Source: a virus
Direction: 5' to 3' (one strand)
Length of the DNA: 52,581 nt
IMG/VR virus record: IMGVR_UViG_3300025704_002224
Coordinates: 1-52,581 of that record
This document shows positions 1 through 52,581 of the stretch, in pieces. A program made the translations under genes and the position numbers. Each line of letters begins with the position of its first letter. Positions within the stretch are counted from its first letter, which is position 1. The notes beneath the pieces were generated by a model. The model was not told the DNA's origin. It did no database searches and worked only from the letters and a program-made list of their open reading frames with translations.

Positions 1-207
1 GAGAACATAGGACCAGCACCGACCAGTGCCTGTAGCAGGCCAGCAAAGGATCTACCTGCGTCATGGATATCGTCATGCAAGTCACAGGGCAAGCGAAAAC
101 GTACCGGTAATAGAAGTGAGAAGATCGGCGGCAAGACAATGAAAGTCAGTGGCAAGCGGATCAAAGGCCGTAAGTACGGTGGGCCAACACCAGACTATTC
201 AAAATAA
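1..207 (+). CDS. C-terminal end of an unknown basic protein (partial)
   Basis: An open frame enters from the left edge and stops with TAA at 205-207, giving 68 residues. The readable part is rich in Gly, Lys, Arg and Ser and ends with a PTPDYSK tail. No domain is recognisable. The only internal ATG (139) would give a 22-residue peptide, so the gene most likely starts outside the window. Its function cannot be judged from this piece. Confidence 0.55.
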   Translation, partial: ENIGPAPTSACSRPAKDLPASWISSCKSQGKRKRTGNRSEKIGGKTMKVSGKRIKGRKYGGPTPDYSK

Positions 208-226
208 TCTCTGAAATCAAAGACCT

Positions 227-248
227 AATAGCGAGCCAATAGCGAGCC
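227..248 (+). repeat. Perfect tandem 11-bp repeat
   Basis: The 11-mer AATAGCGAGCC occurs twice back to back (227-237 and 238-248), between the stop of the first gene and the late-promoter-like box of the next. It may be replication slippage or a protein-binding site. It does not read as a hairpin. Confidence 0.7.
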
Positions 249-264
249 ATTGTAGAATAGTTGG

Positions 265-275
265 TATATTAAATA
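265..275 (+). promoter_or_regulatory. T4-type late promoter-like box
   Basis: TATATTAAATA lies 8 bases before the ATG at 284. The same 11-mer recurs at 52554-52564 before another start codon. It is a variant of the T4 late box TATAAATA. Confidence 0.5.
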
Positions 276-283
276 CTTACATA

Positions 284-1471
284 ATGGAAAAATCACAAAT
301 CAAATTCACATTCATAGACAACAAGGATTTCCACACCAAACTGGAAAACGTGTCACAGGCTGTGTTGCATCACCTGACAATGACCTGCAACATGGAGATA
401 ATCCCCAAGACGGATGCCACTATCTCCGTTTTTAGGACACTGCCCAAGCAGGAAGGTGGCAAATGCTATTACCCTTTCTTTTTGAGAGAACCATTCAGTT
501 TAGAAAACATAGACTTCTGTGAATTCATTGAACCGCAACATCTCAAAATGATGCAGGAAAAAAAAGTCGTCCCATTGGTTGTGATGACCTCAGAGCTCTG
601 GGTACTATTCAACCTTGAACCTAACAGGATATTTCGCAACAGTCCATATTTCCACGTGATAAAAAAATTGGAGAAGCACGGGATCAAGGAGCAGGATGTG
701 GTATGGCTGACCTGCGACAGGTATATACCAAAGGATCCGAGGATCAAGGCCCGATTTCTGCATTTCGATTATTTCCTAGAGCAACAAAAAGTCTTACAAA
801 ATGAATTCAACACACTCGAAAAGATAGAGCACAGGTTCATCAGCATGGCACAAGGAATACACAGACACCACAGGTACGCGATGTCCTACAACCTTTACAA
901 AGAGAACTTATTACAACATGGGCTCAGCTCTTGTCCAGAATATGAAAATTTCAGTTACGTAAATGCAAAAAGATTTGAACTTACCAACGATTACATGAGT
1001 AAATTGTCAACGTTTGACAGCCAAGTGTTTGAAAGATGGAAGAACACATTACCAACCAAGATAGACGGAAAGGAGAACATGCATCAGAGAAGATGGGATG
1101 AAGGACATTTATTCGAAAAAGTGTTTCTCATGATTTCTAATGAGACACATCATCCAGATGACACTGTCTTTATTACTGAGAAAACTTACCGGTGCATTAA
1201 TTACTGCCGACCTTTCTTGATAAACGGTGACAGGGGATCACTTGGCTACCTTAAGGAAATGGGTTTCCAGACCTTTGGAAGTTTTTGGGACGAGTCCTAC
1301 GATGATGAAAAAACCGATCAAGCAAGGATCTCAAAAATCACAGCGATCCTGAAAAAAATTTCTGGAACGAGCAACGCTGAATTACTGGCCCAATATAAGG
1401 AAATGAAGCCAGTGCTTGAGCATAATTACAATTTGTTGAAGAACTACAAACAATGGAATCAATTGAATTAA
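284..1471 (+). CDS. GT10-fucosyltransferase-like protein (putative)
   Basis: This 395-residue soluble protein has no signal peptide. The C-terminal third carries FITEKTYRCINYCRPFLING followed by a GSLGYLKEMGFQTFGSFWDE-type segment. That resembles the TEK...RP nucleotide-sugar site of GT10-like glycosyltransferases. The same arrangement (TEKIWKPI, then LREIGFKTFGNYFNESYD) occurs in the minus-strand gene at 11962-13083, so the two are diverged paralogues. A late box sits 8 bases upstream, which suggests late expression, perhaps for glycan decoration of virions or the cell surface. It is followed after 1 base by a UDP-sugar dehydrogenase gene, which fits sugar chemistry. The GT10 link is by eye only. 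Confidence 0.6.
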   Translation: MEKSQIKFTFIDNKDFHTKLENVSQAVLHHLTMTCNMEIIPKTDATISVFRTLPKQEGGKCYYPFFLREPFSLENIDFCEFIEPQHLKMMQEKKVVPLVVMTSELWVLFNLEPNRIFRNSPYFHVIKKLEKHGIKEQDVVWLTCDRYIPKDPRIKARFLHFDYFLEQQKVLQNEFNTLEKIEHRFISMAQGIHRHHRYAMSYNLYKENLLQHGLSSCPEYENFSYVNAKRFELTNDYMSKLSTFDSQVFERWKNTLPTKIDGKENMHQRRWDEGHLFEKVFLMISNETHHPDDTVFITEKTYRCINYCRPFLINGDRGSLGYLKEMGFQTFGSFWDESYDDEKTDQARISKITAILKKISGTSNAELLAQYKEMKPVLEHNYNLLKNYKQWNQLN

Positions 1472-1472
1472 T

Positions 1473-2627
1473 ATGAACATCATCTACGGAATCAAGATCG
1501 GATTTATAGGACTGGGCAAACTTGGAATGCCATGTGCAGAAGCAATACGTAAAAAAGGATTCGATGTTGCAGGATATGACATCGCACACAAATCAAGTGA
1601 TCTTGTTGAGATCAGAGACTCCATAGAAGATGTGTGTCGAGACAGGGACATTGTGTTTGTGGCAACACCGACCCCACACGAGGAAGGCTACGACGGGAGG
1701 GAGCCCACCAGTCACTTACCTGTAAAGGATTTCAACTATGACGCTGTCAAGAAAGTGTTGACCAAGTGCAACAAGCATATGGGAGTGACACAGAGCCTCG
1801 TGCTGATATCAACTGTGTTGCCTGGAACAATCCGGAGAGAGTTGGCACCTTTGGTGACCAATGTGAAACTACTATACAATCCTTATTTGATAGCAATGGG
1901 TACAGTGGCGGAGGATATGATCAATCCTGAGATGATCATGATAGGCACTAAGAAGGGCGTGTACAAAACTGCCTATAAGGCACAGCAACTCGAGGCATTT
2001 TACAATCAGTTCTGTGACAACTTCCCTCGTGTAGAGTTTGGCACATGGGAAGAAATTGAAGCAATGAAGATATTCTATAACACGTTCATCAGCAACAAGA
2101 TCGCACTGGTCAATATGATACAGGATGTTGCACAAAAACTTGGCAACATGGATGTGGACAAGGTCACGCAGGCACTTGCCAAAAGCACAAAGAGGATAGT
2201 GAGTCCGGCCTACATGAAAGCAGGCATGGGAGATGGTGGTGCGTGTCATCCAAGGGATAATATTGCACTGCGATGGCTTGCAAAAGATTTGGATCTAGGG
2301 TATGACATGTTCGAAAGTATAATGACAGCACGTGAACAGCAGGCAGAGTCGATGGCAAAAGCCATACTAGAACACGGAAACAGTGTGTGGTTCTCATCAG
2401 ATTCATACAAACCAGGAACTCAATTGGTGGACGGATCATATTCATTGTTGTTGCAACACTATGTTAGGAAGCACGGTGGAACGTTGGCCAATGGCATAGA
2501 CACACCCGTTGAAGTGATTGTCAGGGTGCATGAGTCAGACCATTTCACATGTGATGAAAACACAATAATATTTGATCCATGGAGATCATATCCAAAGGCG
2601 GAGAATGTCATTTATTATGGAAAATGA
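1473..2627 (+). CDS. UDP-glucose/GDP-mannose dehydrogenase family protein
   Basis: The 384-residue enzyme would oxidise a nucleotide sugar (for example UDP-glucose to UDP-glucuronate) with two NAD+. The N-terminal Rossmann site GLGKLG is at residues 13-18. The central helix reads FYNTFISNKIALVN, like the family's YxNNTFLAxKIxxxN segment. The catalytic cysteine is in GDGGACHPRD (C258, matching the family's GGSCFPKD). A C-terminal UDP-binding domain follows, ending DPWRSYPKAENVIYYG. The length is slightly short for the family (about 390-440). It starts 1 base after the GT10-like gene, so the two are probably coupled. Exact substrate is unknown. Confidence 0.88.
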   Translation: MNIIYGIKIGFIGLGKLGMPCAEAIRKKGFDVAGYDIAHKSSDLVEIRDSIEDVCRDRDIVFVATPTPHEEGYDGREPTSHLPVKDFNYDAVKKVLTKCNKHMGVTQSLVLISTVLPGTIRRELAPLVTNVKLLYNPYLIAMGTVAEDMINPEMIMIGTKKGVYKTAYKAQQLEAFYNQFCDNFPRVEFGTWEEIEAMKIFYNTFISNKIALVNMIQDVAQKLGNMDVDKVTQALAKSTKRIVSPAYMKAGMGDGGACHPRDNIALRWLAKDLDLGYDMFESIMTAREQQAESMAKAILEHGNSVWFSSDSYKPGTQLVDGSYSLLLQHYVRKHGGTLANGIDTPVEVIVRVHESDHFTCDENTIIFDPWRSYPKAENVIYYGK

Positions 2628-3372
2628 TGTGTGGGGTGTCAGTTGGAATCCAGGTAACATGGGACACATGCTTAGGTGTGCAATTGCCATACAGTTGTAC
2701 AACGTAGAAATTGATCTCAACGATAAAAGTGATTCTCACCTTGAAGACAAAAAACCTTCGGTACAAGAAATTAAATCGTTTCATCCACACGATGACAATA
2801 TTATTCCAGAAGGAATGAAAGTAGTTAGACCATACTTTGCTTCAAAACAACTTTCATATTTTCCAAAATATCTACATTACTGTAAATTTTTTGGCTTTTT
2901 TCCTGACGGCGATACCATGCACGAGTATTACAATATCACCGAAGGAGAAAACTTTTATAAGGGACTTCTTACTAACATATATTGGCATGTTCCTGACAAC
3001 AGTGAGTCGCAAAAATGTTTTGACATTAAAATGGATAATTTTTTTGATAACTTCGAACTCTTTGTTAAAAACTTTGAAGAATTTGTTGGTCAGAAAATAA
3101 AGCAAAAGACTTTTGATTTCCTGGAAAACAAACGCCTAAACAATCTGTCCCACCTTGATGATTTCAAAAACAAAGTAGTAGCCAGTGTTGATTGTATTGC
3201 AAGGCAGGAGGCCAAAGACATAGGGTCACTGCACGATTATGAAAAACTCCTAATAGTATCAACCTATGTGCAAGGTAACTGGGATCTAACCTCTCGATTT
3301 TTACGAAACTACAATAACGAAGAATTGAAGAATACCATGCAGATACACAATTTTATACATGCAGACGGTTAA
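2605..3372 (+). CDS. Unknown phage protein, possible P-loop sulfotransferase-like
   Basis: About 255 residues. I chose the ATG at 2605 because AAAGG lies 6 bases before it; ATG 2617 is an alternative. The N-terminus reads WGVSWNPGNMGHMLR, loosely like the nucleotide-binding loop of small phage sulfotransferase-like proteins, but no second motif is clear. The rest is acidic and rich in Phe, Asn and Asp, without membrane segments. It overlaps the end of the dehydrogenase gene and the start of the next gene, so it is part of one transcription unit. Base composition is more AT-rich than its neighbours, which may indicate separate acquisition. Confidence 0.6.
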   Translation: MSFIMENDVWGVSWNPGNMGHMLRCAIAIQLYNVEIDLNDKSDSHLEDKKPSVQEIKSFHPHDDNIIPEGMKVVRPYFASKQLSYFPKYLHYCKFFGFFPDGDTMHEYYNITEGENFYKGLLTNIYWHVPDNSESQKCFDIKMDNFFDNFELFVKNFEEFVGQKIKQKTFDFLENKRLNNLSHLDDFKNKVVASVDCIARQEAKDIGSLHDYEKLLIVSTYVQGNWDLTSRFLRNYNNEELKNTMQIHNFIHADG

Positions 3373-3829
3373 AATATTTTATCTTGTGGATCTGAACACC
3401 TTCAAAGGCACTTATAACAAAGAAAGCACGGGTGGCAGATACTGTTTTGTGAATTCTAAAAATGAAAAGATTGTCACTAAGTCTCTAGACCAGTTCTTGC
3501 GTGAAGATCAATCGTCATTCCTTGGTTTTCTTAAGGGTAGTGACTGTGATCTGAGACAGGCTTTTGATTTTAAAACTTTTTTACACTTAGATGATGCTGT
3601 CGAGCAATTTGCGATAAAGTGGCATGAACACGTCAAACCATTCATCTCCAAAACAACATACGAACTAGTGGACAACAACAAAGGTTTAAAGATCAGACTG
3701 GATTTTGTTAATAACGAGGATTTAGAGCAATTCAATAGAATATGTGAAAACGAGTCAATCGGTCATGGTTTTGAACGTTGTAAATTAGGTGCTTTTTATG
3801 ATATGGAACAACACTATTATGGTAAGTAA
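3359..3829 (+). CDS. Unknown 156-residue protein
   Basis: It overlaps the previous gene by 14 bases, so it is probably translationally coupled. The protein is soluble and slightly acidic with no motif I recognise. Like its upstream partner it is AT-rich and full of Phe, Asn and Lys, so the pair probably arrived together. Function unknown. Confidence 0.6.
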   Translation: MQTVKIFYLVDLNTFKGTYNKESTGGRYCFVNSKNEKIVTKSLDQFLREDQSSFLGFLKGSDCDLRQAFDFKTFLHLDDAVEQFAIKWHEHVKPFISKTTYELVDNNKGLKIRLDFVNNEDLEQFNRICENESIGHGFERCKLGAFYDMEQHYYGK

Positions 3830-3850
3830 GTACAAACGAGGATATAAAAA

Positions 3851-4198
3851 ATGGCTGAAAGAGAACTAAAATACACTTTCTATTCTAAGGATAGAGAAAC
3901 AGATAATGTAGTCACATACTCCAGTGTTGACAATGCCAAGGCCTGCATAGGGTTTAGCAGTGATTGGGATTTCACAAAAGGTAGCCCATCTTGGAGCCTT
4001 GCCGAAAGCAACACTAGATTGGTTTTGACTTGGGTTTTCACAGATTCTCAAGCAGATGATCAATTGGCTGTCCATAACGCCGTCAAAGGAGACACATGGA
4101 AGTTGACATACGCTAGTGATTCACATCTTTTTGAGTCTTACAGAGAAGATGACAAATCCCATTACAAAGCCTGGGGCGATATAAGATCTAAGGACTAA
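3851..4198 (+). CDS. Unknown 115-residue protein
   Basis: AGGA stands 8 bases before the ATG. The protein is hydrophilic and rich in Ser, Asp, Thr and Trp (MAERELKYTFYSKDRETDN start), with an alternating pattern that suggests a small beta-rich fold. No known motif. It is the last plus-strand gene before a convergent minus-strand gene. Confidence 0.6.
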   Translation: MAERELKYTFYSKDRETDNVVTYSSVDNAKACIGFSSDWDFTKGSPSWSLAESNTRLVLTWVFTDSQADDQLAVHNAVKGDTWKLTYASDSHLFESYREDDKSHYKAWGDIRSKD

Positions 4199-4208
4199 CC
4201 ACAAAAAA

Positions 4209-4237
4209 AGGGCGATACAGTTAAGCACCGCCCCTTA
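4209..4237. terminator. Possible bidirectional terminator between convergent genes
   Basis: GGGCG (4210-4214) and CGCCC can pair across a 14-base loop. A run of seven A lies on the left and TTAGAATTAG on the right. The stem is only 5 bp, so this is a weak call supported mainly by its place between two convergent stops. Confidence 0.35.
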
Positions 4238-4249
4238 GAATTAGTTTAA

Positions 4250-4621
4250 TTACGCAGAGTAATTAATTACTTTTCTTCCTGATTTCTTTAATAAAGAAAT
4301 GATGTTTGACTTCATAGTCAAAGCAGAGTTCTTAGGTGCAACACCTAAAACTTCTACAGTAAAGTCCAAACCTTTTGATAACAACTTGTTAGTCGCTGTT
4401 TTTCTTGCAGTGTTTTTTACTGCTAGGTTTTTGAACTTGATTTTACCACCGTGTACTTCACCATTCACTTTGTAAGTTGAAGCCGGTTCCGCAAATACAC
4501 CAATTTGCTTCGCTCTTGATTTGAAGTTTCTTGTGTATACAACGTATTGTGTTGAGTTTGCCATGGTTTTTGTTTCCTTCTTAGTAGATGGAAAAAGTGT
4601 ATTAAACATACCTTTTAGCAT
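4250..4621 (-). CDS. Unknown basic protein with two possible starts
   Basis: 123 residues from ATG 4621, or 104 from ATG 4564 (MANSTQYVVYTRNFKSRAKQ). Both starts have a good Shine-Dalgarno site: AAGGAAAAGGAAAC before 4621 and AAGAAGGAAAC before 4564. The short N-terminal extension (MLKGMFNTLFPSTKKETKT) could be a regulatory leader. The protein is basic and Lys/Asn/Thr-rich, without membrane segments or a known motif. A consensus sigma70-like promoter lies about 80 bases upstream on the same strand, so it is probably an early gene; small basic early phage proteins often bind nucleic acid or host proteins. Confidence 0.65.
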   Translation of the reverse strand: MLKGMFNTLFPSTKKETKTMANSTQYVVYTRNFKSRAKQIGVFAEPASTYKVNGEVHGGKIKFKNLAVKNTARKTATNKLLSKGLDFTVEVLGVAPKNSALTMKSNIISLLKKSGRKVINYSA

Positions 4622-4704
4622 ATTGTTTCCTTTTCCTTTATTGTTATTATATGGTTACGTAACTCTGGAGTTTCAATCTCTGTTATCCTACGTTCCATAA
4701 TACA

Positions 4705-4733
4705 ATTATATACTAGAAAGTGTATTGTGTCAA
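4705..4733 (-). promoter_or_regulatory. Sigma70-like promoter (minus strand)
   Basis: TTGACA (4733-4728), 17-base spacer, TATAAT (4710-4705). Perfect consensus. The predicted start at about 4698 gives a leader of about 75 bases before ATG 4621. Confidence 0.85.
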
Positions 4734-4762
4734 CCTTGGCATAAAGATCAACTTTTATGCGA

Positions 4763-5179
4763 CTATTTTTCCTTGTAGTCCGGTACCGCGAACAGGTCTA
4801 TGCCCTCATCCAACAACTTGTTGGTCTCTTCCTTAGTTGGCTTACCATAGAACTTCTGGTCACGTTTGCCCTTGTGTGCCTTCCTGGCCTCACGGGCGAA
4901 GTTCTTGCCAACGTCCTGGTAATCTTTCTTGATTTTCTTATTCAACTTCTGTAGTATCTGTTCCGCAGTCTCGCCCATGACGAAGTAGTCATCCGGAATA
5001 GTTTTCTTCTTCTTGGGCAGTTTCACCGAAATGGTGGCTAGTGCTTTGTCTACTGCCGTGCTGTCGCACATGGGACAGTTGATAAGTCCCTTGTTCTTCT
5101 GTCTCTTGTATTCATTGAGGTCTGGGAACCAACCCTCGAACTCGTGTTCGCATCTGCATCTCATTTGATATTTTATCAT
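4763..5179 (-). CDS. DUF1178 family protein
   Basis: From ATG 5179 the protein has 138 residues. It starts MIKYQMRCRCEHEFEGWFPD and continues with a CPMCDST-type motif (NCPMC), so it carries two Cys pairs (CRC and CPMC) in a small zinc-ribbon-like N-terminal domain. The C-terminal half is helical and charged (GETAEQILQKLNKKI, then FYGKPTKEE). This is the layout of the DUF1178 family, which I know mainly from alphaproteobacterial genomes; its function is unknown. A promoter with its start about 6 bases before ATG 5179 supports this start rather than the ATG at 5263. Confidence 0.8.
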   Translation of the reverse strand: MIKYQMRCRCEHEFEGWFPDLNEYKRQKNKGLINCPMCDSTAVDKALATISVKLPKKKKTIPDDYFVMGETAEQILQKLNKKIKKDYQDVGKNFAREARKAHKGKRDQKFYGKPTKEETNKLLDEGIDLFAVPDYKEK

Positions 5180-5191
5180 AATATTATTTAC

Positions 5192-5220
5192 ATTATATAC
5201 TTGACTTGAAGAAGTGTCTA
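5192..5220 (-). promoter_or_regulatory. Sigma70-like promoter for the DUF1178 gene
   Basis: TAGACA (5220-5215), 17-base spacer, TATAAT (5197-5192). The predicted start is near 5185, only 6 bases before ATG 5179, too short for a Shine-Dalgarno site. Confidence 0.75.
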
Positions 5221-5227
5221 CTATAAT
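5201..5227 (+). promoter_or_regulatory. Sigma70-like promoter overlapping the opposite-strand promoter
   Basis: TTGACT (5201-5206), 15-base spacer, TATAAT (5222-5227). The spacer is short. The predicted start (about 5234) falls between the ATGs at 5230 and 5236. It overlaps the minus-strand promoter at 5192-5220, so the two should compete. Confidence 0.5.
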
Positions 5228-5229
5228 AT

Positions 5230-5376
5230 ATGAGTATGGCAATAAATGTTTCAGGATACACAAAAGGCAAACCCAAGAAGACTTCCCAAGGCAAGAACAA
5301 GAGTAGAATCAAGATGAGCTCTATGAACAAAGCCAAGAAGAGAAGTTACAAGGCGTATGCAGGACAAGGCAAGTAA
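5230..5376 (+). CDS. Small basic protein, 48 residues
   Basis: The frame runs ATG 5230 to TAA 5374-5376; an alternative start is ATG 5236. The product is very basic (about 13 Lys and 3 Arg in 48), starts MSMAINVSGYTKGKPKK and has no predicted membrane segment. Such composition suggests nucleic-acid or ribosome binding. Its tail overlaps the next small gene by 20 bases in another frame. It is a real candidate because of the promoter just upstream, but its small size limits confidence. Confidence 0.5.
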   Translation: MSMAINVSGYTKGKPKKTSQGKNKSRIKMSSMNKAKKRSYKAYAGQGK

Positions 5377-5536
5377 GGACGAAGTCAGATTACTGATGGC
5401 TCAGATAGGCAACCTAGAAGTGCAGGTTGCGGACTACCAGCAGATCGTAAAAGAACTCTCCGACAAGCTCAGCGTCTACGAAAAGAAATACGGCACAGTG
5501 TTTGTGTCTTCTAGAAATACCTCAGACCAAAAATAA
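5357..5536 (+). CDS. Small coiled-coil protein, 59 residues
   Basis: ATG 5357 to TAA 5534-5536. The middle (residues 11-45) has a clear heptad pattern (LLMAQIGNLEVQVADYQQIV, then ELSDKLSVYEKK), so a short coiled coil is likely. It overlaps the previous gene by 20 bases and the convergent minus-strand gene by 26 bases at their 3' ends. Function unknown. Confidence 0.5.
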   Translation: MQDKASKDEVRLLMAQIGNLEVQVADYQQIVKELSDKLSVYEKKYGTVFVSSRNTSDQK

Positions 5537-5948
5537 CAGCATCCTTCTTCCTACGGAACTTGATGTGTTCGTAGTCGACGATGTACACGTTCAACCTACC
5601 ACCGTGTTCATCCATTATCCTTTCCGTGTCTAATGGTCGGATTGTGATCCTGTCCTCGTCAGGCAACTTCGCTTCGTAACCCCAGAACATGGGCCACCAG
5701 TGTAAGGGATTCAGTGAGTCGTAGTGTTCCTTCATTATCAGCAGGAATATGACGGGTGTTATAGTGAACGGCTCCACCCACCATGGGATGGCGTCTATGG
5801 TAAGATAATCTATGAGATGTATGAATCCTGTCCACGCACCCAGTATGGCCAGTAGTATGCCTATTATGGGCCAGAACTCGTCCTCAAAGTCTAAGTCGTT
5901 ATCGTGATGAGAATACATCCGGATCTTTTGTTGTTGACTCAGTTTCAT
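5511..5948 (-). CDS. Membrane protein of unknown function, 145 residues
   Basis: Two hydrophobic segments lie at about residues 26-48 (FWPIIGILLAILGAWTGFIH) and 57-72 (WVEPFTITPVIFLLIM). A Trp-rich stretch (HWWPMFWGYEA) and a polar C-terminal domain of about 60 residues follow. Both ends are probably cytoplasmic, by the positive residues. It lies just before the first tctA gene on the opposite strand. It is not an obvious TctB, which has four membrane segments. Confidence 0.7.
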   Translation of the reverse strand: MKLSQQQKIRMYSHHDNDLDFEDEFWPIIGILLAILGAWTGFIHLIDYLTIDAIPWWVEPFTITPVIFLLIMKEHYDSLNPLHWWPMFWGYEAKLPDEDRITIRPLDTERIMDEHGGRLNVYIVDYEHIKFRRKKDAVIFGLRYF

Positions 5949-5952
5949 ATAA

Positions 5953-5979
5953 AGTATATAGTATAGGATATAATTACAA
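5953..5979 (-). promoter_or_regulatory. Weak promoter candidate upstream of the membrane protein gene
   Basis: TATACT (5958-5953) lies so that the predicted start would fall at the ATG (5948). The best -35 is TTGTAA with a 15-base spacer, which is poor. Confidence 0.35.
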
Positions 5980-6028
5980 ACACATAACTTGTTGTAACGC
6001 TCTCATGGAAGTTCACAACATCAACCCC

Positions 6029-6034
6029 TAAAAT
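6029..6034 (+). promoter_or_regulatory. Possible -10 element for tctA (leaderless spacing)
   Basis: TAAAAT ends 7 positions before the ATG at 6041. No good -35 is present (best TGGAAG at 17 bases). It could be an activator-dependent middle promoter or chance. Confidence 0.3.
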
Positions 6035-6040
6035 CGATAT

Positions 6041-7477
6041 ATGGAACTTGCTATATTAATGGCGGGTATTGTTTACGGCTTAATCATTGGCCTAATACCA
6101 GCCGCGGGAGCAACAACAGGTCTTATCACACTATTTGGAGTCATGCCCTACTTTGTAGGAGACCCTTACCTGGGTGTGATATTCTGCGTGGCAGTTGTGG
6201 CATCCTCAACAACCGGTGATTCATTTGCAGGTGTGCTGTTAGGCATACCTGGAGCCAACTCTGCGGCGGCCACCATGGTGGATGGTTTTCCCATGGCCAA
6301 GAATGGAGAGGCCACTAGGGCATTGAGTGCCGCGATCACTTCGTCTACTTGCAATGGTCTATTCTGGGGATCACTTACATTTTTATTTTTGCCATGGTAC
6401 ACCAAAGTTGTGATGTACATGGGCATACCCGAACTGTGGGCATTGGTGCTATTGGCATTTGTAACTGTGGGATTCGTATCCACTAGGCGATATGTCAGGA
6501 GTGTGCTCGCAATCGTGTTAGGTGTGACCGTAGGTCTGATTGGAGTGGATGTCAACAACGTACCAAGATTTACAATGGGTTGGAGATACCTCGAAGATGG
6601 TGTACAGATATTACCTTACATGGCAGGACTTTTTGCGATACCAGAACTCTGGGACGGATGGTTCAACAGGAAGAAGACCACAACGATAAAAGCAGAACAC
6701 GGCAGTTGGCAAGATCTCAAACAAGGAGTAAAAGATACCATACGATGTTGGAAGGACAGTGCCAGGGGAGGAGCCATAGGTTCTTTCATAGGACTGCTAC
6801 CTGGACTGGGTGGTGCAATGGCAGACTGGTTGGCATACGGTGCCACAGTTGCCGCTAATCCAAAAGAAAAGTTTGGCGTTGGCAATGTAAAGGGAGTCGT
6901 AGGCGCCGAGGGGGCCAACAACGCACAGAAGGCCTCGTCATTCATTCCAACAGTCTTGTTTGGTATACCTGGTGCAAGTTTCGCCGCGATACTGATGGGA
7001 CTATTTTTGTACCTGGGCATTGACCTGGGATCACCTGATACATTCTACGACGACAAATTATTTGACAGCATGACCTATGCGTTCCTACTTGGAACAATTA
7101 TCACTGCTGTCTTGTGTTATGGACTGGCATATTTCGCGGGGTGGATGACACGTATTCCATACGTGTACTACTTTCCTTGCATACTTGCTGTGATTGTTTG
7201 GGCAACCTTGCAGTACACGGGAGGGTGGGAAGACCTAGCGGTACTATTAGTATTCTCAGTATTTGGAGTGCTATGTAAAAAATTCCAAGTCAGCAGGCCA
7301 GCACTGCTGATTGGGTTCATATTAAGTGACAGGATATACAACCTCACTTATCAACTAACATCCTTACATACGGTAAATGATTTAATCACAAGGCCTATCT
7401 TTATTTTCTTGATGGCATGTGTTATCCTGCTAATGTATTGGGGAATAACAAAGAGGAGTCGATTAGACTATGCTTAA
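6041..7477 (+). CDS. tctA: Tripartite tricarboxylate transporter, large permease (TctA family)
   Basis: This 478-residue inner-membrane protein has about 10-12 hydrophobic segments. It shows both TctA hallmarks: the N-terminal GLIPAAGATTGL loop (family GxLPGxGPTxG), and GIPGANSAAATMVDGFPMAK (family IPGxxSxxATxxDGxPMA). A second repeat-like loop GLLPGLGGAMADWLAYG follows at about residue 250. TctA takes up carboxylates such as citrate with a periplasmic binding protein. The partner tctC overlaps its end by 8 bases. No TctB-like small subunit is next to it. Length is near the family's usual 500. This is an unusual phage gene; the substrate cannot be read from sequence. Confidence 0.9.
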   Translation: MELAILMAGIVYGLIIGLIPAAGATTGLITLFGVMPYFVGDPYLGVIFCVAVVASSTTGDSFAGVLLGIPGANSAAATMVDGFPMAKNGEATRALSAAITSSTCNGLFWGSLTFLFLPWYTKVVMYMGIPELWALVLLAFVTVGFVSTRRYVRSVLAIVLGVTVGLIGVDVNNVPRFTMGWRYLEDGVQILPYMAGLFAIPELWDGWFNRKKTTTIKAEHGSWQDLKQGVKDTIRCWKDSARGGAIGSFIGLLPGLGGAMADWLAYGATVAANPKEKFGVGNVKGVVGAEGANNAQKASSFIPTVLFGIPGASFAAILMGLFLYLGIDLGSPDTFYDDKLFDSMTYAFLLGTIITAVLCYGLAYFAGWMTRIPYVYYFPCILAVIVWATLQYTGGWEDLAVLLVFSVFGVLCKKFQVSRPALLIGFILSDRIYNLTYQLTSLHTVNDLITRPIFIFLMACVILLMYWGITKRSRLDYA

Positions 7478-8516
7478 GAAAACAATAATGGCGTTGGTGT
7501 TGATGACAACAACGGCGCTGGCAGATTACAACTTGATCGTGCCACAAAAACCATCTGGTGGAACTTCTGTGTGGGCACAGATAGTTGTAGCGGAATGGGA
7601 GAAACACCTGGGTGAGAAGATCAATCTTATCTACAAGCCAGGTGCAAGAGACCAACTGGGACCAAACGAGTTCCAAAATCAATTAAGGTTTGATGACAAG
7701 ACTATATTAGTATCACATGGTGGTAACGGTATATCATATCTCGTGGAACCTGTAGAATACAATTACTTTGATTGGGAATCAGTTGGACATATGAACCTAA
7801 ACATCATTGTGGGTGCTAGGAACAAGGCAGACACAAAGAACGGACCTATACAGTTTCCGTCAGGATCTGGAATGACTCCAGAGATCATGGCAATCGTCAT
7901 GTTGCTTACAGGACCCAACGGTGATCCAGTAAAAACATTTGAGAACAAGATTGTATGGGTAAAAGGAATGAAAGGTTCTGAGAGAAGACTTGCATTCATC
8001 AGAGGTGATTTGAACGCGACAAGGGAAAATCCTGCCGCATACAAGAAACACGTGATGCCAGTGATAGGAAAAGGTGATGCATACACTTGGTTCCATCATG
8101 GACTACTAAATGTGAAAACGGGCGAGCACGACAAGGATCCAAACTTCACAGAACCAACATTTGAGGCACTGTACGAATCAACATACGGAGTGGCACCGAG
8201 TGGTGACTTCTATGATGCGTACAAACTTGTCAAGAGTTGGAGAGATGCTTTACAGAAAGCATTCTGGGTGAACAAGGGCAATCCAAACAAGGCCAAACTT
8301 GTTGCCGCATTGGACAAGATGATCAATGATCCAGAGTCAGTGGCCGCTATCGAAAAGAAAGTGGGCAAGTACGAATGGAGAACAGGTGCAGAGGGTGACG
8401 CCGCAGTAAGAACACTGAAGTCATTCATCACACCGGGTGCGTTGAAAACACTATCTGATTTTGGAAAGAATCAATTGGGTTACAATGCTATCTACAAGGA
8501 AGAGTTGACCAAATAG
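7470..8516 (+). CDS. tctC: TctC-family periplasmic substrate-binding protein
   Basis: 348 residues. The N-terminus is a signal peptide (MLKKTIMALVLMTTTALA, cleaved near ADY). The mature protein opens YNLIVPQKPSGGTSVWAQIV, matching the TctC/Bug start LIVPxxPGGxxDxxAR. The periplasmic binding-protein fold is expected throughout. It would capture the ligand and deliver it to the TctA permease encoded just upstream; the 8-base overlap implies coupled translation. The usual Asp of the PGGxxD motif is not obvious, so ligand contacts may differ from known Bug proteins. Confidence 0.85.
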   Translation: MLKKTIMALVLMTTTALADYNLIVPQKPSGGTSVWAQIVVAEWEKHLGEKINLIYKPGARDQLGPNEFQNQLRFDDKTILVSHGGNGISYLVEPVEYNYFDWESVGHMNLNIIVGARNKADTKNGPIQFPSGSGMTPEIMAIVMLLTGPNGDPVKTFENKIVWVKGMKGSERRLAFIRGDLNATRENPAAYKKHVMPVIGKGDAYTWFHHGLLNVKTGEHDKDPNFTEPTFEALYESTYGVAPSGDFYDAYKLVKSWRDALQKAFWVNKGNPNKAKLVAALDKMINDPESVAAIEKKVGKYEWRTGAEGDAAVRTLKSFITPGALKTLSDFGKNQLGYNAIYKEELTK

Positions 8517-9107
8517 ATGTATATTTTGTTTACAGGGGCACCGGGATCAAAGTGGAGTAGTGTTGTCAAGAATATCTACTGGAGTGATGATATAGATCAC
8601 ACAGACTATACAGAAGAGAGAACCTACTACCACGATGCCGATACCCCTGGACGCAAACATCTCATGCACACGGGTGCCTATTTTGATCCGGGCATGGAGT
8701 TCAGCACAACAAGAGATAATTGGGATCTGCCCTTCTCCGGCAAAGGCAAAAGGATTATAAAGTCTCACACGTTCGCACATGAACTTGTACATCTGAAAGA
8801 CTTTCACCATCCCATTGTTATGGTGTACAGGAATGATTTTGAATGTTTGGAGTGGTGGAAACTGTGTGGCGAGTTCAACATAACATATCCAAACTACCAG
8901 CATTTTGTTAATCTCGATTTGATGTGGGAACACATTCAAGCAGAAAATAAAGATATAATGCAGTTCATCAAAGATAACAAAGATAAAATTCACAAACCCA
9001 GAGACAATGTAGACCTTTGCAGGTTGCTAGAAATAAGTTTCCCAAATACGAAGGGAAGGATACATAATTACGCAGACAAAGGAATACAAGTTTATGTCTA
9101 CAAGTAA
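8517..9107 (+). CDS. Sulfotransferase-like P-loop protein
   Basis: 196 residues, starting directly after the tctC stop. TGAPGSKWSS at residues 6-15 resembles the PAPS 5'-phosphosulfate loop. VMVYRNDFECLEWWKLCG at about residue 100 resembles the 3'-phosphate motif (RxxxxxxxS) of sulfotransferases. A KSHTFAHEL segment lies between them, at the place of the usual KTH-type catalytic motif. It may transfer sulfate to a glycan, or be a phage P-loop protein with another group donor. The end overlaps the next gene by 14 bases. Confidence 0.65.
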   Translation: MYILFTGAPGSKWSSVVKNIYWSDDIDHTDYTEERTYYHDADTPGRKHLMHTGAYFDPGMEFSTTRDNWDLPFSGKGKRIIKSHTFAHELVHLKDFHHPIVMVYRNDFECLEWWKLCGEFNITYPNYQHFVNLDLMWEHIQAENKDIMQFIKDNKDKIHKPRDNVDLCRLLEISFPNTKGRIHNYADKGIQVYVYK

Positions 9108-9750
9108 TTGGGAAGACGCAAAAGCAAGAAGCAACTATCACTTTAATAAGTGGCACAAGGACACGGACTGTGTGCAACACCTGGGCAAGTTCACGGGCGG
9201 GTGGCAGACGGAATTACAATCTGTGATAGAGGATGCCAAGCCACTTAACTGGGGTAACCGTAGGGAAGGCACGGGCAGAGAAAATGTCAATGTTGATGTC
9301 GAGGCAGAAGAGAATGACCTAAAGACAGCAGGTGCTGATCCCAAGATGACAATTTACAGAGGACTCAAGGACTTCACAAAGTGCCCAACACTACAAAAGA
9401 TAACAGACTTCTTTGAATTGTCATCTACCAAATCAAAACTACACGTGCAGTTCACAGGTGAGGTTCTAAACATGCACGTAGACAAATTGTATGACCTCGA
9501 CGCAAATCCCAACAACGTGATAAGGATCATGATCATGCTACAGGATTGGGAGCCCGGCCAATTCATAATGTATGGTAACCAACAGTTTGACCGATGGCGA
9601 GCAGGAGACATTCACAAATTTGACTGGCCCAATATTCCACACGCAACAGCAAACGCAAGTAACAAACCAAGACCCATGTTGGTAATCACAGGTGTAATGA
9701 CAGAGAAGACCAGAGAGATACTAGCAAAGCCGATCAATAAAAAGGTTTGA
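9094..9750 (+). CDS. 2OG-Fe(II) oxygenase / Asp-Asn hydroxylase-like protein
   Basis: 218 residues. The double-stranded beta-helix core shows HVD (H128, D130), then RIMIMLQDWEPGQFIMYG, GDIHKFDW, and IPHATANAS (H183) with R193 in KPRP. This gives the HxD...H iron triad and a 2-oxoglutarate Arg in the right order. These enzymes hydroxylate a substrate using O2, Fe(II) and 2-oxoglutarate. It overlaps the sulfotransferase-like gene by 14 bases. The substrate is unknown; the link with TTT genes, whose known ligands are di- and tricarboxylates, is suggestive only. Confidence 0.75.
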   Translation: MSTSNWEDAKARSNYHFNKWHKDTDCVQHLGKFTGGWQTELQSVIEDAKPLNWGNRREGTGRENVNVDVEAEENDLKTAGADPKMTIYRGLKDFTKCPTLQKITDFFELSSTKSKLHVQFTGEVLNMHVDKLYDLDANPNNVIRIMIMLQDWEPGQFIMYGNQQFDRWRAGDIHKFDWPNIPHATANASNKPRPMLVITGVMTEKTREILAKPINKKV

Positions 9751-9774
9751 CAGCATAAGCATTTAATATATACT
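9747..9774 (+). promoter_or_regulatory. Sigma70-like promoter with near-leaderless spacing
   Basis: TTGACA (9747-9752), 16-base spacer, TATACT (9769-9774). The predicted start is 9781, two bases before ATG 9783. Confidence 0.8.
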
Positions 9775-9782
9775 GTCATTAC

Positions 9783-10442
9783 ATGAACAAAAAGATATTT
9801 GCGAAACTTCTCGCACACAGTCAAAACAATCTGGACAAGATCACACAACCTTATATTCAGGAAACATTTGGTGTCCAAGTGCAGAGATGTGACACCATCG
9901 AACAGTACGTGGAGGCAATAGACGATGCCTGCTTGAACAAGTATTTCTCAAAATATTGGCAAAACGACATGAAAAAGTGGAAGTATTCTGGTCTTGCTTT
10001 GATAGACGAGGTAAATTCTTTAAAACCAAGGGCGGTGCTAGATGTCGGGTGTGGTTACAACGAATTCAAAGGCAAAATACATAATCTTATCGGTATAGAT
10101 CCATACAATAACCTTGCTGATCACGAAGTGGGCACATTAGAATATAGAACAGACCAGAAATTTGATGTAATTCTATGTCTAGGATCAGTGAACTTCGGTA
10201 ACAAGGATAAGATAATAGCAGAAGTTTCTAGATGTGTGAGTTTACTGGCAGACGGTGGCACAATGTTCTTTCGGGTAAATCCTGGAGTGCAACACGACAA
10301 GCCAGAGGCAGATTGGATAGAATTCTATGCTTGGAACGTGCCTTTTATTATAGAACTGGCTGAGATGTTTCAATTGAAGATTTTAGACATCAGAGATGAC
10401 ACAAATCAACGAAAATACTTCATTTACCGTAAAACCAAGTAG
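9783..10442 (+). CDS. Class I SAM-dependent methyltransferase
   Basis: 219 residues. The SAM-binding motif I is AVLDVGCGYNEFKG at about residues 82-95, followed by the acidic strand IGIDPYNN (motif II) and FDVILCLGSVNFG (motif IV). A helical N-terminal cap of about 75 residues may bind substrate. It has its own near-leaderless promoter and no Shine-Dalgarno site, so it is probably expressed early and apart from the gene upstream. Target unknown. Confidence 0.82.
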   Translation: MNKKIFAKLLAHSQNNLDKITQPYIQETFGVQVQRCDTIEQYVEAIDDACLNKYFSKYWQNDMKKWKYSGLALIDEVNSLKPRAVLDVGCGYNEFKGKIHNLIGIDPYNNLADHEVGTLEYRTDQKFDVILCLGSVNFGNKDKIIAEVSRCVSLLADGGTMFFRVNPGVQHDKPEADWIEFYAWNVPFIIELAEMFQLKILDIRDDTNQRKYFIYRKTK

Positions 10443-10467
10443 ACTTATGCTAGAATTGTGCTACAAT
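10440..10467 (+). promoter_or_regulatory. Sigma70-like promoter candidate
   Basis: TAGACT (10440-10445), 16-base spacer, TACAAT (10462-10467). It sits just before a late box, so the next gene may be read early and late. Confidence 0.45.
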
Positions 10468-10471
10468 AAGA

Positions 10472-10479
10472 AGTAAATA
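10472..10479 (+). promoter_or_regulatory. T4-type late promoter-like box
   Basis: AGTAAATA lies 6 bases before ATG 10486. Confidence 0.5.
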
Positions 10480-10485
10480 CCTACA

Positions 10486-10785
10486 ATGCAAAAACATACT
10501 AGAAGTTTATTAGAAGAATTGAGCTCAATGCCTTTAAAAAGGGACAAGGAAGAGGTTGTAGAGAGTAGAGCCTCACACATCCTTGAAAGTGCCATCAGAC
10601 TTATGACATATATCAGGGAGAACTTCGATCAAGACACAGCATTCAAACTAGAAAAGAAATTCAACTCCGCACTTAAGAACATGGACGCTTCCAAGTTCAG
10701 CAAAGGAGTCGCACGGATTAAAGAGAATCGAGACGTAAAAGAGAACGTGCTTAAAATCAAAGACGGCGAATACCGAGAGGACTAA
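10486..10785 (+). CDS. Conserved T4-like phage protein, 99 residues
   Basis: A small helical, charged protein. VESRASHILESAIRLMTYIR and LEKKFNSALKNMDASKFSKG match a short protein I recall from marine T4-like phages, where it sits among structural genes; this is memory, not a search. No catalytic motif. The next gene starts 4 bases later. A late box upstream fits a virion or assembly role. Confidence 0.65.
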   Translation: MQKHTRSLLEELSSMPLKRDKEEVVESRASHILESAIRLMTYIRENFDQDTAFKLEKKFNSALKNMDASKFSKGVARIKENRDVKENVLKIKDGEYRED

Positions 10786-10788
10786 TCA

Positions 10789-12003
10789 ATGTTGATAGAA
10801 GATGTCCTAACAGAGTTCAAGAGGACACACCTTGAACACATCGAGGACATAGTGATCACCGACGGCTACGAGGGTGGCAAGGCAGTCTTGGAATACTTCA
10901 GAGGATTATTATTAACATTGAAAGGATCAAGTTCTGAGGCCATGAGTGTGTCTGTGAAGTGGGACGGTGCACCCGCTGTGGTGTGTGGAACCAATCCAGA
11001 CAATGGTAAATTCTTTGTGGGCACAAAGTCAGTGTTTGCAAAAGCGGCCAAAGTAAATTACACAAAAAAAGACATAGCAAACAATCACGGTACAGACGAC
11101 CTAGGACAGAAGTTATTAAAATGCCTGGTACATCTAAAGAAACTTAACATACAGGGAGTGGTGCAAGGTGACCTGTTGTTCACTGATGAGGACATCACAC
11201 GTAAGAATATAGATGGCAAGCCTAACCTCACGTTCACACCTAACACAATCACATATGCAGTACCAGAAGCAAGTGAATTGGGCAAACAGATAGACCGTGC
11301 TAAAGTAGGAATCATATTCCATACCACATATGTGGGTGATTCTTTAGCAGACATGAACGCACAAGGTGGAGCAGATGTTAGTTCATTTGCTAAAAGCAAT
11401 GATGTGTTCTTTGACAATGCCACTTACAAAGACGTTTCTGGCAGTGCTAAATTTACTGATGATGAAACAAAACAATTCTACAACGGTATAGAGAAATTAG
11501 AAACACTGTTGAACAGTGTTCCACGTAACCTTGCAAGTGTACTAGGACAGAACGCAGACTTTATACCTATGTTCCAGATGTACATCAACGCAATGGTCAA
11601 GCAAGGACAGTTACCAAGCGATGTCAATAAATTCCTACTAGGATTCAAGAAGTTCTATTCAGATAGAATGCAACAACAGATGTCAGGACTCAAAGCACAA
11701 AAGGCATTGCAGTTAAGACAGGACAAGATGAAGCAGATGCCAGTGTTCCTTAACAGGGCCAAGAAACCATTACAGGCCATGCTCATGTTCTACAAAGCAG
11801 TGCAGACCATGAAAGGATTTGTGCTTAAGAAGATGAACCAAGCACAGGCCATAGGTTCGTTCCAACAGACGGATGGCGGCCTAGAGGTGACTGAACCAGA
11901 GGGTTTTGTTGCTGTTGACAAGTCAGGTAATGCTGTTAAGTTGGTAGATAGGTTGGGATTCTCAAGAAGGAATTTGACGGCTATCAGCAAATTCAAGAAA
12001 TAG
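10789..12003 (+). CDS. Nucleotidyltransferase/ligase-like protein with KxDG motif
   Basis: 404 residues. VSVKWDGAPAVVCG holds K57-W-D59-G60, the KxDG motif I of ATP-dependent DNA/RNA ligases, where Lys is adenylated. FFVGTKSVFAK, GVVQGDLLFTDE (motif III-like) and KVGIIFHTTYVG (motif IV-like) follow in order. A helical C-terminal half (about 230-400) has no ligase match. It resembles a conserved marine T4-like phage protein of unknown activity. It might seal or cap nucleic acids or only keep the fold. Its last 42 bases overlap the convergent gene on the other strand. Confidence 0.65.
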   Translation: MLIEDVLTEFKRTHLEHIEDIVITDGYEGGKAVLEYFRGLLLTLKGSSSEAMSVSVKWDGAPAVVCGTNPDNGKFFVGTKSVFAKAAKVNYTKKDIANNHGTDDLGQKLLKCLVHLKKLNIQGVVQGDLLFTDEDITRKNIDGKPNLTFTPNTITYAVPEASELGKQIDRAKVGIIFHTTYVGDSLADMNAQGGADVSSFAKSNDVFFDNATYKDVSGSAKFTDDETKQFYNGIEKLETLLNSVPRNLASVLGQNADFIPMFQMYINAMVKQGQLPSDVNKFLLGFKKFYSDRMQQQMSGLKAQKALQLRQDKMKQMPVFLNRAKKPLQAMLMFYKAVQTMKGFVLKKMNQAQAIGSFQQTDGGLEVTEPEGFVAVDKSGNAVKLVDRLGFSRRNLTAISKFKK

Positions 12004-13083
12004 TTCTAATGTCTTGTTGATCTGGACACTCAATTTTTTCTCATCAAAGAAGGTATCATAGTTGTGTTTCCTCAGTGCTTGTGTCTGCAGGTATATGTCT
12101 TGCCATTTCTTGTTGCCGCTTTCCACCACACTCCCTTCGCTACACTTTGCCTTAAGATCTTGCAAGAGAGAAACTAACTTGTCTCTTCGTTTTCTAGGAT
12201 CCCGTTCGAGATCATAACTCTCATTAAAATAATTTCCAAATGTCTTGAACCCTATCTCTCTTAATTTCTGTAGATACAAGTAGTTGCCATGCACTACAAA
12301 AACATGTTGTGCAATTATTGGTTTCCATATCTTCTCAGTCATGAACACGTCGTAATCATTATCGTTGGTTTCTGATACCAAACTACACACTGTATCGATG
12401 TAAGGTAATTCATAGATATCTTGATCTAATCCAAAACGTGGATACTTGTCTGCATCGACATTGGGTAATTCGTACCCGTCAGGCATAACACTTTTTTTTG
12501 ATTTATGCAAATGGAATGTGTGTATACTGTTAGTAAGCAAACCTTTTGCTAACAAATGATCATAAAGTTCTACTCTGTGGGGCCTGGCCGCTTTATTTAG
12601 ATAGAGAAAGTCATGTTTCTTGTGCCAATAACTGCCATTGTGATTATGGGTGAAATTAAATGTGTTGCCCTTGTGTTTTTTATACATGTAATACCAAAAC
12701 CAACTGGTACCTCCAGTCCATTTGACGTGCTCTGTTGTAAATTTGGGCCAGACTTTTTCCTCTTGATCTGTGCTTTGAATATTTTCTATTGACTCCCAAG
12801 GGCTGGCCGCTATGAAAACAAATCCTTGACTCTTTAGTAAGTCTAATCTACGCTGTAATTCTTCATTAAATTCTTTGTTGTCCGCTACTCTGGCGTTGCC
12901 ATGATTGACATCGATGATGGCGAATTTCCTATCATAGGCGTCTAAATCATACCATTGCAAAGTGTAATATTCACAAGTCATGTCAAACGTTTGATTAGGT
13001 AAACTATGCATGGAGATAAAATCTGCATAGTGCTGATTTTGTCCAGTCTTCATTACATCTGTGAGAATAAAGTTTCGTTGCAT
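11962..13083 (-). CDS. GT10-fucosyltransferase-like protein (paralogue of 284-1471)
   Basis: 373 residues from ATG 13083. This start stays clear of the plus-strand gene beginning at 13103; the longer frame to 13251 would overlap it. The C-terminal half has VFMTEKIWKPIIAQHVFVVH, then LREIGFKTFGNYFNESYD, the same pattern as the first gene of the window. It is the only long minus-strand gene inside the structural block and is more AT-rich than its neighbours, so it looks like a later insertion. It converges on the KxDG gene with a 42-base 3' overlap. Probable glycosyltransferase; the exact family is not certain. Confidence 0.65.
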   Translation of the reverse strand: MQRNFILTDVMKTGQNQHYADFISMHSLPNQTFDMTCEYYTLQWYDLDAYDRKFAIIDVNHGNARVADNKEFNEELQRRLDLLKSQGFVFIAASPWESIENIQSTDQEEKVWPKFTTEHVKWTGGTSWFWYYMYKKHKGNTFNFTHNHNGSYWHKKHDFLYLNKAARPHRVELYDHLLAKGLLTNSIHTFHLHKSKKSVMPDGYELPNVDADKYPRFGLDQDIYELPYIDTVCSLVSETNDNDYDVFMTEKIWKPIIAQHVFVVHGNYLYLQKLREIGFKTFGNYFNESYDLERDPRKRRDKLVSLLQDLKAKCSEGSVVESGNKKWQDIYLQTQALRKHNYDTFFDEKKLSVQINKTLELFLEFADSRQIPS

Positions 13084-13089
13084 ATGCCC

Positions 13090-13097
13090 TATAAATA
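13090..13097 (+). promoter_or_regulatory. T4-type late promoter, exact TATAAATA
   Basis: TATAAATA lies 5 bases before ATG 13103. Exact match to the T4 late box, between two divergent genes. Confidence 0.75.
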
Positions 13098-13102
13098 CCC
13101 GT

Positions 13103-13663
13103 ATGTTAACACCATTTTTAAAGTATGTATCCGAAGGCAAAGTAATAAGAAGACATAGTGACTTGCAGAGATTCACTTTCCCAGAGGTCACGGAGAGGAT
13201 ATATGTCAGTTTCCTGGCCCTGGCATTAATGAGCCAGAACAAGGACACCATGCCGTTCGTGAAAGCATACGCGGATCACACAATGGCAAAAGGCACCTTT
13301 GACCAGGTGAGGATGATCAACAACGATCTCTCAAACATGCTGGCTATCGTGTCAGGAGATCCCGAGATCACAAAGAAACTGAAGAACAAGGATCAAGCAC
13401 AGGCAATGAGGCAGAGACAGCCGGTGCCGGTCATGGCACTGAGAAGGTACCTGAGGAGTTGGGAGGATCATTACAAGAATCTCACACACCTGGAACGATC
13501 ACTCAACATACAAGATGCCAACCTCAAGAACATCAGGCGAGCAGTGGCCGACTACAACAATTTGAATTCAAAAATGAAGATGCAGACCCTACACAGACTG
13601 CAACAGCAATTACAATCCAAACTACCCAACACCGACATACTGAAAAAATTCAAGGAACTATGA
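13103..13663 (+). CDS. Unknown helical phage protein, 186 residues
   Basis: I chose ATG 13103 (MLTPFLKYVSEG) because an exact TATAAATA late box ends 5 bases before it; the longer frame from 13061 would start upstream of that promoter. The protein is helical and charged, with repeated Gln/Lys/Leu heptads at the end (MKMQTLHRLQQQLQSKL). No recognised domain. The late promoter suggests a virion or assembly role. Its stop overlaps the next start as ATGA. Confidence 0.65.
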   Translation: MLTPFLKYVSEGKVIRRHSDLQRFTFPEVTERIYVSFLALALMSQNKDTMPFVKAYADHTMAKGTFDQVRMINNDLSNMLAIVSGDPEITKKLKNKDQAQAMRQRQPVPVMALRRYLRSWEDHYKNLTHLERSLNIQDANLKNIRRAVADYNNLNSKMKMQTLHRLQQQLQSKLPNTDILKKFKEL

Positions 13664-13782
13664 TGACGATCAAATACATTTGCGAGAAGTGTGAGTGCGA
13701 ACAGCACTGCCGGAGATCCTGTACAGAGTGCAGGGACTGTCCAGACTGTGCATGTAAAGAGTGCGATGCCGGGAGCAAATAG
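13660..13782 (+). CDS. Cysteine-rich small protein, 10 Cys in 40 residues
   Basis: ATG 13660 overlaps the previous stop as ATGA, and AAGGA lies 5-6 bases upstream, so translation is well supported. The 40 residues contain Cys at 8, 11, 13, 17, 21, 24, 27, 30, 32 and 35, in CxxC, CxC and CxxxC spacing, with basic and acidic residues between. This looks like a metal-binding (zinc or iron-sulfur) or metallothionein-like peptide. It has no membrane segment. The last 17 bases overlap the following methyltransferase gene. I know no named family for it. Confidence 0.65.
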   Translation: MMTIKYICEKCECEQHCRRSCTECRDCPDCACKECDAGSK

Positions 13783-14365
13783 TTTCTGGGTACTTTACGG
13801 ACAGCACACCAAACCCACTTACCTAGAAGATGCAGGCAATGGACAGCAGGCACAAAGAGATGCCGCTCTGCAATACATCAAGCAGTGGCGTGTGTGCCTG
13901 GACATAGGTAGCAACATAGGACAGTGGACGAGACCACTCTCTAAGAAGTTTGAAAGTGTGGTGTGCTTCGAACCAAATCCCAACTTCAGAGAATGCTTCG
14001 AGAAGAACATACAAGAGAAAAATGTATTGCTATGGCCTTACGGATTATCAGACAAAGAACACAAGGCAAAGCAAGACTTCAACTCAACTGTGTTACATGA
14101 AGAGGATGGAGACATAGACTGTAGGACACTTGACAGTTTCGGATTGACCAATGTAGACTTCGTTAAGATAGATGTTGACGGCTTTGAGATACCATTACTG
14201 AACGGAGCGAGGGAAACATTGAGCAAGAACGATCCCGTGATCAACATAGAGATGAAGAGGGACAAGAGGACGGATATTGTTGTGAAATGTGAGTCTATAC
14301 TGAAAGATCTCGGCTACAAGTTCCAAAAACGCACAAAGAGTGACGAAGTGTGGCTTAAATCTTAA
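13766..14365 (+). CDS. FkbM-family methyltransferase
   Basis: 199 residues from ATG 13766; a GTG at 13691 would overlap the Cys-rich gene almost fully and is less likely. Motif I is VCLDIGSNIGQWTRPLS, followed by VVCFEPNPNFREC (FkbM FEPxP motif), then VDFVKIDVDGFEIPLLNGA (KIDVEGxE motif). These are the full FkbM signature. FkbM enzymes O-methylate sugars or small molecules. It ends before the late box of the structural cassette. The window holds another FkbM gene at 29342. Confidence 0.85.
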   Translation: MPGANSFWVLYGQHTKPTYLEDAGNGQQAQRDAALQYIKQWRVCLDIGSNIGQWTRPLSKKFESVVCFEPNPNFRECFEKNIQEKNVLLWPYGLSDKEHKAKQDFNSTVLHEEDGDIDCRTLDSFGLTNVDFVKIDVDGFEIPLLNGARETLSKNDPVINIEMKRDKRTDIVVKCESILKDLGYKFQKRTKSDEVWLKS

Positions 14366-14393
14366 TATTACAGCATAATTTACCAATCTTACC

Positions 14394-14401
14394 AATAAAT
14401 A
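14394..14401 (+). promoter_or_regulatory. T4-type late promoter-like box
   Basis: AATAAATA, 62 bases before ATG 14464. Unlike most late boxes here, this one leaves a long leader with a strong Shine-Dalgarno site. Confidence 0.55.
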
Positions 14402-14463
14402 CTTGCAACTTGATTCCTGAGCGGGATCATAGTCATTTAAATCAGAAAAAAGGAGGATTAAAA

Positions 14464-14865
14464 ATGGCAACGGAAAACAACACGACATTCGTGGCGGGAA
14501 CACAATCTTTTCTAGGAAAAGAACTTGAGTTCATCACGATTGATGCAGGTGAGGAATTAGCGAATCACCTGTTGAAAAACGAGACAGCAAACGCGATCGA
14601 GAACACAGTCAGACAATACGGTAACATCGTAGGTTCAGGCCCGTTATTCGATACGAATGCTTCTAGAACATACATAGTTGAAGGTACAGACATGTTCGTT
14701 GGTGCACCAGCATCAGCAGGCGGTTCTTTCACATTAACTGAATCAGGCTCAGACGGTTCGTCAGTAGGTACTCTTACTGCGGCACTGAAAGCACTTGGAA
14801 CAGTTGATTCAATTGATCTAAACGACTCTGGCACAACTGCCAAGATCGAAGACTTAACGATATAA
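14464..14865 (+). CDS. Virion-type protein, first of three tandem paralogues
   Basis: 133 residues from ATG 14464, preceded by AGGAGG at close to ideal spacing, the best ribosome site in the region. The protein is small-residue rich (Thr, Ser, Ala, Gly) and beta-like. The segment LEFITIDAGEELANHLLKNE, a helix, then a YIVEGTDMF strand, can be laid over the two following genes (TVDF, helix with NL or YG, Y/F strand with D). High-copy structural role (decoration or tube-type) is inferred from the expression signals. Exact function unknown. Confidence 0.7.
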   Translation: MATENNTTFVAGTQSFLGKELEFITIDAGEELANHLLKNETANAIENTVRQYGNIVGSGPLFDTNASRTYIVEGTDMFVGAPASAGGSFTLTESGSDGSSVGTLTAALKALGTVDSIDLNDSGTTAKIEDLTI

Positions 14866-14885
14866 TAGGATAGGAGAATAAAATT

Positions 14886-15290
14886 ATGCCAATATCAAGA
14901 AATAACTTTACAGCTCTACCTGTTGAGGCAGAGCAAGAAGGAGTTGATGTATCATTCTTTACAGTAGACTTCATCAATGCAATGAACTCAGAGACTGGTG
15001 ATCCACAAGCGGATTCAACAGCGGCTGGTTTAGCACTAGTACAAGCGGCTATCATGAACCTAGGAATCAACATCCTAGCAACTGGTCCGTTAGGAAACTC
15101 AAACACAGAACTTACATACATGGTGAGAGCTGACAGTTTGGACGTTGCTAACCACATCACTGCGAACGGTATCAGAGATGCGATCAGAGCTGTTGACACA
15201 AACGGAAGAGCGGCAAGTGCCACTCCAAGAAACACTGCCAACATCTCAGCGGCGACAGTAACGGCTAAAGACGTTTACATTGCTGTTTAA
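14886..15290 (+). CDS. Virion-type protein, second tandem paralogue
   Basis: 134 residues, preceded by AGGAGA. VSFFTVDFINAMNSETGD, then ALVQAAIMNLGINILATGPL and ELTYMVRADSLDVANH align by eye with the other two cassette proteins. Rich in Ala, Asn and Thr, no Cys, no membrane segment. Codon use is tuned as in the flanking paralogues (many GCG, GGT and AAC). Probably an abundant late structural protein. Confidence 0.7.
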   Translation: MPISRNNFTALPVEAEQEGVDVSFFTVDFINAMNSETGDPQADSTAAGLALVQAAIMNLGINILATGPLGNSNTELTYMVRADSLDVANHITANGIRDAIRAVDTNGRAASATPRNTANISAATVTAKDVYIAV

Positions 15291-15315
15291 TAGTCTAGCA
15301 TAGGAGATACAGACA

Positions 15316-15711
15316 ATGACAACTAAAGTAAACCCAACTAAAGCAAACACAACTGATCACCTTTCAGGTAAGACGATCACGGCTGTGACTGTAGACTTTG
15401 CAGTTAACGGTACAGACTTCTCTGACACTGAAATGGGACCATTGGGTGCGGTACAATTAGCGATAGCAAACCTTTCGCAAATTGGAACACCACTTATCAT
15501 CACTAAATTAAGAAGTGATGGTTCCAACGATGGTCAAGTTTTTGACATCATCTGGGAAGGTGAGTTCGGAACTGACACGTACGATGGTTCAAACAGCGAG
15601 ACGTTAGCGGCGTACCTACAAACTGAGTTAAGACTGTTAACTTCAGTTGGTGCAGGTCCAGTTAACTTGAACTCGGCGACTGTTGTGGCGGCTACAGCGG
15701 CATCATTCTAA
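15316..15711 (+). CDS. Virion-type protein, third tandem paralogue
   Basis: 131 residues, preceded by AGGAGA. ITAVTVDFAVNGTDFSD, then AVQLAIANLSQIGTPLIITK and VFDIIWEGEFG follow the same order as in the second copy. The C-terminus is Ala/Thr/Val-rich. A strong terminator follows the stop, so the three-gene cassette is a self-contained late transcript. Confidence 0.7.
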   Translation: MTTKVNPTKANTTDHLSGKTITAVTVDFAVNGTDFSDTEMGPLGAVQLAIANLSQIGTPLIITKLRSDGSNDGQVFDIIWEGEFGTDTYDGSNSETLAAYLQTELRLLTSVGAGPVNLNSATVVAATAASF

Positions 15712-15738
15712 TCCAATTAGACTGATACACAATTACCA

Positions 15739-15773
15739 AAGGGCGGATCTATTTTTAGGTTCGCCCTTTTTTT
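15739..15773 (+). terminator. Strong intrinsic terminator
   Basis: AAAGGGCG pairs with CGCCCTTT around a loop of about 16 bases, followed by a T run. It ends the structural cassette. Confidence 0.85.
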
Positions 15774-15776
15774 ACG

Positions 15777-15784
15777 AGTAAATA
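15777..15784 (+). promoter_or_regulatory. T4-type late promoter-like box
   Basis: AGTAAATA, 5 bases before ATG 15790 and directly after the terminator. Confidence 0.55.
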
Positions 15785-15789
15785 ATCAC

Positions 15790-16473
15790 ATGCCAACACA
15801 TTTACAAGAAGCGATAAAGATAATATTGAGTGCAGATTCCAAACTGCGAGACAAGACCCCAAGGATCTACGCCATGCCCAAGGATGAACACATGCCCAAG
15901 GCATTCACAAACCTCAAACGTATGCGATATTTGTCCCATGACCTCTGTGCGGGCAGGAACATCAAGAGATGGTTATGGAGGGATTACAACCCGGAGATAA
16001 TATTACAGCAACCACCCTTCGACCGGTACGAGGACCAGAGTGAGATCTTCACGTTGATAAGGAAACCAGATGACCGTTGGTGGTCAGGCATCAAGGACAT
16101 GTTCTATTTCATGCCATGGTACGGCTGGTGGGTCAACGACAAGATAATGCAACAGTGGCCACACTTCGGAAGAGGCACACTGAGGTATCATGACATCATG
16201 CAAGATATCAAACCCCAACACCTTATCAAGTGTGACGCGGGACTCAATGACAGGATGATCAACTTTGCCAAGACACATGGACTACTTTGCTATGGCAACA
16301 TACCACACGAGAAGGCACTGAGACACTCTAAACCAGACATCAAGAAGTTAGAGGACAATGGTGTGAAAGAACTTAAGGCATGGCTCAGGAAAAATCCAGA
16401 CAGGCAGAAACAACTAGACGACTACCTGGCACCAGACTGGCAGTACTGGGAGAAGGTAGAGTACCAAGACTGA
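15790..16473 (+). CDS. Sulfotransferase-like protein, 227 residues
   Basis: The segment IFTLIRKPDDRWWSGIKDMF at about residue 95 matches the sulfotransferase 3'-phosphate motif (RxPxxRxxS). The N-terminal nucleotide loop is not clear, so this may be a degenerate or divergent member. Many Trp and His residues (MPWYGWWVND) lie in the middle. A late box and late position suggest modification of the virion or host surface. The stop overlaps the next start (TGATG). Confidence 0.55.
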   Translation: MPTHLQEAIKIILSADSKLRDKTPRIYAMPKDEHMPKAFTNLKRMRYLSHDLCAGRNIKRWLWRDYNPEIILQQPPFDRYEDQSEIFTLIRKPDDRWWSGIKDMFYFMPWYGWWVNDKIMQQWPHFGRGTLRYHDIMQDIKPQHLIKCDAGLNDRMINFAKTHGLLCYGNIPHEKALRHSKPDIKKLEDNGVKELKAWLRKNPDRQKQLDDYLAPDWQYWEKVEYQD

Positions 16474-16988
16474 TGCACGAGTACAGGCTACACACACTGG
16501 TGGACATAACCGAAAACGGCAATCTAAAACAGCAGTTCCCATTCAAGACCCCATCAGGCGACGAGATACATGACAAGCACAGTCTGGCCGTCGCTAGGAA
16601 TCAGAACAGCAATTTCTCAACTATGTTGCAACTGCTACAGATGAGGGGTAACATCACGTGGGAACAGCCACCGCACAGAGTTGAACTTCCGAGCCTGGGC
16701 AACCATGTGTTCGGATCCTACTATGAGGGCAAACATTCAACATGGCACTTCCAGTTCTTCACAGAACAGTCAGGGGTATATGGTGAAGTGGCCGATCCAA
16801 CAGAAAATCTAGTAGACGATTTTAACCTGGTACCCATAATAACAGAATGCAAAAACACTGCATATTTTCCTGTACAAACATTCGTCACAAGAGAACTGCA
16901 GGGGTCGGACGAACAAAAAGTTATCGGAGCACTGGCAGGTGGGATCATAAACACGTACTTTTCATATGCCGGCACCATCGATAAATAA
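16473..16988 (+). CDS. Conserved T4-like phage protein, 171 residues
   Basis: Starts at ATG 16473 within a TGATG overlap (MHEYRLHTLVDITENGNLKQ). The opening, then QNSNFSTMLQLLQMRGNITW, matches a protein I recall as conserved in marine T4-like phages near tail genes. The C-terminal half (WHFQFFTEQSGVY, then LVPIITECKNTAYFPV) looks beta-rich. No enzyme motif. Function unknown; a virion role is plausible. Confidence 0.65.
   Translation: MHEYRLHTLVDITENGNLKQQFPFKTPSGDEIHDKHSLAVARNQNSNFSTMLQLLQMRGNITWEQPPHRVELPSLGNHVFGSYYEGKHSTWHFQFFTEQSGVYGEVADPTENLVDDFNLVPIITECKNTAYFPVQTFVTRELQGSDEQKVIGALAGGIINTYFSYAGTIDK
16980..16987 (+). promoter_or_regulatory. T4-type late promoter-like box
   Basis: GATAAATA overlaps the stop codon of the previous gene and lies 49 bases before ATG 17037. 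Confidence 0.4.
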
Positions 16989-17036
16989 CAGTACATTAAG
17001 GCACAAACTTTCTAATATTAAAGGCACACACAGGCG

Positions 17037-17342
17037 ATGCAACAGGCTCATTTACAGGCTCTATTAACGGAGGTGCAAATCCTCAAAAGAGATTTACAAA
17101 GATATATGAGTACAACAGAACTAGAAAAACAGAACCTTGAAGCACACGTGGACCTTTGTTCAGAGAGATACAAAGGATTACACGACAGATTGAGTGCGAT
17201 CGAACTCCGTCTACAAAAGATGAATGAAGATCAACAGTTGAGTCACAAGAGCAGTCAGAAGACAATCATAGCAACAGCAGGCACGGTTGTCGCAGGCCTA
17301 CTATCAACGGTGGTAGTGATCCTGATGAAGATGCCAGGCTAA
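17037..17342 (+). CDS. Coiled-coil protein with C-terminal membrane anchor
   Basis: 101 residues. Residues 5-70 form long heptads (LLTEVQILKRDLQRYM, then LHDRLSAIELRLQKM). Residues 77-96 are one hydrophobic segment (TIIATAGTVVAGLLSTVVVI) with a short tail. This layout is like XhlA-type lysis-accessory proteins and some holin-associated proteins. A structural anchor is the alternative. The topology is seen in the sequence; the lysis role is inference. Confidence 0.7.
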   Translation: MQQAHLQALLTEVQILKRDLQRYMSTTELEKQNLEAHVDLCSERYKGLHDRLSAIELRLQKMNEDQQLSHKSSQKTIIATAGTVVAGLLSTVVVILMKMPG

Positions 17343-17354
17343 AATTATCAATAC

Positions 17355-17588
17355 ATGTTCATACAGATAGCACCTAAGGCCAGAGTCTACGTCACAGACA
17401 CGGATGTTGAATTCATACGAGAACACGCACTGGAATCATTCAGGAGCGACCAACTATCACTAGAGGATGCCGACAGGGCCAAACGGTTGGCAGACAAGGC
17501 AGTGTTCGTACGTAAGAAACTTGACACCCACATGCAATATGCTTTAAATAGAAAGATAAAGTTCGTTGCAAATGACAGGAAAAAATAA
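17355..17588 (+). CDS. Unknown 77-residue protein
   Basis: A charged helical protein (FIREHALESFRSDQLSLEDA, then KRLADKAVFVRKKLD). No motif. It starts 12 bases after the previous gene and overlaps the next by 17, so it is part of the late run. Confidence 0.6.
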   Translation: MFIQIAPKARVYVTDTDVEFIREHALESFRSDQLSLEDADRAKRLADKAVFVRKKLDTHMQYALNRKIKFVANDRKK

Positions 17589-18075
17589 ATCAGAACTGGT
17601 AAAACAGATAGAGGCCTACGGGCTGAAAGGCAAACTTGCGGACCTGGCACACAGAGAGCAGGCACGCAGACCATTCCAACACCTGCCCAAGCAGTTCTCC
17701 AAGGGCATCCTGATAGGCAACATAGCCATCGTGCCCAAGAAACACACGGGCACCAGATACGTGTACGTGATAGCGGACATGCTGGAGGCCCAGGTACTGC
17801 ACGATGACATCAACCTCAAACAGACCGCGATCCTGGTTGCACACTACCTAGCGGATGGCAAGAACATACCGGATAACATAGTGGAGATGGACATGAAACA
17901 TTCATCACAACTGTTCGACATACAGAGTGCCAAACGAATGATACGTGAGGCACAGAAGGGCAAGGACGAACAGATGGAGGACGTTTACTGGGACAGGCTG
18001 GATGTCGCTAACCGCCTAGCGGACGAATACAAAGACAAGATACAGCAAATCTTTAGTGACACGTTCGGCACATAG
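17572..18075 (+). CDS. Unknown 167-residue phage protein
   Basis: From ATG 17572 (MTGKNKSELVKQIEAYG). The N-terminal 60 residues are basic, followed by a compact region (KGILIGNIAIVPKKHTGTRY, VYVIADMLEAQVLHDDINLK) and an acidic helical tail. I recall similar proteins next to the 18094 gene in marine T4-like phages but cannot name a function. The overlap with the previous gene suggests coupling. Confidence 0.62.
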   Translation: MTGKNKSELVKQIEAYGLKGKLADLAHREQARRPFQHLPKQFSKGILIGNIAIVPKKHTGTRYVYVIADMLEAQVLHDDINLKQTAILVAHYLADGKNIPDNIVEMDMKHSSQLFDIQSAKRMIREAQKGKDEQMEDVYWDRLDVANRLADEYKDKIQQIFSDTFGT

Positions 18076-18077
18076 AT

Positions 18078-18085
18078 AATAAATA
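18078..18085 (+). promoter_or_regulatory. T4-type late promoter-like box
   Basis: AATAAATA, 8 bases before ATG 18094. Confidence 0.55.
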
Positions 18086-18093
18086 AACACAGT

Positions 18094-18993
18094 ATGAAGA
18101 GCTTAGACCTTACAAAACCAATTACAACCGAATCGTTACTTAAAGAATTTGAATCCAGATTCAACATGACCATGGATCTATCACAGTTCAACGAAGAGGA
18201 ACTGCAGGACTACGCAAACCATGTGAGAACAAAGATACACGAGATCACACAGAACACACACTTCGGACAAGAATTAAAAGATGATTCATATCAGAAGAAC
18301 CAGATGATGTTGGACATCATTAATCAAGCGATCACAGAGAGAAAACTTGCTGAGTATGGTGGGATGAACACAGATCCAGAAACAGGAAAAATGGTAGACA
18401 AAATTAAGAAAGCAGGTGGCATGAGTGATATTGAAAAAAAACAAGTGATAGGATCACTAGTCACAAAAGAAATGAGCAAGATGCCAAAAGGCACAGGCAC
18501 CATGCAGGGTGTGAAAGAAGGTGTTGAAGAGCAATCAGAATTAATTTTAGCGGCCAAGGACATGATGGACAAGGTTACATCATTCTTGGAAGATCTAGCA
18601 TCAATGAAGACAGAAGGCATGTTAGAACTAGCAGACAGAATCAGAGACGAGATGGGTGCTGAGAAATCAGACGCATTCCTACAAAAAATCCAACCAGCGA
18701 TTGAACAGGCGGAAGCCACTTTAACGACAACTAGACAAGAGCTAGACAACGGTGTAAGAATTTTGACCGGAGAAGAAGTAGCATCAGACCCTATGGGCGC
18801 CGATGACACGATGGACATGGACACAACAGACGCAGACTTAGATGACCTAGAGACCGACGACCTAGAGTCAGATGAGTTTGGCGCCTCTGATGCCGAAGCG
18901 GGTGGAACAGAACCAGAAGGCAGAGAACAAAGAGAATCCAAAGAAGTGTTTGAAGCATCAAACAGATTGTTCAGTAAACTAGCAGGGAAGTAG
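18094..18993 (+). CDS. Acidic-tailed conserved phage structural-type protein
   Basis: 299 residues. A helical middle (ELILAAKDMMDKVTSFLEDL, MKTEGMLELADRIRDEMGAE) matches a protein I recall in marine T4-like phages. The segment at about 225-275 is extremely acidic (runs of Asp/Glu with DDLETDDLESDEFG). The C-terminus returns to a helix. Such proteins are candidates for internal or assembly components. No signal peptide or catalytic motif. Confidence 0.65.
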   Translation: MKSLDLTKPITTESLLKEFESRFNMTMDLSQFNEEELQDYANHVRTKIHEITQNTHFGQELKDDSYQKNQMMLDIINQAITERKLAEYGGMNTDPETGKMVDKIKKAGGMSDIEKKQVIGSLVTKEMSKMPKGTGTMQGVKEGVEEQSELILAAKDMMDKVTSFLEDLASMKTEGMLELADRIRDEMGAEKSDAFLQKIQPAIEQAEATLTTTRQELDNGVRILTGEEVASDPMGADDTMDMDTTDADLDDLETDDLESDEFGASDAEAGGTEPEGREQRESKEVFEASNRLFSKLAGK

Positions 18994-18997
18994 TCCT

Positions 18998-19354
18998 GTG
19001 AGATTTTTCGAATTCAACAAAAGCGACACAGACCTAGAGTCAGCCTTGATCAACATCCTGTTGAACATGAAGGGCGACGCCGACGAGCAAGACAAAGCAA
19101 GTGACATCAGCATGGACGCAGTCAAACAGATCATGAGCAACACAGGATACCCAGCATTCAACTATGACGTGTTCAAAAGGATCTATGATGCGGACGGTGA
19201 TCTCAAGAATGTGGTGGCAGACTTTGACAATGAAAAGATCGTGATCAAGACAGATCAAGAAGCAGAGGACAATCCTGAAATGGATTTTGATGGACAAGGT
19301 AGCACTGACAAGGTCAAGCAGATGGCCAGGTCCGCGATGAAGCGTAGACAATAA
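18998..19354 (+). CDS. Unknown 118-residue protein with GTG start
   Basis: Starts with GTG at 18998, four bases after the previous stop (MRFFEFNKSDTDLESALIN). Several late phage proteins start with this MRFFEF/MKFFEF motif. Residues 40-75 (DAVKQIMSNTGYPAFNYDVF) look like a small helical fold; the tail is basic. No known function. The tight spacing implies coupling to the acidic protein. Confidence 0.6.
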   Translation: MRFFEFNKSDTDLESALINILLNMKGDADEQDKASDISMDAVKQIMSNTGYPAFNYDVFKRIYDADGDLKNVVADFDNEKIVIKTDQEAEDNPEMDFDGQGSTDKVKQMARSAMKRRQ

Positions 19355-19368
19355 AACTAATTACTAAA

Positions 19369-21027
19369 ATGCAGTATGATAGCAAGATTTACCAGTTAAA
19401 CTCTTTGCGGCTGGGCTTGATACACGAAGACAACATACAAAACAAACCTAGTATTTTTGTTGCAGTTGGATCTCAGGCCGTAGAAACCAAGAGCAGGATT
19501 AGAAAATACATAGACCTCCACCGGGCAGGCACACACAACGTCATAATCATACCCCACGACTTCGATGGCACTGAGCCAGGAGACAATCATGAAATATATA
19601 CCTACTACGAAACGCAATTGAGTGTTGAATTCTATCTCACTGAAAAAATTCCCAGGGGTCATACTTTCTTCAAGGACTTCGGCAAGCCCATGGAGAACTT
19701 CACTGAATATCATTTTGACGAAAATACAAAATTTATAAAACGTGTATGTGAAACAGGATTTGGCAAGAGCAAGGTCTTCTGTGACAAGCCCTTTGCACAC
19801 AACTACATCCATCCCGACGGCAGAATTAGATTGTGTTGCACCACTAAACAGAACCTACCTACCAACAACAACTACAATTTATTCAACGCTGGCACACACA
19901 GCATTGACGACTACTGGAACAGTGACAGGATGAAAGAAGTACGCAGGAAGATGATCGCAGGTGAGAAGATCAAGGACTGCGAACGATGTTATCAACAAGA
20001 GAGCCAGGGTGTGCAAAGTCTGAGAACCACACAAAACATGGAAGAGTACATCAGAGACACTCTGCCCGATGGCACGTACCTCAAATCAGCAACTGAAATG
20101 CAGATTCAGATGGGGAATATCTGCAATCTTAAGTGCAAGATGTGTAGCCAGATGTACAGCCACATGCACGGACTTGAGACGCTAGCCATAGGTGAACAAG
20201 ATCCAGAATGGTTTCATTGGGTCAAGGAGCAAGGTGCTAATGTAAACAACTGGACCAATGATCTAGGACGCAAGGAGGAATGGTATAAAAATCCGGACAC
20301 AAAGCAAAAGATGTTTGATCACATCAGTAAAAACATAGCGTCACTGATTGTGATCGGAGGTGAGCCCACCCTGATCCCAGAGTTCTATGAAATGTTCGAA
20401 CACTGTGAAAAAAATGGGACACTGGGTGATAAAAGCATCACACTGGTCACTAATTTGACAAACACCAATCCAAAGATGACCGAATGGTTGCCTAAGTTAC
20501 AGGCGTGGACGATATGGGCCAGCGTGGACGGCATAAAAGAGAGGACCGAATACATCCGTTATCCTAGCAGGTGGGATAAGGTGTTAGAGAGTTTAGATTT
20601 TTACAAAAAGAATATTGGCAATAATGGAAAAATAGTCCTAAGTCCTGCCGTACAGTTGCTGAACATAGACCAATTGGACGACATCATCAAGTGGTGGAAA
20701 GACTGGTGCGGGGGCGAACTAAACGAACAGTTTGGATGGACATGGTTGGCCACTGTTTGGTATCCTTTGATCTGCAACCCAAGTATAGCACCTCGTGAAT
20801 GGAGATTGAAAGTGGCAGACAAACTGTCTAAATACCAGTTCGACGAATATTATGAAAACATCATAAAGTCGCTACGCGAAGACAAACACACCGAAGAGCA
20901 GTACAGAGAACTACAGAAGTCATTCATCAAGTACAATGATCGGCAGGACCAATTCCGTAATGTGCCACACACGTGGCGACAACTGTTGCCAGAACTAGAT
21001 CAGTCTTTGACAAACTCACTAAAGTAA
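19369..21027 (+). CDS. Radical SAM enzyme, 552 residues
   Basis: The 4Fe-4S site is CNLKCKMC (C252, C256, C259). The GGEPTL motif at about residue 328 binds SAM. Before it is a cysteine-containing auxiliary domain (KVFCDKPFAHNYIHPDG, LCCTTK, then DCERCYQQE), like the twitch/SPASM-type domains. This auxiliary layout recurs in the second radical SAM gene at 48381. The first ~120 residues are an extra domain without known motif. Twitch-type enzymes modify peptides, sugars or small molecules by radical chemistry. It lies among late genes. Substrate unknown. Confidence 0.88.
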   Translation: MQYDSKIYQLNSLRLGLIHEDNIQNKPSIFVAVGSQAVETKSRIRKYIDLHRAGTHNVIIIPHDFDGTEPGDNHEIYTYYETQLSVEFYLTEKIPRGHTFFKDFGKPMENFTEYHFDENTKFIKRVCETGFGKSKVFCDKPFAHNYIHPDGRIRLCCTTKQNLPTNNNYNLFNAGTHSIDDYWNSDRMKEVRRKMIAGEKIKDCERCYQQESQGVQSLRTTQNMEEYIRDTLPDGTYLKSATEMQIQMGNICNLKCKMCSQMYSHMHGLETLAIGEQDPEWFHWVKEQGANVNNWTNDLGRKEEWYKNPDTKQKMFDHISKNIASLIVIGGEPTLIPEFYEMFEHCEKNGTLGDKSITLVTNLTNTNPKMTEWLPKLQAWTIWASVDGIKERTEYIRYPSRWDKVLESLDFYKKNIGNNGKIVLSPAVQLLNIDQLDDIIKWWKDWCGGELNEQFGWTWLATVWYPLICNPSIAPREWRLKVADKLSKYQFDEYYENIIKSLREDKHTEEQYRELQKSFIKYNDRQDQFRNVPHTWRQLLPELDQSLTNSLK

Positions 21028-21035
21028 TGTACAAT
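21007..21035 (+). promoter_or_regulatory. Sigma70-like promoter inside the radical SAM gene end
   Basis: TTGACA (21007-21012), 17-base spacer, TACAAT (21030-21035). The predicted start is exactly ATG 21042. Confidence 0.75.
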
Positions 21036-21746
21036 ATATCTATGAAAATACCAAAAGATGTTTTTGACGACAAGGGTATAACCTACAATCCAAAGTATTC
21101 ATATGGTGAACTGGCAAGGGTGACCAAGAATCACAAACGTCACTATGAGACACCGGACGGCAGGCAAGTGCCCAGTGTCACAACAGTGCTGAGTGCAACC
21201 AAGGACATGACACATCTACACGCATGGCGTAAGAGGATCGGTGCGGAAAAGGCACAACAGATAACCACAGAGAGCGCCAACATAGGAACCGTGATGCACC
21301 GTAGCCTGGAGAAGCATGTAAAGGGCGAGGACAGGACACCAGGATCGAATCTAATACAGCAGAAAGCACACACGATGGCCAACGTCATAATAGACAATGG
21401 TCTTAACAATGTCAGTGAAGTATGGGGATCAGAGGTATCACTTTATTATCCTGAACTTTATGCAGGCACTACTGATCTAGTTGGTGTGTACAAAGGTGCT
21501 CCTGCAATCATGGACTTCAAACAGGCAAGACGTCTTAAAAAGAAGGAATGGGTGGAGGACTACTATCTCCAATTAGTAGCATACGCAGAAGCACACAACA
21601 AACAGTACGACACACAGATAAAAACGGGTCGTATCTTTATTTGCACACAGGCCAACGAATATCAAACGTTTGACATTGACAACTACGATCACTGGGTAGG
21701 CAAGTGGTATGCAAAATTGGAACAATACTACAAGCAAATACTTTAA
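21027..21746 (+). CDS. RecB-like PD-(D/E)XK nuclease
   Basis: 239 residues from ATG 21027 (TAATG overlap) or 234 from ATG 21042 (MKIPKDVFDDKG). An internal promoter predicts a leaderless transcript starting exactly at 21042. The nuclease core reads GTTDLVGVYKG (D150), AIMDFKQ (D163, K165) and YYLQLVAYAEA (the Q-x-x-x-Y helix of RecB-type nucleases). PSVTTVLSATKD is the usual N-terminal start of phage members. Expected role: DNA degradation or recombination and end processing. Positions of catalytic residues are complete, so it is probably active. Confidence 0.85.
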   Translation: MYNISMKIPKDVFDDKGITYNPKYSYGELARVTKNHKRHYETPDGRQVPSVTTVLSATKDMTHLHAWRKRIGAEKAQQITTESANIGTVMHRSLEKHVKGEDRTPGSNLIQQKAHTMANVIIDNGLNNVSEVWGSEVSLYYPELYAGTTDLVGVYKGAPAIMDFKQARRLKKKEWVEDYYLQLVAYAEAHNKQYDTQIKTGRIFICTQANEYQTFDIDNYDHWVGKWYAKLEQYYKQIL

Positions 21747-21752
21747 TAAATA
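21745..21752 (+). promoter_or_regulatory. T4-type late promoter-like box
   Basis: AATAAATA overlaps the nuclease stop codon and lies 7 bases before ATG 21760. Confidence 0.6.
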
Positions 21753-21759
21753 ACAGTAT

Positions 21760-23358
21760 ATGCCGATAGTACAGATATCAAGAATACAGCACAGACGTGG
21801 AAAAAGAACGGATCTACCGCAATTGGCCGCGGGAGAACTGGGTTGGGTAGTAGACGAACAGAAACTGTTCATTGGAAACGGCACCGTGGCGGATGGTGCA
21901 CCAGCGGTGGGAAACACTGAAATTGTAACGTCTGGCAGTTCAGCATTCACAACAGCTCTAGCCCACACCTACAAAGGTTACCTAGGCGACAGCACACCAG
22001 TGGGAACCAGCCAACAGAGGACCCTGCAACAGAGATTAGATGACTATGTGTCTGTGAAAGACTTCGGCGCAAAGGGTGATGACAGCACAGCAGACGTGAC
22101 AGCAATACAAAATGCGATAGATGAAATTTACAAAGACACAGACAAGGACGACACAAGATCTAGGAGAGTACTTTTCTTTCCAGCAGGCATTTACAGAATC
22201 AATGCCGCACTTAAGATACCACCATACGCACACTTGGTGGGCGAAGGACCGGACAAGACCATAATCCGGAATTCAGGTAACAACGCTGTGATGGTGACCC
22301 AGGACGACGATGGTAACGTTGGAGCCGACATAGGAAACTCTGGCGCCACAACACCAACGCAAATACAAATCTCAAACATGACTTTGAGAAACACGGTTGC
22401 TTATGGAGGCGTGTCTCTAGACAGAGTAACAAAAGCATTCTTCAATAATGTTAAGTTCCAAGGATCATATGCATCAGGAGGGGCAGATGCCTCAACATCA
22501 AAAGGTGTAACAGTGAATCATTCCAATGCAACATATTCTACATCCAACGTCACTTTCAACCAATGCCAGTTTACAAAGTTTGCCAGATTGGTAGACATCA
22601 GTTACAACGCAACCAATGTTAGGTTCCATGCCTGTGATTTCTCTACTGCATACTATGGAGCACTTATCGGTGCAGAGATGGACGGTAGCACAGCAGGCCT
22701 CAACAACGGCCCAAGGGACATGCAGTTCACCAGTTCTAGTTGGAGCACCATAGGACAACAGGCCATATTGGTTTCACCGGCAACAGGTGCCACAGGCGGC
22801 GCTGGCCCAAGACACATAGTTTCACACGCAAACTTTTATGACAGCACTGTAGCAAACAACTTCGAAGGTGTTGGCTCGATCAGAGAAGTGCCTATTATTC
22901 AATTCGACAACGATGAATGTACATCATCACAAGACTTCTTTGAAAGAACAGAACTAAGAAGAGCCGACGGCAGTACGGCATTGAACGTCGCACCAGAAGT
23001 CCAAGGAATAGGTGTAACATCTAAGTTGATCAAAACACAAACTTTATTCAACAACAAATCGGCGGCCACTCCGATAAACGAATATCCATCACTCACAAGT
23101 AAAGGGATATCAGTAAAATATAAAATCACAAGAGGTACTCTCGACAGAACAGGTGAATTTATAATAAGTGCATCGACAACGGCCGTGAGTTTCGATGACA
23201 CGTTCACAGAAAGTGGTGCTACAGTTGGTGTTACACTCTCAGCAATCCTTCGCAACTATGATTCCACTGCGGGAAACGACACTGTTGAATTAGCATACAC
23301 TACTACCAACTCGGGTACCGACGCTACAATAGATTACCAGACAACAATCATAGCATAA
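21760..23358 (+). CDS. Tail fibre/spike with pectate-lyase-type beta-helix
   Basis: 532 residues. The N-terminal ~60 residues (VQISRIQHRRGKRTDLPQLA, then GELGWVVDEQKLFIGNG) are the phage tail-fibre attachment type. At about residue 95, VKDFGAKGDDSTADVTAIQN opens a pectate_lyase_3-type right-handed beta-helix, continuing with VLFFPAGIYRINAALKIPP. Repeating short strands rich in Asn and Thr run to about 400, and a C-terminal beta domain follows. It would bind or cut a surface polysaccharide of the host. The late box 7 bases before the ATG fits. Confidence 0.85.
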   Translation: MPIVQISRIQHRRGKRTDLPQLAAGELGWVVDEQKLFIGNGTVADGAPAVGNTEIVTSGSSAFTTALAHTYKGYLGDSTPVGTSQQRTLQQRLDDYVSVKDFGAKGDDSTADVTAIQNAIDEIYKDTDKDDTRSRRVLFFPAGIYRINAALKIPPYAHLVGEGPDKTIIRNSGNNAVMVTQDDDGNVGADIGNSGATTPTQIQISNMTLRNTVAYGGVSLDRVTKAFFNNVKFQGSYASGGADASTSKGVTVNHSNATYSTSNVTFNQCQFTKFARLVDISYNATNVRFHACDFSTAYYGALIGAEMDGSTAGLNNGPRDMQFTSSSWSTIGQQAILVSPATGATGGAGPRHIVSHANFYDSTVANNFEGVGSIREVPIIQFDNDECTSSQDFFERTELRRADGSTALNVAPEVQGIGVTSKLIKTQTLFNNKSAATPINEYPSLTSKGISVKYKITRGTLDRTGEFIISASTTAVSFDDTFTESGATVGVTLSAILRNYDSTAGNDTVELAYTTTNSGTDATIDYQTTIIA

Positions 23359-23499
23359 TCATCACAAACAGATAGACAGAAAACTTTTTTTGTCGTAATA
23401 TTAGTACATTATAAAATTACATAACGACGCTGTGATTTTATTCGTACGAAGGGTAAGCAAGAAAGTAAAAAAAAGTTAAACACACGGATTTAGATAAAT

Positions 23500-25905
23500 A
23501 TGGATACAATAAAAACAAAAATGAAAAACAAAAATTACAAATATTTAATGCCAAGCACCAACTCTAGTACGATCAAAGTCCAGAAAAGAGATGGCAAGTT
23601 GGAGAACCTTGACATAAACAAAATTCATTTCGTCGTTGAGGAGGCCTGCGAAGGACTCACTGGAGTATCATCATCACAGATAGAGATGAACGCCAACATT
23701 CAGTTCTATGATGGTATGACCACAAAAGACATCCAGAATGTTTTAGTGCGTTCAGCGAATGACCTGATAAGTCTTGAAGCACCCAACTATCAATATGCGG
23801 CGGCGAGGCTACTATCCTATGACGTTAGGAAAGAAGCACACGGACAATACGAATACATTCCATTGCTGAAGTTGATTTTGAGAAACATTAGATCAGGAGT
23901 GTATGACAAAGGCATACTGGACAAGTACTCCAAGACAGAGATCAAGAAGTTCAACACATGGATCAAGAGAGACAGGGATCTCAAATTCACATACGCAGGA
24001 CTTAGACAGATATGTGACAAGTACCTTGTGCAGGATAGAAGCACAGGACAACTGTATGAGACACCGCAGGACATGTACATGATGATCGCGGCAACACTGT
24101 TTGCAGAATATCCAACTAAGACAAGAATGAGTTATGTCAAAAAATATTACGATGCGATATCACTACACAAGATAAACATTCCAACGCCAGTCATGGCAGG
24201 TGTTAGAACACCCATAAGACAATTTGCTTCTTGCGTACTAGTAGACAGTGATGACACGTTGCCTTCAATCTTCTCAAGTGATATGGCGATTGGATTATAT
24301 GTTGCCAGACGTGCAGGGATAGGGATCAACGCAGGACGGATCAGAGGTATCAATTCTAAAATCAGGGGAGGGGAGGTTCAACACACAGGAGTCATTCCGT
24401 TCCTAAAGAAATTCGAATCAACTGTGAGATGTTGTACACAGAATGGTGTGCGTGGTGGAAACGCAACTGTACACTTCCCAATATGGCATCCGGAGATCGA
24501 AGACATCCTTGTGCTGAAGAACAACAAAGGCACAGAAGACAACAGAGTAAGACGTATGGATTACTCAATACAAATTTCTAAATTGTTCTATGAAAGATTT
24601 ATGAACGAGGAAGACATCACACTTATCTCTCCACACCAGGCACCTGGACTTTACGATGCGTTTGGCACAGAAGAGTTCGACGACTTGTACTTGAAATATG
24701 AAGCAGATAAGACCATTCCAAAAAAAACAGTACCAGCACAAGACTTGTTTTTTGATTTATTAAAAGAAAGAGCAGAGACAGGTAGGATATACATTATGAA
24801 CTTGGATCACTGTAACTCACACAGCAGTTTCAAAGATAAAATTTCTATGAGTAATCTTTGTCAAGAGATTACACTTCCAACAACACCTATACAAGACATA
24901 CACGATGAACAGGGAGAGATTGCACTTTGTATTCTTTCAGCAGTAAACGTGGGTGGACTAAACGATTTAAGTGAACTTGAAAACATCTGTGACCTTAGTG
25001 TGAGAGCACTTGAACAGATAATAGACTACCAAGACTATCCAGTGAAAGCCGCAGAAGTTAGCACAAAGAAAAGAAGGAGTTTGGGAATTGGCTACATTGG
25101 ACTGGCACACTACCTGGCCAAGAATGGTGTCAAATATTCTGATCCAAAGGCGTGGGATCTAGTAGACAGACTCACAGAGGCATTCCAATACAACCTTCTG
25201 AGGGCAAGTTGCAACATAGCAATGGAGAAAGGCAAGTGTGAGGGGTTTGAAAGAACAAAATACGCAGACGGCCTACTACCGATAGATCACTACAAGAAAG
25301 ACGTAGACAAGATCGTGCCACACAAACAGAGAATGGCATGGGAGAGTCTGAGGAAAGACATAGCCAAGTATGGCCTGAGACACAGCACACTGTCAGCACA
25401 GATGCCAAGTGAGAGCAGTTCAGTGGTTTCAAACGAGACGAATGGCATAGAGCCACCGAGAGCATTGATGGCCATCAAGAAAAGCAAGAAAGGTCCTCTG
25501 AAGCAGATAGCACCAGGATTCCCCAAACTTAAAAATGATTACACTTTACTATGGGAAACACCAAGTAATGAGGGTTACATCAATGTTGTGGCAATGATGC
25601 AGAAGTATTTTGATCAAGCCATATCAGGCAACTGGAGTTACAACCCATTACAATTCGAAAATAACGAAGTACCTCTGTCGGTCATGGCCAATGACATGCT
25701 GACAGCATACAAACTTGGTTGGAAAACAAGTTACTATCAGAACACTTACGATTTCAAAGGGGAGGAAGAAGAAGATGTACAACCAGCGGGTATTGCCGCA
25801 CAACTGGAGGACGACGGAGAGGATGTTATCCTCGAACCTGAAAATCCAGTTGAACAGATAAGTACATCCGCAGACGACGGTGAGTGCGACGCCTGTACAA
25901 TCTAA
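23500..25905 (+). CDS. nrdA: Class Ia ribonucleotide reductase, alpha subunit
   Basis: 801 residues. An ATP-cone lies at about 25-115 (IKVQKRDGKLENLDINKI). The active-site cysteines are C245 (ASCVLVD), C454 with N452 and E456 (SNLCQEI), and C477 (ALCILS). Radical-transfer tyrosines are Y745-Y746 (SYYQNTY), and the C-terminal redox pair is C796/C799 (ECDAC). All essential residues are present. It makes deoxyribonucleotides from ribonucleotides for phage DNA synthesis with NrdB, and would be reduced by the glutaredoxin encoded at 48003. nrdB follows after 12 bases. The 141-base gap upstream has no clear promoter. Confidence 0.97.
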   Translation: MDTIKTKMKNKNYKYLMPSTNSSTIKVQKRDGKLENLDINKIHFVVEEACEGLTGVSSSQIEMNANIQFYDGMTTKDIQNVLVRSANDLISLEAPNYQYAAARLLSYDVRKEAHGQYEYIPLLKLILRNIRSGVYDKGILDKYSKTEIKKFNTWIKRDRDLKFTYAGLRQICDKYLVQDRSTGQLYETPQDMYMMIAATLFAEYPTKTRMSYVKKYYDAISLHKINIPTPVMAGVRTPIRQFASCVLVDSDDTLPSIFSSDMAIGLYVARRAGIGINAGRIRGINSKIRGGEVQHTGVIPFLKKFESTVRCCTQNGVRGGNATVHFPIWHPEIEDILVLKNNKGTEDNRVRRMDYSIQISKLFYERFMNEEDITLISPHQAPGLYDAFGTEEFDDLYLKYEADKTIPKKTVPAQDLFFDLLKERAETGRIYIMNLDHCNSHSSFKDKISMSNLCQEITLPTTPIQDIHDEQGEIALCILSAVNVGGLNDLSELENICDLSVRALEQIIDYQDYPVKAAEVSTKKRRSLGIGYIGLAHYLAKNGVKYSDPKAWDLVDRLTEAFQYNLLRASCNIAMEKGKCEGFERTKYADGLLPIDHYKKDVDKIVPHKQRMAWESLRKDIAKYGLRHSTLSAQMPSESSSVVSNETNGIEPPRALMAIKKSKKGPLKQIAPGFPKLKNDYTLLWETPSNEGYINVVAMMQKYFDQAISGNWSYNPLQFENNEVPLSVMANDMLTAYKLGWKTSYYQNTYDFKGEEEEDVQPAGIAAQLEDDGEDVILEPENPVEQISTSADDGECDACTI

Positions 25906-25917
25906 CATTTAAGAATC

Positions 25918-27018
25918 ATGACAAAAACAGTTTTTAACCAAGCCAAAGTTGACTTCACTAAACAGCCCATGTTTTTCGGCGAGGACGGTGGCATACAGAG
26001 ATACGACGATTTCAGATACCCACAGTTTGACAAGTTGAATCAAACAATGCTGGGTTACTTCTGGAGACCTGAAGAAGTTAGTCTGCAGAAAGACAGGGCA
26101 GACTTCATGAACTTCAGACCAGAACAGAAACACATATTCACATCAAACTTGAAATACCAAACACTGCTAGACAGTGTGCAGGGCAGAGGCCCGAGTCTGA
26201 TGTTCTTGCCATACGTTTCAAATCCAGAATTGGAAGGTTGCATAGTCACATGGGACTTCTTTGAAACCATCCACTCGAGATCATACACACACATCATGAA
26301 GAACGTTTATTCAGATCCTGCAGAAGTGTTTGACACCATACTGGATGACAAAGAGATATTGAAGAGAGCAAAAAGTGTCACAGCAGAATATGACAAGTTC
26401 GGCAAGATGGCATTGGATCATGCAGTAGGCAAGAAAGTGGACATGCTTGAACTGAAAAAGCAGTTATACCTAGCAATGAACACCGTGAACTTACTAGAAG
26501 GATTGAGATTCTACATATCATTCGCTTGTACATTCGCATTCGGTGAACTGAAACTGATGGAAGGTTCTGCAAAGATTCTCTCATTGATTGCAAGAGACGA
26601 AGCAACACACTTGAACCTGTCAACACACGTGATCAAAGCATGGCAAAAAGGCGATGATGCTGAAATGACCAAGGCCATGAAAGGCACAGAGAAGACAGTG
26701 ATACAGATGTTCAAGGACTGCGTTGAAGAAGAGAAGGCATGGGCCAAGTATCTGTTCAAGGACGGATCCATCATAGGACTGAACGAGAAACTGTTGGGCA
26801 ACTACGTTGAGTGGATAGCCAACAAGAGACTGAAAGCACTGGGATATGATCCAATATACGACATATCAGCATCAGCCAACCCACTACCATGGACACAACA
26901 TTGGTTGAGTTCAAAAGGTATGCAGGTGGCACCCCAGGAGACGGAAGTGGAAAGTTACATCTCGGGTGGTATCAAGCAAGACGTTAAAAAAGGTCAATTC
27001 AGTAAGTTTAAGTTATAA
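25918..27018 (+). CDS. nrdB: Class Ia ribonucleotide reductase, beta subunit
   Basis: 366 residues. Metal ligands and radical site are in place: D85 (LLDSVQ), E116 and H119 with radical Tyr Y123 (ETIHSRSY), and later ELKLMEGSAKIL and ARDEATHLNLSTH (E, E, H ligands). It generates the tyrosyl radical passed to NrdA. Near full length for the family (about 375). It is 12 bases after nrdA, so they are co-transcribed. The diiron site, like the other iron enzymes here, would draw on cellular iron. Confidence 0.97.
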   Translation: MTKTVFNQAKVDFTKQPMFFGEDGGIQRYDDFRYPQFDKLNQTMLGYFWRPEEVSLQKDRADFMNFRPEQKHIFTSNLKYQTLLDSVQGRGPSLMFLPYVSNPELEGCIVTWDFFETIHSRSYTHIMKNVYSDPAEVFDTILDDKEILKRAKSVTAEYDKFGKMALDHAVGKKVDMLELKKQLYLAMNTVNLLEGLRFYISFACTFAFGELKLMEGSAKILSLIARDEATHLNLSTHVIKAWQKGDDAEMTKAMKGTEKTVIQMFKDCVEEEKAWAKYLFKDGSIIGLNEKLLGNYVEWIANKRLKALGYDPIYDISASANPLPWTQHWLSSKGMQVAPQETEVESYISGGIKQDVKKGQFSKFKL

Positions 27019-27038
27019 TCCAAGCGGTTTTTAGTATC

Positions 27039-27046
27039 TATAAATA
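27039..27046 (+). promoter_or_regulatory. T4-type late promoter, exact TATAAATA
   Basis: TATAAATA, 8 bases before ATG 27055. Confidence 0.75.
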
Positions 27047-27054
27047 CTAACACT

Positions 27055-27360
27055 ATGCCAGCAATATCAAGAGACATAAGAGACCTAGCCAAGACAGGAC
27101 ATGGCTGTACAAAGTTTATAGGATGTAAAGCGACACAACATTCTGTGTTGGCCAATGGATCTGCGGTGCTCAGGCCCGGTGACCCATTGCTACCTCACAC
27201 TATCCCAGCGTGTTGTCCACTCAGATGTATTGCACATCCTGCCGTGGTCAACACAGGTTCAACGACTGTGTTCGCAGAGGGTATTCCAGTGGCCAGATTG
27301 GGGGACTCGGCAGACTTTGGAGCATTGATAATGGGCTCACAAAACGTATTCGCAGGATAG
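27055..27360 (+). CDS. PAAR-domain tail-tip protein
   Basis: 101 residues, almost wholly PAAR: GSAVLRPGDPLLPH, then CIAHPAVVNTGSTTVFAEGI and PVARLGDSADFGALIMGS. PAAR proteins cap the spike of contractile tails and sharpen it for puncture. Four Cys and several His near the middle (GHGCTKF, GCKATQH, CCPLRCIAH) probably bind a metal ion in the tip. A late promoter lies directly upstream. It is followed after 3 bases by a large helical virion-type gene. Confidence 0.9.
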   Translation: MPAISRDIRDLAKTGHGCTKFIGCKATQHSVLANGSAVLRPGDPLLPHTIPACCPLRCIAHPAVVNTGSTTVFAEGIPVARLGDSADFGALIMGSQNVFAG

Positions 27361-27363
27361 CAC

Positions 27364-28605
27364 ATGACAGTCAACAAAGGATTAGCATCACTGGCAGACA
27401 ATCAACCAAACTTCTCCAACCAGGCATTGGAGAACGCAGTCAACACGTTGAAAGTTGGATGGGTGACAAAAAGTTTTGAATTGGACTCTGTGATAGCAAG
27501 TAATGGAATACTCACAACATCACAGAAGAATGATTTGAAAGATGACATCAACAATGTCACACACTTAAACTTGGGTAGGGTGCTGGGCGATCTGATCAGG
27601 CACAGTGCAACCATCATCGACGGCTCAATTATCCCGGGCAATGCAGACATTACATCTGGCCCGAATGGCCAAGGTACATTTCTTGAAATTCTAGGATCCG
27701 TGCAAGGACTTCAAATCACGATCCCATCACTTAACGGTGTGCCCGCATCAGACAAAAAGAGGGCCGTGAACGATCACCTTGGCACTCTCAACAACATCTT
27801 CCTCGAGACAGAGGACAGTTCGGCGCCTGTGTTCACATCGTTGCTGGAATCTATCAACTTCATAGTGACGGCGGATCTAGCCACAGAGACGGCGCTGGAG
27901 ACAGCATACGACAACCTAAAAGCATTCATCAATAGCGTGGTGGGGGACTCAACAGACTTCCAACAAACGCTTGACACATTCGCCACAGCAGTTGCCACGG
28001 CACACACCAATCTGAACAACGCACTGGCGGCACAGCCTTTGCTTACACACAAGAACAACCTCATCGCACAGAGGGAGAAGATCAACGTGCAGGTGGCGTT
28101 GGAGAACAGCAACATCACCGGCCTGAGGACATATGTTGAGTCATTGTCCAACAACTTGGCATTCACATCCATGGCGTCTGATCCAACATTGAGAAGACTG
28201 ATGACCAAGGTTGCCCAGAACAAGCAATGGCAGACCTACTTCGAGAACTACGAGAACGAGCAGGACAACTTGAATCCCATATACACCACAGACACGGATT
28301 CAGACAAGGGCACTCTGGTAGATCAAATTTATGCTAACTCTGGCCTGCCTGATGTTTTGGAGTCATTTGATCTTGTTGATGTGGCCGAGAAGGCACAGAG
28401 GGATAGCAGGATTGACACAGCAGGGTTTGACTCCCTGACCGAATCACAGATCATAACCAAGGCCTGCGAGCAGGTGGGCATAGTAACTGCCAACCGAGAC
28501 ATATTTGGCCTGAGTGAATCCTTACTGAATAACATGAACCAACACGATCGTGATGAGATAGCAAGGCGATTAGACCTCAACGAATCAGCAAACACTTTAA
28601 GTTAA
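27364..28605 (+). CDS. Large helical protein after PAAR, virion candidate
   Basis: 413 residues, rich in Asn, Leu, Thr and Asp, predicted mostly helical with no Cys in the first 300 residues. Coiled-coil-like stretches are at about 60-120 and 170-260. No signal peptide or enzyme motif. The 3-base spacing to PAAR and shared late promoter suggest a tail or baseplate component, or a cargo carried near the tip. I do not recognise the family. Confidence 0.6.
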   Translation: MTVNKGLASLADNQPNFSNQALENAVNTLKVGWVTKSFELDSVIASNGILTTSQKNDLKDDINNVTHLNLGRVLGDLIRHSATIIDGSIIPGNADITSGPNGQGTFLEILGSVQGLQITIPSLNGVPASDKKRAVNDHLGTLNNIFLETEDSSAPVFTSLLESINFIVTADLATETALETAYDNLKAFINSVVGDSTDFQQTLDTFATAVATAHTNLNNALAAQPLLTHKNNLIAQREKINVQVALENSNITGLRTYVESLSNNLAFTSMASDPTLRRLMTKVAQNKQWQTYFENYENEQDNLNPIYTTDTDSDKGTLVDQIYANSGLPDVLESFDLVDVAEKAQRDSRIDTAGFDSLTESQIITKACEQVGIVTANRDIFGLSESLLNNMNQHDRDEIARRLDLNESANTLS

Positions 28606-29315
28606 TGTTCAAAGATGTAATAGGCGAGTGGCCCATGCATGAAAGATTCATACTGACCTCGTGTGATGACAACTACTTCGATCAGTACTTCCCTAGATTC
28701 TACAACACCTACAAGGAAAATTGGCATCTGCCTATACACGTACACATCATAGATCCATCTGACAACTCTATATCGAGACTGCAGGAATTGGATCTGTCAT
28801 ACACACACTGCACTACTGATCCTGCTGTGTTAAAATGGCCATACTCATACGTGACCTACTGCCAGGCGCAGAGGTTCATACTGCTGGGACACAACCTGCT
28901 AGAAGGTCAATCAGTGATCGTTGCAGACGTGGATTCGTATGCCCTAAGGGAGCCAACGGAAACCCAGAAGCATACGTTGGAATCGGACATGGCATTCACA
29001 GAATACAACGGAAGACTGATGGCGACGTTCTGCAACTTCCATCACAGTAAAAGAGCACAGGCCCTGGAGTCAGCGATCGAGATGCAACAACTGATCGAGA
29101 ACACAGACACTATAGGGGTGGATCAATTGGTCATAAAACAGACATTTGGATCATTGTCATACAATAATCTTACACATAACGAATGGATAAGGCACCTTGA
29201 TGTCAAGACAGCAGATGATCTTAACGAACACAATAAATGTTTAATATACCACGAGAAGGGTACCAGGGGTAAGGGAAAAGGAATTTCGATATCATGGAAT
29301 CACATCACAGAGTAG
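28605..29315 (+). CDS. GT-A type glycosyltransferase-like protein
   Basis: 236 residues. RFILTSCDDNYFDQYFPRFY at the start and VIVADVDSYALREP (DxD motif D-V-D) at about residue 105 give the nucleotide-sugar/metal site of GT-A enzymes such as GT8. The GVDQLVIKQ segment later is also typical of that fold. It starts on the last base of the previous gene's stop (TAATG). Likely role: adding sugar to a virion, DNA or host surface component. Acceptor unknown. Confidence 0.72.
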   Translation: MFKDVIGEWPMHERFILTSCDDNYFDQYFPRFYNTYKENWHLPIHVHIIDPSDNSISRLQELDLSYTHCTTDPAVLKWPYSYVTYCQAQRFILLGHNLLEGQSVIVADVDSYALREPTETQKHTLESDMAFTEYNGRLMATFCNFHHSKRAQALESAIEMQQLIENTDTIGVDQLVIKQTFGSLSYNNLTHNEWIRHLDVKTADDLNEHNKCLIYHEKGTRGKGKGISISWNHITE

Positions 29316-29341
29316 AACAAAGGCAAGGTGAGGACGGAAAC

Positions 29342-29989
29342 ATGTGGGCATGGCCCACACTCGATAGACGTTGTTGGAAAGCGATGATCAAACATTGGTT
29401 CATGGCAGAGAAGGTAATGGAACTCACATCACAATATCACAAGGACATTGACAAGAACGTAATGATACAGGCGGGTGGCAACGTAGGTGTGTATGCATGG
29501 CAATACGCACAGATGTTTGATTCTGTGTACACATTTGAACCGGAAGACCTCAACTTCTATTGTTTGGAAAGGAACATCGCAGACCAGAAGAACATCAAAG
29601 CAACCAAGGCCTTCTTAGGAAAACAAAGTGGTACAGCAGGTATAAAAAATCATGCAAACGATAAAGCAGTTGCGAGGACAGACAAATACCCTGACGGCAG
29701 GCCAACAGAATACAACACTGGTGCATACGAGATTGACGGCATCGGCGAGATACCTGTGATTGACATAGATTCAATGAATCTACCACAATGTGATCTCATA
29801 CACCTGGACATAGAGGGAAGTGAACTTGATGCTCTAAAGGGTGCGGAGAACACAATCAAACATCATAAACCCATACTGTGCCTCGAATGGTTCTACAACA
29901 CAGACATCTTGAAGGATGTGCTAGACGATTGGGGATATGAGGAGATAGCGATGGCCGAGGGCAGTGATAAGATCTTTAAACTTAAATAG
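29342..29989 (+). CDS. FkbM-family methyltransferase (second copy)
   Basis: 215 residues from ATG 29342, preceded by AGGTGAGGACGG; an ATG at 29294 overlaps the previous gene and lacks a ribosome site. Motif I is VMIQAGGNVGVYAWQYA, followed by VYTFEPEDLNFYCLERN (FEPxx) and LIHLDIEGSELDALKGAE (LDIEGxE). These are FkbM hallmarks. Motif I has AGGN instead of the common GAN, a small change. It sits between a glycosyltransferase and another methyltransferase, probably one sugar-modifying group. Confidence 0.82.
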   Translation: MWAWPTLDRRCWKAMIKHWFMAEKVMELTSQYHKDIDKNVMIQAGGNVGVYAWQYAQMFDSVYTFEPEDLNFYCLERNIADQKNIKATKAFLGKQSGTAGIKNHANDKAVARTDKYPDGRPTEYNTGAYEIDGIGEIPVIDIDSMNLPQCDLIHLDIEGSELDALKGAENTIKHHKPILCLEWFYNTDILKDVLDDWGYEEIAMAEGSDKIFKLK

Positions 29990-29996
29990 GAATGTA

Positions 29997-30569
29997 ATGG
30001 TAGACAGATACAGAGTTATAGAAAGATTCGCAAAAGAAAACAATTGGACTCAAGGATTGGAACTAGGTGTGTGGGTAGGAGTGACCACATTTTGGTTGAT
30101 GAAGAACACCGGTGTGAACATGACCTGTGTTGACGCTTGGGAGGCACAGGACGACAATCCAGAATACGACTGGCAATACAACAAGAAACCTATTTTTAAA
30201 GGAGGCAAGTTGGTTAGGTTAGAGGAGTTCAAGAACGAGGGCCAGGTTTGGAATCACAATGCCAATGAACAGAGATTCCGTGATGATGCTGAACACTGGG
30301 GAAGCAGGATTCGAATCATAAAAGGACGGTCACTTGCCGTCATAGATCAAATACCAGACAACAGCATGGACTTCATATTCCATGATTCAGATCATTCATA
30401 TCCCTTCGTCAAGAACGAGATACAAGCCTACCTGCCCAAGTTAAAAAGTGGTGGATATTCTATGGGTGATGACTACAACTGGACTCCTGTGAAGAGATCA
30501 GTGGAAGAAGCATTTGGGGATATGCATAAGGTAACCGGCAAGGATGTCTGGTACGCTGTAAAGAATTAG
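29997..30569 (+). CDS. SAM-dependent methyltransferase (Methyltransf_24-like)
   Basis: 190 residues from ATG 29997, with AGGA upstream. Motif I is GLELGVWVGVTTFWLM; a CVDAWEAQD acidic strand follows; FIFHDSDHSYPFVKNEIQAY holds the DxxH-type substrate region seen in Methyltransf_24 members. It follows the FkbM gene by 7 bases. The target is probably a sugar, by context. It ends convergent with the small minus-strand gene at 30566 (4-base overlap). Confidence 0.78.
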   Translation: MVDRYRVIERFAKENNWTQGLELGVWVGVTTFWLMKNTGVNMTCVDAWEAQDDNPEYDWQYNKKPIFKGGKLVRLEEFKNEGQVWNHNANEQRFRDDAEHWGSRIRIIKGRSLAVIDQIPDNSMDFIFHDSDHSYPFVKNEIQAYLPKLKSGGYSMGDDYNWTPVKRSVEEAFGDMHKVTGKDVWYAVKN

Positions 30570-30775
30570 TCTTCTATTTCCACACAACCAATCACTATCT
30601 TCTCGTAGGGTTGCTGGTATGTTGCGAACACGTCAGTCATCGCATAGAAACGATATTCCGCCATCTCTTCACACTTGGCCAACTCTTGATAGATCACCTG
30701 ATCGCTGTCATTGTAGTTGGTACACTCAACAGCACCGTTGACTAGGAAACACATGGTTGCAAACAATTTGAACAT
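30566..30775 (-). CDS. Small exported Cys protein (paralogue of 31925-32137)
   Basis: 69 residues. MFKLFATMCFLVNGAVEC is a signal-peptide-like start. The mature part has KCEEMAEYRFYAMTDVFATY and a C-terminal Cys (IGCVEIED), with three or four Cys in total. The gene at 31925 has the same size and spacing. It lies just downstream of the tmRNA on the same strand and could share its transcript. Function unknown; periplasmic location inferred. Confidence 0.6.
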   Translation of the reverse strand: MFKLFATMCFLVNGAVECTNYNDSDQVIYQELAKCEEMAEYRFYAMTDVFATYQQPYEKIVIGCVEIED

Positions 30776-30779
30776 AGCA

Positions 30780-31087
30780 CTATTTAAGTGGCCCGTTCTG
30801 TTGCAAGGTGGGCCATACCCCTGGGATTATTGGTTATTACGCCGCTAATCTCAATTCAGACATACCAACTGTTAAGTCAGCAAATCCTAATGCTTTTTTG
30901 TTTGCATTTAAAAAACAGCCTGATTAGGTCAGTGCCATCACCGTAAACTCCCAAGACCTTTACACACCCGTCGAAGCCAAATACACCCCCGGAAGGGATT
31001 ACATAAGCCACCCGTAATAAATTGGTGGAGGTGGAGGGAGTCGAACCCTCGTCCGAAATGTTTATTTCGTCGTGATCAACATTTACA
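30780..31087 (-). ncRNA. ssrA: Permuted (two-piece) tmRNA gene
   Basis: On the minus strand the acceptor end comes first. A T-arm (GAGGG, loop TTCGACT, CCCTC) and acceptor strand CACCTCC followed by ACCA end at 31023. A 32-base spacer (31022-30991) follows, then the tmRNA 5' end GGGGGTG at 30990, continuing TATTTGGCTTCGACGG. GGGGGTG pairs with CACCTCC (one G-U). This order is the circularly permuted form, normally cut to two RNAs. The tag frame starts at GCA 30905: 22 codons beginning ANKKALGF and ending SELRLAA, then TAATAA (30839-30834). The acceptor piece also has an AAATGTT/AACATTT hairpin. Outer ends are estimated. Confidence 0.88.
30789..30815 (-). terminator. Hairpin at the 3' end of the tmRNA gene
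   Basis: TGGCCC and GGGCCA pair with a 15-base loop. No T run follows, so it may be a tmRNA helix or processing signal rather than a terminator. Confidence 0.4.
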
Positions 31088-31093
31088 AATATA

Positions 31094-31122
31094 ATTATAC
31101 CTGAAGGTTGACGTATTGTCAA
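31094..31122 (-). promoter_or_regulatory. Sigma70-like promoter for the tmRNA
   Basis: TTGACA (31122-31117), 17-base spacer, TATAAT (31099-31094). Perfect consensus; predicted start 31087. Confidence 0.88.
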
Positions 31123-31136
31123 CTTTGTGCTAAATT
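31108..31136 (+). promoter_or_regulatory. Sigma70-like promoter with leaderless spacing, sharing -35 region with the tmRNA promoter
   Basis: TTGACG (31108-31113), 17-base spacer, TAAATT (31131-31136). Predicted start 31143, one base before ATG 31144. Its -35 and the tmRNA -35 form the palindrome TTGAC-N5-GTCAA. Confidence 0.6.
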
Positions 31137-31143
31137 AGTTTAT

Positions 31144-31347
31144 ATGCCAAAAAATAGAATATTTAAAATCACAGACGGAACAGAGACCAAGGAGGTCGAA
31201 GCGATGTCCTACAAGAAGGCCGTGAAATCATTTCAGGGCAATTCTAAGTCCAAGATGATAACTATCGAATGGATGACAAAGGGTGGAGAGCTCTTCGTCA
31301 AAGACCAGAAGTTACCACTAGGTAGAAAGAAAAAGATAGGACGTTAG
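31144..31347 (+). CDS. Small basic protein, 67 residues
   Basis: Starts MPKNRIFKITDGTETKEVEA; the promoter places the transcript start one base upstream. Lys-rich throughout, with a basic tail (PLGRKKKIGR). No membrane segment. Could be a nucleic-acid-binding early protein; no family recognised. Divergent from the tmRNA. Confidence 0.55.
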   Translation: MPKNRIFKITDGTETKEVEAMSYKKAVKSFQGNSKSKMITIEWMTKGGELFVKDQKLPLGRKKKIGR

Positions 31348-31354
31348 AAGACAA

Positions 31355-31522
31355 GTGAAAGTGAGCCATAACCCATTAGTGAAAATTTTGGTCAAACTTA
31401 GGATGGCCTATGCAGATTTCAGGGGACATCATGGTAAGGTATGGGATTACGAGCCCGGTGAGTACTACATGGGCAGGCACCAAGGACACAAGAAACACGC
31501 GAAGAGACACAAGATCAAATGA
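31355..31522 (+). CDS. Small His/Lys-rich protein, 55 residues, GTG start
   Basis: GTG 31355 to TGA 31520-31522. The C-terminal third is very rich in His and Lys (MGRHQGHKKHAKRHKIK), which suggests metal or RNA binding. The region GKVWDYEPGEYYMGRH is notable for aromatic residues. It overlaps the next small frame as ATGA, which supports both being translated. No family recognised. Confidence 0.45.
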   Translation: MKVSHNPLVKILVKLRMAYADFRGHHGKVWDYEPGEYYMGRHQGHKKHAKRHKIK

Positions 31523-31593
31523 CTAAGACGATGTGGACTATATTGCTGGTTTACACATCAATTTTCTTATACGGGTGCATAACCCTAATATAA
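31519..31593 (+). CDS. Membrane microprotein, 24 residues
   Basis: ATG 31519 overlaps the previous stop (ATGA). After MTKT come about 18 hydrophobic residues (MWTILLVYTSIFLYGC), then ITLI. It could be a single membrane helix or a lipoprotein-like peptide. The only support is the coupled start and composition. Confidence 0.35.
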   Translation: MTKTMWTILLVYTSIFLYGCITLI

Positions 31594-31627
31594 CCTAAAA
31601 CTAGCACATTACTTTTCACAATAGGTC

Positions 31628-31635
31628 AGTAAATA
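31628..31635 (+). promoter_or_regulatory. T4-type late promoter-like box
   Basis: AGTAAATA, 5 bases before GTG 31641. Confidence 0.5.
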
Positions 31636-31640
31636 TTACT

Positions 31641-31916
31641 GTGCCAAAAGCAAAAACGAAGACCGCTTATTGGTCTCAGATCCGTAAGAAGGCTCCGAAA
31701 GTGCCTGACATCACTTGCCCTGCAATTGATTCAGTGCTGAACAAGTTGGAGAAACAGGTGGATCGAGCTCTAACTATGAGACAATTTAAAATGATAGAAC
31801 GTAAGTTGGAAAAACTACGTACAGCCAATGAGAAACTGCGAGAGTCTGGTATATACTGGCACGATGCCTGCAAGAACACAGTGAGAGATCTGCTTGGCAA
31901 GAAGAAAATGAGATAA
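31641..31916 (+). CDS. Unknown helical protein with GTG start, 91 residues
   Basis: The GTG start at 31641 is supported by a late box 5 bases upstream. The protein is basic and helical (VLNKLEKQVDRALTMRQFKM, ERKLEKLRTANEKLRES), so a coiled coil is likely at about 30-70. Two Cys are present. No family recognised. Confidence 0.55.
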   Translation: MPKAKTKTAYWSQIRKKAPKVPDITCPAIDSVLNKLEKQVDRALTMRQFKMIERKLEKLRTANEKLRESGIYWHDACKNTVRDLLGKKKMR

Positions 31917-31924
31917 TTAAGTGT

Positions 31925-32137
31925 ATGTGGAAGGTACTCATCGTGATATGCACACTAGGGAATCCTTGTCTCATGTTCGATGAAGATCCTATAAAATGGT
32001 ACATGTCCGAAACAGAATGCATGAAGACGGCCGAAACAAAAGCGAGTGAAATGACAAATACATTCGTAACTTTTGGGTATTATGTGGAAAGTGAAGCACA
32101 TTCCTGCCTGTACGTGGCACAAGAAAACGAAGCCTAG
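31925..32137 (+). CDS. Small exported Cys protein (paralogue of 30566-30775)
   Basis: 70 residues. MWKVLIVICTLGNPC is a short signal-like start. MSETECMKTAETKASEMTNT, TFGYYVESEAHSCLYVA match the pattern and length of the minus-strand gene at 30566. Probably periplasmic with one or two disulfides. Function unknown. Confidence 0.55.
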   Translation: MWKVLIVICTLGNPCLMFDEDPIKWYMSETECMKTAETKASEMTNTFVTFGYYVESEAHSCLYVAQENEA

Positions 32138-32165
32138 TTGACAAAAATTTAAAGTCTGTTATAAT
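32138..32165 (+). promoter_or_regulatory. Sigma70-like promoter
   Basis: TTGACA (32138-32143), 16-base spacer, TATAAT (32160-32165). It starts a leader of about 68 bases containing GGGTTTATCCTATTGTAGG, which can form small hairpins, before AGGAGA and ATG 32240. Confidence 0.85.
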
Positions 32166-32239
32166 AAAGAGGTAATTTAGGGTTTATCCTATTGTAGGAA
32201 TTATGCCCTCGGTTGCACTCATTAACTATAGGAGATAAT

Positions 32240-33319
32240 ATGAGCAAAGTAAAAATGCTTCTTGACGTTGTAAACGAAGTCAAGAAAGAAGCACCAGATG
32301 ATGTTCCAAATTGGAACAGTAAATTAGCAGAAGCAAAAGTAAATCTACAGAATCAAATAGCAAAAGGCAGATTATTGCCGAGAGGTGTTGAAGACCATCC
32401 ATTAGAACACTTCGCATTCAACTATTCCGTACAGAGAGACGTGAGAGCAGGACATGTCATGAACATCATGAAGAAGTTTGATCCAAGGGTTTGTTGTCCT
32501 GTGTCGGCGGTCAAACGTTCAGACGGAGAGACACTGTACATATTCGATGGGCAACACAGGGCGGTCGCCCTGGCATTACTGGGTTGGACCAAGATACCAG
32601 TGACCATAGTGGAGACAGATGAACCGGCCTTTGACGCAGAGGCGTTCGAGATAGTGAACGACTCAGGTATATTGAGGGCAGGCACGGAAGAGATACACAG
32701 ATGTCTACTGCACAGATACAAGATGGGAGAAACTGAAACAGAACGGGTAGCAACAGCACACGCAGTACAGAAAGTGTTCGACGAGTGTGAGATAGACCTA
32801 GAACCAAAACGTGTCAGGAAGAGTCCAGGCAAGTGTGGACCGAACAAGCACTACTTCTCACATTTTGATTACGCATACAAAGGCATCAAGATGTCAGGCG
32901 AGGAAGGATTGCGTAACGCACTCATGGCCATCAAAGAAGTCTATGGTGACGAAGAAGGCGGAGAGATCAACCAGGGACTGTTCATTGGTCTGATGAAGCA
33001 GTACCAAATGGGTGCAGAGGCCAAGAGGTTAAGCAGACTGCCTGAGGATTGGATGTTGAAGATACTGGCCACAACTAAAAAGGTTTGTCCGAGTGCCACA
33101 CTGATACACACAGCCACGAAGAAACAATGGCAACACGCGAACGGTGTTGGGTGGGACGCACCGGTGGCAATGGGCCATATGCTTAAAGAAGTGTATCAGA
33201 TAGAACAACCAGAAGGCTTCGAACCAAGTTATATGCCCAACGTGACACTGAAATTGGACGAGAGTGACATAGCACCAGATTCAGAGGCACAGACGGCGTT
33301 CAACAAGTATGTCAAATAA
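32240..33319 (+). CDS. ParB/sulfiredoxin-fold protein
   Basis: 359 residues from ATG 32240, with AGGAGA 6 bases upstream. The motif YIFDGQHRAVALALLG (D103-G-Q-H-R) is the ParB/Srx-fold nucleotide site (GxxR). The flanking QNQIAKGRLLPRGVEDHPLE and WTKIPVTIVETDE fit the fold. The C-terminal 200 residues are helical and unassigned (GLFIGLMKQYQMG, WMLKILATTKK). ParB-like domains in phages act as CTP-dependent DNA binders, nucleases or regulators. It is likely early by its promoter and overlaps the next gene by 11 bases. Confidence 0.75.
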   Translation: MSKVKMLLDVVNEVKKEAPDDVPNWNSKLAEAKVNLQNQIAKGRLLPRGVEDHPLEHFAFNYSVQRDVRAGHVMNIMKKFDPRVCCPVSAVKRSDGETLYIFDGQHRAVALALLGWTKIPVTIVETDEPAFDAEAFEIVNDSGILRAGTEEIHRCLLHRYKMGETETERVATAHAVQKVFDECEIDLEPKRVRKSPGKCGPNKHYFSHFDYAYKGIKMSGEEGLRNALMAIKEVYGDEEGGEINQGLFIGLMKQYQMGAEAKRLSRLPEDWMLKILATTKKVCPSATLIHTATKKQWQHANGVGWDAPVAMGHMLKEVYQIEQPEGFEPSYMPNVTLKLDESDIAPDSEAQTAFNKYVK

Positions 33320-33524
33320 ATTTTGCTATTACATATGCACAGTGACCAAGTCAGTCCCAGACTCCATAAACTTCTTCGAGGAAGAGGAGGAGTACGGTTA
33401 CGGACTGCCATGGAAGGATGTACTTGCAGAAGTGGAGCAACACTACAAGGACGGAGCACTTGCAGTGGAACTAGAGATGATAACAGAGGAGCAGTTCAAT
33501 GATAGACTTCCAAAGCCTTATTAA
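33309..33524 (+). CDS. Unknown acidic protein, 71 residues
   Basis: Overlaps both neighbours (11 and 26 bases). Strongly acidic (FFEEEEEYGYG, ELEMITEEQ). Two Cys near the start. No family recognised; the chained overlaps suggest a coupled early unit. Confidence 0.5.
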   Translation: MSNKFCYYICTVTKSVPDSINFFEEEEEYGYGLPWKDVLAEVEQHYKDGALAVELEMITEEQFNDRLPKPY

Positions 33525-34029
33525 TTTACCCGAGATAAACTTTAAGAGCAAGGGAAGACCAGAACTTAAGGAACTTGCGGAATACATTGATCACATGAAA
33601 ACGGATTTGTTCAATGACCGTTGGAGCCAAGTGACCAAAAAACACATAAAAACATCCTTGGTGCTGTACATAAGATCCATGCAGAAGCAGTTGGCACCCA
33701 TGGGATACCATTACAAGGCACAGGACATGGAAGGCAAACAACACCTAGAACATGTGATACCACAGAACAAGATCATAACAGCATACCTACATGACAAGAT
33801 ATCATCAGAAGTTGTACTGCAGATGCCGTTGTGTCTGATTGACGATGCAGACAAGCATATATTAGAAGGCGACTGGCAACAGGCCGGCAACTGGGAGTAT
33901 CCATTTCGCAGATACAAGTTGGCAGGTTACACCAAAGTGATCAAAGATGTGCGTGGCAATGCTGTTGATCTAGACACATACACCATACAAGATCACTTCC
34001 GGATGTTGGGTGTGGTTGACTTATCCTAG
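33499..34029 (+). CDS. Unknown 176-residue protein, weak HNH-like motif
   Basis: Starts MIDFQSLINLPEINFKSKGR. The segment HLEHVIPQNKII at about residue 83 looks like the EHxxP motif of HNH/His-Me finger nucleases, but the later Asn/His residues are not evident. Rich in Lys, Leu and His. It is the last gene before a new promoter. Function unknown; nuclease is a guess. Confidence 0.5.
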   Translation: MIDFQSLINLPEINFKSKGRPELKELAEYIDHMKTDLFNDRWSQVTKKHIKTSLVLYIRSMQKQLAPMGYHYKAQDMEGKQHLEHVIPQNKIITAYLHDKISSEVVLQMPLCLIDDADKHILEGDWQQAGNWEYPFRRYKLAGYTKVIKDVRGNAVDLDTYTIQDHFRMLGVVDLS

Positions 34030-34043
34030 TATTTGTGTATAAT
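34016..34043 (+). promoter_or_regulatory. Sigma70-like promoter
   Basis: TTGACT (34016-34021), 16-base spacer, TATAAT (34038-34043). The leader of about 66 bases contains the palindrome ACCAGAGCTGGT (near 34062). Confidence 0.72.
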
Positions 34044-34115
34044 TAAAAACAGCAAATCCACCAGAGCTGGTACGATACCAATTCTCATTTGCAATCTAAA
34101 AATTAGAGACACTTT

Positions 34116-34208
34116 ATGTCGATGATGGATAGAATAGCCGGAGGCGGAGCAAAACAATCCTACGCCAAAGGCGAGGTTGGAGTCAATAACGGACTGGTGG
34201 AGAGCTAA
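34116..34208 (+). CDS. Small peptide gene, 30 residues
   Basis: ATG 34116 to TAA 34206-34208. Gly-rich and hydrophilic (MSMMDRIAGGGAKQSYAKGE). The next gene starts 6 bases later, so it may be a leader peptide or an upstream cistron. Weak support beyond promoter and spacing. Confidence 0.35.
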   Translation: MSMMDRIAGGGAKQSYAKGEVGVNNGLVES

Positions 34209-34213
34209 ACATT

Positions 34214-34723
34214 ATGCCAAGCGAGAAAACAAAAAAATTACTGGAAGGACTGGGCAAGATCACAGACTCTGCACCCAGCAGGTTCGAACAACAGAAGTTC
34301 CATTCCTACACCAACAGATACTATCCCAACCTGTTAAACAAACTGCCGGCATCCTACGACAAAGCCAAGAGAAAGAAGGACGAAGACGGAGACGAGTACA
34401 TCATGATAGACAGGGTGTATGGATCACTGTATGAGAATGCACTGCACCAAAAAGACGGCACAATCTACACAGGCAAGCTCTACAGCAAACGTAGACTGGT
34501 TACCCAAAAGGATGCAATGACCAATGAGAAGAACAACTTCTACAGTGCCTGCGTGAGCACAGCGGATGGTAGATGGTTTGACAACTGTGGATTTCCAATA
34601 GAAGCACCCACCAAACTGGAACCAGAGAAACAGCCAGATCCGGAAGAATTGGAACTGGAGAGACAAAGGAAACTGGAAAACGCAAAGGCCAAAGAGGCAG
34701 AGATACTGGCCAACCTCAAATAA
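34214..34723 (+). CDS. Unknown 169-residue protein
   Basis: Basic N-terminus, central region with Tyr and Asp (DEYIMIDRVYGSLYENALHQ) and a highly charged helical end (PEELELERQRKLENAKAKEA). Two Cys in the middle (SACVSTADGRWFDNCGFP). No family recognised. It ends just upstream of the promoter of the second TTT operon. Confidence 0.55.
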   Translation: MPSEKTKKLLEGLGKITDSAPSRFEQQKFHSYTNRYYPNLLNKLPASYDKAKRKKDEDGDEYIMIDRVYGSLYENALHQKDGTIYTGKLYSKRRLVTQKDAMTNEKNNFYSACVSTADGRWFDNCGFPIEAPTKLEPEKQPDPEELELERQRKLENAKAKEAEILANLK

Positions 34724-34736
34724 CCAACAAAGACTA

Positions 34737-34765
34737 TAGACATTCAATCTCAAATATGATATAAT
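34737..34765 (+). promoter_or_regulatory. Sigma70-like promoter for the second TTT operon
   Basis: TAGACA (34737-34742), 17-base spacer, TATAAT (34760-34765). The 27-base leader carries AAAGGA before ATG 34799. Confidence 0.8.
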
Positions 34766-34798
34766 TTGTTGTAAAACTCAAATAAAAGGAAAAATAAT

Positions 34799-35716
34799 AT
34801 GAAAAAGATATTGTCAGTTCTTCTGTCGGCTTTTCTTCTTTTCACGGCAGACGTTCTTGCTGGTGATAAAATAATTGTGTTGAATACAGCCAGTAACAAT
34901 GGAACAATGTTCTCGCAATCAACAGCATATGCAGAAGATTTTAAAAACATGGGATACGATGTTGAATTCGTGTCTCCGGGTAACGCTTGTAAGGCTTGGG
35001 CATACCTACAGAAAGTGCCATCCAACCAACCCGTGTTTATAAACATAGATGCTTACGGACAGGCCAAACCTGCATCTGGACTTTTACAAAACTGTGGTCC
35101 AATATTGGCCAGCAAGAAAGATCTTGTTGCCGCTTACTTAGATCATTTCCATGTGTGTACAATAAATGGATCGGCCGATGAATTATTTTCTAAGGGTGCG
35201 AGCACAAGGATAGGCACTAACAAGCCTGGTGGATTTTGGCAACCGGTGGTTGATAAAATCAATAAAGAAAATAAATCAAGTCATAAGAGGATACAGTACG
35301 GCGGCAGTGGAGACACGAGAAAAGCATTACTTTCAGGCGAAGTGGATTATGTGTTCTTATCAACACGCCACACATACAAACTAGAAAATGCGGGAGCAAC
35401 TTGTTTTGCCGAGTTCACTGATTCTAAAAAACTCAAATACGAACACACTGTTAACGACCTGTCAGCAGGTAAGGATAAATTTGATTCTAGTTTCGCGACT
35501 GGTTGGAGTTTGTTCAATGCTGACAAGAAAATGGTTAAGCAACTGAGAGTGCAGATTAGATCGTTATTTGAAAATGATAGTAACATCATCAAAGCATTAG
35601 GCGGTTCAACACCGATCAACTATTACGGTTGGGACAAATCTATTTCTGCTAGGGTGAAATGGGTAAACGGCTCTATAGATAGATGGGCACAGGCTATGAA
35701 GCAGGCCGCTCAATAA
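34799..35716 (+). CDS. tctC: TctC-like periplasmic substrate-binding protein (second)
   Basis: 305 residues. Signal peptide MKKILSVLLSAFLLFTADVLA, cleaved before GDK. The mature part has the TctC-like segments IGTNKPGGFWQPVVDKINKE, then IQYGGSGDTRKALLSGEVDY, where the ligand-dependent hinge region is expected. It differs clearly from the first TctC (7470), so it is not a recent copy. Two extra Cys pairs are visible (PGNACKAW, LQNCGPI, FHVCTI). It would feed the permease encoded after it. Order here is C-A, the reverse of the first pair. More AT-rich than the first TTT pair. Confidence 0.8.
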   Translation: MKKILSVLLSAFLLFTADVLAGDKIIVLNTASNNGTMFSQSTAYAEDFKNMGYDVEFVSPGNACKAWAYLQKVPSNQPVFINIDAYGQAKPASGLLQNCGPILASKKDLVAAYLDHFHVCTINGSADELFSKGASTRIGTNKPGGFWQPVVDKINKENKSSHKRIQYGGSGDTRKALLSGEVDYVFLSTRHTYKLENAGATCFAEFTDSKKLKYEHTVNDLSAGKDKFDSSFATGWSLFNADKKMVKQLRVQIRSLFENDSNIIKALGGSTPINYYGWDKSISARVKWVNGSIDRWAQAMKQAAQ

Positions 35717-37020
35717 GGCCAGTGGACTTTCTACTTGCAATCATACTAGGTATATTTGCAGGAACATTTGCAGGTTTACTCCCAGGGGTGGGGGCAACCG
35801 TAAGTGTCTTAATTCTATTCCCAGTACTGCTTACATTTGATCCTATAAACATCATTGTTTGTTTCGTCAGTTTGTATTCCATGACGCAGTATGTTGGAAG
35901 TGTACCCGCATTATTGCTAGGTGTTCCTGGGGAAGCCAGTTCATTACCTGCAGTCATTGAAGGGCAAAAACTAAAACAACAGAACAAGATTAGTGATGCT
36001 ATTGCATACACGGCAATCGGATCCCTCGTGGGATCGGTAATCGTCGTGGCACTTACACTTATCAGCGGACCGCTTATTGAGAACCTTGCTAAAATTTATA
36101 GGACACCTCTTCAGACTGTTTTGATCTTTTTAGTGCTGACGATGATGTTTTTCTACAAGGAAAATAAGAAATTTACTAATCTTGTGTTAATGATCGCTGG
36201 TTACGTACTTGGCATGATAGGCATACACGGAGACCTTAATCGAGAATTTTTAACATTTGGTAACGTTAATCTCTACAGTGGTCTGCCTATGTTTCCAGTG
36301 CTACTTTCATTATTTGTATTTCCATTATTCTTAAAGACTGTAGACACTCCTACTAGAAATATTTCACCTTTCAAAATAAGGCTATCGTACTTTGTGACCT
36401 TTTTCAAACACAGTACAAGTAGCCTACGCGGAACACTACTAGGATTCATAGGAGGCTTTTGTCCTGGGATGACACACGCCTTCAGTAGTCAACTGGCATA
36501 CACAACAGAAAAAGCAATCAGTAAAGACAGTCTAAAAAGTGTTATAAGTTCTGAAACGGCCAACAATGCCGGAGCGTTCAGTGCCGTGTTGCCATTGATA
36601 ATCCTCGGCATTCCTATATCAAGCAGTGAGGCTCTACTGCTGGCTATCCTGGAAACAAAATCTTTTGCATTCAGCCTTAATGAGTTTATTCCTATCTTGC
36701 AGAAATCAGCGGTGGCATTATTAATTGTAAACGTCATAGGGATTATCATTGCATGGCCACTTGCTAAACATGTTTGCAAAATATTTCTTATAAATCAAAA
36801 AAAATTATACACATTTTTGTTTCTATCCTTGGTCATGCTGAATTACTATATTGGTGGCCTTTACTACAGCGAATATTACTACATGATAGTTTTATTATGT
36901 TTTATGCCGGTAGGCTATCTGTTACGCAAAGTAAACACAATGCCGTTGATATTTTGCTTTATAATAGCGAACTACAGTATCGAACTCATGTGGATTTTTT
37001 ACCAACTATACCTAATGTGA
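35683..37020 (+). CDS. tctA: TctA-family permease (second)
   Basis: 445 residues if it starts at ATG 35683; a GTG at 35722, just after the tctC stop, is the likely alternative. About 10-12 membrane segments. GTFAGLLPGVGATVSVLI and LLGVPGEASSLPAVIEGQKL are the two TctA signatures. A second loop FIGGFCPGMTHAFSSQLAYT and GIPISSSEALLLAILE mirror them, as expected from the internal duplication. It overlaps tctC by up to 34 bases. Together with 6041 this is a second, distinct carboxylate-type importer on a phage. No TctB gene is found. Confidence 0.85.
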   Translation: MGTGYEAGRSIRPVDFLLAIILGIFAGTFAGLLPGVGATVSVLILFPVLLTFDPINIIVCFVSLYSMTQYVGSVPALLLGVPGEASSLPAVIEGQKLKQQNKISDAIAYTAIGSLVGSVIVVALTLISGPLIENLAKIYRTPLQTVLIFLVLTMMFFYKENKKFTNLVLMIAGYVLGMIGIHGDLNREFLTFGNVNLYSGLPMFPVLLSLFVFPLFLKTVDTPTRNISPFKIRLSYFVTFFKHSTSSLRGTLLGFIGGFCPGMTHAFSSQLAYTTEKAISKDSLKSVISSETANNAGAFSAVLPLIILGIPISSSEALLLAILETKSFAFSLNEFIPILQKSAVALLIVNVIGIIIAWPLAKHVCKIFLINQKKLYTFLFLSLVMLNYYIGGLYYSEYYYMIVLLCFMPVGYLLRKVNTMPLIFCFIIANYSIELMWIFYQLYLM

Positions 37021-37112
37021 TAATAAACAGTCAGCCTGTTGAAAAACTTTAAGTATTATAACTATGTACACTATATATAACGGAGTCAAAAAAACAAAAC
37101 AAATCTAGCACA

Positions 37113-38189
37113 ATGAATTTCCATTACAAAGTAGGAAGTGAAATATTTTTCAACAAACTACAAGCGATTCAAAAAAACGTAGAAACAACAGACCCAATAT
37201 ACCTGGAAGATCCCTATGAAGATGCTGATTTTTCTGTAGTGCCAGAACAATCTCTGGATGATCTCATCGCCGCTCATCTTCGTCAGTTGAGAGAGAGCCA
37301 TGAAAAAATTAAGTTGTATTACTCAGGGGGATCTGATAGTCATCTATTATTGGACAGCATTGTCAAGAACAACATTCATGTGGACGAGATAATTTGCCTA
37401 AAGAGCGGTATTCCCCCTGCCGATTTTGAAATTGATAAATTTGCCATACCTGCTCTATCAAACTATGCAGGACAGTTGAAAGGGACAAAAATAACCATCA
37501 AAACTCCAACAATGCAGGATTATTTTGATTACTACAAAGATGGAATAACCAATGATAAGATCCAATCCGGAATGGCAGGAACACACAACTATTTTAGACT
37601 ACTTTGGTCCAAGGACATCTTTGTGCAAGAACGCCACACTGGCACCTTACATATACGAGGATTAGAGAAACCTAGAATTGTAAAGCATGGAACAGAATAT
37701 TATGCGTATATTCTTGACACAGAGATGGAACCCCACGAAAACAACTATCAATTTTACAGTGCCATGGCCACAATACAAATTAAACAGTGTCATATGTATC
37801 TGGAAAAAATACAACAACTTGGACAAAACACACACATACCAAATATTTGGGAAGAGACTGTTGGCAAATCTATGACAGACCATGCATTTCCTCCGAAAGA
37901 AATATACTTCGGCCAGGTGGATAATTTTATAACTTTCAAAGGATATAAATTTTACTACAGCAACAACAAAGATAGAATTGCCATAAATTGGTGTTGTGAA
38001 AATCATCCGAATCTATTGTTTTTATGGCATGAAAGTTTACAAGAACTCAAATCCCTGACTAAAAATCAATGGTGGAATGATGGTAGACCTGAAATGGGCA
38101 CAACCGGTGTGTTGAGTAAATTCAGGTGTCTAACCAAAAAAGCAATCAAAACAGTCGACGAACTCTATCCCAACGGCTTCAAACCATAA
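37113..38189 (+). CDS. PP-loop ATP pyrophosphatase (asparagine-synthetase-like)
   Basis: 358 residues. IKLYYSGGSDSHLLLDSI contains the PP-loop S71-G-G-S-D-S, which binds ATP and releases pyrophosphate. VDEIICLKSGIPPADFEIDK and LSNYAGQLKGTKITIKTPT fit the N-type ATP-PPase fold. It has no glutamine-amidotransferase domain (no N-terminal Cys), so ammonia or another nucleophile would be used. It may activate a carboxylate or tRNA-type substrate as an adenylate. It follows the second TTT operon and is similarly AT-rich, which hints at a shared metabolic purpose. Confidence 0.75.
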   Translation: MNFHYKVGSEIFFNKLQAIQKNVETTDPIYLEDPYEDADFSVVPEQSLDDLIAAHLRQLRESHEKIKLYYSGGSDSHLLLDSIVKNNIHVDEIICLKSGIPPADFEIDKFAIPALSNYAGQLKGTKITIKTPTMQDYFDYYKDGITNDKIQSGMAGTHNYFRLLWSKDIFVQERHTGTLHIRGLEKPRIVKHGTEYYAYILDTEMEPHENNYQFYSAMATIQIKQCHMYLEKIQQLGQNTHIPNIWEETVGKSMTDHAFPPKEIYFGQVDNFITFKGYKFYYSNNKDRIAINWCCENHPNLLFLWHESLQELKSLTKNQWWNDGRPEMGTTGVLSKFRCLTKKAIKTVDELYPNGFKP

Positions 38190-38213
38190 TAAAATAGCCA
38201 TTTTTTCCAGCGG

Positions 38214-38242
38214 TTGACGGTTATACCATTACCATGTATAAT
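38214..38242 (+). promoter_or_regulatory. Sigma70-like promoter
   Basis: TTGACG (38214-38219), 17-base spacer, TATAAT (38237-38242). The leader of about 19 bases has AAAGGAGAG before ATG 38268. Confidence 0.82.
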
Positions 38243-38267
38243 AGTGGTAACAAAGGAGAGAAAGACA

Positions 38268-38621
38268 ATGTATAAATGTTCAGCAAAAGCAAGTTTGGTG
38301 GTAGATCAGATTAGATCTAGATGCCAAGAAGACACACAGACCAACAACAAATGGAGAGGCAGATCAGGAAACTACATGTACATCATGGGCAGAGAAAATG
38401 CCGATGGCAAGGCTACAGGTGTAGTTCACAAGATCGCAGATGACGGATCTCACAAGTTGTGTGGTTCTTTCAAGATCATGAGTGATGGTATCATAACAAG
38501 GTTCACAGGTCTAAGTAAAGCGGACTGGAACAATGCTATGAGAAATGCGGAAGCCGAGTACAAAGTGAAGTACGAAGCGGAAACAACAGAACCAGCAACA
38601 GAACAAAAAGTTGCAGTTTAA
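38268..38621 (+). CDS. Unknown early protein, 117 residues
   Basis: From ATG 38268 with AAAGGAGAG at good spacing (MYKCSAKASLVVDQIRSRCQ). Hydrophilic, Lys/Gly/Asn-rich, two to three Cys. A short beta segment (SGNYMYIMGRENADGKATGV) may be a small fold. Strong promoter and Shine-Dalgarno site point to high early expression. No family recognised. Confidence 0.65.
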   Translation: MYKCSAKASLVVDQIRSRCQEDTQTNNKWRGRSGNYMYIMGRENADGKATGVVHKIADDGSHKLCGSFKIMSDGIITRFTGLSKADWNNAMRNAEAEYKVKYEAETTEPATEQKVAV

Positions 38622-38628
38622 AATTGAT

Positions 38629-38705
38629 GATGCAGACGACGTGGGCTCGAGTTCCCCTAGTGCTAGAGATAAGCCAATTCAAAAAAATCTCGGCCCACAC
38701 GCATC
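38629..38705 (+). ncRNA. Candidate structured RNA element before the lysin gene
   Basis: GATGC (38629-38633) pairs with GCATC (38701-38705). Inside, GTGGGC-T-CGAG (38641-38651) pairs with CTCG-GCCCAC (38689-38698), 10 bp with one bulge. The 37-base inner part holds CTAG-TG-CTAG. No T run follows and it does not read as a tRNA. It could be a leader element controlling the hydrolase gene at 38713. Confidence 0.5.
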
Positions 38706-38712
38706 TTAGATT

Positions 38713-39360
38713 ATGTTAAAAAAATATCTTAGAAGATTTGTTTATTTCTGCATAGCAGTAGTATTTGTGATCGCAGGTGCATGGGTGGCCGGGACGTTCA
38801 ATCCAAACGATTACACAGTGCAAAAGATTGAGGACGAGTTCCACAAGAAAGAAATGCGGATAATAGAAGAACTTGGTTTGAAAGAACCAGAATTTGAGTT
38901 CTCTGACAAGGTTTCTTTTATTAATGCCACATCCACATGTGTTTCATATCTTAACTGGACCACAGACAAAGACAAGAGGGTGCCAATCAGCATCATAATT
39001 GCCATGGCGGGCATAGAGAGTGCATGGGGTACCAGCAGATTTGCCACAGAAGGCAATGCATTATTTGGTGTGAGGACATGGAGTCTTGATACTGTACCAC
39101 ACATGAAAGCCCTGGGTAATCCAGATGCCAGTTGGGGTGTAAAGAAATACAAGACGAAATGTCAATCAATCAAGGACATGATAAGGATATTGAACACACA
39201 TCCTGCGTATGAAAAATTTAGATCTGCAAGAGAATTACAACTGGAAACAGGCACCTGGAACTATCGTGAACTGCTGTCGGGCATGACTGCTTGGAGCACC
39301 AACCCAGACTATGCGGAAATCATACTTCAAACCATAGTTGACAATAAATTACCTCAATAG
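38713..39360 (+). CDS. Membrane-anchored glucosaminidase-type peptidoglycan hydrolase
   Basis: 215 residues. An N-terminal signal-anchor (FVYFCIAVVFVIAGAWVAG, residues 9-28) precedes a stalk of about 45 residues and a glucosaminidase domain. IIAMAGIESAWGTSRFATE carries the catalytic Glu E102, and GNALFGVRTWS is the family follow-on. It resembles the C-terminal domain of Bax/FlgJ. The anchored form suggests a signal-arrest-release type endolysin or cell-wall remodeller, acting in the periplasm. The ATG follows the structured element. Confidence 0.82.
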   Translation: MLKKYLRRFVYFCIAVVFVIAGAWVAGTFNPNDYTVQKIEDEFHKKEMRIIEELGLKEPEFEFSDKVSFINATSTCVSYLNWTTDKDKRVPISIIIAMAGIESAWGTSRFATEGNALFGVRTWSLDTVPHMKALGNPDASWGVKKYKTKCQSIKDMIRILNTHPAYEKFRSARELQLETGTWNYRELLSGMTAWSTNPDYAEIILQTIVDNKLPQ

Positions 39361-39371
39361 TATAATAAACT

Positions 39372-39734
39372 ATGGGATTCATACAAATGAAACTGCCTAA
39401 AAGAATCAAGCACAAGATCGAGAACTCTCATAGGAACAGACAAGCACAGGCCAATCATGAGGAATGGTTAGCATCACAGGGACTAGACACATACACATTG
39501 AAGAAGAACACAAGAAAATTCACAGGCTACGAAATACCCAAGTACGAAGCAGATCCCAACCAACCCAAGTGCGGTGACAAGATACCCGTGAAAGGTGGAA
39601 ACAAAAGAGAAGAGATGAAGTACTCCGGTGAAAGGAGACTGCTAGGTATTGGTATGATGCACAAAAGCAATCTTGTTCCTGTATGGGACGAAGAAGGTGC
39701 AAAAGAGATCACTGCCATGAAAGGCAACAAGTAA
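39372..39734 (+). CDS. Conserved T4-like phage protein, 120 residues
   Basis: Basic protein. The C-terminal YSGERRLLGIGMMHKSNLVP matches a short protein I recall from marine T4-like phages; its role is not known. GYEIPKYEADPNQPKCGDKI precedes it. Its stop overlaps the next start (TAATG). Confidence 0.68.
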   Translation: MGFIQMKLPKRIKHKIENSHRNRQAQANHEEWLASQGLDTYTLKKNTRKFTGYEIPKYEADPNQPKCGDKIPVKGGNKREEMKYSGERRLLGIGMMHKSNLVPVWDEEGAKEITAMKGNK

Positions 39735-39979
39735 TGAAGATCAGATATTACCAAAAGATCGACGGATGGAGATGGCTAGGATTTATCCTGGCAATGGTCA
39801 GTGCATTCACACTGAGTGGTGGTAATCCTGACGTGCAATGGATTGGATGGGCGGTGGCACTCATATCATGTAGCATATGGATATGGATGGGCATAAAGGA
39901 CAAGGATACACCCAGGGCATTGATGGAACTGATGTACCTACTATTGGCCATCAGAGGCGTGTTCAATTGGCTATCATAA
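39734..39979 (+). CDS. Small membrane protein, 81 residues
   Basis: From ATG 39734 in a TAATG overlap (MKIRYYQKIDGWRWLG). Three hydrophobic segments at about 13-28, 34-52 and 61-78. Short loops; probably an inner-membrane protein of PQ-loop-like size, but no PQ motif. It may alter membrane properties during infection. Function unknown. Confidence 0.62.
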   Translation: MKIRYYQKIDGWRWLGFILAMVSAFTLSGGNPDVQWIGWAVALISCSIWIWMGIKDKDTPRALMELMYLLLAIRGVFNWLS

Positions 39980-40024
39980 CAAAAAACGTAACAAAGACAA
40001 CACTTCTAGCAAGATCAACTTGGG

Positions 40025-40052
40025 TTGACGTATTTGGAAAATATGCTATAAT
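40025..40052 (+). promoter_or_regulatory. Sigma70-like promoter with leaderless spacing
   Basis: TTGACG (40025-40030), 16-base spacer, TATAAT (40047-40052). Predicted start is exactly ATG 40059. Confidence 0.82.
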
Positions 40053-40058
40053 TGTTGT

Positions 40059-40202
40059 ATGATTAAACTAATAATACTATTTGCAATCTTCCTAGCGGTA
40101 TATCCGATGATAGGTGAAGGTTGGGCGGCATTCAGCAATGACTTCAATGTTGCTGGTGTGTCTGACTTCATATCAGAGCAGATTGCAAAATTTAAACAGT
40201 AA
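40059..40202 (+). CDS. Small membrane or exported protein, 47 residues
   Basis: ATG 40059 coincides with the predicted transcription start, and no Shine-Dalgarno site exists. MIKLIILFAIFLAVYPMIG is one hydrophobic helix or signal peptide, followed by a polar tail (GVSDFISEQIAKFKQ). The next gene, a lipoprotein, starts 8 bases later. It heads an exported-protein cassette. Function unknown. Confidence 0.6.
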   Translation: MIKLIILFAIFLAVYPMIGEGWAAFSNDFNVAGVSDFISEQIAKFKQ

Positions 40203-40210
40203 GGATAACA

Positions 40211-40762
40211 ATGAAGAACTTAACAAAAGTAATCTTGGTGTTGGTAGGAGGCCTGATGTTGGCACAATGTTCTACCTACAAGATCAAACCAGATATGAAC
40301 AAGAGTGGAGTTGTGAACAAAACACCTAAATGGTATGTTGATTACAAGCATGAAACTATGTTCAAGTACCAAGAGGCGGCAACGGCAGTGAGTCCAGACA
40401 TGGAACTGGCCGTAAAGAAAGCGACGCTGTTGGCAAAGGCAAAACTTGTGGACAGGATCAATGGTGAGATGAACAGCAGAACAACTATCACTAAGAACGA
40501 AGCCGGCACTAACGAAGATCTAAATGTTACCGCAGGATCTCAAGATGTGATTGTCAATGTGATCGAGGATACCCTTGCAAGAGGTTATGAAGTTACTAAA
40601 CAGGAGATGTACCTCACTAAAACTAAATCTTACAGAGCTTATATAATGATTGAAGTTAGCAAGAAAGAAGTTGAGGAGATCATCAATCAAGTGAACAAGA
40701 AAAAGTTGGCCTCTATTGACACAAGTGCTGTTACAAAACAAGCAGAAGCAATATTGAACTAG
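40211..40762 (+). CDS. LPP20-like lipoprotein
   Basis: 183 residues. MKNLTKVILVLVGGLMLAQC is a lipoprotein signal with lipobox LAQC, so C20 would be lipidated. The mature part has TPKWYVDYKHETMFKYQEAA, then ELAVKKATLLAKAKLVDRIN, resembling LPP20-family proteins. It ends in a charged helix. Target is outer or inner membrane, facing the periplasm. Possible role in superinfection exclusion or envelope support, by analogy with phage lipoproteins. AGGA precedes the ATG by about 7 bases. Confidence 0.72.
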   Translation: MKNLTKVILVLVGGLMLAQCSTYKIKPDMNKSGVVNKTPKWYVDYKHETMFKYQEAATAVSPDMELAVKKATLLAKAKLVDRINGEMNSRTTITKNEAGTNEDLNVTAGSQDVIVNVIEDTLARGYEVTKQEMYLTKTKSYRAYIMIEVSKKEVEEIINQVNKKKLASIDTSAVTKQAEAILN

Positions 40763-40766
40763 GGCT

Positions 40767-41123
40767 ATGAGAAATTTATATTATATTATTGCCCTGGCAT
40801 TCCTTACACTGGGATTGATAATATTTTCCACAACCGCAAATGCGGGTGGCCCATGGAACGATCAATATTGTGACGTAGAAATCACAAAGATAAAGGTTGT
40901 TAACGAAAAAGGTGAAACCATAAAAAATCTCACAGAAGAGAAAGTCACTTGCAATGACGGAGCCTCGGATTTCCTGTACGACTCGGGCATAGCAAAAAAA
41001 TGTGAGATGTACACATGGGATATGCCTATCGGCAATGTATTAGTTACTCAGAGGCAAGTTGCCTGCGAAAAAATAGATGGGAGTGGATATGAGATTGTTC
41101 AAGGTTATCACAGTATTGATTAG
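40767..41123 (+). CDS. Exported protein of unknown function, 118 residues
   Basis: Signal peptide LYYIIALAFLTLGLIIFSTT, cleaved after ANA. The mature part starts GGPWNDQYCDVEITKIKVV, with four Cys likely in two disulfides. No known domain. It begins 4 bases after the lipoprotein stop; its end overlaps the next gene by 35 bases. Confidence 0.68.
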   Translation: MRNLYYIIALAFLTLGLIIFSTTANAGGPWNDQYCDVEITKIKVVNEKGETIKNLTEEKVTCNDGASDFLYDSGIAKKCEMYTWDMPIGNVLVTQRQVACEKIDGSGYEIVQGYHSID

Positions 41124-41520
41124 CCTGATGCTGTCAAGCACAGCACTAGGTGACACAAAAGGACAAATAGGAAACATGCCAACACCAGAGTATTGGGGAG
41201 AACAGCTCAAATACAGTGCACCTTCTTTCAGGTTCACACGAACACAGTTTATTGGATTTTGGCTCAAACGAGAAGAGAAGAAGATGCACCAATCAGCGGT
41301 GTATTTCGCACTCGAAAACGCAGAGAACGGCAAGATCGTCAGTTGGTACAGCAAGAAGCGTCTGGCGGCGGGCAAGGTGCGTGTGATACATTCATACCCA
41401 ATATCAGGCGGATATTGCCGTACGTACCAAGCATACATACAGGTCAAACGCAAATCACGGCACATGACCAACAACGCCTGCAAATATATTAACGACACAC
41501 CTTGGGTGTTTTATAAATAA
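41089..41520 (+). CDS. Exported protein resembling the rickettsial 17 kDa surface-antigen C-terminus
   Basis: 143 residues from ATG 41089, preceded by GGGAG at good spacing (an ATG at 41077 lacks one). Signal peptide MRLFKVITVLISLMLSSTALG. The C-terminus SGGYCRTYQAYIQVKRKSRH, then NACKYINDTPWV, resembles the GRYCREYQ...ACRxxxGxW end of 17 kDa surface-antigen-type proteins of alphaproteobacteria. That suggests a host-derived envelope protein. Its stop lies inside tandem late boxes. The similarity is by eye. Confidence 0.62.
   Translation: MRLFKVITVLISLMLSSTALGDTKGQIGNMPTPEYWGEQLKYSAPSFRFTRTQFIGFWLKREEKKMHQSAVYFALENAENGKIVSWYSKKRLAAGKVRVIHSYPISGGYCRTYQAYIQVKRKSRHMTNNACKYINDTPWVFYK
41512..41519 (+). 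promoter_or_regulatory. T4-type late promoter, exact TATAAATA (first of two)
   Basis: TATAAATA overlapping the previous stop codon, 37 bases before ATG 41557. Confidence 0.65.
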
Positions 41521-41524
41521 TCAG

Positions 41525-41532
41525 TATAAATA
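41525..41532 (+). promoter_or_regulatory. T4-type late promoter, exact TATAAATA (second of two)
   Basis: TATAAATA again, 13 bases (about one helical turn and a bit) after the first. ATG 41557 follows 24 bases later. Confidence 0.7.
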
Positions 41533-41556
41533 AGTTTATAACACAGGAATTTACAA

Positions 41557-42198
41557 ATGGCAACAGTTCAAGCAAGACATGAAAGAAATGACCCAAACGC
41601 AGGAATGCAGGGTGCATACTACACAGTAGACATAGCGATGGGTGCCTTCTTAGACACAGAAACAATCAACGGTGGAAGACTTTCTCCGTGTGCGGCGAAC
41701 GACTTTGCTACGAAGCCAACTACACTTGCACAGTCTTTATTAGTTTCAAGAGGACAATTAAGGTACAAGATGATGTTGAACAATCTTCAGATCAGATCAA
41801 ACTGCAGGATCATCAACATGGTTACGACTTATTCCAGTGATGCTGGCGATAACCCAATCACAGACATAAACTTTGGTATAGTTTTTGAAAACGACGACTT
41901 CGTACCAACAACAGGTACACAAGCGGATGACTCAACTACTACAACGACCAAAGTGTTGTACATCAAAGACAAGATCGCAGAAGCACTTTACGCCTCTCAC
42001 ACAGAGCTTATGACTGTGTTCAATCCAACTTCAGGTGCAGGCCTTATACAAAACACAGAAGTTTCTGTTGGCCCTGTTATGCTTGTGAGTCAAGATGAGA
42101 TTTTAGACGGTATCACAGTTGCAGAAGTGGCTGGATTCAGATCTAACGTTGACGCAGAAACACCTACAGACAACGCACTAACTTACTCAGCAGAGTAA
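41557..42198 (+). CDS. Virion-type protein, 213 residues
   Basis: Thr/Asn/Asp-rich, with little charge contrast and no signal peptide, starting MATVQARHERNDPNAGMQGA. Predicted mixed beta (INMVTTYSSDAGDNPITDIN, NFGIVFENDDFVP). Two exact late boxes upstream and AGGA before the ATG indicate strong late expression. I do not recognise the family; an abundant structural role is inferred. Confidence 0.62.
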   Translation: MATVQARHERNDPNAGMQGAYYTVDIAMGAFLDTETINGGRLSPCAANDFATKPTTLAQSLLVSRGQLRYKMMLNNLQIRSNCRIINMVTTYSSDAGDNPITDINFGIVFENDDFVPTTGTQADDSTTTTTKVLYIKDKIAEALYASHTELMTVFNPTSGAGLIQNTEVSVGPVMLVSQDEILDGITVAEVAGFRSNVDAETPTDNALTYSAE

Positions 42199-42253
42199 TA
42201 ATCAATAATTTTTATTTTTAAAAAGTTAGTAAGAAAATTCTGACTTGAAACTA

Positions 42254-42538
42254 CTATTCGTCTGCGTAATCTAAGTTAATTGCAGTAGAGCCATCCACAG
42301 AAGTGAACGTGCCGTCGTATGCCGCTGGCAAACTATCGCCTGCCCTGTACTTGGTTTTCCAATCTAATACCCATGCGGCCCAGTCTGCCTTGAATGCCGC
42401 CCTCTCCGACTTCACGTCAACCCTTAGGCCGTCTGTGCCTGTGATATCCGCCTGTGAGTGTGCTATACCATTTGGACTACTCGGAGTCGTTGGTTTGTTC
42501 AAAGTTGATTGTGTTGAATGAAGTGTAAGGTCCGCCAT
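42254..42538 (-). CDS. Unknown 94-residue late protein
   Basis: I chose ATG 42538 (MADLTLHSTQSTLNKPTTPS) because a GGTAAATA late box ends 5 bases before it; ATG 42568 is an alternative, with TATAAATT further upstream. Rich in Asp, Ala and Trp (FKADWAAWVLDWKTKYRAGD). Could be a tail-fibre accessory or chaperone by size and place; no motif. Divergent from the 42607 gene. Confidence 0.52.
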   Translation of the reverse strand: MADLTLHSTQSTLNKPTTPSSPNGIAHSQADITGTDGLRVDVKSERAAFKADWAAWVLDWKTKYRAGDSLPAAYDGTFTSVDGSTAINLDYADE

Positions 42539-42543
42539 ACGTA

Positions 42544-42551
42544 TATTTACC
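42544..42551 (-). promoter_or_regulatory. T4-type late promoter-like box (minus strand)
   Basis: GGTAAATA on the minus strand, 5 bases before ATG 42538. Confidence 0.45.
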
Positions 42552-42588
42552 AAACTATTCAGTAGCATAAATGCAGGCTTTAATTTAT

Positions 42589-42596
42589 AGTAAATA
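42589..42596 (+). promoter_or_regulatory. T4-type late promoter-like box
   Basis: AGTAAATA, 10 bases before ATG 42607. A minus-strand TATAAATT abuts it at 42588-42581. Confidence 0.5.
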
Positions 42597-42606
42597 CACT
42601 TTATAA

Positions 42607-44601
42607 ATGTTTATCGCGATACTCACATTACTATCAGCACTGTCCATATCAGGAGTTGCAATATTCTACTCTGTGATTGGACTTGCGACCATATTCCCAG
42701 GTGCTTTCGTGCCTGTTGTGATCATGGGAGGTGTGTTGGAAGTGGGTAAACTTATAACGGCCTCATGGCTGTACAGGAACTGGAAGTTCACTCCGTTCAT
42801 GTTGAAGACCTATCTGACAACGGCCGTCATAATACTTTCGTTGATAACATCAATGGGTATCTTTGGTTTCCTATCAAAAGCACACCTGGAACAGAATCTG
42901 GCCTCGGACACACTGATACAACGTATACAGATACTAGAGGACAAGATTGACAGCGAGAAGAACTCCATAGTGAGGCAGAATGCAGTCATAGACAGGCTGG
43001 AGAAATCCATAAACAGAAGCACAGGAACTGCCGACGGAGACATAGAAGTGCAACAACAGATCATCGCAGATGCCAATGAAAAATTAAAAACACTACTTAC
43101 GGTCGAGACCAACACGGTGCGAGACCTAAACGACAGGCTGAAGGTGTTAGACAAGAACGTCAGTGACATACTGACTTCAAACAAATCATTCTTCAACGAA
43201 GAGAAAGCGGCCGCAGACCTAAAAGCAAGTCAGAAAGAGGAACGTGAACTGATAGCAGTAAACGTCAAAGAAGCACAGGACAGGATTTCAGAACTCAAAG
43301 CAGATCACAAGGCAGAGACCGCAGAAGCAAAAACTGTGATCGCCAACATGAGATCAGGATCACAGGACAACAAAAGCACGTTCACACAGGAGATAGAAAC
43401 AGCTGAACAGAAGATATTCGACTCACAGGGCAGGATAGACCTATTCATAGTAGACAAGCAACCACTTGAGAAAAAGATGCTGACACTGGAAGCAGAGATC
43501 GGGCCTGTGAAGTACATAGCCGCACTGGCAGTGGATTGGGGTATAACGGACCAGGTCGAGACTAGCAAGGCTGTAAGGTGGGTTATATTGCTGTTAATCG
43601 TGGTGTTTGATCCCTTAGCAGTATTACTATTGATCGCGGCCAACCAGAGTTTGATGAGAAGATTCCCACCAGAAGCACCAAAACCGCAGGAAGTTATAGA
43701 CCTAGAGAAACCAGATGAAGAGGATGTCACACTCAAATGGAACGCAATGATGGACAAGTCAAACGCGGCGGCCAGGATGGAAGAGGCCACAGAACAACTG
43801 CAAGAGTGGAAAGACAAACTGGAATCATTCAACACCAAGGTACCAACACCTGAGAGCAGACCTGTTGAAATCGTACAAGAGGACAACAGTACGATTCCAC
43901 ACATAGATCTCGTAGGCCAAAAAAAAACTGAAGACAAAGAAATAGTAGCAGATAACACATTAGATGGATTCGATCCGGACGAAGTCATGTTCGACATGGT
44001 TGAAGAACCAGAAGTAGACAAGGACAAACAACTAGAAGAATTCAAGAAACGTGAGCAAGAAGAACTTGCCGCACTCCAAGAGTATTCACGTAAGGCCATG
44101 GAAGAAAATGCAACAACAGTAACGGTCGAAGAGGCATTGAAAATGTCTGAAGCAGAAAGTGTTGAGACACCTATACAAGAAGAACGTATCAAACCTGACC
44201 TAACAGAAGTCATTGAACCAGAAGCCGAAATAGAAAAACCAAAGAATGTTGTCAAAAATTCAAAACCCAGAGTGATGAGGACAATACGACCAACCGAGGA
44301 CAGGCCCCCAAAGCCGATTCTGAGTAATTGGCAAAGAGCTGAATTACTCGACAACTTCCACAAAGAACACGGCAACTTCGAAGACGTCCAAGACTACGTG
44401 CAAAACGAAGAGCAGGGTGATACAACTACCTGGAAAAAGATAAAAAATAAAACCACAACAGAGGAAGACTATCATCTAAGAATGGAACAGAGGATAGAGG
44501 ACTTGATGGCAAAAGTTGAAGCAGGAGAAACAAAATTAGAAGACTTGACTGCAGAAGACAGACAAGTTATAATGGATATAAGAAATCAAAACGAGGTTTA
44601 A
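42607..44601 (+). CDS. Membrane coiled-coil protein, 664 residues
   Basis: The N-terminus has about three membrane segments (ILTLLSALSISGVAIFYSVI, ATIFPGAFVPVVIMGGVLEV, TTAVIILSLITSMGIFGFL). A long coiled coil follows at about 95-300 (EDKIDSEKNSIVRQNAVIDR), then another membrane segment near 320-345 (VILLLIVVFDPLAVLLLIA). The tail is very acidic with heptads (EEFKKREQEELAALQEYSRK). I recall this protein as common in marine T4-like phages. Its function is unknown; membrane remodelling or tail-length-type roles are guesses. It heads a unit with clpX and bS21. Confidence 0.72.
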   Translation: MFIAILTLLSALSISGVAIFYSVIGLATIFPGAFVPVVIMGGVLEVGKLITASWLYRNWKFTPFMLKTYLTTAVIILSLITSMGIFGFLSKAHLEQNLASDTLIQRIQILEDKIDSEKNSIVRQNAVIDRLEKSINRSTGTADGDIEVQQQIIADANEKLKTLLTVETNTVRDLNDRLKVLDKNVSDILTSNKSFFNEEKAAADLKASQKEERELIAVNVKEAQDRISELKADHKAETAEAKTVIANMRSGSQDNKSTFTQEIETAEQKIFDSQGRIDLFIVDKQPLEKKMLTLEAEIGPVKYIAALAVDWGITDQVETSKAVRWVILLLIVVFDPLAVLLLIAANQSLMRRFPPEAPKPQEVIDLEKPDEEDVTLKWNAMMDKSNAAARMEEATEQLQEWKDKLESFNTKVPTPESRPVEIVQEDNSTIPHIDLVGQKKTEDKEIVADNTLDGFDPDEVMFDMVEEPEVDKDKQLEEFKKREQEELAALQEYSRKAMEENATTVTVEEALKMSEAESVETPIQEERIKPDLTEVIEPEAEIEKPKNVVKNSKPRVMRTIRPTEDRPPKPILSNWQRAELLDNFHKEHGNFEDVQDYVQNEEQGDTTTWKKIKNKTTTEEDYHLRMEQRIEDLMAKVEAGETKLEDLTAEDRQVIMDIRNQNEV

Positions 44602-44605
44602 TTAC

Positions 44606-44977
44606 ATGGGACTGAACTTAAAAATGTTTGACACTCTAGGTATGTTGACTGTGGTGACACCACCGTCCATGATGAATCCGGAAAAGCTCAGTTTCACCAT
44701 CATAAATTTGAGGGAAAAGGAAAAGAACCACTTTGCAAAAGCATTGAACACATTGTTTCCAAATGATAATATCACAGTGTACATGTATGATCACCCCGGA
44801 TACCAGGAATGGCTGGAACAGGCCATCACGAAATCTAAATACATAATAATGGAAAAAACCAAAGCGCCGATATGGATCCAAGAAATGGCACCTGAGAAGA
44901 AAACTTATTATGTTTCTGAAGAACAAACAATAGAAAAAACATTTGAGATAATCAATAAAAAAGAAAGCGAGGCCTAA
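44606..44977 (+). CDS. Conserved phage protein, 123 residues
   Basis: It follows the membrane protein by 4 bases, and its stop overlaps the clpX start (TAATG). A mixed alpha/beta protein (NITVYMYDHPGYQEWLEQAI, KYIIMEKTKAPIW) that may be a small Rossmann-like fold. I recall relatives in T4-like cyanophages but no function. Its coupling to clpX makes an adaptor role worth testing, but that is inference. Confidence 0.62.
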   Translation: MGLNLKMFDTLGMLTVVTPPSMMNPEKLSFTIINLREKEKNHFAKALNTLFPNDNITVYMYDHPGYQEWLEQAITKSKYIIMEKTKAPIWIQEMAPEKKTYYVSEEQTIEKTFEIINKKESEA

Positions 44978-46227
44978 TGTCAGAAGAAGCGTTGATATGC
45001 TCATTCTGTGGCAAGAGTCGTAAGGACGTCACGAAGATGATCGTGGGCGCCAAGAAGACATCTATCTGCAACGAGTGTGTAAAACTATGTGTAGAGATAC
45101 TGGACGAAGATGTGATCAAAGCACGGAAAGAAAAACTGTACGCAGGAGACAAGCACATCCTAAATCCCGTGGCCATTAAGGAACACTTAGACCAATATGT
45201 CATAGGACAAGATCAGGCCAAGACGGTGTTGAGTGTGGCCGTGGCAAACCACTACAAGAGGATAGTTCAACCACCCATTGACTTCGATCTCGATAAATCA
45301 AACGTCATGGTGCTAGGAGCCACAGGTGCTGGTAAGACACTGATGGCAAGAACAATAGCAAAGTACCTAGACGTACCATTCGCTATAGCGGACGCCACGA
45401 CTCTCACAGAGTCAGGATACGTGGGCGATGATGTAGAGAACGTGGTGCAGAAACTTTACGCCAACTCTGAGGGTGACATAGAGAAGACACAGAAAGGCAT
45501 AATATTCATAGACGAGATCGACAAGATATGCAGGAAAGGTGAGAACACATCACTGACCAGAGATGTATCCGGTGAGGGTGTGCAACAAGGCCTACTTAAA
45601 ATTGTTGAAGGAACCGAGTGCAGGGTACCGCCACATGGAGGTAGGAAACATCCAGACCAACAGACCATAACAATAGACACCAGTAACATCCTGTTCATAG
45701 TGGGTGGTGCATTCACGGAACTGGAGAAACAGATCAGAAGGAAGAAAGCATCAGGGGGTATAGGATTTGGAACCAAACTGCAGGAACAAGACGACAGGAA
45801 TTACCTGTCAGAAGTTCAACCTGAGGATCTTATCAAATACGGACTGATACCGGAGTTCGTGGGCAGGTTCTCCATGATCACCAACATAGATCCCTTGGAC
45901 GAGGCGCAGTTGATAAGGATACTGACAGAACCCCGTAATGCCATCCTTAAACAGACCAAGTACCTGTTTGGATTGGACAACATAGAAATTGAGTTTACCA
46001 AAGAGGCCAAGCAGAGCATTGCAGGTAAGGCCAAAGCACTAGGTACCAATGCAAGGGGACTGAAAAACGTAGTAGACACAGTGGTTCTACCCTATCAGTT
46101 TGACGCAGAGGAAATGAGGAACAGGGGAGTCAGCAAGATACAGATAACTAATGCGGTGGTTGACAAAGGAGCAGACCCTGTGTTAGTATTTAAAAAAACA
46201 AATGGAATATCAAAAAAACAAAGTTAG
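44977..46227 (+). CDS. clpX: ATP-dependent protease unfoldase ClpX
   Basis: 416 residues, full-length. Zinc-binding domain Cys8, 11, 31, 34; Walker A GATGAGKT (114-121); pore loop GYVG (147-150); Walker B IIFIDEID (175-182); RKH loop (223-225), which binds ssrA tags; IGF loop (262-264), which docks ClpP; PEFVGRF and NARGLK sensors. Every functional motif is present, so it could dock on host ClpP and unfold tagged proteins. Walker A has GATGAGKT instead of the usual GPTGSGKT. It overlaps the bS21 gene by 26 bases. With the tmRNA and ClpS it forms a phage protein-quality set. Confidence 0.97.
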   Translation: MSEEALICSFCGKSRKDVTKMIVGAKKTSICNECVKLCVEILDEDVIKARKEKLYAGDKHILNPVAIKEHLDQYVIGQDQAKTVLSVAVANHYKRIVQPPIDFDLDKSNVMVLGATGAGKTLMARTIAKYLDVPFAIADATTLTESGYVGDDVENVVQKLYANSEGDIEKTQKGIIFIDEIDKICRKGENTSLTRDVSGEGVQQGLLKIVEGTECRVPPHGGRKHPDQQTITIDTSNILFIVGGAFTELEKQIRRKKASGGIGFGTKLQEQDDRNYLSEVQPEDLIKYGLIPEFVGRFSMITNIDPLDEAQLIRILTEPRNAILKQTKYLFGLDNIEIEFTKEAKQSIAGKAKALGTNARGLKNVVDTVVLPYQFDAEEMRNRGVSKIQITNAVVDKGADPVLVFKKTNGISKKQS

Positions 46228-46495
46228 ACCCAAGTTCAAGAAAACAGAGAGACCTTTGGGTTTCCAGGGCTACTACGTGGAAGTGCGTGAGGGAGAAGAT
46301 GCCGTCAGGGCATACAGGAAGATCAAGAGATGGATCAAGGAAGACAAGTTCATTGACCAGATCAGGGCCAACAACACTTACCAAAAACCATCAGAGATCA
46401 AAGTAGAGAAAGCCAAGGAACGCAGGAAGGTGCTACGAAAACTGCGTAGGGAACGCGACAGTTTCATATCAATGCGTCCACAAAGAGGCAGATAA
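46202..46495 (+). CDS. rpsU: Ribosomal protein bS21 homologue
   Basis: 97 residues. YYVEVREGEDAVRAYRKIKR, then YQKPSEIKVEKAKERRKVLR, follow the bS21 pattern (VRExEsxdxALRRFKR, then YEKPxxxRKRK). A basic tail ends RPQRGR. It has about 24 extra N-terminal residues against typical bS21 (55-75 residues). bS21 sits on the 30S platform near the anti-Shine-Dalgarno and helps initiation. Phage copies are known. The start lies inside the clpX end, so the two are coupled. Confidence 0.85.
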   Translation: MEYQKNKVRPKFKKTERPLGFQGYYVEVREGEDAVRAYRKIKRWIKEDKFIDQIRANNTYQKPSEIKVEKAKERRKVLRKLRRERDSFISMRPQRGR

Positions 46496-46517
46496 TTTTA
46501 CCAACATAGGTCGTAAT

Positions 46518-46545
46518 TTGACATATAGCACATATATGTTATAAT
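46518..46545 (+). promoter_or_regulatory. Sigma70-like promoter for hsp20
   Basis: TTGACA (46518-46523), 16-base spacer, TATAAT (46540-46545). Predicted start 46552; leader of 69 bases. Confidence 0.85.
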
Positions 46546-46551
46546 AAATAA

Positions 46552-46620
46552 AGTTGAAGATTGCTTTAGATAGGATCTTCACTATTAATAACTCGCTTAA
46601 ACTTAAAAGGAGGAAAGCAC
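46552..46620 (+). promoter_or_regulatory. hsp20 5' leader, candidate RNA thermometer
   Basis: GAAGAT (46556-46561) can pair with ATCTTC (46575-46580). TGCTTT (46562-46567) is fully complementary to AAAGCA (46614-46619), which lies between the AGGAGG site and the ATG. The two helices could alternate and mask the start region. Heat-shock leaders of hsp20 genes in alphaproteobacteria often are thermometers; this one is only a candidate. Confidence 0.4.
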
Positions 46621-47073
46621 ATGAAAAACAATCTATCTATTTTTAACAACCTAAGACCACTAACCGTAGGGTTTGACAATGTATTCGATCAATTGGAATA
46701 CATGATGGAAGACCGTTTCTTTGAGAAGTCGGGCAACAATTTCCCACCATACAACATAGTGAAGACCGGTGAGAACACTTACGACGTTGAACTTGCACTT
46801 GCAGGTTTTGGGAAGGATGACATAGTAGTAGAGTACAAAGAAAATACACTTACTGTGAAATCAAAACCAAACAAAGACCCAGCAGACGAAGTTGAAAGTT
46901 ACGACGAGGGAGTGATACACAGAGGCATCTCAAAAAGGATGTTCACTAGATCATTCACTATTGCAAATGACGTGGAGGTCAAAGGTGCAGAACTGAAAGA
47001 TGGTTTACTTAAAGTGAGCCTGGAGAGAATAATTCCAGAACACAAAAAAGCAAAAACTATTGAAATCAAGTAA
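46621..47073 (+). CDS. hsp20: Small heat-shock protein Hsp20 (IbpA-type)
   Basis: 150 residues. The alpha-crystallin domain runs about 40-135: NFPPYNIVKTGENTYDVELA, LAGFGKDDIVVEYKENTLTV, and the closing GLLKVSLERIIPEHKKAKTI. The N-terminal arm is LTVGFDNVFDQLEYMM and the C-terminal tail KTIEIK holds the I-x-I motif. It holds unfolding proteins soluble, without ATP. Strong AAAAGGAGG site and promoter. Marine T4-like phages commonly carry hsp20. A hairpin follows the stop. Confidence 0.93.
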   Translation: MKNNLSIFNNLRPLTVGFDNVFDQLEYMMEDRFFEKSGNNFPPYNIVKTGENTYDVELALAGFGKDDIVVEYKENTLTVKSKPNKDPADEVESYDEGVIHRGISKRMFTRSFTIANDVEVKGAELKDGLLKVSLERIIPEHKKAKTIEIK

Positions 47074-47085
47074 AGCAAAGTGGAT

Positions 47086-47105
47086 AGGGTGGTAATTACC
47101 ACCCT
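47086..47105 (+). terminator. Hairpin after hsp20
   Basis: AGGGTGGT pairs with ACCACCCT around AATT, a perfect 8-10 bp stem, but only TTCCAT follows. Probably a terminator in both directions, or a stabiliser of the hsp20 mRNA end. Confidence 0.65.
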
Positions 47106-47112
47106 TCCATAA

Positions 47113-47140
47113 TTGACAACTTGTGTAGATATGCTATAAT
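47113..47140 (+). promoter_or_regulatory. Sigma70-like promoter with exact leaderless spacing (clpS)
   Basis: TTGACA (47113-47118), 16-base spacer, TATAAT (47135-47140). Predicted start is exactly ATG 47147. Confidence 0.88.
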
Positions 47141-47146
47141 AAAGGT

Positions 47147-47449
47147 ATGGAAATGACAGATATACAAACACTTACAAAAGAAAAAATTAAACTAGACGAG
47201 CCGGGACTATATGACGTTTTATTCCTCAACGACAACATCACGACCATGGAGTTCGTTGTCAAGGTTCTCAAACAGATCTATGGCAAGACACCAGAGCAGG
47301 CACAGAACATCACAACAAAGATACACCAGGACGGACAGGGCATTGTTGGATCTTACGTGCATGAGGTTGCCGAACAGAAAGGCATAGAGACCACACTGGC
47401 CGCGAGACAGGAAAACTTCCCACTACAGGTCAAAGTCAAGAAGCAGTAG
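47147..47449 (+). CDS. clpS: ClpS-like adaptor protein
   Basis: 100 residues. YDVLFLNDNITTMEFVVKVL carries the ClpS core (LxNDDxTxMEFVVxVL), where the Asn and acidic residue bind the N-terminal amino group of substrates. KTPEQAQNITTKIHQDGQGI, SYVHEVAEQKGIETTLAARQ and NFPLQVKVKK follow as in ClpS (H in VH or IH). ClpS hands N-degron proteins to ClpA and lowers ssrA degradation by ClpAP. The N-terminal extension is short. Leaderless by promoter spacing. Next gene starts 1 base after the stop. Confidence 0.9.
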   Translation: MEMTDIQTLTKEKIKLDEPGLYDVLFLNDNITTMEFVVKVLKQIYGKTPEQAQNITTKIHQDGQGIVGSYVHEVAEQKGIETTLAARQENFPLQVKVKKQ

Positions 47450-47450
47450 G

Positions 47451-47795
47451 ATGGAACTAAAGGACTTCGTTCTAGAGAATCAAAAAATAATTGATTTGGT
47501 CAAGGATAGGACCGGAGGCAACACACAAGTGGACATGTACTATGGTACATTGGACTTTGCCACAGCAAGATTCCATTCCATACTGATTAGACTATCTCAA
47601 GACAGACTGAAGGAACAACAATATCGAGCAGAGGTAATAGAATGCTTCGAGACCATACAGGCGTTCTATAGGAATGTGCAGAGGTATAGATTTTGGCCAT
47701 GGATAGCGAAACCATTCATAGGCACAGTGCTACACGGCATGGGTACAAGGCGTATACCAAAGATAAAGTTTCTACTCGAAAAAATTAATAATTAA
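47451..47795 (+). CDS. Unknown 114-residue protein
   Basis: Directly follows clpS (1 base). Helical, with RFHSILIRLSQDRLKEQQYR and an amphipathic FWPWIAKPFIGTVLHGMGTR that may touch a membrane. No family recognised. By operon position it may act with ClpS or be a small early protein. Confidence 0.58.
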   Translation: MELKDFVLENQKIIDLVKDRTGGNTQVDMYYGTLDFATARFHSILIRLSQDRLKEQQYRAEVIECFETIQAFYRNVQRYRFWPWIAKPFIGTVLHGMGTRRIPKIKFLLEKINN

Positions 47796-47799
47796 CAGT

Positions 47800-48006
47800 A
47801 TGATTAGCAATTGGTTGTTTTGGGCAATACCACATCACTACATCAGAAGATACTTTTTTACATTCTGGCTTGTGATGTTTTTCATACCAGGATACTTCCT
47901 GGGATTGCAATTTACTAAATTAGGATTTATAATAAACTGGCTTTGGTTCGATCTCGTTTTTTACGGGTGGTACAGGGCAAAACAAATGATAGGAGACGAT
48001 GAATGA
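47800..48006 (+). CDS. Small membrane protein, 68 residues
   Basis: Two hydrophobic segments (RYFFTFWLVMFFIPGYFLGL and KLGFIINWLWFDLVFYGWY), rich in Phe and Trp. The end overlaps the glutaredoxin start by 4 bases (ATGA). Function unknown; inner membrane expected. Confidence 0.62.
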   Translation: MISNWLFWAIPHHYIRRYFFTFWLVMFFIPGYFLGLQFTKLGFIINWLWFDLVFYGWYRAKQMIGDDE

Positions 48007-48227
48007 AAGCAGTAGTATGGAGCAAGCCGGCATGTCCTTATTGTGATAAGGCAAAGAATCTACTCAAAAACAAAGGAATAGAGTACGAAGAAAAGAACAT
48101 AGCGGAAGGACACAAGATACAGGACCTGTTAGAACTTGTACCCAATGCAAGGACCATGCCCCAGATATGGCTTGATGGAGAACACCTTGGCGGCTATCAC
48201 GAGTTGGAAAAGAAACTCCAGGACTGA
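48003..48227 (+). CDS. grx: Glutaredoxin
   Basis: 74 residues. Active-site CPYC at residues 11-14, TMPQIW with the cis-Pro (residues 52-57) and GGYHEL near the end. All are typical of a class I glutaredoxin, though short (usual 82-85). Likely electron donor to the phage NrdA/NrdB through the C796/C799 pair. Coupled with the membrane protein by ATGA. Confidence 0.92.
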   Translation: MKAVVWSKPACPYCDKAKNLLKNKGIEYEEKNIAEGHKIQDLLELVPNARTMPQIWLDGEHLGGYHELEKKLQD

Positions 48228-48230
48228 TAA

Positions 48231-48344
48231 GTTTGCAAGGTAAATATTGGTGTAACGCCATTGTCCAAATGACGTCGGAAAAACTGGACGCCTGAGCAAC
48301 TGCTCTTTACTTGATAAAAGAACGCCCTTCCGTACGCAAAGATC
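48231..48344 (+). other. Non-coding gap with possible RNA structure
   Basis: About 115 bases without a clear gene. GAGC-AACT-GCTC (48294-48305) plus TTTACTT may be a weak terminator for the grx unit. A GTCC/GGAC pair lies before it. No tRNA or known riboswitch is recognised. Confidence 0.3.
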
Positions 48345-48373
48345 TTGCCAACATTTACAAAAAAAGGTATAAT
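48345..48373 (+). promoter_or_regulatory. Sigma70-like promoter with leaderless spacing (second radical SAM)
   Basis: TTGCCA (48345-48350), 17-base spacer, TATAAT (48368-48373). Predicted start 48380, one base before ATG 48381. Confidence 0.8.
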
Positions 48374-48380
48374 AAGTAAG

Positions 48381-49514
48381 ATGAAAAATATTTGCATAAT
48401 GCCCTGGATCGCTGTTGACAGGAACAGGAATAATGTCGTGGGCAGAACCACACTCACACCTTGTTGTTTTTATGAACCCGAGGGTGAACATCGTGACATA
48501 GAATCTTATTGGAACAGTGACGAAACAATCAAACTTCGTAAAGACCTTCTTGCAGGCAAAAGGCCTAAAGGTTGCAGACTTTGTTGGAAAGCAGAGGACA
48601 ACGGCATTACTAGCACGAGGCAGAGGATCAACGAAGGCAGACTGGAAGAGTACAAAGAAAGACTCTCGCAAACCAAGATGGAACTCCCACCCACCCAGAT
48701 CAAATACACTGTTGGGCAAGAGTGTAACCTCGCTTGTAGGATGTGCCTTCCCACTTTCAGTACAAAGGTAAAAAAGGTTTGGGATATTCTTGGCAAAACA
48801 CAAGACATGGAGTTGGACACGTTAATGAACACTCCGGATTATATTCTCGAGAACAGGAAACATATAAGTTATGTGGATATAACGGGAGGCGAGCCGTTCT
48901 ACCACAAGAAAGCAAAGAACCTTTTAAGGGAGTTGATAAGGACCGGTGACAACGAACATATCACTTTACACATAACAACCAATGCCACGAGGATAGATTT
49001 AGACACAGTGGCATTGATCAAAAAATTCAAAGACGTAGTTTTGACTATCAGCGTAGACGGTGTGGGTGATGTGCAAGAATACATAAGACCTGGTTGCAAT
49101 TGGAACAAGTTGTCAGAGAACATAAGACTTCTGAAAACGAATGGGATATCGTTACAGGTAGCATCAACAATAAGTGTAATGACAATATTGCGATTGCCGG
49201 ACCTGGAGGATTGGTGTAATAAGAATGACATATTCTGGTCACACCCGGGATTGATTGATAAGCCGGGAGAACTGTCTCCTCACAATCTACCATATCAACT
49301 ACACTACCTCGTGCCTGAAAAATACAAAAAGTACGTGGAGCCAGAAGCCACACACGATCCAGTAAATTTCATTAAACAACTTGATCAATACTGGAAGACT
49401 GACATAACCAAAGTTATGCCCGAGTGGAAAAGAGTTTTTGACAAACTACACTGGAAACAAAGCGATCATTTAGATAATCTCAACAACGTTGCAGAAAAGT
49501 ACGTCAATGGATAA
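48381..49514 (+). CDS. Radical SAM enzyme with auxiliary Cys domain
   Basis: 377 residues from ATG 48381, the site of a leaderless promoter. The SAM/4Fe-4S motif is CNLACRMC (C115, C119, C122), followed by ITGGEPFYHKKAKNLLREL (GGEP) and VLTISVDGVGDVQEYIRPG. An N-terminal auxiliary domain (C5; C28-C29 in LTPCCFYEPEG; GCRLCW near 67-72) matches the twitch/SPASM-like domain of the radical SAM gene at 19369. Probable C-H activating enzyme on a peptide or sugar. It overlaps the PLP-fold gene by 8 bases, so a two-step pathway is plausible. Confidence 0.88.
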   Translation: MKNICIMPWIAVDRNRNNVVGRTTLTPCCFYEPEGEHRDIESYWNSDETIKLRKDLLAGKRPKGCRLCWKAEDNGITSTRQRINEGRLEEYKERLSQTKMELPPTQIKYTVGQECNLACRMCLPTFSTKVKKVWDILGKTQDMELDTLMNTPDYILENRKHISYVDITGGEPFYHKKAKNLLRELIRTGDNEHITLHITTNATRIDLDTVALIKKFKDVVLTISVDGVGDVQEYIRPGCNWNKLSENIRLLKTNGISLQVASTISVMTILRLPDLEDWCNKNDIFWSHPGLIDKPGELSPHNLPYQLHYLVPEKYKKYVEPEATHDPVNFIKQLDQYWKTDITKVMPEWKRVFDKLHWKQSDHLDNLNNVAEKYVNG

Positions 49515-50502
49515 TTCAGTTAGCAAACACTACGAGCAGATGAAATGGATTATTGCCAAGGCAGAACTAGTAGACAATCACAAAAGAGGATCCTTGTCCT
49601 ACCAAAAGCCGAAGTCTTCATCAACGTTTGACATGCACGAAAGAGTAAGTGGACTACACCTTGGACTAAGATCCGCAAATTTACCCGATATAGTGAGCTG
49701 GCTAAAGTCTATCAAGGTAGACATGTATGAATTCAATCACTCAGAAGACAAGATACAAAGTTCATCACTGCCCGACATTGGTATGCATTGGGACGAATAC
49801 GAATGCGAACCAATGTCGGCCACAGTACACACGGTGCTTGAATTTATGCAACAGCACAGAGACAGAACACCCGTGGTGCTTAAAAATGAATATTGGTATC
49901 ATCAAAAACTTGCACAAAGGACAATAGAAAAACTAGATGATCTATCCAAGGATGATCTTTTAATATTAAGTGTGCCTTTCTACAGCAATTTCAAGAACCA
50001 TGGCTTTGTTAATAAAATTCTGTCAACTTGCACAGAAATAGGAGTACCTGTGCTACTAGACATCATATGGTTGCCCCTGACCAAGGAAGTTATAAAACTT
50101 ACTCACACCGATTGTGTCGAGGTAGTCACACACAGTATATCCAAAATGTTGCCCATGGCAGGAATGAAGGGTGGTTTTGCATACTGGAAGAAGCCTGTGA
50201 GCAAAGAGCAATCATTGTACCCATTGGGCAACAAACTGATCTATCACATATGCAAAAGATACTTGAATGAATTTGGTTATCACTACGTGAGGGATAGATT
50301 TGTTCCTTACCAAAATAAATGGTGTAAAATATTCGGAATCGACACACACGATCTTTGTTATGTGGGCAGTATTCCAAAAGGCCATTGGCTAGAGACAGAA
50401 AATTTACATGTACATGATTTCAATATTGATAATAAACTTTTCAATCTCGTACCTTACATGGAGAATGATATCGTTTTAACTAGGTTCCTGCAGGACAATT
50501 GA
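49507..50502 (+). CDS. PLP-dependent aminotransferase-fold protein
   Basis: 331 residues from ATG 49507, overlapping the radical SAM gene by 8 bases. IGVPVLLDIIWLPLTKEVIK (D185, the residue that holds the pyridine nitrogen in class I/II fold enzymes) and HSISKMLPMAGMKGGFAYWK (K213, the Schiff-base Lys, SxSK followed by G) match the fold. DLLILSVPFYSNFKNHGFVN holds the strand before. The C-terminal domain is short, so it may be a divergent transaminase. Operon with the radical SAM suggests amino-sugar or modified-peptide biosynthesis. The assignment needs a profile search. Confidence 0.7.
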   Translation: MDNSVSKHYEQMKWIIAKAELVDNHKRGSLSYQKPKSSSTFDMHERVSGLHLGLRSANLPDIVSWLKSIKVDMYEFNHSEDKIQSSSLPDIGMHWDEYECEPMSATVHTVLEFMQQHRDRTPVVLKNEYWYHQKLAQRTIEKLDDLSKDDLLILSVPFYSNFKNHGFVNKILSTCTEIGVPVLLDIIWLPLTKEVIKLTHTDCVEVVTHSISKMLPMAGMKGGFAYWKKPVSKEQSLYPLGNKLIYHICKRYLNEFGYHYVRDRFVPYQNKWCKIFGIDTHDLCYVGSIPKGHWLETENLHVHDFNIDNKLFNLVPYMENDIVLTRFLQDN

Positions 50503-50527
50503 CAAATACCAAAATATAAAGTATAAT
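50499..50527 (+). promoter_or_regulatory. Sigma70-like promoter for the iron-sulfur operon
   Basis: TTGACA (50499-50504), 17-base spacer, TATAAT (50522-50527). Predicted start 50534; AAGGAG precedes ATG 50547. Confidence 0.85.
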
Positions 50528-50546
50528 TAGAAACACAAGGAGACAA

Positions 50547-50576
50547 ATGATAAAAGAAACACTGAACAAACTGTAA
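50547..50576 (+). CDS. 9-residue leader peptide
   Basis: ATG 50547, 9 codons (MIKETLNKL), then TAA overlapping the fdxA start (TAATG). It has the only good Shine-Dalgarno site of the operon, so ribosomes probably enter here and reinitiate at fdxA. Confidence 0.6.
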
Positions 50577-50902
50577 TGACATACACTGTCAATGACAAGT
50601 GTATAATGTGTAAACACACAGACTGTGTGGAGGTGTGTCCGGTGGACTGCTTCTACGAGGGAGAGAACATGCTGGTAATCAATCCAGACGAGTGCATAGA
50701 TTGTGGAGTTTGTGAGCCGGAGTGTCCAGAGGACGCCATAAGGCCAGACTCTGACGATGAAGGGAAAGCATGGGTGGACTTCAACACCAAGTGGTCGACC
50801 GCGGGTTGGCCAGTACTAGCAACTAAAAAAGATTCGCTCGATCCAGATGGCACACACAAGGACGAGCCAAACAAACTTGAGAAATATTTCAAGGACAAGT
50901 AA
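50576..50902 (+). CDS. fdxA: FdxA-type ferredoxin (3Fe-4S/4Fe-4S)
   Basis: 108 residues. Seven cluster Cys plus spares: C9, C12, C17, C21, C25, C40, C43, C46, C50, in CxxCxxxxCxxxCP and [13 protein letters not shown] order, as in alphaproteobacterial Fdx[18 protein letters not shown] is nearly the textbook sequence. The C-terminal part is the usual acidic extension. It carries electrons, here plausibly to the radical SAM enzymes. It starts in a TAATG overlap with a 9-residue leader. Phage ferredoxins exist, but this type with sufE and sufT is unusual. Confidence 0.95.
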
Positions 50903-50914
50903 TGAAAGAACAAT

Positions 50915-51103
50915 ATGAAAAGAGACAAGAAGAAATCAAAATGGCAGGCCAGACGAGAGAAGGAGGCCAGCGAGAATTCACAGTTCGATCCCAAGATACA
51001 TCAACTGGGTAGAGAGGGATACGGATTCCAAATGAAACGAGACATCGAGGCAACCGAAGAGGAACTGTCAGGCAAGAACCTGCCATTCAAAACAGAGAAA
51101 TGA
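50915..51103 (+). CDS. Small charged protein, 62 residues, coupled to sufE
   Basis: Starts MKRDKKKSKWQARREKEASE and ends FKTEK; the stop overlaps the sufE start (ATGA). Highly charged, no motif. A reading in another frame starting at 50902 is possible but lacks the sufE coupling. It lies between fdxA and sufE, so it may act in Fe-S supply. Function unknown. Confidence 0.5.
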   Translation: MKRDKKKSKWQARREKEASENSQFDPKIHQLGREGYGFQMKRDIEATEEELSGKNLPFKTEK

Positions 51104-51501
51104 TCATAGACAAGATCACAGAGATGGGGGAGAACCTGAAACTGTTGGAAGGACACGACAGGCTACACTATCTCATAGACAAGGCCAAGGAGATAGAACC
51201 ACTTCCAGAGTCTGCTAAGAACGAAGAGAACAGGATACGTGGTTGTGCAAGTAAACTATGGCTGATAGGTGGTGTACGTGAGGACGGCACAATGATGTAC
51301 CAGGTGGACGGAGACGCACACCTCAGCAAAGGCACAGCAAAAGTTGTCACCGACATTGTTAACGGTGCCCACAGGAGTGAAGTAGCAAATCTCACAGTTG
51401 AAAGTTTCACACCGTTGGGCATAAAAGAATTACTCACAATGCAGAGACAAAACGGATTGGGAGAACTAATAGACAGAATAATAAGGATAGCACATGATTG
51501 A
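51100..51501 (+). CDS. sufE: SufE-type sulfur acceptor
   Basis: 133 residues. RIRGCASKLWLIGGVREDGT holds the active Cys C49 in the family's GCxSxxW motif; LTMQRQNGLGELIDRIIRIA is the usual C-terminal helix. SufE receives persulfide sulfur from the SufS desulfurase and passes it to cluster assembly. It relies on host SufS and SufBCD. It overlaps the previous and next genes (4 and 8 bases). Confidence 0.92.
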   Translation: MIIDKITEMGENLKLLEGHDRLHYLIDKAKEIEPLPESAKNEENRIRGCASKLWLIGGVREDGTMMYQVDGDAHLSKGTAKVVTDIVNGAHRSEVANLTVESFTPLGIKELLTMQRQNGLGELIDRIIRIAHD

Positions 51502-51892
51502 CATGCCACCAGGATGGGTACCCAACAATGACGCATCAGTTGACCCACATCTAGAATGTGATCTAAAAGAGATAAAAGAACATCCACCAACACAACAGGA
51601 GTACATGCCTCGTATAGTTGAGAAACTTAAGGAGTGTTATGATCCAGAGATCAGCGTGGACATATACAATCTGGGCCTGATATACGATGTTAAAGTCACA
51701 GAGGACGGTCACGTCCATGTGTTGATGAGCCTGACAAGTGCATTCTGTCCAGCGGCAGACATCATCCCACAAGATGTGAAAATGAAAGTAGAGAGTATAC
51801 CAAATCTTAAATGCAAGGTCAAGATAACAATGCAACCACAATGGGGGCGAGACATGATCAATCCAGAGATCCGTGAGCTGATGGGACTATGA
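51494..51892 (+). CDS. sufT: MIP18/DUF59 family protein (SufT-like)
   Basis: 132 residues. YDPEISVDIYNLGLIYDVKV is the DUF59 hallmark (DPEIPVNIYDLGLIYDV). HVLMSLTSAFCPAADIIPQD carries the family Cys, and MQPQWGRDMINPEIRELMGL closes it. SufT-like proteins help mature or maintain Fe-S proteins. It overlaps sufE by 8 bases and thyX by 4, so this is one operon with fdxA. Confidence 0.92.
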   Translation: MIDMPPGWVPNNDASVDPHLECDLKEIKEHPPTQQEYMPRIVEKLKECYDPEISVDIYNLGLIYDVKVTEDGHVHVLMSLTSAFCPAADIIPQDVKMKVESIPNLKCKVKITMQPQWGRDMINPEIRELMGL

Positions 51893-52524
51893 TGAAAGTA
51901 GAACTAATAGATAAAATGGGCACAGACCTATCTGTTGTCAATGCGGCACGGGTAAGTTACTCCAAGACCAAAGAAGCATTTGACGTGGTCAAGGATGAGA
52001 AGTTAATAAAGTACCTAGCGGAACACGAACACTGGTCACCGTTCGCACATGCATCATTACAGTTCAGGATTAAAGCACCCATATTCGTTGCGAGGCAACT
52101 GGTCAAACACCAAGTGGGTCTTGTGTGGAACGAGGTATCAAGACGCTACGTGGACCATGCACCAGAACTGTACAAACCAGACTCATGGAGGGGCAGACCA
52201 CAGAATTCAAAACAGGGTTCGGATGGAGAAGTAGAACTGGACCAGACAATCAATCACAACATGGAGACCACGATGCAGAACTGCCTCGTGCTGTACAAGT
52301 CATTGTTGCAGAAGGGTGTGGCACCGGAACAGGCACGTATGGTTCTACCACAGAGCATGATGACCGAATGGTATTGGTCAGGCACACTGTACGCATTCGC
52401 TAGGGTGTGTAACCTGAGATGCAAACCAGACACACAACGAGAAACACAGGAGGTGGCCAACGACATCGATAGACTGACTAATGAGGCGTTTCCAAGAAGT
52501 TGGAAGCATTTAAGAAAAATTTAA
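51889..52524 (+). CDS. thyX: FAD-dependent thymidylate synthase ThyX
   Basis: 211 residues. The flavin/dUMP site is KHQ at 73-75 followed by NEVSRRYV (81-88), a variant of the ThyX motif RHR-X7-S. ARMVLPQSMMTEWYWSGT and RCKPDTQRETQEVAND contain the later active-site residues. It methylates dUMP to dTMP with methylene-tetrahydrofolate, NADPH and FAD, feeding phage DNA synthesis with NrdA/NrdB. It starts in ATGATG overlap with sufT (either ATG 51889 or 51892). Confidence 0.93.
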   Translation: MMKVELIDKMGTDLSVVNAARVSYSKTKEAFDVVKDEKLIKYLAEHEHWSPFAHASLQFRIKAPIFVARQLVKHQVGLVWNEVSRRYVDHAPELYKPDSWRGRPQNSKQGSDGEVELDQTINHNMETTMQNCLVLYKSLLQKGVAPEQARMVLPQSMMTEWYWSGTLYAFARVCNLRCKPDTQRETQEVANDIDRLTNEAFPRSWKHLRKI

Positions 52525-52553
52525 CAAATCTGTAACATAACTTTAACATAACA

Positions 52554-52564
52554 TATATTAAATA
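52554..52564 (+). promoter_or_regulatory. T4-type late promoter-like box
   Basis: TATATTAAATA, identical to 265-275, 9 bases before ATG 52574. Confidence 0.45.
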
Positions 52565-52573
52565 GGAACGAAG

Positions 52574-52581
52574 ATGGAACA
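52574..52581 (+). CDS. Start of a gene running out of the window
   Basis: ATGGAACA with AGGAA upstream; only the first codons are visible. The late-type box above supports a real start. Nothing can be said about the product. Confidence 0.4.

Follow-up and report, generated by a model that had tools for sequence, protein, structure and literature searches.

A facultative phage cassette encoding a putative two-part TctA-TctC importer and a second importer pair in the same viral genome

A virus record from IMG/VR, classed as linear and with all of its 52,581 bases referred to below as the window, carries a TctA gene and an overlapping gene for a TctC-type binding protein in a facultative cassette, as well as a second such pair. 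Both belong to long-standing phage families, and we consider it probable (roughly 0.7) that they import a solute for the infected cell. Since an old importer pair is found in a removable cassette and is accompanied by a second pair, these large, T4-like marine phages probably feed on solutes that the cell is made to import while infected.

The first TctA-TctC pair

The genes of the cassette, its borders and the element preceding tctA1 were assigned as follows.

5511-5948, minus strand: left flank gene, 145 aa, with a membrane segment; left border of the cassette, not a subunit; retained where the cassette is absent or symporter-replaced
5985-6026, plus strand: conserved hairpin element (RNA leader or DNA operator) before tctA1; CM match of 63 bits
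6041-7477, plus strand: tctA1, TctA-family membrane transporter subunit, 478 aa; PF01970 at E = 4.6e-94, dN/dS 0.070
7470-8516, plus strand: tctC1, 348 aa, putative solute-binding protein of the TctC/Bug type, with a signal peptide; by homology chain and fold, dN/dS 0.066
8517-9107, plus strand: third cassette gene, P-loop-like predicted fold, 196 aa; next gene in 79 of 80 loci, AF2 pLDDT 90
9094-9750, plus strand: oxygenase-like gene of 218 aa, resembling 2OG/Asp hydroxylases only on inspection by eye; without Pfam match
9783-10442, plus strand: methyltransferase-like gene, 219 aa, last of the cassette; PF13489 at E = 4.4e-5, below its cut-off; in 76 of 80 loci
10486-10785, plus strand: right flank gene, bordering the cassette on the right; in 13 empty sites, 69-77 nt separate it from the left flank gene

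The first-pass annotation had read this region as a 478-residue TctA overlapped by a TctC with a signal peptide, and both identities were borne out. The PF01970 match of TctA1 spans 422 of the 423 profile positions. The TctA family is characterized by the motif G-x3-G-x3-G-x2-P-G-x-G in TM1 and TM7 (PMC5812351). TctA1 agreed with it at five of six positions in TM1, where P-A-A-G stands in place of P-G-x-G, and at all six positions in TM7; none of 500 shuffled sequences scored at least five in both segments.

The tctA1 and tctC1 reading frames share 8 nt, and the N-terminus of TctC1 resembles a signal peptide (MLKKTIMALVLMTTTALA/DY, ending in ALA). Since TctC1 had no match in Pfam, PHROG or NCBIfam, PF03401 not being reached directly, the TctC label needed proof by other routes. 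By BLASTP, TctC1 was 29% identical (E = 3e-26) to the TctC adjoining an alphaproteobacterial TctA, and this cellular protein passes the PF03401 cut-off. Profile-profile comparison gave a match with a probability of 99.7% (E = 1.4e-25), and a search of the PDB sequences with the TctC1 profile gave no relevant match. The predicted structure was of middling confidence (pLDDT 64, pTM 0.68); the first 14 PDB matches of the predicted fold were TctC/Bug binding proteins, with MatC carrying malate at the top (E = 8.9e-5), and BugD was matched at Z 8.2 in a second structure comparison. Judged by this homology chain and the predicted fold, the product of 7470-8516 is a TctC-type binding protein.

A contig search for the pair in related phages, proposed in the annotation as a check, returned at least 80 IMG/VR contigs. 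One scan of viral contigs yielded 90 relatives of TctA1, and a scan for TctC1 yielded 124; IMG/VR contigs are partly redundant, and these locus counts do not equal counts of independent phages. The best 80 of the 90 TctA1 relatives were 75-100% identical, and TctC1 was present in 79 of these 80 loci, the exception (L070) ending within tctA. The two genes overlap by 8 nt in 69 loci and by 11 nt in 6, and in 76 loci the gene after tctC begins at most 2 nt from the tctC stop. The median pairwise dN/dS was 0.070 for tctA (69 intact sequences), 0.066 for tctC and 0.153 for the third gene. Thus, the pairing, the kept overlap and the low dN/dS point to functional, coupled genes, and an overlap kept in 69 loci at dN/dS values of 0.070 and 0.066 argues against a chance pair of reading frames. 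The T4 late promoter TATAAATA was not found within 100 nt upstream of tctA in any of 68 loci. Among deposited phages, TctA relatives were found only at 25-30% identity, in mostly unannotated records, and TctC relatives not at all.

TctB, a small subunit with four TM segments that is either separate or fused, is thought to be necessary in canonical TTT systems. The absence of a TctB gene had been taken earlier as a sign of a host TctB or of a two-part system, and a two-part arrangement agrees with the extended search: PF07331 (TctB) had no match in 15 phage records, and the two TctA genes were the only ORFs of the window with at least five predicted TM segments, with no TctB candidate in the cassette. 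PF07331 also misses the presumed fused TctB part of the alphaproteobacterial relatives. Since this profile is insensitive and the window is part of a phage, TctB can be called absent with good confidence from the cassette and with less confidence from the phage as a whole. With TctA and TctC detected and TctB not found, the pair is treated as a two-part relative and not as a canonical TctABC system. The ORF at 5511-5948, with its membrane segment, was considered as TctB and rejected, because empty-site and symporter phages retain it.

Binding proteins and membrane parts of transporters are usually mutually specific, which counts against the idea that TctC1 loads a host transporter. This idea is one form of an alternative that we regard as unlikely, namely that TctC1 is the active part, either loading a host transporter or working with a host-encoded TctB plus the phage TctA. 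No TctB was found in the window, 119 of 197 sampled SAR11-family genomes have TctA genes and bacteria commonly have orphan TctC proteins (PMC5812351), all of which would suit such a role. However, tctA1 is under purifying selection as strong as that on tctC1, the genes are consistently paired, and SAR11 is not a proven host.

The cassette site and its occupants

The cassette site was surveyed in the 80 best-matching relatives (91-100% identity) of the DUF6267 gene in the window. Between the genes corresponding to 5511-5948 and 10486-10785, TctA-TctC was present in 39 contigs, the site was empty in 13 and one unrelated gene was present in 5; 23 contigs do not resolve the site. Since near relatives have filled or empty sites, the cassette comes and goes as a unit reaching from the hairpin to the methyltransferase gene. 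The oxygenase-like gene is a non-constant member of this unit, being present in 49 of 80 loci.

The fold of the third gene matched kinases and sulfotransferases, weakly and in no case at E ≤ 0.001; an assignment as sulfotransferase was rejected, because the matches were weak and mixed with kinases. In L449, L457, L467, L468 and L436, the cassette site is occupied by one gene of about 230 aa (start ..LLVNGCSYGECWTPTQNFI..) instead of an importer. Outside the cassette, the window contains two radical-SAM genes and two more methyltransferase genes (13691-14365, 19369-21027, 29294-29989 and 48345-49514).

In locus L313, the hairpin and both flanks are kept and TctA-TctC is replaced by a 480-aa sodium:solute symporter (PF00474, E = 2e-24). 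Relatives of this symporter with 50-80% identity were found at 57 viral loci (L358-L414). The symporter lies between the same left and right neighborhood genes in L358 (the L313 contig), L359, L360, L361 and L409, and in L388, L404 and L408 the right-side neighborhood alone is visible. Many of the symporter loci, several of them in other contexts, adjoin relatives of the third, fourth and methyltransferase genes of the cassette. As judged from these sequences, a putative solute-uptake function of the slot is best supported by this exchange, in which a TTT-type importer gives way, at one and the same site, to a solute importer of an unrelated family. TTT and symporter families differ in their substrates; thus, the swap need not imply one common substrate. 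A role in uptake, as initially proposed for host carbon, is plausible and is strengthened by the swap; a citrate-like compound would be a candidate substrate.

The swap also bears on a second alternative, that TctA has the membrane or incoming DNA as its target, perhaps to exclude other phages, and is no nutrient importer. In two archaea, DNA uptake requires TctA-like proteins (PMC10133366), and facultative occurrence, as seen for the cassette, is frequent among exclusion genes. Nevertheless, such a role appears very improbable: in practically all phage loci, TctA has beside it a TctC-type binding protein bearing a signal peptide, the alternative occupant of the slot is a solute symporter, and TctA1 and TctC1 show strong conservation and no diversification. 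Import of a solute remains the preferred function of the pair.

The hairpin is 42 nt long and ends 14 nt before tctA1, with 22 columns invariant among 35 distinct copies. Its pattern occurred once per contig in 72 viral contigs, followed by TctA1 in 70 of them. In the stem, 9 of 11 pairs are invariant; one compensatory change and some G-U pairs were observed, not above the level of shuffled sequences. No Rfam family matched at E ≤ 10. Empty cassette sites gave no match, with weak matches elsewhere only. Since a full-strength hairpin was found in only one of the symporter contigs at the cassette site, the element belongs mainly to TctA1. In 397 SAR11-order genomes, the search returned a MAG contig identical to the cassette and seven weak matches, about the number expected by chance at that cut-off; the two best of these seven sit at metK genes. 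In a second phage context (L050, L055, L070), the 42-nt element is missing before tctA1, and a different hairpin, similar in layout (AAC, stem GTGCC/GGCAC, GTTCA), lies within about 70 nt upstream of tctA1.

The second pair, phage context and origin

Only the first pair had been noticed initially. The window also contains a second TctA gene with its own binding-protein gene.

34799-35716, plus strand: tctC2, 305 aa, second putative TctC-type binding protein; its family profile has TctC/Bug structures as matches, the best at E = 4.5e-11
35683-37020, plus strand: tctA2, second TctA-family membrane subunit, 445 aa; PF01970 at E = 4.8e-69, profile match to TctA1 at E = 1.3e-29

TctA2 agreed with the family motif at 6/6 positions in TM1 and 5/6 in TM7, and the motif scores of both TctA1 and TctA2 fall inside the range of the tested bacterial members. 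The N-terminus of TctC2 is signal-peptide-like, and the top matches of its family profile were TctC/Bug structures (E = 4.5e-11, 2.6e-8 and 8e-8); profile comparison of TctC2 with TctC1 gave no convincing match. A scan of viral contigs with the second-pair sequences yielded 46 TctA2 loci, and a related binding-protein gene adjoins TctA2 in 45 of them, the remaining contig ending too early. Diverged versions (31-39% identity) occupy the same island of records G003, G009 and G016, with varying gene order of the pair. Of the second-pair records tested, 12 of 20 contained gp23 and 10 of 20 a terminase gene, on contigs of up to 328 kb.

In the window, the second pair is flanked by a PP-loop gene (37113-38189) and by 34214-34723. 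In L410 (2517-5416), a symporter gene lies beside relatives of the PP-loop gene and, weakly, of 34214-34723. Judged from L410, the second island may hold a swappable transporter too.

The location of the first pair in a phage was confirmed by its neighbors on other records. In L073, a locus of record G011, a terminase-like gene and then small genes precede TctA, TctC and the third and fourth genes, and a tail-sheath-like gene follows; the terminase of G011 was also identified by PF03237, and the tail-sheath-like gene was named from its sequence. In addition, gp23 (T4-type capsid) shares a record with TctA1 in G004 (108 kb) and G011 (35 kb). Inside a real phage genome and kept under selection, TctA1 and TctC1 show two properties by which auxiliary metabolic genes are recognized.

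The host is probably an alphaproteobacterium, as indicated by three clues that are each weak alone. The window carries a permuted (two-piece) alphaproteobacterial-type tmRNA gene at 30787-31126 on the minus strand (RF01849, E = 8.2e-23; RF04321, E = 1.3e-20), which ARAGORN also detects; no tmRNA gene was found in 17 other phage loci scanned. Among cultured phages, the nearest relative of the DUF6267 gene is that of Pelagibacter phage HTVC008M (43%). Finally, one Pelagibacter MAG contig was found to be identical (100%) to the TctA1 cassette sequence.

A quick tree of TctA, with cellular sampling from Alphaproteobacteria and Omnitrophota only and with several long TctA2 branches, placed the phage TctA1 proteins in one clade (SH-aLRT 99). 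Their sister was an Omnitrophota MAG protein, and next outward were alphaproteobacterial TctA proteins with a C-terminal four-TM extension, like a fused TctB. SAR11 TctA formed a separate clade, TctA2 a viral-only clade in the sample, and TctA1 did not branch from SAR11 TctA within this cellular sample. The phylogeny, likewise named at the outset as a check, gave no sign of recent bacterial contamination; as far as these sequences reach, it shows TctA1 to be an old phage clade and not a recent host capture. A bacterial contaminant as source of the pair is excluded, and a chimeric contig or the recent capture of a host fragment is hardly credible, since, despite the identical Pelagibacter MAG contig and the TctA genes often owned by SAR11 genomes (119 of the 197 SAR11-family genomes sampled), at least 80 viral contigs have phage flanks, the L073 cassette lies amid terminase-like and tail-sheath-like genes, gp23 occurs on TctA1 records, near relatives show empty-site alleles and the TctA1 clade stands apart from SAR11 TctA.

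Proposed function and comparison with known systems

During infection, TctC would be exported to the periplasm, where it would bind a small solute, by family analogy an organic anion, and pass it to TctA. TctA would import the solute using an ion gradient, and the infected cell would thereby be supplied with a precursor or with carbon or nitrogen. Translation of the two subunits is probably coupled through the 8-nt overlap, and the operon is probably under the control of the hairpin. The import reading is supported by the cellular relative, which is likewise a TctA-TctC pair with no TctB beside it; the missing TctB of canonical systems, the P-A-A-G of the TM1 motif and the fact that the phage genomes are seen in part count against it. 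More tentatively, T4-like marine phages might keep their own branches of two-part secondary importers without TctB in slots where unrelated importers interchange, the main one under a new phage-specific leader, and uptake might be a swappable trait.

If the importers work, widespread marine phages install binding-protein-dependent uptake in the infected cell, beyond redirecting host metabolism, and different marine phages put different uptake systems at the same locus. The needs of the infected marine cell from seawater would then become testable with two-gene constructs. The phage pair is also a natural minimal system for asking if TTT transport needs TctB.

The closest cellular counterpart is a TctA-TctC pair of an Omnitrophota MAG (L084), with the same gene order, lengths of 478 and 350 aa and identities of 57% and 49%. 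It also has no adjacent TctB, and methyltransferase genes are nearby; however, it lies on a cellular contig without phage genes and without the hairpin element. By its sequence, a radical-SAM gene is another neighbor of the L084 pair. The alphaproteobacterial relatives with extended TctA share 34-37% identity in the TctA core and 28-29% in the TctC-type protein, and their genes are adjacent as well. Their TctA continues for about 180 aa with four TM segments, whereas TctA1 stops at 478 aa, and the phage pair differs further in having no detected TctB domain or gene, in its phage location and in its own clade.

The pair had been announced as the first of its kind on a phage, which needs to be narrowed. 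In the accessible parts of the two papers concerned, tctA on a SUP05 viral contig is recorded in 2014 as 'protein domain hit only' (PMC4164917), and tricarboxylate-transport genes are mentioned in passing for the norB/nirK scaffold of a myovirus (PMC8115048). Viral contigs with tctA were thus noted in 2014 and probably again in 2020. These cases share a TctA-type viral gene with the window, and those parts do not describe a TctC pair, its conservation, a cassette or a second pair. The literature searched (few subscription papers, no preprints) described neither the TctA-TctC pair nor the second one, and neither the facultative cassette with its hairpin nor the exchange for a symporter; it also contained no paper in which a solute symporter or a binding protein is treated as an auxiliary gene of phages. 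According to the accessible part of PMC8115048, marine viruses carry the transporters AmtB (ammonium) and FocA (nitrite), with FocA being 86% identical to host genes. Uptake functions are borne by marine viruses in both cases; however, FocA there is close to the host, whereas the system described here is a binding-protein-dependent secondary transporter on branches of its own.

Follow-up and report, generated by a model that had tools for sequence, protein, structure and literature searches.

A permuted two-piece tmRNA with a conserved tag and a variable tRNA-like domain in a group of marine T4-like phages

Introduction

What does a phage gain by carrying its own tmRNA? This RNA frees stuck ribosomes and tags unfinished proteins for destruction. 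Proteins with the ssrA tag are degraded by ClpXP via a C-terminal end of the LAA type, and ClpS diverts ClpAP from such proteins to N-degron substrates. In the usual tmRNA the tRNA-like domain is conserved and the tag is variable. A first-pass annotation of a viral DNA fragment described a tmRNA gene in two permuted pieces, and proposed that the phage uses it either to rescue ribosomes on its mRNAs or to add a different degradation tag. We examined the gene, its relatives and its surroundings, and weighed the explanations for its presence.

Results

A complete permuted tmRNA gene

The stretch of DNA analyzed here (the window, 52,581 nucleotides) is a whole IMG/VR record, IMGVR_UViG_3300025704_002224. 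It is a linear fragment of a marine T4-like phage, with a GC content of 42.7% and nrdAB about 67% identical to those of cyanophages. On its minus strand, at 31086-30787, lies a complete circularly permuted tmRNA gene of the alpha type (Table 1). A search of the window with cmscan matched two Rfam models over their whole length, RF04321 (tmRNA_permuted; 109.9 bits, E 1.3e-20) and RF01849 (alpha_tmRNA, the best-scoring older model; 88.8 bits, E 8.2e-23), and both clear the gathering scores, 47 and 50 respectively, by a wide margin. ARAGORN, a tmRNA-specific program, independently called a permuted tmRNA with two stop codons and the same 22-residue tag that had been read at first pass. The covariance-model check proposed with that annotation thus upheld its classification of the gene as phage-encoded, permuted, of the two-piece type and of the alphaproteobacterial class.

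The CCA end (31025-31023) lies ahead of the position where the other piece begins (30990), and exactly 32 nt (31022-30991) separate the two, in agreement with the order and coordinates first given. The acceptor strands GGGGGTG and CACCTCC, already noted as complementary, form 7/7 pairs, including G3-U70, the alanine identity pair recognized by AlaRS; the discriminator is A73. The T-arm, which had been called intact, has 5/5 stem pairs. The gene also has a resume codon and a tag frame that closes with a small hydrophobic degron followed by a stop. From its sequence, the RNA is predicted to be processed into two pieces in the cell. The 69-aa ORF directly downstream adjoins the tmRNA in many relatives, with 31-71% identity.

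Table 1. Features of the tmRNA locus and the Clp island in the window
Feature	Position	Strand	Details
tmRNA promoter	31094..31122	-	TTGACA-17-TATAAT, exact sigma-70 consensus, directly upstream of the tmRNA
tRNA-like 3' piece	31023..31086	-	helix strand, T-arm GAGGG-TTCGACT-CCCTC, acceptor 3' strand CACCTCC, A73, CCA
Intervening spacer	30991..31022	-	32 nt between CCA and mature 5' end; removal by processing expected
tRNA-like 5' piece	30942..30990	-	acceptor 5' strand GGGGGTG, D-loop-like TTCGACGG, start of helix 2
First pseudoknot region	30906..30941	-	mRNA-like domain; exchanged among relatives
Tag reading frame	30840..30905	-	ANKKALGFADLTVGMSELRLAA, then TAA TAA (30839-30834)
3' pseudoknot region	30787..30833	-	alpha-type GCAACAGAA motif; reaches end of RF01849 match
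69-aa ORF	30566..30775	-	directly downstream of tmRNA
ClpX	44977..46227	+	zinc finger, Walker A and B, GYVG pore loop, RKH loop, IGF ClpP-docking loop
Ribosomal protein bS21	46202..46495	+	PF01165, 34.7 bits, cut-off 27
Hsp20 small heat-shock protein	46621..47073	+	
ClpS adaptor	47147..47449	+	PF02617, 87.9 bits

The T-loop of the window tmRNA (TTCGACT) does not have the typical alphaproteobacterial form GGC[AG]GTA, so the claim of an alpha lineage draws on the remainder of the RNA. All phage tmRNA genes tested scored best with the alpha model, not with the beta or cyano models, in a search that reports the best clan member only, and a beta- or cyano-type origin of the TTCGA T-arm was rejected on these scores. 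Six sampled betaproteobacteria gave weak matches only. A T-arm identical to that of the window occurs in one-piece tmRNAs of unrelated phages, which may reflect convergence on a canonical T-arm. One-piece phage tmRNAs that share both the T-arm and the acceptor string of the window (L404, L411, L420-L423 and L431) have a long conserved tag, DVELSTMTFEDAMAFVGADYAVAA.

The perfect consensus promoter reported upstream of the gene proved exact, with the -35 box TTGACA at 31122-31117 and the -10 box TATAAT at 31099-31094, 17 nt apart. A dyad, TTGAC-N5-GTCAA (also given as GTTGAC-N5-GTCAAC; 31108-31122), overlaps the -35 box. It is the sole exact match in the window, one match being within chance for this pattern, and it is kept in 24 of 41 distinct promoters of relatives. 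The -10 box is TATAAT in the subgroup of the window and [CT]TTAAATA, a T4-late-like sequence, in most other relatives; with this difference between subgroups, the timing of the promoter may have switched.

Elsewhere in the window we noted, by sequence resemblance only, two unrelated-looking tripartite tricarboxylate transporter sets (TctA-like and TctC-like; 6041-8516 and 34799-37020) and a row of ferredoxin-like, SufE-like, PaaD/SufT-like and ThyX-like genes (50576-52524), a possible Fe-S cluster assembly set.

Spread of the gene and its tags

Neither blastn with the tmRNA region nor tblastn with the tag gave a match among about 50,700 phage records. Relatives were collected by NrdB (80 in all). 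The tmRNA gene was present in 30/30 contigs with NrdB at least 83% identical and at least 4.5 kb of sequence downstream, and also in two more distant relatives that ARAGORN had missed (L061/G026 and L074). The gene is a near-universal core gene of this T4-like marine phage group. There are two main tag families, ALGFADLTV...RLAA and AFKPEVTVP...ELVAA. A search of IMG/VR with a degenerate DNA pattern for ALGFADLTV matched 52 viral contigs; the tmRNA tag was readable in 51 of them, and those with enough upstream sequence also have the tmRNA domain. In the AFKPEV clade, the short tag ADAELVAA called by ARAGORN was rejected as a frame-entry error, the full 23-aa tag being intact. We also observed permuted tmRNAs with a shifted T-arm, CGGGC-TCGAT-GCCCG, that ARAGORN did not call (L074, L397 and L433-L436; L074 and L433-L436 were called permuted by T-arm string and 5' piece only). 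Phage tmRNA counts based on ARAGORN are therefore likely too low.

Conservation of the tag and of the tRNA-like domain

The tag peptide varies little within each family. The pN/pS ratio was 0.29 for the ALGFADL family (10 unique 22-codon tag sequences) and 0.34 for the AFKPEV family (8 unique sequences), and at about 0.3 these ratios indicate that the peptide is under purifying selection. Tag identity was 0.83 in the phages (22 aa) and 0.43 in the hosts (last 9 aa). Mean T-arm identity was 0.56 in 37 phage haplotypes compared with 0.90 in 80 genes from Alphaproteobacteria, a set much broader than the phage one. The 37 haplotypes have eight T-loop strings and three acceptor stems; all 37 have a 7/7 paired acceptor that retains G3-U70, and 32 have a 5/5 paired T-stem; in the remaining five the register of the T-stem is shifted. 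Judged by these identities, the phages invert the bacterial pattern of conservation, with a conserved tag and a hypervariable T-arm.

The comparison with alphaproteobacterial tmRNAs suggested at first pass gave a mixed result. The two-piece RNA of these bacteria (RF01849) has the permuted order, G3-U70 and the GCAACAGAA 3' motif in common with that of the window. In contrast, its T-loop is GGC[AG]GTA or near in 80/80 sampled genes, and a TTCGANT T-loop was found in none of the 80. Host tags are mostly ANDN...ALAA and 9-15 aa long (68 of the 80). The 22-residue tag had been described as longer than usual, and it is long for Alphaproteobacteria, but it has precedents, as tags of 19-32 aa occur in the other 12.

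A Clp island in phages that lack a detectable SmpB gene

On the plus strand, the window has an island of genes in the order ClpX, bS21, Hsp20, ClpS (44977-47449). ClpX was found in 14/14 contigs with the ALGFADL tag that include its locus, the order of ClpX, bS21, Hsp20 and ClpS being constant, and ClpS in 12/12 that extend past Hsp20; the contigs of this tag family without ClpX end before its locus. The GYVG and RKH loops (substrate grip) are kept in the phage ClpX proteins, and the IGF loop (ClpP docking) in most, L439 and L441 having one-residue IGF-loop variants unmatched by a strict motif. G014 and G433 also carry DnaK. In the AFKPEV family, Hsp20 and ClpS occur without ClpX, and sufficiently long contigs have ClpP downstream; L065 encodes ClpS together with a ClpP that shares about 55% identity with the host protein. 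Two further details of the island were observed. The bS21 gene overlaps the end of clpX and is part of the Clp/Hsp20 island in every contig extending that far, and the full-length DnaK of G014 lies between Hsp20 and ClpS (L215:5243-7132).

No SmpB gene was found in 20 phage contigs (the window and 19 relatives), which are fragment records, so that the gene may lie elsewhere in the genome; host controls were positive. For phages with such contigs, SmpB would have to come from the host. A general association of phage permuted tmRNA with ClpX was unsupported in Agrobacterium phage Atu_ph07, Bacillus phage G, LR756511 and Lak-B2 in a search for permuted tmRNA.

Phage-borne two-piece tmRNA is already known as a class, from phage Melnitz and about 50 other phages, mostly aquatic (PMC9004378). 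With these precedents the gene is not notable in itself, as the first-pass interpretation had it. It does have a distinct tag and an early-type promoter. The ssrA of Melnitz EXVC044M (MZ577097) and of related pelagimyophages is likewise a permuted alpha-type tmRNA in a marine T4-like phage (113 bits with RF04321 for Melnitz), and the Melnitz annotation names no SmpB, as in the window. Melnitz differs in its host-like tag, ANDNYVPVDYALAA, in having no annotated ClpX or ClpS, and in a reported glutamine riboswitch, whereas cmscan found no Rfam riboswitch in the window. A 328-kb jumbo contig (IMGVR_UViG_3300020477_000990; L075, G022) combines a tmRNA with ClpX, Hsp20, ClpS, ClpP and DnaK in an island like that of the window, but with a short tag, ADENLALAA, and three ClpP-family genes. 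An isolate, Sinorhizobium phage Phosso (PV764938), also combines a permuted tmRNA with ClpX; it differs in being a soil jumbo phage with a tmRNA of about 600 bp that ARAGORN did not call. What appears new is the context, namely a near-universal gene, inverted conservation and a ClpX-bS21-Hsp20-ClpS island.

These data bear on a plainer alternative, that the phage degrades host mRNA and needs more tmRNA, with nothing special in the relation between tag and ClpX. Such a rescue supplement is possible, if somewhat unlikely. It fits the presence of tmRNA in phages without ClpX (Melnitz and the AFKPEV-tag clade) and the leaving of SmpB to the host, but not the conservation of the tag peptide, with synonymous change, across highly diverged tmRNAs when bacterial tags vary as much as they do, nor the recurrence of ClpX or ClpP together with ClpS beside different tags.

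Exchange of tmRNA parts among relatives

Differences between related tmRNAs are concentrated in blocks. In the tRNA domain, 30 of 85 columns differ between the window and L004, against 4 of 177 in the spacer, pseudoknots and tag (p 6e-13; this and the following p-values treat columns as independent, and the phage alignments include very short segments). L002 and L007 differ at 39/85 tRNA-domain columns compared with 3/141 elsewhere (p 1e-16). Between the window and L002, the differences are mainly in the first pseudoknot (20/34 compared with 18/227 in the rest; p 4e-11), and in this region the window is 97% identical to L004 and 41% to L002. By these comparisons, the units that vary as blocks among relatives are the tRNA-like part and one pseudoknot. 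The window-type T-arm is also found with the AFKPEV tag, an L005-type T-arm is found with the tag ANNQLAMAA in L402, and one tag occurs with many tRNA-domain types.

Recombination between phage lineages is the simplest route to such exchange. The part conserved between the window and L004 includes the spacer, which lies between the two halves of the tRNA domain (and is 94-100% identical in L002, L004, L011, L038 and L039). A single crossover block therefore does not explain this pair, and two short exchanges or selected change would be needed. Host genomes G304, G245, G265, G203, G123 and G086 each have a second, partial match to the tRNA-like part of tmRNA (model 35-105), which may be a copy at an integration site.

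Largely neutral recombination is a possible cause of the diversification. A tentative alternative, which we think rather unlikely, is that the phages exchange tRNA-like modules to match the SmpB, AlaRS and RNase P of different hosts. The host is probably a SAR11-like alphaproteobacterium: the DnaK of G014 finds its best matches (78-79%, compared with at most 75% for others) in four low-GC genomes of 1.2-1.3 Mb, which have their own tag (ANESYALAA/ANESYAIAA) and a SAR11-like profile. The assignment is weak, the GC content of the window being 42.7%. The T-arm and acceptor of L008 are exactly those of the SAR11-like hosts L275 and L291, the T-arm of the window is shared with one-piece tmRNAs as described above, and a host transition has been proposed for Melnitz (PMC9004378), all in keeping with module swapping. 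The T-arms of alphaproteobacterial hosts, however, barely vary, whereas those of phages with 95-98% identical NrdB do, and the alpha scores of all phage genes tested also speak against it.

Alternatively, nucleases of the host or of rival elements may attack the tRNA-like part, which the phage keeps changing. We consider this unlikely, although the low T-arm identity with pairing kept and the concentration of window/L004 differences in the tRNA-like part are what it would produce. Precedent comes from defence-evading phage tRNAs (PMC10264068, PMC11555353), which are likewise phage translation RNAs with local change and a retained fold (PMC10264068), and a nuclease that cuts tRNA tails exists (PMC12851939). 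In those tRNAs it is the anticodon loop that changes, rather than the whole T-arm, D-loop and acceptor as in the tmRNAs of the window group. Further, no nuclease is known here that targets the tRNA-like domain of tmRNA, and the pattern could arise with no arms race if co-infecting phages with several hosts recombine. A broader version, in which a dedicated phage tag and a dedicated phage ClpX/ClpS set are joined to a tRNA-like domain that changes to escape host enzymes destroying host tmRNA or tRNAs, seems improbable to us. That the RNA acts as a decoy for host tmRNA or inhibits it, for which the tag-less tmRNA of phage DS6A is a precedent (quoted in PMC11915505), or that it is a decaying captured host gene, is very hard to credit in view of the complete tag frame with stop codons, the intact acceptor, G3-U70 and the purifying selection indicated for the tag.

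Discussion

We favor the explanation that this is a working phage two-piece tmRNA that rescues ribosomes and tags proteins via host SmpB, the tagged products probably going to ClpXP with phage ClpX. The strong sigma-70 promoter would drive early transcription, host RNases would excise the 32-nt spacer, and host AlaRS would charge the RNA through G3-U70. Delivery to stalled ribosomes would fall to host SmpB, invoked because the phages carry none that we could find, and EF-Tu. The RNA would then add alanine and the phage tag (...ALGFADLTV...RLAA), and ClpXP would take up the tagged proteins, with phage ClpX able to replace host ClpX on host ClpP and predicted to read the tag; phage ClpS would shift ClpAP to other substrates. 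In this way, ribosomes on cut or broken mRNAs would be freed during infection and their products sent to a phage-controlled unfoldase. Between the two functions first proposed, conservation of the tag peptide and of ClpX lends support to the addition of a different tag; either may apply. Two observations count against the favored explanation: ClpX is 14 kb from the tmRNA on the opposite strand, and Melnitz has a tmRNA without annotated ClpX. The link to ClpX, seen mostly in one phage clade, may also reflect common descent rather than functional coupling.

The island joins parts of the ribosome (bS21), of chaperones (Hsp20, sometimes DnaK) and of proteases (ClpX, ClpS, ClpP) in what would be one viral program. 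Inverted conservation occurs here in an abundant marine phage group, and it poses a testable question, whether carriage of a phage tmRNA is driven by the tag, for protein disposal via phage ClpX, or by the tRNA domain, which would mean defence evasion or host switching. The mosaic set of genes is a natural experiment on the interchangeable parts of tmRNA.

Follow-up and report, generated by a model that had tools for sequence, protein, structure and literature searches.

Phages hijack the transcription and translation of their hosts. The described phages closest to the locus considered here also carry genes of protein unfolding and degradation. In phage AP-J-162, related to Sinorhizobium phage Phosso (PV764938), the reported genes comprise tmRNA, ClpX and further Clp genes as well as Hsp20, DnaJ and bS21 (PMC11242549). 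The genes of ClpX, ClpA, ClpB, ClpS and a Clp peptidase have been published for Agrobacterium phage Atu_ph07 (PMC6102473), for which a published table lists 0 tmRNA. In a survey of 900 genomes of bS21-encoding phages, Hsp20 (127) and Clp proteases (50 and 47) were located at most ten genes from bS21 (PMC9723584).

The window, i.e., the whole stretch of DNA analysed, corresponds to a 52,581-bp virus contig in IMG/VR from a large marine phage, and it is therefore a piece of a larger phage genome. With respect to the 200 kb jumbo mark, the window is a fragment, and a member of the same clade reaches at least about 209 kb, having been assembled from two contigs that share 18,650 bp at 100%. This relative is not closed, and ClpP or SmpB could sit in its missing part. 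The nearest bacterial ClpX was uninformative as to the host: the best bacterial matches were at about 50% and came from many phyla. The preliminary description of the window had grouped tmRNA, ClpX, Hsp20 and ClpS into one set. These genes do co-occur in relatives, but the set is not limited to four, as bS21 lies inside the cassette and ClpA is encoded by a clade member.

The ClpX cassette and the ClpA module

ClpX (44,977–46,227, plus strand) is an AAA+ unfoldase with a zinc finger and RKH, GYVG and IGF loops. With 534.6 bits, it exceeds the NCBIfam equivalog cutoff for ClpX of 359 bits, and the full length and both the RKH and IGF loops reported for it earlier are borne out. The protein carries the C4 zinc finger, Walker A and B, pore loops and sensor 2. 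Among its relatives, the zinc-finger cysteines and GYVG are conserved, the RKH loop is found in 74 of 84 sequences, and the ClpP docking loop (IGF in the window) is present as IGF, MGF, VGF or LGF in all 84. The start of clpX is overlapped by the gene of a 123-aa protein without a Pfam or PHROG match (44,606–44,977, plus strand). Upstream of ClpX lies a 664-aa membrane and coiled-coil protein with no assigned function (42,607–44,601, plus strand); a match to it occurs in 74 of the 76 loci with room for it, the distant ones being possibly matches of the coiled coil only.

The gene of ribosomal protein bS21 (PF01165; 46,202–46,495, plus strand), overlooked in the first reading, overlaps the end of clpX. 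It is followed on the same strand by the small heat-shock chaperone Hsp20 (46,621–47,073), whose alpha-crystallin domain PF00011 scores 61.4 vs. 20.8 bits, and by the ClpS adaptor (47,147–47,449; PF02617, 87.9 vs. 23 bits). Both exceed the Pfam cutoffs, and so these two assignments, made earlier at 46.6 and 47.1 kb, stand. The order ClpX-bS21-Hsp20-ClpS is kept among phages whose ClpX are only 41–50% identical. When ClpX clusters with less than 90% identity between them and at least 9 kb of downstream sequence were considered as independent, ClpX, Hsp20 and ClpS were ordered on one strand in 32 of 35 clusters, and bS21 adjoined ClpX in 30. Co-occurrence in related genomes had been set in advance as the test of the grouping: in 42 records selected for having ClpX or ClpS, ClpS was found in 39, Hsp20 in 38 and tmRNA in 25. 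ClpS, together with Hsp20, is the most persistent member of the set, and tmRNA is the loosest one. The dN/dS values of 0.02–0.06 for ClpX and, where computable, 0.03–0.07 for ClpS and 0.12–0.19 for Hsp20 indicate purifying selection on all three proteins.

The Glu and Lys residues of EVAETK, which contact ClpA, are kept in 80 of 80 ClpS. In the canonical N-degron pocket, roles are assigned to Asn47, Asp49 and His79, as well as to Met53 and Met75 (PMC12493166). The window ClpS retains Asn47, Met53 and His79 (Caulobacter numbering), with Asp49 replaced by Asn and Met75 by Thr; both replacements are common to phage ClpS and nearly absent from 50 bacterial ClpS. PDB matches of ClpS to TAL repeats were spurious.

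In the clade member that reaches at least 209 kb, ClpA is encoded at full length, including the N-domain and an IGF loop, and its neighbours are DnaJ and peptide deformylase. DnaJ-(deformylase)-ClpA forms a second conserved module recurring in nearly all of 80 loci; ClpA is known from the relatives and not from the window itself. Neither ClpP nor SmpB was detected in this unclosed genome, and no ClpP was found elsewhere in the near clade, the genomes of which are incomplete. Farther phages with the same cassette, e.g., G028, do encode their own ClpP.

The two-piece tmRNA, its tag and the promoters

The tmRNA announced at 30.8 kb was confirmed by ARAGORN and by two Rfam families, with the correction that it consists of two pieces and is encoded on the opposite strand. 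The permuted, alpha-type gene occupies 30,787–31,126 (minus strand), where RF01849 (alpha_tmRNA) matches with 88.8 bits at a cutoff of 50; RF04321 (tmRNA_permuted) gives 109.9 bits at a cutoff of 47. ARAGORN places a permuted tmRNA at 30,746–31,118 of the minus strand with the tag ANKKALGFADLTVGMSELRLAA. The 3' acceptor piece comes first, its CCA ending at 31,023, and the mRNA-like piece starts from 30,990. The stems are further supported by covariation, with double changes at 26 of 51 consensus pairs over 30 relatives, and the alanine identity pair G3-U70 is kept in 30 of 30 sequences. The tag frame with its two stop codons (30,834–30,905, minus strand) ends in RLAA, as in all close relatives; both the CCA end and a degron-like C-terminus are thus present in the window. 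No glutamine riboswitch was found in the window at the Rfam cutoff.

The middle of the tag, ALGFADLTV, had no match in 385 alphaproteobacterial genomes, a limited sample, so that the phage tag does not seem to have been copied from a host. Since it ends in LAA like ordinary host-readable tags, phage ClpX is not required for its reading. In four contigs, Hsp20, ClpS and tmRNA are kept, and an unrelated 229-aa gene stands in the ClpX position. A tag ending in VAV, not LAA, belongs to only one sublineage that has lost ClpX and represents one event. Co-evolution of tag and ClpX as a rule was rejected: the marine T4-like phages Mosig and Melnitz keep ALAA tags without a ClpX of their own, which also means that an LAA tag does not need phage ClpX. 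The VAV sublineage could serve as a natural experiment for the co-evolution of tag and unfoldase. Contigs with the tag pattern and without ClpX or ClpS were short fragments, uninformative on absence.

Seven perfect sigma-70 promoters were found in the window vs. 0.07 expected, and three of them precede tmRNA (31,094–31,122, minus strand; TTGACA, 17 nt, TATAAT), Hsp20 (46,518–46,545, plus strand) and ClpS (47,113–47,140, plus strand), although this link was noticed post hoc and perfect promoters of adjacent genes are not independent. An inverted repeat TTGAC-N5-GTCAA covers the -35 box of the tmRNA promoter. Of 13 other tmRNA genes in the clade, 7 have this promoter in perfect form, and nearly all retain the -35 box. 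All 14 clade loci that reach the Hsp20 promoter have it with 0–1 mismatch, and the ClpS promoter is kept to the same degree in 10 of the 12 that hold ClpS.

Proposed function and alternative readings

Judged from sequence, these genes may constitute a phage-encoded kit that reprograms the host Clp protease during infection, a reading that we hold with belief and doubt in about equal measure. It draws on the identity of the genes, their intact motifs and conserved order, the signs of purifying selection, the promoters, and the lack of detectable ClpP and SmpB in the relative of at least 209 kb; from these we infer the use of host ClpP, recognition of the tag, N-degron specificity and timing. 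The phage would make the components for substrate selection and unfolding and borrow those of the chemistry from the host. Its tmRNA would act with host SmpB to free ribosomes stalled on broken mRNA and append the tag ending in RLAA; host SmpB would be needed because no SmpB was found in 24 phage records. ClpX of the phage or the host would then unfold the tagged proteins into host ClpP. ClpS would deliver proteins with destabilising N-termini to ClpP through ClpA, which need not be that of the host since the large clade member encodes its own. In E. coli, ClpS turns ClpA from ssrA-tagged substrates; the phage ClpS might do the same, so that these substrates remain for ClpX. Hsp20 would keep unfolded proteins soluble, and bS21 may concurrently swap into host ribosomes. 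The phage would likely gain by recycling amino acids, removing proteins of the host and clearing unfinished polypeptides. It is also conceivable, if rather doubtful, that a separate phage N-degron pathway exists, in which ClpS with the changed pocket and phage ClpA would read other N-terminal residues than the host adaptor; with phage ClpX and an ssrA tag peculiar to the phage, it would subject host ClpP to a second degradation code written by the virus.

Against a joint kit stand the position of tmRNA, about 14 kb from the ClpX cassette on the opposite strand, its presence in Mosig and Melnitz without ClpX or ClpS and in only 25 of the 42 selected records, and the four contigs with an unrelated gene in place of ClpX. 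The same distance and strand would suit genes that became neighbours by chance in one contig, a reading of very slight probability; it is refuted for the cassette, the order of which is kept in 30–32 of the 35 independent clusters and in PA5oct, but not for tmRNA. A chaperone set for big virions is a possibility to be taken seriously, though not a likely one: ClpX, ClpA, Hsp20 and DnaJ would maintain phage proteins in a foldable state while late synthesis is heavy, proteolysis would be minor, and tmRNA would be a separate aid in ribosome rescue. Hsp20 and DnaJ are indeed of the holdase and foldase types, bS21 elsewhere in phages is tied to late structural gene expression (PMC9723584), and ClpA and ClpX have been proposed as translocases or assembly aids in a review of jumbo phages (PMC7824862). 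The lack of ClpP in the near clade agrees with this, while the farther phages with the same cassette and their own ClpP do not, and the docking loop, which would drift if ClpP were unused, is kept throughout. Furthermore, we know of no role of the persistent ClpS except substrate delivery.

The genes could also serve quality control only. As host mRNAs are cut and ribosomes stall, an added dosage of tmRNA, ClpX, ClpS and Hsp20 would clear the translation machinery, leaving the choice of degradation unchanged. An intact and strongly promoted tmRNA, a tag end readable by ordinary ClpX and related phages that carry tmRNA alone are consistent with this account, which is nonetheless unlikely, as the two pocket positions differing from bacterial ClpS may point to altered substrate choice, and ALGFADLTV was not found in the 385 alphaproteobacterial genomes. 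Antitoxins and stress regulators are under the control of Clp proteases, and the kit might be directed mainly at labile antitoxins or at defence proteins of the host, by removing them or by protecting against them. Variable gene content, including the replacement of ClpX in one sublineage, is typical of conflict genes; however, very low dN/dS and rigid synteny across distant phages resemble core housekeeping rather than an arms race, and no defence target was identified, so that counter-defence appears highly improbable.

If the reprogramming of host Clp protease is real, a conserved kit taking over ATP-dependent proteolysis would be a third arm of hijacking. A direct test of this reading is made possible by isolates that carry the cassette, namely Phosso (Sinorhizobium meliloti), PA5oct and Paride (both Pseudomonas PAO1). 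The phage ClpS would provide natural pocket variants for studies of N-degron specificity.

Comparison with known phages

Mosig and Melnitz share the permuted alpha-type tmRNA, Hsp20 and bS21 with the window. Unlike it, they are without ClpX and ClpS, and the tmRNA of Melnitz is linked to a glutamine riboswitch. The AAA protein beside bS21 in Mosig is of the AAA_5/CbbQ type and was rejected as ClpX. In Atu_ph07, Hsp20 lies near ClpS as in the window, whereas tmRNA was not found. PA5oct and relatives such as Paride have the arrangement ClpX-bS21-(two hypothetical genes)-Hsp20-ClpS and also DnaJ-ClpA; they differ from the window in that no tmRNA was found and ClpX is 42% identical. When named phages were searched for tmRNA by exact sequence, mostly tRNAs were found, and the RF00023 matches in PA5oct, Atu_ph07 and Phosso were tRNA-sized and below the cutoff. 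The bS21-phage survey gives counts and describes neither a defined cassette nor a link with ClpS or tmRNA (PMC9723584).

Phosso comes closest, with ClpX, Hsp20, ClpS and an alpha-type tmRNA, detected only with RF01849, as well as DnaJ-deformylase-ClpA. Its genes, in contrast to those of the window, are spread across hundreds of kb, as ClpX lies at 381 kb, Hsp20 and ClpS at 397–398 kb, with thymidine kinase between them. Its tag, as read from the sequence, is ANDNVSTKVALAA and differs from the window tag. The preliminary description knew of no single phage with the full set, the novelty of which is not supported: every part has already been reported in phages, including published jumbo phages, and Phosso possesses all four.

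The gene set and the cassette

The tmRNA, ClpX, Hsp20 and ClpS genes, joined into one proteolysis system in the preliminary description, are all genuine and intact in the window, each exceeding its curated cutoff. The permuted two-piece tmRNA is encoded on the minus strand at 30,787-31,126, ClpX at 44,977-46,227, Hsp20 at 46,621-47,073 and ClpS at 47,147-47,449; a bS21 gene at 46,202-46,495 had been overlooked. The window, an IMG/VR virus contig of 52,581 bp, has a GC content of 42.7%, and a conserved phage protein search gave Pelagibacter phage HTVC008M and marine T4-like cyanophages as the nearest named phages, at about 42% identity.

Eighty-four ClpX loci formed 49 clusters at 90% identity, 35 of them with at least 9 kb downstream. 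ClpX, Hsp20 and ClpS follow in this order on one strand in 32 of the 35 clusters, bS21 adjoins ClpX in 30/35, and the Hsp20-ClpS gap has a median of 79 bp. Since the loci were picked by ClpX similarity, these counts describe what follows ClpX rather than the frequency of the cassette. The order in Pseudomonas phage PA5oct is ClpX, bS21, two small genes, Hsp20 and ClpS. The 664-aa product of the gene at 42,607-44,601 combines membrane helices at its N-terminus with a coiled coil and had no family match above cutoff; a match to it lies directly upstream of ClpX in 74 of the 76 loci with room, the far matches possibly reflecting the coiled coil only.

On the 3' side of the cassette, at 48,003-51,892, genes for a glutaredoxin, a radical SAM protein, ferredoxin FdxA, a SufE-like protein and a SUF assembly protein may form an iron-sulfur supply set. 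Two transporter-like gene sets (6,041-8,516 and 34,799-37,020), each with a large membrane protein and a periplasmic binding protein, resemble by eye the tripartite tricarboxylate transport; the pair at 6,041-8,516 had no NCBIfam match.

Co-occurrence among 42 records picked by ClpX or ClpS held for ClpS (39) and Hsp20 (38), whereas tmRNA was less regular (25). In the 16 closest ClpX records, including the window, tmRNA was found in 14, and the remaining two, fragments of 22 and 46 kb, gave no tmRNA match. The marine T4-like phages Mosig and Melnitz possess tmRNA, Hsp20 and bS21 but lack ClpX and ClpS. Four ClpX-less contigs (L219-L222) carry a 229-aa protein without a Pfam match in the ClpX place, with Hsp20 and ClpS unchanged in position and bS21 relocated 3' of ClpS; they retain tmRNA, its tag read as ALAFKPEVTVPVSIFADRELVAV, which ends in VAV rather than LAA. 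Thus, tmRNA is a looser member of the gene set, and ClpS can persist where ClpX has been lost.

Functional residues and the peptidase

The zinc-finger cysteines and GYVG of ClpX are conserved in 84/84 sequences, as is the hydrophobic-Gly-Phe docking loop, and RKH is found in 74/84. Among pairs without synonymous-site saturation, which gave the only values, dN/dS was 0.02-0.06 for ClpX, 0.03-0.07 for ClpS, 0.03-0.11 for bS21 and 0.12-0.19 for Hsp20.

Phage ClpS proteins retain Asn47, Thr51, Val56, His79 and the ClpA-contact residues. Of 80 phage sequences, 63 have Asn in place of Asp49 and 68 have Thr in place of Met75; alphaproteobacterial ClpS has Asp49 in 50/50 and Met75 in 48/50. In Caulobacter ClpS, Asp49 belongs with Asn47 and His79 to the residues contacting the alpha-amino group, and Met75 lines the specificity pocket together with Met53 (PMC12493166). 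The Asp49 change is not exclusive to phages, since Leptospira ClpS1 has Asn at this position (PMC12493166). A quick ClpS tree set the phage sequences apart from the bacterial set with support of 0.79, except for Sinorhizobium phage Phosso (PV764938), Agrobacterium phage Atu_ph07 and locus L062.

Virus contigs G012 and G017 share 18,650 bp at 100% identity and come from a single phage in the clade of the window (ClpX 76%, ClpS 78%), whose genome is about 209 kb or longer. The ClpA that this phage encodes is full-length (782 aa) and includes a Clp_N domain and an IGF loop (TIGR02639, 888 bits, slightly under the equivalog cutoff of 993); its gene is located after DnaJ and peptide deformylase. 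This DnaJ-deformylase-ClpA module was found again at almost every one of 80 ClpA loci and in Phosso; the PA5oct module lacks the deformylase. Neither ClpP nor SmpB was found in this incomplete genome. With its own ClpA and no ClpP found, the near clade, represented by incomplete genomes, seems to provide unfoldases and an adaptor and to borrow the peptidase. ClpP is encoded by more distant cassette phages; one of them, G028, carries ClpX, ClpA, ClpS, ClpP, Hsp20, DnaJ and tmRNA.

tmRNA structure and promoters

Across 30 relatives, 26 of the 51 consensus tmRNA pairs show at least one pair-preserving double change. Four of five T-stem pairs covary with none broken, two acceptor-stem pairs covary, and G3-U70, the pair of alanine tRNA identity, is present in 30/30 sequences. 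The window tag is ANKKALGFADLTVGMSELRLAA; its core had no match in 385 alphaproteobacterial genomes, and RLAA is the C-terminus in all close relatives. In the alignment, the tRNA-like end (31,023-31,080) occurs in distinct versions, with T loops GGTTCGACTCC, GGGGCAGTACC and GTTCAAATC, on almost identical tag and linker, as if such ends had been exchanged among phages or with hosts.

The window contains seven copies of the pattern TTGACA-N(15-19)-TATAAT, compared with an expectation of 0.07, and three of the seven precede tmRNA, Hsp20 and ClpS, an association spotted post hoc. The other four perfect promoters, at 4,705-4,733 (minus), 32,138-32,165 (plus), 39,338-39,366 (plus) and 50,499-50,527 (plus), precede unrelated genes, which for the last of them is the ferredoxin gene. 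The Hsp20 promoter has at most one mismatch in all 14 clade loci reaching the site, and the ClpS promoter 0-1 mismatch in 10 of 12 clade loci with ClpS. Of 13 other clade tmRNA genes, seven have a perfect promoter, and most of the others retain a perfect -35 box and differ at -10. Such sigma-70-type promoters, kept in the clade, suggest transcription by a host-type RNA polymerase. An inverted repeat, TTGAC-N5-GTCAA (31,122-31,094), covers the -35 box of the tmRNA promoter and is conserved in most relatives; it is a possible operator.

Interpretation and known systems

The gene set is genuine, conserved and in part already known. Reprogramming of host Clp proteolysis by the phage is the best reading, to which we give about an even chance; its main rival is a chaperone role during late protein production. 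Descriptions of the conserved cassette as one unit, of its pairing with a ClpA module in phages where no ClpP could be detected, of the phage ClpS pocket signature or of shared tmRNA, Hsp20 and ClpS promoters were not found in a library of open-licence papers. The novelty of the full four-gene set, hinted at in the preliminary description, is not supported, as Phosso has all four. Published genes include ClpX, ClpA, ClpB, ClpS and Clp peptidase genes in Atu_ph07 (PMC6102473) and tmRNA, Clp genes, Hsp20, DnaJ and bS21 in AP-J-162 (PMC11242549). Hsp20 and Clp genes have been counted near bS21 in a survey of the latter (PMC9723584), and phage ClpS is reviewed as likely delivering targets to host ClpAP (PMC7824862).
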